NCBI GenBank assembly: GCA_028275145.1
Contig: JAQCNG010000055.1
Span: 1 to 22,388 of the forward strand
Source of the DNA: Halovenus sp.
GTDB lineage: Archaea; Halobacteriota; Halobacteria; Halobacteriales; Haloarculaceae
Length of the DNA stretch: 22,388 bases
Direction of reading: 5' to 3'
Each line of letters starts with the position of its first letter. Position 1 is the stretch's first letter. Positions 1 to 22,388 of this stretch are shown piece by piece. A model generated the notes under the pieces. It worked only from the letters and a program-made list of their open reading frames with translations, was not told the origin of the DNA and searched no databases. The position numbers and the translations under genes were made by a program.

Positions 1-111
1 CTGTGCCGGACTGGCCGACTGACCGTTAATGTTGTCTCTGCGGTACAATACAGTGACGAGCGAGACAACAAGCGTCGCCCTTTAGTTCGGGAAGCACCTA
101 CGAGCTGTAAG

Positions 112-1386
112 ATGGCCCGCTATCACATCGAGACGTACGGGTGCAGCGCCAACCGGGGGGAGAGCCGCGAGATAGAGCGGGCTCTGCGCGACGGTGGTCA
201 CCACCCGGTGTCGACACCCGAGGAGGCGGATGTGGCCATTCTCAACACCTGCACGGTCATAGAGACGACCGAACACCGGATGCTCAGACGGGCACGGGAA
301 CTCGACGAGGAGACCCCGGCAGAGCTCGTGGTGACAGGGTGTATGGCGCTCGCCCAGGGTGACCAGTTTCGCGAGGCCGGTATCGACGCAGAGATACTCC
401 ACTGGGACGAGGTGCCGGACCACGTCCGCAACGGGGAGTGTCCGACCGCGACCCCGGGAACCGACCCCATCGTGGACGGCGTCATCGGTATCCTCCCCAT
501 CGCGCGGGGGTGTATGAGCGACTGCTCGTACTGCATCACGAAGCGAGCCACCGGGAAGATAGACTCACCGCCGGTCGAGACGAACGTCCAGAAGGCTCGT
601 TCGCTGGTTCACGCGGGGGCAAAGGAGCTCCGCATCACGGGCCAGGATACGGGTGTCTACGGCTGGGACGACGGGGAGCGGAAACTACACGTCCTGCTCG
701 AGCGCATCTGCGAGGAGATCGAGGGGGAGTTCCGGATTCGTGTCGGGATGGCGAACCCGAAGGGCGTCTACGGTATCCGCGAGGAGCTCGCGGCGGTGTT
801 CGCCGAACACGAGCAGATATACAACTTCCTGCACATCCCGGTCCAGTCGGGGAGCGACGACGTGCTCGCGGAGATGCGCCGCCAGCACACCGTCGAGGAG
901 TTCCGCGAGGTCGTCGACACCTTCGACAGCCGACTCGACGAGTGGACGCTGTCGACGGACTTCGTCGTCGGCTTTCCGACCGAGGAGGACGAGGACCACC
1001 GGCGCTCGCTGTCGCTGCTGCGTGAGACCCGGCCGGCGAAGATCAACGTGACACGGTTCTCGAAGCGGCCGGGCACCGACGCCGCGAAGCTAAAAGGGCT
1101 CGGCGGGCAGCAAAAAAAGAACCGCTCCTCGGAGATGACCGACGTGAAGATGGACGTTGTCGGGGCGATCCACGAGGAGATGGTCGGCACCGAGCGGGAC
1201 GTGCTGGTCGTCGAGGACGGCACCGACGAGTCGGTTGTCGGCTACGACCGCGCCTACCGGCAGGTGGCAATCCCCGGCGGCGAGCGGGCGGGTCTCGAAC
1301 CCGGCGACACTGTCACCTGTGAGGTAACGGGACACAACACCGTCTACGCGCTCGGCCAGCCGGTTTCTCTGGCGACGACACAGTGA
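112..1386 (+). CDS. tRNA methylthiotransferase, archaeal CDKAL1/MtaB type
   Basis: This is a radical-SAM methylthiotransferase, expected to add a methylthio group to C2 of N6-threonylcarbamoyladenosine-37 in tRNA (ms2t6A). The N-terminal UPF0004 domain has its three cluster cysteines at C11, C47 and C77. The radical-SAM CxxxCxxC motif is C134, C138, C141, so both iron-sulfur clusters should be held. The C-terminal 60 or so residues fit a TRAM RNA-binding domain. At 424 aa it is full length for the archaeal branch. The start at 112 puts the YGCSAN motif at residue 9, as usual. It heads a run of translation genes on the same strand. The family assignment is secure. The exact tRNA substrate is inferred from the archaeal/eukaryotic subfamily. 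Confidence 0.93.
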   Translation: MARYHIETYGCSANRGESREIERALRDGGHHPVSTPEEADVAILNTCTVIETTEHRMLRRARELDEETPAELVVTGCMALAQGDQFREAGIDAEILHWDEVPDHVRNGECPTATPGTDPIVDGVIGILPIARGCMSDCSYCITKRATGKIDSPPVETNVQKARSLVHAGAKELRITGQDTGVYGWDDGERKLHVLLERICEEIEGEFRIRVGMANPKGVYGIREELAAVFAEHEQIYNFLHIPVQSGSDDVLAEMRRQHTVEEFREVVDTFDSRLDEWTLSTDFVVGFPTEEDEDHRRSLSLLRETRPAKINVTRFSKRPGTDAAKLKGLGGQQKKNRSSEMTDVKMDVVGAIHEEMVGTERDVLVVEDGTDESVVGYDRAYRQVAIPGGERAGLEPGDTVTCEVTGHNTVYALGQPVSLATTQ

Positions 1387-1456
1387 CCGGCGGCCCGACC
1401 GCGCGACACCCGGTGAGCTATCCCGACCGGGTGCGGTGAGCAAAGGAACACCGACC

Positions 1457-1462
1457 TTTTAT
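1457..1462 (+). promoter_or_regulatory. TATA box of tyrS, leaderless transcript
   Basis: TTTTAT is centred about 27 bases before the ATG at 1487. This is the haloarchaeal TATA-to-start distance, so the mRNA probably begins at the start codon. It supports 1487 over the upstream in-frame GTG at 1436, because the TATA box would lie inside the longer reading frame. Confidence 0.65.
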
Positions 1463-1486
1463 CGAACCGCAGCAGAAACCGTGAGT

Positions 1487-2530
1487 ATGAACACGGCCGA
1501 CCGGTTCGACCTGGTCACGCGCCACACCACCGAGGTCGTCACCGACGAGGAACTCGGCGCACTGCTCGAGACCGAGACGCCGTCGGTCTACATCGGTTAC
1601 GCCCCGACCGGAGAGATGCACATCGGTCACTTCACCACGATGCGCAAACTCGCGGACTTCCTGCGGGCGGGACTGAACGTGACGGTGCTGATCGCGGACC
1701 TGCACGCACACCTGGACGACGAAAAGAGCCCGTTCGACCTGCTCGACGCCCGCTCTGCGTACTACGAGGAGGCGGTCGAGGCGATGATCGCCGCCGCGGG
1801 CGGCGACCCGGGGCAGGTCAAGTTTGTCAGGGGAACGGAGTTCGAACTCGACCCCGAGTACACGCTCGACATCTACCGGATGGCCGCCGAAACCACGCTG
1901 GCACGGTCACAGCGGGCTGCGAGTGAGGTGGTCCGGGAGAGTGACAGCCCGAACCTCGGCGGTCTGTTGTACCCGCTGATGCAGACACTCGACGTGCGGG
2001 CGCTAGAGGCCGATATCGCCTACGGCGGTATCGACCAGCGCGGGATCTACATGCTGAGTCGCGAACTCCTCCCGGAGTACGGCTCGTCGGCACCGGTCTG
2101 TCTGTTCGCGCCGTTGCTCTCGGGGCTGTCGGGTGGGAAGATGAGTGCCTCCGACGCGGGCTCGAAGGTCAACCTCACCGACGACCCCGACCTCGTCGCG
2201 GAGAAGATCGAGCAGGCGTACTGTCCGGCGGGGGAACTCGAGGAAAACGGCGTGTTGGAGTATCTCGAGCATCTCGTCTTTCCGGTACTCGCCGGGCGCG
2301 AAGAGGAGTTCGTCGTCGAGCGGCCCGAGCAGTACGGCGGCGACCTCGTCTACGAACCCGGCGGCTACGAGCAACTGGAGGCCGACTTCCTGAGCGGCGA
2401 GCTCCACCCGGCGGACCTGAAACCCGCCGCCAGCGCGTACATCTCCGCGGTCATCGACCCCGTTCGTGAGCAACTGACCGAACAACCGGAGCTGCTCGCG
2501 GCGGCCTACCCGGAGAAGTACGGGGAGTAA
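1487..2530 (+). CDS. tyrS: Tyrosyl-tRNA synthetase
   Basis: A class I aminoacyl-tRNA synthetase that charges tRNA-Tyr with tyrosine. The HIGH motif is residues 45-48 in GEMHIGHF, and the KMSKS equivalent is KMSAS at 218-222. The tyrosine-pocket region with GGIDQR is also present. The 347-aa length fits archaeal TyrRS, which is short. The frame stays open upstream to a GTG at 1436, but the ATG at 1487 is preferred: it gives an N-terminus (MNTADRFDLV) typical of haloarchaeal TyrRS, and a TATA box lies 27 bp upstream. The next gene starts 4 bp after the stop, so the two are probably co-transcribed. Confidence 0.95.
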   Translation: MNTADRFDLVTRHTTEVVTDEELGALLETETPSVYIGYAPTGEMHIGHFTTMRKLADFLRAGLNVTVLIADLHAHLDDEKSPFDLLDARSAYYEEAVEAMIAAAGGDPGQVKFVRGTEFELDPEYTLDIYRMAAETTLARSQRAASEVVRESDSPNLGGLLYPLMQTLDVRALEADIAYGGIDQRGIYMLSRELLPEYGSSAPVCLFAPLLSGLSGGKMSASDAGSKVNLTDDPDLVAEKIEQAYCPAGELEENGVLEYLEHLVFPVLAGREEEFVVERPEQYGGDLVYEPGGYEQLEADFLSGELHPADLKPAASAYISAVIDPVREQLTEQPELLAAAYPEKYGE

Positions 2531-2534
2531 CGGG

Positions 2535-3287
2535 ATGACCGACGGGTCAGGAGACGCTGCGCCGACGCCGGAGAGCCACCGGCCGCCCGGTCGGGTGCGT
2601 GCAGTGTACGACGACATCGCGTCACACTTCTCCAAGACACGGGCGTACCCGTGGCCCGAGGTGGCGCAGTTTCTCGAGAGCACGGCAGAGGAGCCACGAC
2701 GTGACCGAGCAGGGGCTGTCGGCCTGGACATCGGCTGTGGAAACGGACGCCACACCGAGCTACTCGCCGGACGGGTCGAGACGGCCCTGGGAGTTGACCT
2801 GAGCCGCAACCTGCTCGACGAGGCACGGGCGAGACTGGAGACAGGCGAGCGAGACGGGGGTGACACGGCCGGGCGACCGGGGCTGGTCCAGGGTGACGCC
2901 GCGGCGGTCCCGGTCGGCACGAACACGGTCGATATCGCGCTGTACGTCGCCACTATCCACCACCTGCCAGACCGGTCGACACGAGTCGAGAGTCTGGCCG
3001 AGCTGTCGCGTGTGCTCGGGCCGGGTGGGCGGGCGCTGGTCAGCGCCTGGAGCACCGCCCACGACCGGTTCGGGGCTGACGGCGACACGACCGAGGGGTT
3101 CGACACGACAGTCGACTGGACACTGCCCGGCGGCGAGACGGTGCCACGGTTCTACCACATCTACGCGCCCCCGGAGTTCGAGCGGGACCTCCGCGAGGCG
3201 GGGCTGGCGGTGACCGCGTCGGAGGTGTCCAGTGGAAACTGCTACGCCGAGGTGCGACCAAGTGACCGAGAAGGGAAACGCCCTTGA
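2535..3287 (+). CDS. Trm9/ABH8-like SAM methyltransferase
   Basis: A class I SAM-dependent methyltransferase of 250 aa. The SAM-binding motif I is LDIGCGNGRH (residues 64-73), followed by the acidic loop GVDLS (86-90). The N-terminal YDDIASHFSKTR and the C-terminal FYHIYAPPEFE resemble Trm9 and the ABH8 methyltransferase domain. Those enzymes methylate the carboxymethyl group on wobble uridine (U34) of tRNA. It starts 4 bp after tyrS and ends 25 bp before tRNA-Gly(TCC), whose anticodon has a wobble U. Fold and Trm9 resemblance are read from the sequence. A role in U34 modification is inference, because archaeal members are poorly characterised. Confidence 0.8.
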   Translation: MTDGSGDAAPTPESHRPPGRVRAVYDDIASHFSKTRAYPWPEVAQFLESTAEEPRRDRAGAVGLDIGCGNGRHTELLAGRVETALGVDLSRNLLDEARARLETGERDGGDTAGRPGLVQGDAAAVPVGTNTVDIALYVATIHHLPDRSTRVESLAELSRVLGPGGRALVSAWSTAHDRFGADGDTTEGFDTTVDWTLPGGETVPRFYHIYAPPEFERDLREAGLAVTASEVSSGNCYAEVRPSDREGKRP

Positions 3288-3312
3288 TGACCGACCCAGT
3301 ATGTCGGAGCGA

Positions 3313-3383
3313 GCGCCGGTGGTCTAGTGGTAGGACCTGAGCCTTCCAAGCTCATGGCCCGGGTTCAAATCCCGGTCGGCGCA
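3313..3383 (+). tRNA. tRNA-Gly(TCC)
   Basis: A complete 71-nt cloverleaf. The 7-bp acceptor stem (GCGCCGG with TCGGCGC) includes one G-T pair. The D-stem is GTCT/GGAC and the anticodon stem TGAGC/GCTCA, with loop CTTCCAA giving anticodon TCC. The T-stem is CCGGG/CCCGG, the T-loop TTCAAAT, and the discriminator base A. The 3' CCA is not encoded and no intron is seen. Confidence 0.96.
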
Positions 3384-3739
3384 GTACGAGCCGCCGCCGA
3401 GACGAGCACCTCGGATCGAGCAACGAGAAGATATCCTGCAGACAGTCCGGTTGTCCTCCCCGCCCGGCCCGAGCGCACAGCGCCGGTCTACCCGTGACAG
3501 CCACAGCACCAGCCCAACAGCCGGCCCATCTGCGGGTTCTGTGTCGGGAGACGGCCACACCGGGTGTGGACTGTCGGGCCAGTTTCGGGTTGGCACACGG
3601 GCTGGTGAGGGTCGGACGGCATGTGACCACGTAACAGAATCGCAAGAGAGCGGCCGGATGGCTCACAACGGCTATCGAAATGGTTTTATGAACGACCAGG
3701 CAAATATCCAAGCAGAGCGCCACTGCGCGTGAACATATC
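3384..3739 (+). promoter_or_regulatory. Intergenic region with EF-1alpha promoter
   Basis: No credible gene is seen in these 356 bases. TTTTAT at 3684-3689 with the purine-rich CGAAATGG just upstream (a BRE-like element) predicts a transcript start near 3712, giving a short leader of about 28 nt before the EF-1alpha ATG. No strong Shine-Dalgarno sequence precedes that ATG. A 93-codon open frame crosses the region but has no family signature. Confidence 0.6.
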
Positions 3740-5005
3740 ATGAGCGACAAACCACACCAGAATCTGGCCGTCATCGGCCACGTTGACCACGGAAAGAGTA
3801 CACTGGTCGGACGGCTGCTGTACGAGACAGAGAACGTACCGGAGCACGTTATCGAGCAGTACAAAGAGGAGGCAGAAGAAAAGGGCAAGGGCGGTTTCGA
3901 GTTTGCCTACGTGATGGACAACCTCGCCGAGGAGCGCGAGCGCGGGGTCACGATCGACATCGCCCACCAGGAGTTCGACACGGACGAGTACTACTTCACC
4001 ATCGTGGACTGTCCGGGTCACCGCGACTTCGTGAAAAACATGATCACGGGCGCGAGTCAGGCCGACAACGCCGTGCTCGTGGTCGCCGCGGACGACGGTG
4101 TCCAGCCCCAGACCCAGGAGCACGTGTTCCTGGCACGCACCCTGGGTATCGGCGAGATGATCGTCGCGGTCAACAAGATGGACCTCACCGACTACGAGGA
4201 GGGACGCTACCGCGAGGTCGTCGAGGAGGTCACACAGCTGCTCAAGCAGGTGCGATTCGACGTCGACAACACGAAGTTCATCCCCGTCTCCGCGTTCGAG
4301 GGTGACAACGTCGCCGAGCGGTCCGGCAACCTCTCGTGGTTCGACGGTGACGTACTGCTGGAGGCACTGAACAACCTGCCGGAGTCGGAGCCGCCGACGG
4401 ACGCCCCGCTCCGGGTGCCGATTCAGGATGTCTACACCATCTCCGGTATCGGGACCGTTCCGGTCGGACGAATCGAAACCGGTGTGATGACGCCGGGCAA
4501 CGACGTCACGTTCCAGCCGTCGGACGTCGGCGGCGAGGTAAAGACCGTCGAGATGCACCACGAGGAGGTCGACTCCGCCGGCCCCGGTGACAACATCGGG
4601 TTCAACGTCCGCGGCATCGGCAAGGACGACATCCGCCGCGGTGACGTCTGTGGTCCGGTCGACCAGTCACCGACGGTCGCCGAGACCTTCCAGGCACAGG
4701 TCGTCGTCATGCAGCACCCGTCGGTTATCACGGCCGGATACACACCGGTCTTCCACGCCCACACCGCACAGGTTGCCTGTACCATCGAATCGATCGACCA
4801 GAAGATCGACGCCGCATCGGGTGAGGTTGCCGAGGAGAACCCCGACTTTATCCAGTCGGGTGACGCCGCGGTCGTGACCGTCCGACCGCAAAAGCCCCTC
4901 AGCATCGAACCGGCCAACGAAATCCCAGAGCTCGGGAGCTTCGCAATCCGCGATATGGGTCAGACCATCGCAGCGGGCAAGGTGCTCAGCGTCGACGAGC
5001 GATAA
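3740..5005 (+). CDS. tuf: Translation elongation factor EF-1alpha (aEF1A)
   Basis: The GTPase that delivers aminoacyl-tRNA to the ribosome. The P-loop is GHVDHGKST (residues 13-21), the switch II motif DCPGH starts at D90, and the NKMD guanine-specificity motif starts at N145. Two beta-barrel domains follow. The 421-aa length is normal for archaea. S10 follows after one base, the conserved archaeal EF-1alpha/S10 gene order. Confidence 0.97.
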
Positions 5006-5006
5006 G

Positions 5007-5315
5007 ATGCAGCAGGCACGCGTCAGGCTGGCGGGCACCAACCCCGAGGATCTCGACAGCATCTGTGGCGAGGTACGCGAGATCGCCGACAAAACCGGTG
5101 TGAAGCTCTCGGGACCGGTGCCGTTGCCGACGAAGACGCTGGAGGTGCCGGCGCGCAAGTCCCCCGACGGCGAGGGTGCCGCGACGTGGGAACACTGGGA
5201 GATGCGCGTCCACAAGCGCCTCATCGATATCGACGCCGACGAGCGGGCACTCCGCCAACTGATGCGCATTCAAGTGCCAAACGACGTCAGCATCGAGATC
5301 GTCCTCGAGGACTGA
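5007..5315 (+). CDS. rpsJ: 30S ribosomal protein S10
   Basis: The full 102-residue archaeal S10 (uS10). It shows the [13 protein letters not shown] start, the [20 protein letters not shown] loop that contacts 16S rRNA, and [15 protein letters not shown]. The start codon lies 1 bp after the EF-1alpha stop, so the pair is surely one transcript. The stop is 19 bp before tRNA-Ala. Confidence 0.97.
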
Positions 5316-5334
5316 CTCACGCGCAGCGGTTCGC

Positions 5335-5406
5335 GGGCTCGTAGATCAGCGGCAGATCGCTTCCTTCGCAAGGAAGAGGCCCCGGGTTCGAATCCCGGCG
5401 AGTCCA
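5335..5406 (+). tRNA. tRNA-Ala(CGC), integration target
   Basis: A complete 72-nt cloverleaf. The acceptor stem is GGGCTCG with CGAGTCC, with one G-T pair. The D-stem is GATC/GATC and the anticodon stem CTTCC/GGAAG, with loop TTCGCAA giving anticodon CGC. The T-stem is CCGGG/CCCGG and the discriminator A. No CCA tail is encoded: the visible CCA is the last two acceptor bases plus the discriminator. Its last 13 bases recur at the right end of the window. The gene is therefore intact on the left side of the inserted element, as expected when an integrase targets a tRNA 3' end. Confidence 0.97.
5394..5406 (+). other. attL core (3' end of tRNA-Ala)
   Basis: The 13-base sequence CCCGGCGAGTCCA, covering the T-stem 3' strand, the acceptor 3' strand and the discriminator, is repeated exactly and in the same orientation at 22376-22388. 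The base before the repeat differs (T here, G at the right copy), so 13 bp is the full leftward extent. The right extent cannot be judged because the window ends. Confidence 0.85.
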
Positions 5407-5437
5407 CTCCAGTATCGTCCTGGTCGTGAAGGTCCAC

Positions 5438-5442
5438 TTTTT
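5438..5442 (+). terminator. Possible T-tract terminator after tRNA-Ala
   Basis: A run of five T lies about 32 bases past tRNA-Ala. Short T tracts are enough for termination in many archaea. It lies inside the element, so the host transcript would now end in element DNA. Confidence 0.3.
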
Positions 5443-5586
5443 CCGGTTCTCACCCCATCGAGACTGTTATTTCTCGCAAGAGAGGCTGGAAAATATCCAC
5501 CTCTGAAATCGAAGGTATCCCGATGTCGAGATACGTCCATCGCCGTCTCCGGGATTTGCGAAGGAATGAGCGGGGGGAGCTAGTCT

Positions 5587-7212
5587 ATGCAAACCGAACA
5601 GCAGCACGTCGTCGACGTTCAGGTTCATCGCCTGGCCGCGAACCTGCTGTTCGATGCACATGGGCTGAGTCCCTACTGGGGACTAGTCTCCGTATTCGAC
5701 CCCGATCTCGAAGGCGAGACCGTCGTCGCGGGTGAGGAGTACTCCATCGAGACTGCCAGCTACTGGCAGGGCAAGCTCGCAGACCCGTCCGGCGATGTCG
5801 ACGGCGGCCTCTACGAGTACAAACTCGGACTGTGGTCGACCGACGAGACCGGTGACAAGGGTGCTGATCTGACGTTCAGACCGGGATTCCCGAACGCCGA
5901 GCACGTCGACACTGGCGAAGAAATCGAGGGGATTCCGAGCGACTGCCCCGAATCCGTGCGTGTCCAGGTCGAAGCGACGAATCTGAGCAAACTCGAACTG
6001 TACGGTCTCGTACAGGCGCTGGCCGACACTATCGACTTGAATCCAGCGTACTTCGCGCCCGACGCGGTTCACGAGTGGTCGTCCATCTACGGCCTGGAAA
6101 CGTATCTCCGCATCGAGCGCGCGATGGCCGAGCACCAGCTCGTCGGCGCAGGTGGCATCTTCGAGGAGATTGCACGGTTCAGTAGCGGCGACGGATCGAA
6201 AGGTGAGTGGAAGTGGGATCACGAGAAAACGAAGGGCCACTACGAGGCCGTCGCGCTTGACCCGGCAGCGTGGTCGCGGCTGCTTGACGACCACTCGATG
6301 GCGAAGCGTATCAAGTGCTACCAGCCCCAGCATCCCCGACAGAACGGGCAAGATGACGACCCACTCTATCACCACAAGCTTGAAGCGCAGTACTGGGCTG
6401 GCTACAACTCCTCGGAGAGTCTCGACTGGCACTCCTGCTGGGACCACGTCGAAGAGTTGCGCGAGACCACGCTCAACGTGGTGAACTGGGCCGGTATCTC
6501 CATACGTCCGGACGGCCCGTTTATCGCAGATTCATATTTCGAGCCGGAGATTGCCAACGAACCCATCGAGATTGCGTCGAACCCGATTCCCGAACTGACC
6601 GAGCAGCAGCAACTCACCGCGCGCGAGCAACTCCTCGATCCGGAGACCACCGAGGGCGAGTTCGAGGTGCTCCGTGCGATGACTGATGGCGGTAAGCAGT
6701 TGCATCACTCCGAGGCTGCGGAGTGTTCTGGTACGTCAACGTCGACGGTCTACCGGGCTGTCGAGCAGTTCGACGGGATTCTGGAGGTGCAAAATGGCAC
6801 GGTACAGTTCGTCGACGACGTGGTCCGAAGTGAGGTACAGGGGATAGTCGAGCGCCTAGAGTCTGCGAAAGACTCTGCTCTCGAAGCGGTTCGGCGTACC
6901 GTTGATCGCGCCACTCCACTCTCGGCCGGTGATAGGGGTGAGCCGTCAGCGCTGGAGCAGTGGATGAATCGCCACGGAATTATTCCACAGGAAACCTACG
7001 ACGGGCTCGAACTCCGTCTCGACCGGCCTGTGTCCCGACGCAAACTGGAGAAGATACTCCGGGCTGGCCGGCAAGCTGCTGAGCACAGCCCGACGCTCAC
7101 TGAGCACTTCGAGAACGCGACCATCGACTGGCAGGACCGCGACGGCAACTGGCACGGCAACTGGCAGGTCGTCGTCAACGGCAAGATTCTCGGCCCTGCT
7201 GGCTCCGGCTAA
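5587..7212 (+). CDS. Unknown 541-aa haloarchaeal protein with winged-helix region
   Basis: I do not recognise a characterised family. From memory it resembles an uncharacterised haloarchaeal-only family found on integrated elements; that is not checked. The first 340 or so residues are a globular, acidic, tryptophan-rich region without membrane segments. Residues about 355-410 look like a winged helix: FEVLRAMTDGG, then EAAECSGTSTSTVYRAVEQF as recognition helix, then a wing. The C-terminus ends in a basic, W-rich stretch. The start is supported by GGGGGGAG at 5572-5579, seven bases before the ATG. It is the first gene inside attL and may bind DNA as a regulator, replication initiator or recombination accessory; the sequence does not decide which. 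TATA-like AAAATATCC at 5490-5498 could drive it. Confidence 0.75.
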   Translation: MQTEQQHVVDVQVHRLAANLLFDAHGLSPYWGLVSVFDPDLEGETVVAGEEYSIETASYWQGKLADPSGDVDGGLYEYKLGLWSTDETGDKGADLTFRPGFPNAEHVDTGEEIEGIPSDCPESVRVQVEATNLSKLELYGLVQALADTIDLNPAYFAPDAVHEWSSIYGLETYLRIERAMAEHQLVGAGGIFEEIARFSSGDGSKGEWKWDHEKTKGHYEAVALDPAAWSRLLDDHSMAKRIKCYQPQHPRQNGQDDDPLYHHKLEAQYWAGYNSSESLDWHSCWDHVEELRETTLNVVNWAGISIRPDGPFIADSYFEPEIANEPIEIASNPIPELTEQQQLTAREQLLDPETTEGEFEVLRAMTDGGKQLHHSEAAECSGTSTSTVYRAVEQFDGILEVQNGTVQFVDDVVRSEVQGIVERLESAKDSALEAVRRTVDRATPLSAGDRGEPSALEQWMNRHGIIPQETYDGLELRLDRPVSRRKLEKILRAGRQAAEHSPTLTEHFENATIDWQDRDGNWHGNWQVVVNGKILGPAGSG

Positions 7213-7370
7213 ACGCGACAAATGAGTGGCAACACTGGCGCGGTCCCCGGACTTTTATAAGTACTTCTCGTTCTAACGCTATTCTGTTTGGTGTCATCCT
7301 CATTCAGCAGTCGATTAACCTTTCAATTGGTCGAATCGCGTTTCGCCGTCTGGGAAGGGGGCCTTAGGGA

Positions 7371-7388
7371 GTGTGCCTAAGGGCACAC
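7371..7388. repeat. Hairpin in cas6 upstream region
   Basis: GTGTGCC and GGCACAC form a perfect 7-bp stem with loop TAAG. An alternative overlapping pairing exists between CCTTAGG (7362-7368) and CCTAAGG (7376-7382). The two are mutually exclusive. It lies about 100 bases downstream of the strong TATA box at 7252. Confidence 0.6.
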
Positions 7389-7637
7389 AATCCAAATACT
7401 CCGCACCGCTCCGCTGGCGCTCCGGGGGCGACCGCCACCGCAGACCGCAATACTACCGCAACGCAATCATCACGTAGCCATTGCCACCGTATTTGCGACT
7501 GATACCCTACGAAATAGGCTGAGGACAGATACACTCAGATACACATACAGGGGCTGTATCCCTCTCTTGCCAAACCTATATTTTTATTACTCATTCCTTC
7601 TTTGCCAATTCTGTATGTCATATCGGACAATAGTCTT

Positions 7638-7644
7638 GGAGGTG
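7638..7644 (+). promoter_or_regulatory. Shine-Dalgarno of cas6
   Basis: GGAGGTG matches the 16S anti-Shine-Dalgarno. It ends 10 bases before the ATG at 7655 but touches the in-frame GTG at 7646, leaving no spacing for that codon. This decides the cas6 start in favour of 7655. Confidence 0.75.
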
Positions 7645-7654
7645 AGTGGTCAGG

Positions 7655-8428
7655 ATGCGAATCTTGATTGACCTGTCGGCACGCGCCGATACAGCATACG
7701 ATAACAGCTACCATCACAAGCTTCGTGGGCGCATCTGGCGCGCGCTCGAAGGAACAGAGTACGACAAGATACACGACAAGAACCAACCCAAGCCAGTCAC
7801 CTACAGCAATCCGTTTCCCCCAGGAGACATGCAAGAGGGCGACGAGCGAACGTTGCTCATCGCCTCGCCCGACGAGGAGCTGCTGGCTCACGTCGCCGCC
7901 GATCTGAAAGATGGCCGGGAACTGAATATCGGCGAGATGCCGTTCACCGTCGAGAGCCTGTCGCCGCTGTCGCCCGATGTCGGCGAACCGGGCACCTCCG
8001 GGACGCTGGAGTCCGGGACTGGCGTCCTGGTTCGGATTCCGCCGTGGCGGTTCGACGAGTACGGTATCGATTCTGACCACGACCAGGCGGAGTTCTGGCG
8101 ACCCGAGCACACAATGGAGCCGTTCGTCAATCAGATGGAGGCGAACCTGGACCAGAAACACGACCTGTACTGTCCGGACTATCTGCCCGGACCCTCCGAC
8201 GTGGATGGTGACCTCTTCGACGGCTACGAACTCATCAAAACGTTCGCGCTGCCGGTCACCCCGACGCAGGGAGAGCAGGAGACGTGGGTGCTGAGCAAGT
8301 GGCGACTCGACTACACGGTGCGTGACGACAATCACCGCCGGCACCTGAATCTGCTGCTGGATGTAGGGCTCGGTGAACGGAACAGTCTCGGATTCGGATT
8401 CGTGAACAGGGTGGACAATGAGTACTAA
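7655..8428 (+). CDS. cas6: CRISPR endoribonuclease Cas6 (type I-B)
   Basis: A RAMP-fold ribonuclease that cuts the long CRISPR transcript within each repeat, leaving the 8-nt 5' handle on each crRNA. It starts with a beta strand (MRILIDLSA), followed by the helix YHHKLRGRIWRAL, whose H20/H21 are candidate catalytic histidines. The C-terminal glycine-rich loop GLGERNSLGFGF is the Cas6 signature that binds repeat RNA. The 257-aa length is typical of haloarchaeal Cas6. The start is chosen from the GGAGGTG spacing; a GTG three codons upstream is possible. Its last 11 bases overlap cas8b, so translation is probably coupled. Confidence 0.93.
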   Translation: MRILIDLSARADTAYDNSYHHKLRGRIWRALEGTEYDKIHDKNQPKPVTYSNPFPPGDMQEGDERTLLIASPDEELLAHVAADLKDGRELNIGEMPFTVESLSPLSPDVGEPGTSGTLESGTGVLVRIPPWRFDEYGIDSDHDQAEFWRPEHTMEPFVNQMEANLDQKHDLYCPDYLPGPSDVDGDLFDGYELIKTFALPVTPTQGEQETWVLSKWRLDYTVRDDNHRRHLNLLLDVGLGERNSLGFGFVNRVDNEY

Positions 8429-10634
8429 CGCCCCACCAGAACAGGTTGAGGAAGCACTGTCGCGTCTGCCAGACCGTCGTCCAGCATCGCTGTACGATGT
8501 GGCCGTCCAGTACTCGATTTTCGATTGGTACGAGACGGTCACGTCCGGGGATCTTGACTTCGAGTTGTCGCCGGAGCATCTGTCCTTCATGACGCCTGCC
8601 GCGAAGGAGGATCTCCTCGGTGAACCTGACAACGCATTGGTCGCCTATGTTGACCTGAGCGACCGGAACAACCCAGCGTTCCGAGACGAGGAACCAATTC
8701 GATTCGAGACTGTCGACGCTGGCACTCGCTTCCGACTTGGCCACTCCTATCCTGTTAACAAGACAGCTAACCTGACTGACTACTCGATTACAACCCACAA
8801 GGAGGCCTCAGAGTATCATCTAGCCGGCCGACGTAATGATACCTACGGGACCAACAATATTAAAGACCGATTCACCCGGTGGACCCACAGCGACGCCGCT
8901 GATCGCGTCCTCGAACGGGACGATATCGGCGAGATTTGGATCCTCAACGCGCTCAGAGAACTAGGGGACAATCCCACGCGTATCGACGAACTGGTCACTC
9001 GAGGAGATGTCCCACTTGATCCAGAGGACGAAGACACCGAGCACGAAGTGTTCGTCACAGTGCGAATCAGACTCCCCGGCGAAGACGAGTATCGCTGGCC
9101 CGGCGAAATTGAGGTGCTCAACGAGGTGATGGTCGAGCAGAAGGCTGAGCGCTTCGAGAACATCTCCGTCGAGGACGCTGGTGGGGATGGTGTCGGCTAC
9201 ATAACGGGAGAGGAAGGTCGGGTTACTGGCGGTTCGGCAGGGTTGTTGGGGATGTACGCGAAGCTACAACGCGAACACTTCGCCGACCTATCGCCTGATG
9301 GATCAGCGGCATGGCGGAACCGTCCTATTACTCGTCAGACGGCGGCCGCAATTGCTGTAGCCAATAGCGTATTCGAAGAGTTCTACCAGGGACTTAGCGA
9401 CAGTCGTCGATTGTACGTCTTGCCGTACATCGACGCTCATCCAGAAGCAATCAATCCAGACGACTTCCACGCGTTCGTCCGAGATGTGTTCAGCGAACTT
9501 CGGCTCAGAGAGGACACCTCGCTTCAGGCTAAAGTGGGTGAAGTCTTCTACGAGCGAGATGCCGATGCTGACAACAATTCTGGCAGCATCTTTGAGCAGC
9601 AAGCAGGGGATGCGTACGGCCAAATTGAAGTTGCGACGGTCTTCCAGGTGACGGGTGAACCCGACCGGATCTTCTTTGAGGACCTGACCACAGATGTGTA
9701 TCGTCCACTCGAAGTGCACGCAGAGCACGCTAACGTCTTGCAGTCTGCTGTCTTTCGAGATTGTGGAATCTTTGCTGACGAGCGTGAGTCTTCGGACTCG
9801 CCGTTGCTCATAGCGGGGACAAACCTACGTACTATGGCTCTCTTCGGTAGCTACTTCGACTGGACAACCGAACCGACCCGCAACAGCAAACATGTACAGG
9901 GCACTCCCAAGGCTGGCGACATCGATGACGTACTATCTCGCCGTCTTGGGCAGTTCTTGACCGGTGGAAAACTTCCGGTTCGAACGCTTCTTGAGGAGTA
10001 TCTTCACCTACTCGTACAGGAGCAGCGAGACCTCTTCGAGGAAAGTGAAGGATCGATGATGCCCAGCCGTCAGGTCGCAGAGCAGTACGCACAACTCCGG
10101 ACGCTTGACCGAATCGACGCGCTGGAGGGCAGTTCCAGCGAACAACTGGCTCGTACCGGCACACAGACATCAGCAGCACACAGTACCTTCGCAACCGTGA
10201 CAGAATCTGAGCAGACAGCGTACGAGACACGGGAGCAACGACTCGATGACTTCATCGATACGCACGAAGTCATCAGCAACAGTGACCCCAAACAGGCCGT
10301 GTTCCTGCTAGGTGCGCTCGTGGGGCGCGTCAGCGCCTATCAGCGCAGGCAGAACGTCTCCTCGACGCTCGTTCGTCGATATCCAATCGACTACCTCACC
10401 AAGCAGTCGATCAAGGAAGTGACCAACGAAGTTATTCAGATGAATAATACATATGTCGAGTCCGAGGACAGACTTCCATCAACCTACAACGCCCGCTACA
10501 CGAACCGGTTACCGAATCTGATGCTGGACAGCGACCCATCAGGGTGGTCGTTCCCACAGAACGAACTCCAGTGGCTCTACGCGCTGGGTATCACCTACGG
10601 CATAAACGACACGCAGATTGAGACCGAGGAGTAA
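8418..10634 (+). CDS. cas8b: Cascade large subunit Cas8b (type I-B)
   Basis: The large subunit of the type I-B interference complex, expected to read the PAM and recruit Cas3. The call rests on position (between cas6 and cas7), length (738 aa) and haloarchaeal Cas8b-like stretches, including the N-terminal SLYDVAVQYSIFDWYE and the C-terminal helical region AVFLLGALVGRVSAYQRRQ. Cas8 proteins diverge quickly and have no universal motif, so position carries much of the weight. The C-terminal 190 residues are predicted mostly helical and could double as a small subunit through an internal start (10056). It overlaps cas6 by 11 bp and stops 3 bp before cas7. Confidence 0.9.
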   Translation: MSTNAPPEQVEEALSRLPDRRPASLYDVAVQYSIFDWYETVTSGDLDFELSPEHLSFMTPAAKEDLLGEPDNALVAYVDLSDRNNPAFRDEEPIRFETVDAGTRFRLGHSYPVNKTANLTDYSITTHKEASEYHLAGRRNDTYGTNNIKDRFTRWTHSDAADRVLERDDIGEIWILNALRELGDNPTRIDELVTRGDVPLDPEDEDTEHEVFVTVRIRLPGEDEYRWPGEIEVLNEVMVEQKAERFENISVEDAGGDGVGYITGEEGRVTGGSAGLLGMYAKLQREHFADLSPDGSAAWRNRPITRQTAAAIAVANSVFEEFYQGLSDSRRLYVLPYIDAHPEAINPDDFHAFVRDVFSELRLREDTSLQAKVGEVFYERDADADNNSGSIFEQQAGDAYGQIEVATVFQVTGEPDRIFFEDLTTDVYRPLEVHAEHANVLQSAVFRDCGIFADERESSDSPLLIAGTNLRTMALFGSYFDWTTEPTRNSKHVQGTPKAGDIDDVLSRRLGQFLTGGKLPVRTLLEEYLHLLVQEQRDLFEESEGSMMPSRQVAEQYAQLRTLDRIDALEGSSSEQLARTGTQTSAAHSTFATVTESEQTAYETREQRLDDFIDTHEVISNSDPKQAVFLLGALVGRVSAYQRRQNVSSTLVRRYPIDYLTKQSIKEVTNEVIQMNNTYVESEDRLPSTYNARYTNRLPNLMLDSDPSGWSFPQNELQWLYALGITYGINDTQIETEE
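10056..10634 (+). other. Possible internally started small subunit (Cas11b-like)
   Basis: Two successive in-frame ATG codons (Met547, Met548 of Cas8b) are preceded by the purine-rich GTGAAGGA at 10045-10052. A product started here would have 192 residues and carry the helical C-terminal region. Internal translation of Cas11 from cas8 genes is established for types I-B, I-C and I-D. No separate small-subunit gene exists in this operon. This is inference from context and a weak ribosome-binding site. Confidence 0.4.
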
Positions 10635-10637
10635 TCC

Positions 10638-11678
10638 ATGACACCAGACACCGACACCGACGACAGCACCGTTGAAAACCGCTCAGAGATTGTTTTCCTC
10701 TACGACGCAGAGGACTGTAACCCGAACGGCAATCCACTCTCGGCCAACGACAAGCCACGTGTCGACGAAACAACCGGCGAGGCAGTCGTGACAGACGTTC
10801 GGCTGAAGCGGTACATCCGTGACCAACTGGACGACGACGACTTCGGCATCTACATTCGCAACCCGTCGAAGGCCCCCTACCAAGATGTTCCGGACCGAGA
10901 CGGGCTATTCAAACGCGTGACGGGGATGGACGAGGATGACATTGAGGATACAGACGGAGAAAACGCTGCTGAGACGTTTCTGAACAACGCTGCGGATGTT
11001 CGGTATTTCGGAGCGACCTGCTCGTTCAGCAGCGATTTTCAGGACCTGATTGGCGATGGATTCCCCGGCCAGTTCATCGGCCCTGTCCAGTTTGAGCACG
11101 GCAGGAGTATGCACGTCGTCACGACAAAGACCGAGTCGAAGCAGCTCTCGACGGTCGTGGCCAGCGAGGCGGGCGACGAACAAGGAACGTTCGCAACGGA
11201 CAATCGTCTCGAATACGCCCTCGTGAAGTTCCACGGCGTCGTCAACGAGAACGCGGCTGCCGATACGAACCTCTCTGAGGAGGATGTCGAACGTCTCGAT
11301 TCACTCCTGTGGCGGTCTCTGAAGAGCCAGACACTCACTCGCTCGAAAATGGGCCATCAGCCCCGGCTGTATCTCCGCGCGGAGTACGAGACCGACGACT
11401 ACCACCACGGCGGACTTGACGACGGCATCAAACGGGCAGATGCCGACGAGACCGACGGCGCTGGATACCGGAATATCACGGACGTAACGCTGGCAGTTGA
11501 CGATCTCGTCACGGCCCTCGCCAACGACTGTGGTGATATAGCAGAACTCCACGTCGTCGCCGACGATCACATTACCGTCAGCATCGACGGAGAGACAGGT
11601 GGACCCGATTTCCTCCACGACAAACTGGAAGACGCCGTGGGGGCGGACCTCGTCAATCCCGTCGATGTGTACGAGTAA
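10638..11678 (+). CDS. cas7: Cascade backbone subunit Cas7 (type I-B, Csh2-like)
   Basis: A RAMP protein that polymerises along the crRNA spacer to form the Cascade backbone. The first strand and loop, SEIVFLYDAEDCNPNGNPLS, carry the NPNGNP motif of this Cas7 branch. DVRLKRYIRDQL and the later GHQPRLYLRAEY segment are also typical. The acidic 346-aa protein matches haloarchaeal Cas7 length. It begins 3 bp after cas8b, and its stop overlaps the cas5 start by one base (TAATG). Confidence 0.95.
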   Translation: MTPDTDTDDSTVENRSEIVFLYDAEDCNPNGNPLSANDKPRVDETTGEAVVTDVRLKRYIRDQLDDDDFGIYIRNPSKAPYQDVPDRDGLFKRVTGMDEDDIEDTDGENAAETFLNNAADVRYFGATCSFSSDFQDLIGDGFPGQFIGPVQFEHGRSMHVVTTKTESKQLSTVVASEAGDEQGTFATDNRLEYALVKFHGVVNENAAADTNLSEEDVERLDSLLWRSLKSQTLTRSKMGHQPRLYLRAEYETDDYHHGGLDDGIKRADADETDGAGYRNITDVTLAVDDLVTALANDCGDIAELHVVADDHITVSIDGETGGPDFLHDKLEDAVGADLVNPVDVYE

Positions 11679-12469
11679 TGAACACAGCGATGAGTGACTT
11701 CGATCCAGAGGGACGGCGGTGTGTGTCGTTCACCGTTAGCGGTGAGTGGGCTCACTTCCGGCGAATCGATACAACCAACGACAAGCAGACATATCGCGTG
11801 ATTCCCCGAACGACTGCTGCCGGTCTCATGGCAGCAATCTTGGGCGAACCGCGTGACTCGTACTACGAGGTCTTCGGCCCGGATGTGTCAGCGCTGGCTA
11901 TTGTTCCGACAACGCCGCTCCGAACGATGCAGGTGCCGATCTTGACGCTTCCGACTGCAGAAGGGGACATCCAGACTGCAGAGGGGGTCTCAGGCAAGAC
12001 AGCCATTCCACCGGAGGTACTCAAAGAGGAACGAAAGCGACGGTCCTTCGAGTATCTACGCACACCAGCCTATCGACTCCACGTCGTCCTCGACGACGAG
12101 CAGTGGATGGACCGCCTGATTGATCGGCTGGACGCCAACAGCGACGACAGACCAGAGGTGCGCTCCACGTATACGCCGTCGCTTGGCAAAACAGAGTGCT
12201 TGGCGGAGATTACCGAGAGTACTGTGGGCACCGTTGGGCCTACTGAAACGGTTCAAAGAGTGGATTCGACACTCCCTGAGCGCAAGGTGACGCCCCAAAC
12301 CGATGTGCCATATTCGTTGGAACGGACGCCAGCCTACATGACTGCCAGCGGCGGCGGTCGAAAGACGACGGAGTTCGTCACTTACGCATATCCGGTTGAT
12401 GGCGGAGCGGTGGGAACGGTAGGCGTGGAAGCCAGAGCAGTCAACGGAGACCACGTCTGTTTCATGTAA
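11678..12469 (+). CDS. cas5: Cascade subunit Cas5 (type I-B)
   Basis: A RAMP protein that caps the 5' handle of the crRNA. The N-terminal strand CVSFTVSGEWAHFRR, the TYRVIPRTTAAGLMAAILG helix after it, and ALAIVPTTPLRTMQVPI are characteristic of Cas5b. Length is 263 aa from the ATG overlapping the cas7 stop. A second in-frame ATG at 11690 would remove four residues and cannot be excluded, because neither has a clear Shine-Dalgarno. It ends 9 bp before cas3. Confidence 0.93.
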   Translation: MNTAMSDFDPEGRRCVSFTVSGEWAHFRRIDTTNDKQTYRVIPRTTAAGLMAAILGEPRDSYYEVFGPDVSALAIVPTTPLRTMQVPILTLPTAEGDIQTAEGVSGKTAIPPEVLKEERKRRSFEYLRTPAYRLHVVLDDEQWMDRLIDRLDANSDDRPEVRSTYTPSLGKTECLAEITESTVGTVGPTETVQRVDSTLPERKVTPQTDVPYSLERTPAYMTASGGGRKTTEFVTYAYPVDGGAVGTVGVEARAVNGDHVCFM

Positions 12470-12478
12470 CCCACCAGT

Positions 12479-15055
12479 ATGACTGATTCGTCATCATACC
12501 TCGCGCGACCGGGACAACCTCTCGGTGAACATCTCGAGGGAGTCGCTGCGAATGCTGCGACACTCGTTCCGAACGACGCGCAAACACCCAGAGACGAATC
12601 GCTCCACGCGCTCGTCCAAACAGTCGCTCAACTCCACGATATCGGCAAACTCACGCCGGCGTTCCAGCAGTACATTCGAGAGGAGCGGAACCGACCACCG
12701 ACACCATCCGAGTACCACGCTGCTCCTGGAGCGATACTGACGTTCCACGCGCTCGCAAGCCAGCAGTTCAGTCCGGCAACCGCGACTGCCGGATTTTATG
12801 CGGTGCTACAACATCACCAGGCGCTCCCGAATGTCGAGGATGTGCATCCGGACTGGCGTGCTGACTTTGGCAACTACGATGGCCTCGGGAGGAAACTACA
12901 GGGCATCGAGCGAAGTGCACGCGAGCAAGCCAGTGAACGACTGGAAGTGGTAACAGACGGTGCGCTCTCGTGGGACGATATTCATGTCGACGACCCAGCG
13001 CAGTACGCGGACTGGTTTCCGTCAGTCCCGTTCGGCGACGACTTCGACAAATTCTACCCGCTGGTTCAGCGGGTCTGGTCGACGTTAACCTGTGCCGACA
13101 AGTTGGATGCCGCCGACGCGCCGCTTGCTCCGAGGACCGAGCGCCCGGACCCCGACCAGATCGGCTTCGAGAGCGAAGCGGCTGGCATCGAACGCGAACT
13201 CAACGAACTCCGGTCCGAGGCCCAGCAGTCGGTCTCGGAGGCTCTCTCGTCGGTCGAGAGCGGGTCAAGCGGCGTGTTTACGCTCACTCTTCCGACCGGG
13301 TTCGGGAAGACGTTCGCCGGACTCAAAGCTGCACTCCAGCGGGCTGGAGAAACCGGCGGGCGCGTGGTCTACGCGTTGCCGTACACGACGATTCTCGACC
13401 AAGTCGACGATGCTGTTCGAGAACAGTTTGCGGTGTCTCCTGCCTCCGAACAGTACACGCTCCATCATCACCTCGCAGATACTCGAACAGCAGTTGCGGA
13501 CAATAACGAGAGCGTCTCAGATGGGACCGAAACACTGTACGGTGAGTCGTGGCAGGCCGGGTTGTTGCTGACAACAACCGTTCAGCTATTCGAGAGTCTT
13601 GCCGGGTCAGCGAATCTCCAGTCGATAAAGCTGCCAGCGCTACAGGACGCGGTGATTATCGTCGACGAACCGCAGGTGTTGCCACGAGAGTGGTGGCGGC
13701 TGATCACACACCTGTTTGATGTGCTCACCGACAGGTACGACGCAACGGTGATACTGATGACAGCCACCCAGCCTCGCTTTGTCGACCAGAGTTCGGTCCC
13801 GCTGAATCCAACCGAACTGGTTGCCAACCCAGGCCAGTACTTCGAATTTCTCGCCGACAACGAGCGAGTCATCTTCGATATCGACGACTCAATTCCGCTT
13901 GGGACTGATTCGCAATCCTCGCCAGTCGAGCCAGAGACGGCTGGGAGACGACTGGTCGAGCAGACGTGTGCGAACGGCGGCGCGACGCTCTCGATTGCCA
14001 ACACGGTCCAGAACGCGACTGAATTGAGTGAGACAGTTCGAGACTCTGCCCGGGACCGTTCGCTCAACGTGCTCAATCTTGGAGCGGTACTCGAGTCGTA
14101 CACCGCCGACAACACCGAGCGGGTCGTCGCCCAGTTGGAGGGTGAGGACGACATCGAAGAACTGGCCGGCGAACTCGTCGACGAGATTCGAGAGCGGTGT
14201 GTGGAGCAGGACGTGAATCTGCTCACGGCGTCGCTTACTGCCGCGTTGCGACCCAGCGACCGGGTGTTGCTTATCGAAACAATCTCATCGTTGCTCGACG
14301 TCTCGTCTGACGAGACACCGGGGTGTCCAGTTCTCGTTACCAGCACGCAGCTCGTCGAGGCTGGCGTTGACCTCAGTTTCGACCGCGTGTACCGTGACTT
14401 CGCACCGGTACCGAATCTCGCGCAGGCCGCTGGTCGGTGCAACCGCTCGTTCGAGACAGACTGTGGTAGGGTCGTACTCTGGCGACTGTCGAGTCCAGAG
14501 CACGACCGGCTTCCCTCGGAATTGATCTACACGCGCTCCGGTGACCGACTGACACCGACGACAGTCGCTCTCGAAAACGTTGGGGGCGAGGCAGGGACAG
14601 TTCCAGAGTTTGCGATGATCACCGACGGCGTCGAGACGTACTACGATGCACTCCACGACAGAGACCACCGTGAACACGGCCACGACGAACTCGTCATAGC
14701 ACACGAACGAGCGCGCGGAGAGACACTCCGGGAGGCGTCACTGATCGACGACCACAGTGAGGAGGTGCTTGTGGTGCGAACCGAGGCCGAACGGGAAGTT
14801 CTGACTGAGTATCTCACCGCGAAGACCGCTGGAACGCTCCAAGCCGGGAAAGAGGCGATGGCCACGCTGCAACAACTGTTCGCGTCGGTTCCGGAGGACC
14901 GGGCAGTAACAATAGACGAGTCCGAGGCCGTCGTGGACGAACTCGGTTTCGACGCTGACCTGCTTGAGGAGTTTGCCGTCGTTCTCGACCTCGCCCGGTC
15001 GCGATACGATCTCCGGAACGGGTCTGGATTACGGAGGACAGACCGACTCGTATAA
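12479..15055 (+). CDS. cas3: CRISPR nuclease-helicase Cas3
   Basis: Degrades target DNA after Cascade recognition. The N-terminal HD nuclease domain has H18, the HD pair H53-D54 with K57, H80 and H112-H113. The superfamily 2 helicase follows: motif I LPTGFGKT with K277, motif II DEPQ at 396-399, motif III MTATQP from 427, then TSTQLVEAGVDLSF and motif VI QAAGRCNR at 649-656. All key residues are present, so interference looks intact. At 858 aa it is a single-chain HD-helicase Cas3. Its stop overlaps a TATA box, and cas2 follows after 33 bp where cas4 and cas1 would normally be. Confidence 0.96.
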   Translation: MTDSSSYLARPGQPLGEHLEGVAANAATLVPNDAQTPRDESLHALVQTVAQLHDIGKLTPAFQQYIREERNRPPTPSEYHAAPGAILTFHALASQQFSPATATAGFYAVLQHHQALPNVEDVHPDWRADFGNYDGLGRKLQGIERSAREQASERLEVVTDGALSWDDIHVDDPAQYADWFPSVPFGDDFDKFYPLVQRVWSTLTCADKLDAADAPLAPRTERPDPDQIGFESEAAGIERELNELRSEAQQSVSEALSSVESGSSGVFTLTLPTGFGKTFAGLKAALQRAGETGGRVVYALPYTTILDQVDDAVREQFAVSPASEQYTLHHHLADTRTAVADNNESVSDGTETLYGESWQAGLLLTTTVQLFESLAGSANLQSIKLPALQDAVIIVDEPQVLPREWWRLITHLFDVLTDRYDATVILMTATQPRFVDQSSVPLNPTELVANPGQYFEFLADNERVIFDIDDSIPLGTDSQSSPVEPETAGRRLVEQTCANGGATLSIANTVQNATELSETVRDSARDRSLNVLNLGAVLESYTADNTERVVAQLEGEDDIEELAGELVDEIRERCVEQDVNLLTASLTAALRPSDRVLLIETISSLLDVSSDETPGCPVLVTSTQLVEAGVDLSFDRVYRDFAPVPNLAQAAGRCNRSFETDCGRVVLWRLSSPEHDRLPSELIYTRSGDRLTPTTVALENVGGEAGTVPEFAMITDGVETYYDALHDRDHREHGHDELVIAHERARGETLREASLIDDHSEEVLVVRTEAEREVLTEYLTAKTAGTLQAGKEAMATLQQLFASVPEDRAVTIDESEAVVDELGFDADLLEEFAVVLDLARSRYDLRNGSGLRRTDRLV

Positions 15056-15058
15056 AAA
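15051..15058 (+). promoter_or_regulatory. TATA box before cas2
   Basis: TATAAAAA overlaps the cas3 stop codon and is centred about 35 bp before the cas2 ATG. It predicts a start near 15080 with a leader of under 10 nt. cas2, and possibly leader transcription, could thus be independent of the cas6-cas3 operon. Confidence 0.55.
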
Positions 15059-15088
15059 GTTTGAACTATTCAGACTTGTACTCGTATT

Positions 15089-15349
15089 ATGTACGCAATT
15101 GTCGTCTACGATATGCAGGCCCACCGGACGCAGAAGGCTCTGAAACTCGGGCGCAGATACCTGACCCACGTCCAGAACTCCGTGCTCGAAGGCGAGATAT
15201 CGGAGGGAGATCTGGAAACGCTACGGGGAGAGTTCGAGGCGCTACTCGAACCGGGAGAATCGGTCATCATCTACGAATTGTCCTCTGATACCCTCCTCAA
15301 TAGAACCGTCTACGGACAGGATCCGACTGAAGACCAGCGGTTTCTGTAG
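15089..15349 (+). CDS. cas2: CRISPR adaptation protein Cas2
   Basis: A small ferredoxin-fold protein that bridges two Cas1 dimers in the spacer-integration complex. The first strand MYAIVVYD carries the conserved aspartate (D8). RRYLTHVQNSVLEGEIS and the C-terminal NRTVYGQDPTEDQRFL match haloarchaeal Cas2. The 86-aa length is normal and no residue looks broken. It sits alone: no cas1 or cas4 is present anywhere in the window, so by itself it cannot form an acquisition complex. It lies directly upstream of the CRISPR leader. Confidence 0.94.
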   Translation: MYAIVVYDMQAHRTQKALKLGRRYLTHVQNSVLEGEISEGDLETLRGEFEALLEPGESVIIYELSSDTLLNRTVYGQDPTEDQRFL

Positions 15350-15453
15350 ATTTCTCCGTCGACCCCCCGGGGGACTGTCGACTATTGCAGGTCGACGGAA
15401 AACATTTGTTCTCTCCGCCCTGTAGCACGCCTGTTGCCCGGAAATCGGGCATG
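15350..15453 (+). promoter_or_regulatory. CRISPR leader
   Basis: The 104 bases between cas2 and the first repeat. The leader lies on this side because the decayed terminal repeat is at the other end and the array reads toward the GTTGAAGC handle. It contains CCGTCGACC (15356-15364) and its exact inverted copy GGTCGACGG (15390-15398) around CCCCCCGGGGG. A second inverted repeat, TGCCCG/CGGGCA (15435-15451), ends two bases before repeat 1. The array promoter is not obvious; AAAACATTT at 15398-15406 is the best weak candidate. Confidence 0.75.
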
Positions 15454-18179
15454 GTTTCAGACGGACCCTCGTGGGGTTGAAGCCGCACGAGTGTCTACGA
15501 GACATACGACTACGACCCCGTTTCAGACGGACCCTCGTGGGGTTGAAGCATCTCCGATGACCTGGCCGAAACCGAGCGCGAACTGTTTCAGACGGACCCT
15601 CGTGGGGTTGAAGCACGACCGCGTAGACCGGCCGGGATTGTAGCCCGTCGGTTTCAGACGGACCCTCGTGGGGTTGAAGCGACCGCGCGGTGCCGGAGAG
15701 CCAGCGGTTCGAGGGTTTCAGACGGACCCTCGTGGGGTTGAAGCTCTGTCACGCCACCACAGGACGGCGGCGAGGCCGAGTTTCAGACGGACCCTCGTGG
15801 GGTTGAAGCGGCCCGCTTTTTGATGACGTGGGTCGCGGGTGTCGAGAAGTTTCAGACGGACCCTCGTGGGGTTGAAGCGTCCTCGTCGAGCTTGGTGTAG
15901 GCCGGCTCCTCGGGTTTCAGACGGACCCTCGTGGGGTTGAAGCAGCCGCGCGGCCACCTCCTCGTCGAACGGGATGCGTTTCAGACGGACCCTCGTGGGG
16001 TTGAAGCGAGCAGCGCGGTTGCCGTCATCGGTTGCCCCCGCGGGTTTCAGACGGACCCTCGTGGGGTTGAAGCGGGCCACGGATCGACACGCCCCGCATC
16101 CACGACATCAGTTTCAGACGGACCCTCGTGGGGTTGAAGCGAGTCGAAGTCCGGCGCGTCGGCCGTCACGGTCACGCGTTTCAGACGGACCCTCGTGGGG
16201 TTGAAGCGGCTCTCCGTTTGTGGGGCTCTCGGATTGGAACACCGTTTCAGACGGACCCTCGTGGGGTTGAAGCGGCGACAAACGACTCGACTCGGCTGTC
16301 GTGGACGGTTTCAGACGGACCCTCGTGGGGTTGAAGCTCAGCGACGCCGACGCTGTCGCTACGTCAGCGGTTTCAGACGGACCCTCGTGGGGTTGAAGCA
16401 CAATCGCTGAGAGTTTTGAGTCGCCGACCGCGGGTTTCAGACGGACCCTCGTGGGGTTGAAGCGGCCTGCTCGCGCTCGTCCTCGTCGCGTGGCCGGCGG
16501 GTTTCAGACGGACCCTCGTGGGGTTGAAGCGCCAACAGGAGGAGTGCCGTCACGAGCGCGAGCGGTTTCAGACGGACCCTCGTGGGGTTGAAGCGACCAC
16601 TTGCTACAGGCACGCGACGGTGAGATTGCACGGTTTCAGACGGACCCTCGTGGGGTTGAAGCTCGACACTCGAAAGTATCGTAATGGTCGGCGTCGGGGT
16701 TTCAGACGGACCCTCGTGGGGTTGAAGCCCGCCGGAACTGCGGCGGGGAGAGTGAGTCGTCAAGTTTCAGACGGACCCTCGTGGGGTTGAAGCTCACTGT
16801 CGGCAAAGTTGTCCTCCGAGGCCGGGGGGTTTCAGACGGACCCTCGTGGGGTTGAAGCGGGCACAAATAATGTGTGTGTTGTCTGTTGGGCTAGTTTCAG
16901 ACGGACCCTCGTGGGGTTGAAGCCGAAGCGCGGGAGTACCGCCGGCCATAGTGTCGTTTCAGACGGACCCTCGTGGGGTTGAAGCTTTGTGGCCGCACTG
17001 ACCCGTGTGGCCCGAACCCAGGGTTTCAGACGGACCCTCGTGGGGTTGAAGCGTTGCGTTGTCACGTGTGTGTGTAGTTTGTGCTGTAAAGTTTCAGACG
17101 GACCCTCGTGGGGTTGAAGCACCCTGCCCCGGCTGGGCGAGCTCGACAGCCAGACGCGTTTCAGACGGACCCTCGTGGGGTTGAAGCGAGGAGGGCGCGG
17201 CTGTCCGGTGGTCGTGGCAAGGGTTTCAGACGGACCCTCGTGGGGTTGAAGCCGCCTTGAGATCGTCCAGGCGCGGGGTGTCACCAGTTTCAGACGGACC
17301 CTCGTGGGGTTGAAGCGAAACCATTACTGGTCTCGTTGTAGTCGAAGCTGACTTGTTTCAGACGGACCCTCGTGGGGTTGAAGCAGCAGAGTATGTGAAC
17401 GGGACCGCGGGACCGGGTAGGGTTTCAGACGGACCCTCGTGGGGTTGAAGCGCCGAACGCCCGGTCTGCATCGCCGCCGTCGTCAAACGGTTTCAGACGG
17501 ACCCTCGTGGGGTTGAAGCCTCCGGCTGTGTGCCGCCGCGTTCGGCATCCCACAGGTTTCAGACGGACCCTCGTGGGGTTGAAGCAATTGTATCATCGTT
17601 GTCGGGTCCCCCTCGTGACCGGAGTTTCAGACGGACCCTCGTGGGGTTGAAGCGACACCGCTACCTGTTTCGACTTGCTCGATACTGCCGGTTTCAGACG
17701 GACCCTCGTGGGGTTGAAGCTCGTTAAACATGACGTTCTGTGAATCAATATTCACAACGGTTTCAGACGGACCCTCGTGGGGTTGAAGCAACGAGTTCTG
17801 GGCGAACCTCGCGCGCGAGCGCGCGTTTCAGACGGACCCTCGTGGGATTGAAGCCTGTGGATGGGCGACAACGACATGGAATTTTGCCGCGTTTCAGACG
17901 GACCCTCGTGGGGTTGAAGCGAGATATCGCTTGGCGTGAGTGTCGTGGTTGTCGTGTTTCAGACGGACCCTCGTGGGGTTGAAGCTTGCTGTCGATAACG
18001 GCCGACGAGGAGCCGGTGGTTTCAGACGGACCCTCGTGGGGTTGAAGCCTCTGGATGGGCGACTGTGATATGCAGTTCACCCGGTGTTTCAGACGGACCC
18101 TCGTGGGGTTGAAGCATCCGTATCCGGTAGCCGCAACAGTAGCAGTCCCGTTTCAGATGAATCCTCGTAGGATTTAGTT
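15454..18179 (+). CRISPR. Type I-B CRISPR array, 42 repeats and 41 spacers
   Basis: I counted 41 canonical 30-bp repeats and one decayed terminal repeat (18150-18179). Spacers are 32-39 bp, mostly 34-38. The repeat begins GTTTCAGACG and ends GGGGTTGAAGC, a haloarchaeal type I-B repeat whose last 8 bases form the crRNA 5' handle. A short stem (ACCC with GGGT, repeat positions 12-15 and 21-24) is the Cas6 substrate hairpin. Repeats are identical except the one at 17825-17854, which has G to A at position 23. The terminal repeat has 10 differences. Several spacers read as open coding frames. Open reading frames through the array on either strand arise from the repeat and are not genes. Confidence 0.98.
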
Positions 18180-18253
18180 ACGCTCCGAGTTCGTGTGTGC
18201 AGCTCTATACTCATAGGACTCCTTTTGAAGCAGTGGACGAGAACACCGATTCG

Positions 18254-18898
18254 TTATCCCTCAGAGCGCTGCTCCAGAATCGACAGCTCGGGCTCGCGCT
18301 CGCCGACGCCACGCTCGCCGACATCCAGCCAGTTGACCTTCGAGAGTTCCCGCCGCTGCACCGCTGGCGAGTACGATCCCCGGTAATGCTCCAGAAAGGT
18401 CTCGATATCCTCCCAGCCGCCGAAGTCCATGATGAGCAGCGGGTCGTCGATGTCAGCACTCAGCAGCGTGGCCCAAGTTCGGCGGAGGTCGTGTGGCGTG
18501 ACGTGCGCCCACATCTCGTCACCCTGGTCGGCCAGCTCGCCGGTGACGCTATCGAGGTGGCGCTGGACCCAGCGTGTCGAGTGGTCGACCAGCGGTGTCT
18601 CCGGCCCCTGCAGGTCGGCGACGGTCTCGGCCATCGCCAGAATGTCCTTGGTCGTTGGCGTCTCGCGGTAAGCTTTGCCCTTCGAGTCCCAGACGCGGAC
18701 CCGCGGCCCGGCGCTCGTCGAGACCACGTCCTTCGCCTCGACGCTGACGATTTCGCGCACCCGCAGCCCCGACCGGACACCCAGCGCGAACGCGATGCGC
18801 TCCTCCCGCGAGTCGGCCGCCGCGAGCAACTCGTCGGTCTCGTCGAGGTCGAGCCAGATGCGATAGCCGTCCTTGCCCTCGAATGGTTCGGCGAACAT
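18254..18898 (-). CDS. Catalytic-domain-only tyrosine recombinase
   Basis: A 214-aa tyrosine recombinase. The catalytic set is complete: R46 in SGLRVRE, a beta-hairpin lysine near K74-K76, H136 and R139 in PHDLRRTW, W162 in the GGWEDIETF position, and nucleophile Y172 in EHYRG. It begins almost directly with the catalytic domain and lacks the usual N-terminal SAM-like core-binding domain. Short forms like this are common in haloarchaea. It reads toward the CRISPR array and ends 74 bp from the terminal repeat. A run of 22-bp-phased repeats lies 105-170 bp upstream of its start. Roles in dimer resolution or a secondary inversion or excision reaction are possible; nothing here decides. Confidence 0.88.
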   Translation of the reverse strand: MFAEPFEGKDGYRIWLDLDETDELLAAADSREERIAFALGVRSGLRVREIVSVEAKDVVSTSAGPRVRVWDSKGKAYRETPTTKDILAMAETVADLQGPETPLVDHSTRWVQRHLDSVTGELADQGDEMWAHVTPHDLRRTWATLLSADIDDPLLIMDFGGWEDIETFLEHYRGSYSPAVQRRELSKVNWLDVGERGVGEREPELSILEQRSEG

Positions 18899-19164
18899 CT
18901 CTGTCGTCTTTACGTGCTACGGCGACAAAAAGCAGCGGGTTGACCGCCTCAGACGGGGTGATCGACACCGGAAACGGGGTGTGAGTGTCGCCGATTCCGG
19001 CGTTCTGCGACGCAGTCGCGCCCGTCCTGCGACACTGATTGAGGAATTCTACGACACTGCTGGATCTATCTGTTGTGTCAGGACCGTTCGTGCTGAATAC
19101 AACGCGCGTATTCAGCAAAATCTAAGCGTGAACTACGAGCTAGTATCGAAACAAATCACTCATC
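18899..19164. other. Intergenic region holding phased repeat cluster 1
   Basis: 266 bases between the short recombinase and the 87-aa gene, with no gene seen. The main content is the three-copy 22-bp phased repeat at 19003-19068. Confidence 0.6.
19003..19068 (+). repeat. Phased direct repeat cluster 1 (3 x 22 bp)
   Basis: The motif YTCTRCGAC occurs at 19003-19011 (TTCTGCGAC), 19025-19033 (TCCTGCGAC) and 19047-19055 (TTCTACGAC), exactly 22 bp apart. Copies 2 and 3 continue alike as ACTG. Copy 1 also contains GCGAC-GCA-GTCGC, an inverted repeat. The 22-bp period places the motifs on one face of the helix, as in iterons or arrayed operator sites. Confidence 0.7.
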
Positions 19165-19428
19165 TTATTCTCGTTTTTGTTTGTCTTTACACCAGTTAAA
19201 GAGTCTCTGGCGTAGGTCATCATCTGTCTCACCGAATATGCTCCCGAGTCGATACCCAAGATTGTCCCACGTCAGTTCCTCGGGTGGTGGTCCTTCGGAA
19301 TATTTCGACGATTCTCCATCATTGAGATCCTTGACAGCAGCCGTCCAGCCTCGTTTGAAAGCGCCTTGTCGGTCGCTATCCGCGGCTTGCCGTACATCTC
19401 CCATCGGGATTGTTGGATCATCGGCCAT
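19165..19428 (-). CDS. Small hypothetical protein
   Basis: 87 aa, acidic and soluble with no membrane segment. I recall similar small haloarchaeal proteins (a GWTAAVQDLNDGE-like stretch followed by PPEELTWxNLGYRLG), but no function is known to me. The ATG at 19428 begins MADDPTIPMGDVRQAADSD. It lies between the two clusters of 22-bp-phased repeats and on the same strand as the short recombinase. Cluster 2 is 140 bp upstream of its start. Confidence 0.7.
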   Translation of the reverse strand: MADDPTIPMGDVRQAADSDRQGAFKRGWTAAVKDLNDGESSKYSEGPPPEELTWDNLGYRLGSIFGETDDDLRQRLFNWCKDKQKRE

Positions 19429-19567
19429 ATCGACTATTTGATTACTCGGCTTAAAAAATCTAGGTGTGCCCGAACTCGGTAGATAGATACTCTGTATTCA
19501 TCACGCGCCCTTCGCCTGTATCAGGTTCTGGGAAGATGTTTCGCTACCTAATGTCACCTCTATAGTA

Positions 19568-19611
19568 TTCTGCGACATAGATTATCGTGTTCTGCGACCC
19601 TGCTAAATCCC
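19568..19611 (+). repeat. Phased direct repeat cluster 2 (2 x 22 bp)
   Basis: TTCTGCGAC occurs at 19568-19576 and 19590-19598, again exactly 22 bp apart and in the same orientation as cluster 1. The second copy continues CCTGCTAAATC, resembling cluster 1 copy 3 (ACTGCTGGATC). It lies 140-183 bp upstream of the minus-strand 87-aa gene. Confidence 0.65.
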
Positions 19612-20170
19612 TCTGTGTAGTCCGAGCTATCCACGATAATCCATCTGAATATTATTTGAATTACGCATACTAGTCCGTGGGCCTGTACTTTACAATGATG
19701 AATACTGACGCCGCAATCAATTTCTAAAAATAAACCACAGTCGCCGACGTCGGTTAATATTGTAAAAGAATCCGCCGAGTATTGGTATCCCCTACCTCAT
19801 ACCGATGCCCGGTTAATGAAGCTATGCAAAGTAAGCCGATTAGTTCCTTGGAAGAGGGTTGTCTTTCGGTCGACCAGTACCCGACCCCGTCCATATTCGC
19901 GCCATGACACCCATGCCGTTTGGCGGTCTGTCACTCGTCCGCTGGTAGCCTAGAATCGCTGTCGTGATCGGTGATGATATAATATGATAGCCCGCGGAGT
20001 CAGCGACTGAAGCAGAAAAATGATAGGAAACCAATACTAAGTAACATATGCAATACCTACGGCTGAATTGTACGCTCTGACAGTCGCTGGCCCGTCCATT
20101 CTATTCCCCATCAGCCCCATTCATTCGGGCGATTTCCCGTGTCAGTCGGATTTGGCTCTGTAGCTTGGCT

Positions 20171-20186
20171 GGTCATGGCCATGACC
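20171..20186. repeat. Perfect 16-bp palindrome
   Basis: GGTCATGGCCATGACC equals its own reverse complement. It lies 280 bp past the end of the PhiH1-like regulator gene in non-coding DNA. A binding site for a dimeric regulator is the simplest reading. Confidence 0.6.
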
Positions 20187-20466
20187 CCGCCGCTGTCGGG
20201 TGAACTAATCTTTTCGGGGGAGGTCGTAATCCCACATCCGATTCTCAGCACAGATCCGGTCATCTCACTCTCGATTGCCCTCGGTCTCCGCCGTAATCAA
20301 GGCGACCCGACTAATTCGGAGGTTTACATCCGATTCCCCAGACGTTACAAGCACAATAGATTTCGAAGACCTCCAGCCGAGACAGCAAGAAGATGCGATT
20401 CTGGCGCATCGCTCGGTGACATCCATTCCGCCATGTGCAATCGACCGTTAATCGCTGTCCTATATC

Positions 20467-20790
20467 TCAGACAGACTCGTCAGATTCGTCTCCGAGAGAA
20501 GTCTCCTCCGGTTGGGACACTTCCGGGCTGTTGTCCGGCCTGTCAACGTGCGTATCCAGCCCCCCCTCAAGATACCTCTCGCCGCGCTCTGTAATAGTGT
20601 ACACGCCGTTCCCGACCGGCTTGAGCAGGCCGTGATCGGCGAGTTTCTGGCACCGCTCCGAGATATAGCCCCGAGAGTACCGTATTGGGCCCTCCCGTTT
20701 CATCTCCGTCGGGGACCCGTGCTCGTGTTCGTAGATATACTCGAGGATGCGATCATCAACAATCGTCATCCACTTTCCTGACCGTCGCAT
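20467..20790 (-). CDS. PhiH1-repressor-like winged-helix regulator
   Basis: A 107-aa winged-helix protein of the haloarchaeal PhiH1 repressor family, DNA-binding regulators common on proviruses and integrated elements. The N-terminus MRRSGKWMTIVDDRILEYI is the family hallmark and fixes the start at 20790. The helix-turn-helix covers SPTEMKREGPIRYSRGYISERCQKLADHGLL (residues 26-56, in pieces), followed by the wing KPVGNGVYTITERGERYL. The C-terminal 30 residues are acidic and disordered. It is divergent from the zinc-finger/integrase pair, so it may control that pair through the region between them. Confidence 0.88.
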   Translation of the reverse strand: MRRSGKWMTIVDDRILEYIYEHEHGSPTEMKREGPIRYSRGYISERCQKLADHGLLKPVGNGVYTITERGERYLEGGLDTHVDRPDNSPEVSQPEETSLGDESDESV

Positions 20791-21142
20791 CGGTGTCTCT
20801 ATGTAGATATCGTACCTTCAATATCATAATGGTTACGTAACGCATCAATAGGAACACTCGATTTTGATTGCTATCATCGTTAGATATAACTACGCTCGTC
20901 TTGTGAAATCGACATGGGACCGCTAACTCGAACACAGATGACGCTGGTCGGGTAGTGATACCAGGCCTGTGCTCCACCACAGGCCCGAGAAGGCGGTTCC
21001 GGTGAATCCAATGTACGCCGAAACCCGCGAGGGGGTAGGACCCCTCGTCCGGACAGACGCATCGCTCGGCAATAAACCCCGGCATCAACCGCGGCGCTCA
21101 CCAGGGCTCCCGGTACCACAGGGGACAGTCCCGTGATTGCGG
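20791..21142. promoter_or_regulatory. Divergent control region between PhiH1-like gene and zinc-finger/integrase pair
   Basis: 352 bases without a gene. Symmetric elements, in order: palindrome GTTACGTAAC at 20832-20841; hairpin GGCCTGTG/CACAGGCC at 20964-20985; hairpin CGAGGGG/CCCCTCG at 21028-21047; and GGGACaGTCCC at 21122-21132, ten bases before the zinc-finger ATG. The regulator is probably transcribed leftward from near 20800-20830. No clear TATA box is placed for the rightward pair; AATAAA at 21071 is the best candidate. Confidence 0.5.
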
Positions 21143-21310
21143 ATGATTGAGCACTGTCCCTACTGCGAGCAGTCGTTTGCGGACCCCTGTGACCTGTACC
21201 GCCACGCCATGACCGAGCACCGTCTTGGCGTACTCTCGTACTGGATCGAGCAGCACGACGTGACGCCGGTCGTGACCGGCCAGCAGCGATTGCAGGAGGC
21301 GGTCCTATGA
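21143..21310 (+). CDS. C2H2 zinc-finger mini-protein
   Basis: A 55-aa protein with one textbook C2H2 finger: C5-x2-C8-x12-H21-x4-H26, with the hydrophobic F12 and L18 in their usual places. The remainder is a short helical tail (LSYWIEQHDV). Its TGA overlaps the integrase ATG by four bases (ATGA), so the two are translationally coupled and the start of this gene is the only in-frame one before the cysteines. A DNA-binding accessory or excisionase-like partner, or a regulator of the integrase, is likely. No closer family is recognised. Confidence 0.8.
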   Translation: MIEHCPYCEQSFADPCDLYRHAMTEHRLGVLSYWIEQHDVTPVVTGQQRLQEAVL

Positions 21311-22323
21311 ATGACGACCTCCGGCCACTCTCCCCCGAAGAAGGTGTCGAGCGATTCCTGCAGCACCGGGAGCCGTCGGTCAGAAAGAGCACCCTGCAGA
21401 ACGCGAAAACCCGGCTGCGCTACTGGCTAGAGTGGTGCGACGAGCGCGACATCGGGAACCTCAATGAACTCACGGGCCGCGACCTAGCAGACTTCGTGGC
21501 CTGGCGGCGCGGCGATATCGCTCCCATCACGCTACAGAAGCAGCTGAGTACTATCCGTATGGCTCTCCGCTGGTGGGCGGATATCGAGGCTGTCGAGGAA
21601 GGCCTCGCCGAGCGATTGCATGCGCCAGAACTCCCGGACGGTGCGGAGTCCCGGGATCGCCATCTCGAACCGGAACGGGCCAAACAGGTACTGGAATACT
21701 ACGACCGACACCACTACGCCAGCCGTGAGCACGCCCTGCTTGCACTCATGTGGCGGACAGGACTCCGGCGAGGTGCTGTCTGGTCGCTCGACGTAGACGA
21801 CCTCAAACCGGAGGAGAATGCCGTCAGACTGGAGCACCGACCTGAGCAGGGTACGAAACTCAAGAACGGCGAGCGCGGCGAGCGGTGGGTCTATCTCGGA
21901 CCGCGCTGGTTCCAAATTCTGGAGGACTGGGTCAAGAACCCCGACCGGCCACAGGGAACCGACGAGTACGGCCGCGAGCCGCTGTTTCCGACCCAGCGCG
22001 GCAACCGACCGAACCCACAAACCATCTACAAGTGGGTGATTCGTGCGCTCCACCCTTGCGAGTACGCCGAGTGTCCGCATGGTCGGACACCGGAGTCCTG
22101 CGATGCACGCGGACGAACAGCGAACGTCTCCGCCTGTCCGTCGTCGGTCAATCCACACGCCATCCGCCGGGGCGCGATCACTCACCACCTCACCGAGGAT
22201 GTTCCGCCGGAGACCGTGAGCGAGCGCATGGATGTCTCACTCGATGTGCTGTACGACCACTACGACGCCCGCACTCAGCGCGAGAAGATGTCCGTCCGAA
22301 CTGAGCACCTGCCAGACTCATAA
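21307..22323 (+). CDS. Tyrosine integrase of the element
   Basis: A full-length 338-aa phage-type integrase. The N-terminal SAM-like core-binding domain spans about residues 10-105 (VERFLQHREPSVRKSTLQN onward). The catalytic domain has R154 in TGLRRGAVW, K184 or K186 in the hairpin, H284 and R287 in PHAIRRG, and the nucleophile most likely Y319 in DHYDAR. An insertion with four cysteines (C251, C256, C265, C277) precedes the HxxR box and could bind zinc; I recall similar inserts in haloarchaeal integrases. It ends 52 bp before attR, so it most likely performs tRNA-Ala integration and excision. The gene is uninterrupted, so the enzyme should be functional. Confidence 0.94.
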   Translation: MNDDLRPLSPEEGVERFLQHREPSVRKSTLQNAKTRLRYWLEWCDERDIGNLNELTGRDLADFVAWRRGDIAPITLQKQLSTIRMALRWWADIEAVEEGLAERLHAPELPDGAESRDRHLEPERAKQVLEYYDRHHYASREHALLALMWRTGLRRGAVWSLDVDDLKPEENAVRLEHRPEQGTKLKNGERGERWVYLGPRWFQILEDWVKNPDRPQGTDEYGREPLFPTQRGNRPNPQTIYKWVIRALHPCEYAECPHGRTPESCDARGRTANVSACPSSVNPHAIRRGAITHHLTEDVPPETVSERMDVSLDVLYDHYDARTQREKMSVRTEHLPDS

Positions 22324-22375
22324 CCACCATGATAACAAACGCCGAAAACCACATGACAGCACCGTGTGATACCTG

Positions 22376-22388
22376 CCCGGCGAGTCCA
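22376..22388 (+). other. attR core (tRNA-Ala 3' end copy)
   Basis: CCCGGCGAGTCCA is an exact direct copy of 5394-5406. It is not part of a second tRNA gene: the bases just upstream form no T-loop or anticodon arm. This marks the right end of the element, although the repeat could extend past the window edge. Confidence 0.85.

Follow-up and report, generated by a model that had tools for sequence, protein, structure and literature searches.

A putative tRNA-Ala integrative element of Halovenus sp. carrying a type I-B interference locus of a separate Cas8b lineage

Type I-B CRISPR-Cas loci in tRNA-flanked or other integrated proviruses are already published: the portions of two reports drawn on here describe a complete one in 2016 (PMC4866403) and adaptation-deficient, proviral ones in 2025 (PMC12596717). 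The former, prophage 1 of 'Halanaeroarchaeum sulfurireducens' M27-SA2, spans ~28.5 kb and combines eight cas genes, cas4-cas1-cas2 among them, with pleomorphic-virus genes; for the latter, in Haloferax lucentense, Natrinema salifodinae and Halobacterium GSL-19, 'adaptive outsourcing' in trans was proposed. Outside CRISPR biology, the excerpted account of Haloquadratum genomic island 3 describes accessory genes bounded by a tRNA 3'-end repeat and an integrase (PMC3119063). The original prediction for the locus studied here had leaned on rarity, I-B systems being usually described on chromosomes or megaplasmids; the integrated-provirus loci of 2016 and 2025, together with a complete I-B system that we found on a tRNA-Phe element, make that a weak argument. 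Here, we examined a stretch of 22,388 nucleotides (the window), which is an entire contig (JAQCNG010000055.1) of a 77% complete draft genome of Halovenus sp., with the following features.

5335..5406, +: intact tRNA-Ala(CGC) (ARAGORN, Rfam), its last 13 bases (5394-5406) being the left attachment core
5587..7212, +: DUF7845 protein, 541 aa, 180 bp past the tRNA (PF25227, E 4e-84; viral 'transcriptional regulator' phrog_3288, E 4e-82)
7646..8428, +: cas6, crRNA processing (TIGR01877, E 8e-24)
8418..10634, +: cas8b, I-B signature, TM1802/Csh1 (PF09484, E 4e-18; TIGR02591, E 7e-23)
10638..11678, +: cas7, Csh2 (TIGR02590, E 2e-80)
11678..12469, +: cas5b (TIGR02592, E 6e-39)
12479..15055, +: cas3, HD nuclease and helicase (PF18019, PF22590; Cas3b, E 1e-169)
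15089..15349, +: cas2, intact and lone, 86 aa, 33 bp past cas3 (PF09827, E 2e-15)
15350..15453, +: leader, with motifs common to leaders of complete I-B loci (by-eye comparison)
15454..18181, +: CRISPR array, 41 repeats of 30 nt (40 identical), degenerate terminal repeat from 18150
18254..18898, -: second tyrosine recombinase, 214 aa, essentially the catalytic domain alone (PF00589, E 7e-15)
19165..19428, -: ORF, 87 aa, no family match
20467..20790, -: regulator of the element family (phrog_2440 'transcriptional regulator', E 4e-34), probably a winged-helix protein (label by reading)
21143..21310, +: ORF, 55 aa, C2H2-like spacing, overlapping the integrase start (ATGA), no family match
21307..22323, +: tyrosine integrase, 338 aa, open frame (Phage_integrase PF00589, E 5e-10)
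22376..22388, +: right attachment core, identical to the tRNA end and doubling as the contig end

The predicted recurrence of the tRNA-Ala(CGC) end beside an intact integrase was confirmed: CCCGGCGAGTCCA occupies 5394-5406 and again 22376-22388, at a spacing of exactly 16,982 bp, and the right copy begins 52 bp beyond the integrase stop. The 2.38-Mb assembly holds these two exact copies and no others, and the chance expectation of such a 13-mer at most 150 bp from an integrase stop is ~2e-6. Both marks of an integrative element, a bounding direct repeat of a tRNA 3' end and an intact integrase adjoining one end, are present, and G+C is 58.5% in the island versus 65.1% in the left flank. Because the contig terminates at the second repeat, which makes up its final 13 bases, the right chromosomal flank is unseen and the left flank alone is visible. 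Contigs likewise stop exactly at a core or tRNA end in G162 and G017, and in G033 one contig ends at the tRNA end and another one base beyond the core; these termini hint at alternative junctions.

Among 23 loci of this integrase type, all but G116 carry an attachment repeat, or 13-bp core, at most ~90 bp from the integrase (22 loci; a 172-aa partial match in G140 was left out of the set). Wherever the stretch includes the tRNA as well (13 loci), the core is the genome's own tRNA-Ala end, variants included (12 CGC, one GGC), a pairing seen in relatives 11-19 kb long. These relatives share integrase type and site but have other cargo behind. Homologues of the regulator lie near the integrase in 19 of the 22 other integrase loci and DUF7845 lies near the tRNA in seven of them; the two form shared element ends, with the cas genes between them. 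The C2H2-like ORF was considered as a family-wide excision factor and rejected, being present in two of 22 loci, one doubtful. Scanning with the integrase gave four relatives among named genome contigs (68-69% identity), each with 11-12 of the 13 core bases matched 46-61 bp beyond the integrase match and no tRNA found in the stretch, and no confirmed relative among viral contigs. Eight same-genus genomes, readable for at least 2.5 kb past the tRNA-Ala, are without the island, and what was read of the site in them contains no cas match. Comparing relatives with and without the island, as had been proposed, hence yielded empty or differently occupied sites, in other species and not in strains; nowhere was the cas locus seen fixed at the site with unrelated flanks. 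The relatives' integrase loci and these sites support the predicted tRNA-Ala element: as read from the sequence, the 17-kb stretch appears to be a genuine integrative element with tRNA specificity, whose principal cargo is the CRISPR locus.

The locus holds the type I-B effector set, Cas8b with Cas5b-Cas7-Cas6-Cas3. Cas6, Cas7, Cas5 and Cas3 match their family models across most of their length; the Cas8b model match covers C-terminal residues 513-727 only, above the Pfam and below the NCBIfam cut-off, and residues 7-736 align at 72% to a homologue of Halalkaliarchaeum sp. AArc-CO annotated as a TM1802-family CRISPR protein. All five interference genes are open, with low dN relative to the closest relative (dS saturated). 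No match to cas1 or cas4, usual between cas3 and cas2, was found in the locus, and a Cas1 search that was positive in Haloferax volcanii gave nothing in the 77%-complete assembly. Of the cas4-cas1-cas2 adaptation module cas2 alone is present, and filing the locus as I-B relies on the effector genes because absence of that module is already published for mobile I-B loci. The 'complete' set of the original prediction thus holds for interference (cas6-8b-7-5-3) and fails for adaptation, the missing cas1 and cas4 having been overlooked; lacking both, the locus should not acquire spacers unaided. The array was as predicted, with 41 repeats plus the degenerate terminal one and 41 spacers, all distinct, of 32-39 nt. 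A convincing target emerged for one of the 41 in a phage collection and 146 family genomes (two candidates scored per genome): the target of spacer 36 lies in a same-genus genome, with one mismatch in 35 and a 5' TTC. Matches occurred in 35 of the family genomes, the own genome included, and those other than spacer 36 were set aside as short or of low identity; the phage collection gave no convincing target, and its one weak match, 26 bases in a Burkholderia phage, was rejected as chance. Spacers 37 and 40, read from the letters, encode a similar peptide; their degenerate pattern retrieved one viral contig, with merely 27 of 36 bases matched, and was dropped.

We recognised no replication, transfer, capsid or packaging gene among the window proteins scanned (10 by Pfam, eight by PHROGs), and therefore the island may be defective or in need of a helper; ~1 kb (19430-20466) is without a recognised gene. 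Calling the island a direct vehicle between strains was accordingly an overstatement, the comparisons, moreover, being between species. Cargo scans of 11 loci covered 124 of 164 called proteins by Pfam (58 + 66), 58 by PHROGs and 66 by PADLOC; the 58 proteins from four close relatives (L086-L089) gave, as a pool, two terminase-family matches and one head-protein-family match.

The window locus falls within a 14-locus Cas8b clade spread across five family codes (L147, broken and masked, was excluded from the trees). The 12 readable loci are all without cas4 and full cas1, and no intact adaptation module was seen in the clade, two loci being cut short. The label 'no cas1' describes whatever part of a locus was read (in G044, G219 and G388 the end of a contig or stretch truncates it) and applies to 14 of 14 rows inside the clade and seven of 21 outside; cas1 absence is not unique to this clade. 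Elsewhere in the genome, full Cas1 was found in seven of 11 searched clade genomes and not found in the other four. As the original prediction anticipated, related cas loci do sit on other tRNA-anchored elements: two further clade loci lie between repeats of a tRNA end, at tRNA-Thr (24.7 kb) and tRNA-Val (39.4 kb). Where 54 kb or more of context was available, two of eight clade loci (plus the window) are tRNA-bracketed versus one of 10 intact-cas1 controls, figures that do not establish an excess in the adaptation-free clade; DUF7845 accompanies three of eight versus one of 10. One control row, G121, holds a partial cas4 only. For the G138 locus no tRNA-Lys attachment core was found on the same strand over 120 kb, and scanning with Cas8 gave no confirmed relative among either named genome contigs or viral contigs. 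The Halomontanus rarus plasmid carries a complete I-B system according to the consulted part of PMC12596717; none occurs in the stretch read here.

We propose that the 13-bp core on an excised circle would recombine with the identical tRNA 3' end, so that the tRNA stays intact at the left end and a 13-bp copy marks the right end, the anatomy observed here and in relatives. Cas6 would cut the array transcript with its 41 spacers, Cas8b-Cas7-Cas5 would locate targets with the TTC motif and Cas3 would degrade them, as the intact genes and the one matching target suggest. Without Cas1 and Cas4 no new spacers would be added locally; Cas1-Cas2-Cas4 of a co-resident complete I-B system would add them in trans where present, and the array would otherwise stay fixed. 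The conserved leader and repeat suggest that such acquisition is possible; with no Cas1 in this genome nor in the four clade genomes mentioned, it cannot be general. Excision, transfer between strains and acquisition in trans are all inferences. Overall, a tRNA-Ala integrative element with an interference-capable I-B system and no local spacer acquisition best explains the whole, with a probability of roughly 0.83.

The hidden outer flank, with the contig ending at the core, and the second recombinase between array and integrase would also suit a resident chromosomal cas locus beside a smaller, unrelated insertion or a coincidental 13-mer. We hold this very improbable, given that the core pairs with tRNA-Ala in relatives of 11-19 kb, that the shared ends enclose the cas genes, that the site, as far as read, lacks a cas match in eight same-genus genomes and that island G+C is low. 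A dead remnant, in which integrase module and cas genes persist with neither excision nor interference, is unlikely, yet less so: replication and transfer genes went unrecognised, the second recombinase is short, cas1 and cas4 are missing and the 1-kb gap carries no recognised gene; on the other side stand an open integrase and five open cas genes with low dN, 40 of 41 repeats identical, a kept leader and the junctions hinted at by the contig end.

Between these two in our estimate, and decidedly unlikely, we place the reading as a defective provirus from the adaptation-deficient lineage already published. It would share the gene set without cas1 and cas4, the families of DUF7845 and the regulator are viral, and the terminase and head-protein matches among L086-L089 point the same way. 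However, the window Cas8b is 28% identical to that of GSL-19, the one of the three published systems compared, from which strongly supported branches in the Cas8 and Cas7 trees separate it as a different lineage; cas2 is intact and no capsid or packaging gene was recognised in the window.

Returning to the integrative element with interference alone, we tentatively raise a wider scenario, which we regard as somewhat less likely than not: the window would belong to an old I-B lineage that lost its adaptation genes and endures as interference-only loci on tRNA-integrating elements and plasmids in several haloarchaeal families, taking spacers from the host's complete I-B system. If true, this would be a mobile effector that borrows memory writing from its current host. 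The element is compact, with clear bounds and defined attachment sites, and it carries interference genes and a library of spacers while lacking the set for writing new ones. Together with its tRNA-Thr and tRNA-Val sisters, it makes testable whether mobile interference modules borrow resident adaptation and whether a spacer library passes from host to host as a single block. In addition, contigs that stop at attachment cores suggest that such elements could be recognised easily in draft metagenome genomes.

Set against described systems, M27-SA2 prophage 1, as the part of its report used here presents it, is similar in that its I-B cas genes and array belong to an integrated element flanked by a tRNA at one side and by a XerC/D integrase at the opposite side, and differs in its cas4-cas1-cas2 and clear viral genes. 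In Haloquadratum island 3 the integrase lies beside the tRNA, and the part of PMC3119063 available leaves CRISPR cargo unmentioned. The AArc-CO locus, on a 167-kb plasmid (NZ_CP087722.1), has the closest Cas8b found and the same cas6-8b-7-5-3 plus array; no cas1, cas2 or cas4, and no related integrase or tRNA, were found in its 26-kb stretch, and no spacers are shared. The loci of H. lucentense, N. salifodinae and GSL-19 are likewise interference-only I-B systems on mobile elements without cas1 and cas4; as presented in the portion of PMC12596717 consulted, they also lack cas2 and lie inside proviruses or provirus remnants, whereas the window cas2 is intact. Judged from these comparisons, the window locus is of a known kind, on a separate Cas8b lineage, since proviral I-B systems, complete and adaptation-deficient, have already been published.

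The tRNA-Ala element of the window is real, and the anatomy given in the original prediction, an element bounded by a repeat of the tRNA-Ala end and by an intact integrase, is correct. The features on which we rely are:

5394 to 5406, left core, CCCGGCGAGTCCA, the 3' end of tRNA-Ala(CGC)
7646 to 15055, cas6, cas8b, cas7, cas5 and cas3, open frames with family-model matches
15089 to 15349, cas2, starting 33 bp after cas3
22376 to 22388, right core, CCCGGCGAGTCCA, 16,982 bp from the left copy

The window is an entire contig (G000:C12) of a 77% complete draft haloarchaeal genome, whose 366 contigs total 2.38 Mb; a pattern search finds CCCGGCGAGTCCA exactly twice in this assembly. The tyrosine integrase (338 aa) has its stop codon 52 bp ahead of the right core, which forms the final 13 bases of the contig; the window thus shows the left chromosomal flank only. 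This flank encodes what, from the translations, we take to be EF-1A and S10 homologues, its final 707 bp share 89% identity with one same-genus genome, and its G+C content is 65.1%, against 58.5% in the island. ARAGORN also calls a tRNA-Val there (1279 to 1353, minus strand) within a 424-aa ORF; the call is possibly spurious.

The same arrangement recurs across the family. Among 146 genomes, 22 loci encode an integrase at least about 58% identical, the window counted and a partial match in G140 excluded; with a 46% relative (G105) these make a set of 23, read over stretches of up to 20 kb, of which 10 possibly do not span the whole element. tRNA-Ala is present in 13 stretches (12 CGC and one GGC, in G105), and in all 13 an exact copy of the tRNA end, at least 13 bp long, adjoins the integrase, delimiting elements of 11–19 kb. 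Where the tRNA end varies (CCCCGCGAGTCCA, CCCAGCGAGTCCA, CCCCGCTCGTCCA, CCCGGCAAGTCCA), the repeat carries the matching variant each time. The standard core is found in eight of the 10 stretches without tRNA-Ala; G033 has the variant end of its own tRNA, which is located on another contig, and in G116 the core was not found. Outside this set, integrase relatives in Natrinema, Natronolimnohabitans, Natrialba and Halovivax (68–69% identity) have 11–12 of the 13 core bases 46–61 bp past the integrase match, the tRNA lying outside their stretches. A regulator homologue (phrog_2440) occurs in 19 of the 22 other integrase loci and a DUF7845 gene (phrog_3288), toward the tRNA end, in seven; both are viral "transcriptional regulator" families. 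Cargo varies among these elements: of 164 called proteins, 124 were scanned, the 58 from loci L086–L089 including two terminase matches and one head-protein match, and the 66 from seven other elements including Cdc6-lid ATPases, a Rep-like protein, a restriction enzyme, methylases and a TIR domain. Neither the Cas proteins of the window nor its CRISPR repeat (one strand searched) were found in the other 22 stretches or in distant elements at the same tRNA in G008 and G026.

At the tRNA-Ala site of 20 relatives (three readable for less than 2 kb), a related integrase lies downstream in four, of the window type in G022 and G018 and of another type in G008 and G026. The island was not found in the eight same-genus genomes readable for at least 2.5 kb, all of them other species rather than strains; one, G008, holds a different element, whose repeat measures 30 bp and whose integrase is inverted and 37% identical. 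Contigs end exactly at the core or the tRNA end in the window (22388), G162 (C10) and G017 (C22), and of two contigs in G033 (C53, C77) one finishes at the tRNA end, the other one base beyond the core. Assembly words are usually much longer than this core. Such a stop therefore suggests, from contig ends rather than read counts, that the sample contains more than one continuation beyond the same end, the pattern that integrated alongside excised or empty forms should give. In draft genomes, contig ends at cores or tRNA ends, or one base further on, may mark active elements.

The I-B system had been called complete, and this must be narrowed: the interference genes cas6, cas8b, cas7, cas5 and cas3 are open and recognised, but cas1 and cas4 were not found in the locus. 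In annotated loci such as those of Haloferax mediterranei and Haloarcula hispanica both lie between cas3 and cas2. No Cas1 was found anywhere in the 77% complete assembly. cas2 itself is intact. Family models cover only residues 513–727 of Cas8b, of which residues 7–736 are 72% identical to a homologue on a Halalkaliarchaeum plasmid. Compared with the cas genes of the Halalkaliarchaeum sp. AArc-CO plasmid, dN is 0.09–0.36 and dS about 2–2.9 (saturated, and not computable for cas6), figures in line with purifying selection. The array comprises 41 repeats, of which 40 are identical, followed by a degenerate one, with 41 distinct spacers. Among the 40 array candidates scored, out of 52 in the assembly, none further was reported to have this repeat, and by eye the leader shares motifs with the leaders of complete loci. 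No spacer is shared with the array of the AArc-CO plasmid, so spacers have changed since the split, via acquisition or array exchange. Spacer 36 alone has a good target, a gene in the same-genus G005 whose translation reads like a serine recombinase (one mismatch in 35, TTC 5' of the target), and also matches two places in G102 at 91%; TTC is listed as one haloarchaeal I-B motif in the portion consulted of PMC4866403. Spacers 37 and 40 (17855 to 17890 and 18049 to 18085) encode, read by eye, a similar peptide, LWMGDxDMxF, as if two related invaders had supplied them from homologous genes.

Trees built from 35 Cas8 and Cas7 proteins place the window in a 14-locus clade (support 100/100 and 99/97) spanning five family codes and two named plasmids. 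cas4 and full cas1 are absent from the stretch in 12 of the 14; the other two are cut by contig ends, G044, where Cas1 was not found in a 98% complete genome, and G219, with Cas1 on another contig. Full Cas1 occurs elsewhere in seven of 11 clade genomes searched and is missing in four; cas1 is also missing in seven of 21 rows outside the clade. Broken cas1 or cas2 pieces remain in several loci, and because these remnants differ, they allow several independent losses of adaptation genes within the clade. In L136 (G063, reverse strand, oriented 14259 to 15724) an N-terminally truncated cas1 is flanked by two cas2 copies, as if repeats had recombined.

tRNA-anchored elements repeatedly carry I-B, as complete or incomplete sets. 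In G149 (L142, L196, L197) tRNA-Thr(GGT) and, 24.7 kb away, a 14-bp copy of its end enclose a clade locus, with an integrase 51 bp from the copy and DUF7845 adjoining the tRNA; this interference-only I-B is accompanied by DndFGH-like genes (the DndH-like protein was scanned over 1255 of its 1889 residues). Another, in G178, is enclosed by tRNA-Val(GAC) and a 13-bp copy of its end at a distance of 39.4 kb; the copy is 62 bp beyond an integrase that shares 38% identity with that of the window. This element also has a Cdc6-like ATPase, and its DUF7845 gene lies about 3.3 kb from the tRNA. In G081 (L225, L149, L226) a complete I-B with cas4-cas1-cas2 is bracketed by tRNA-Phe and, 29 kb away, a 14-bp copy of its end, which follows a tyrosine recombinase match by about 60 bp; it is the one locus so placed among 10 control loci. 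With numbers this small, no excess of tRNA-anchored loci in the clade can be claimed.

The supposed rarity of I-B on an integrated element also recedes, since proviruses carrying it are published. In the parts consulted, PMC4866403 (2016) describes a complete set within a pleomorphic-virus prophage, with a tRNA adjoining and an integrase on the opposite flank, and PMC12596717 (2025) haloarchaeal proviruses with I-B sets without cas1, cas2 and cas4, for which "adaptive outsourcing" was proposed. The window element is an instance of this known mobile I-B CRISPR-Cas. In the open-access journal literature consulted we found no description of its Cas8b clade or of the tRNA-Ala element, nor of two features: I-B carriage by a tRNA-Ala element in which virion genes were not recognised, and a separate Cas8b clade whose loci showed no intact adaptation module. 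The published proviral lineage, represented in our trees by GSL-19 only, falls elsewhere in the tree, its Cas8b 28% identical to that of the window.
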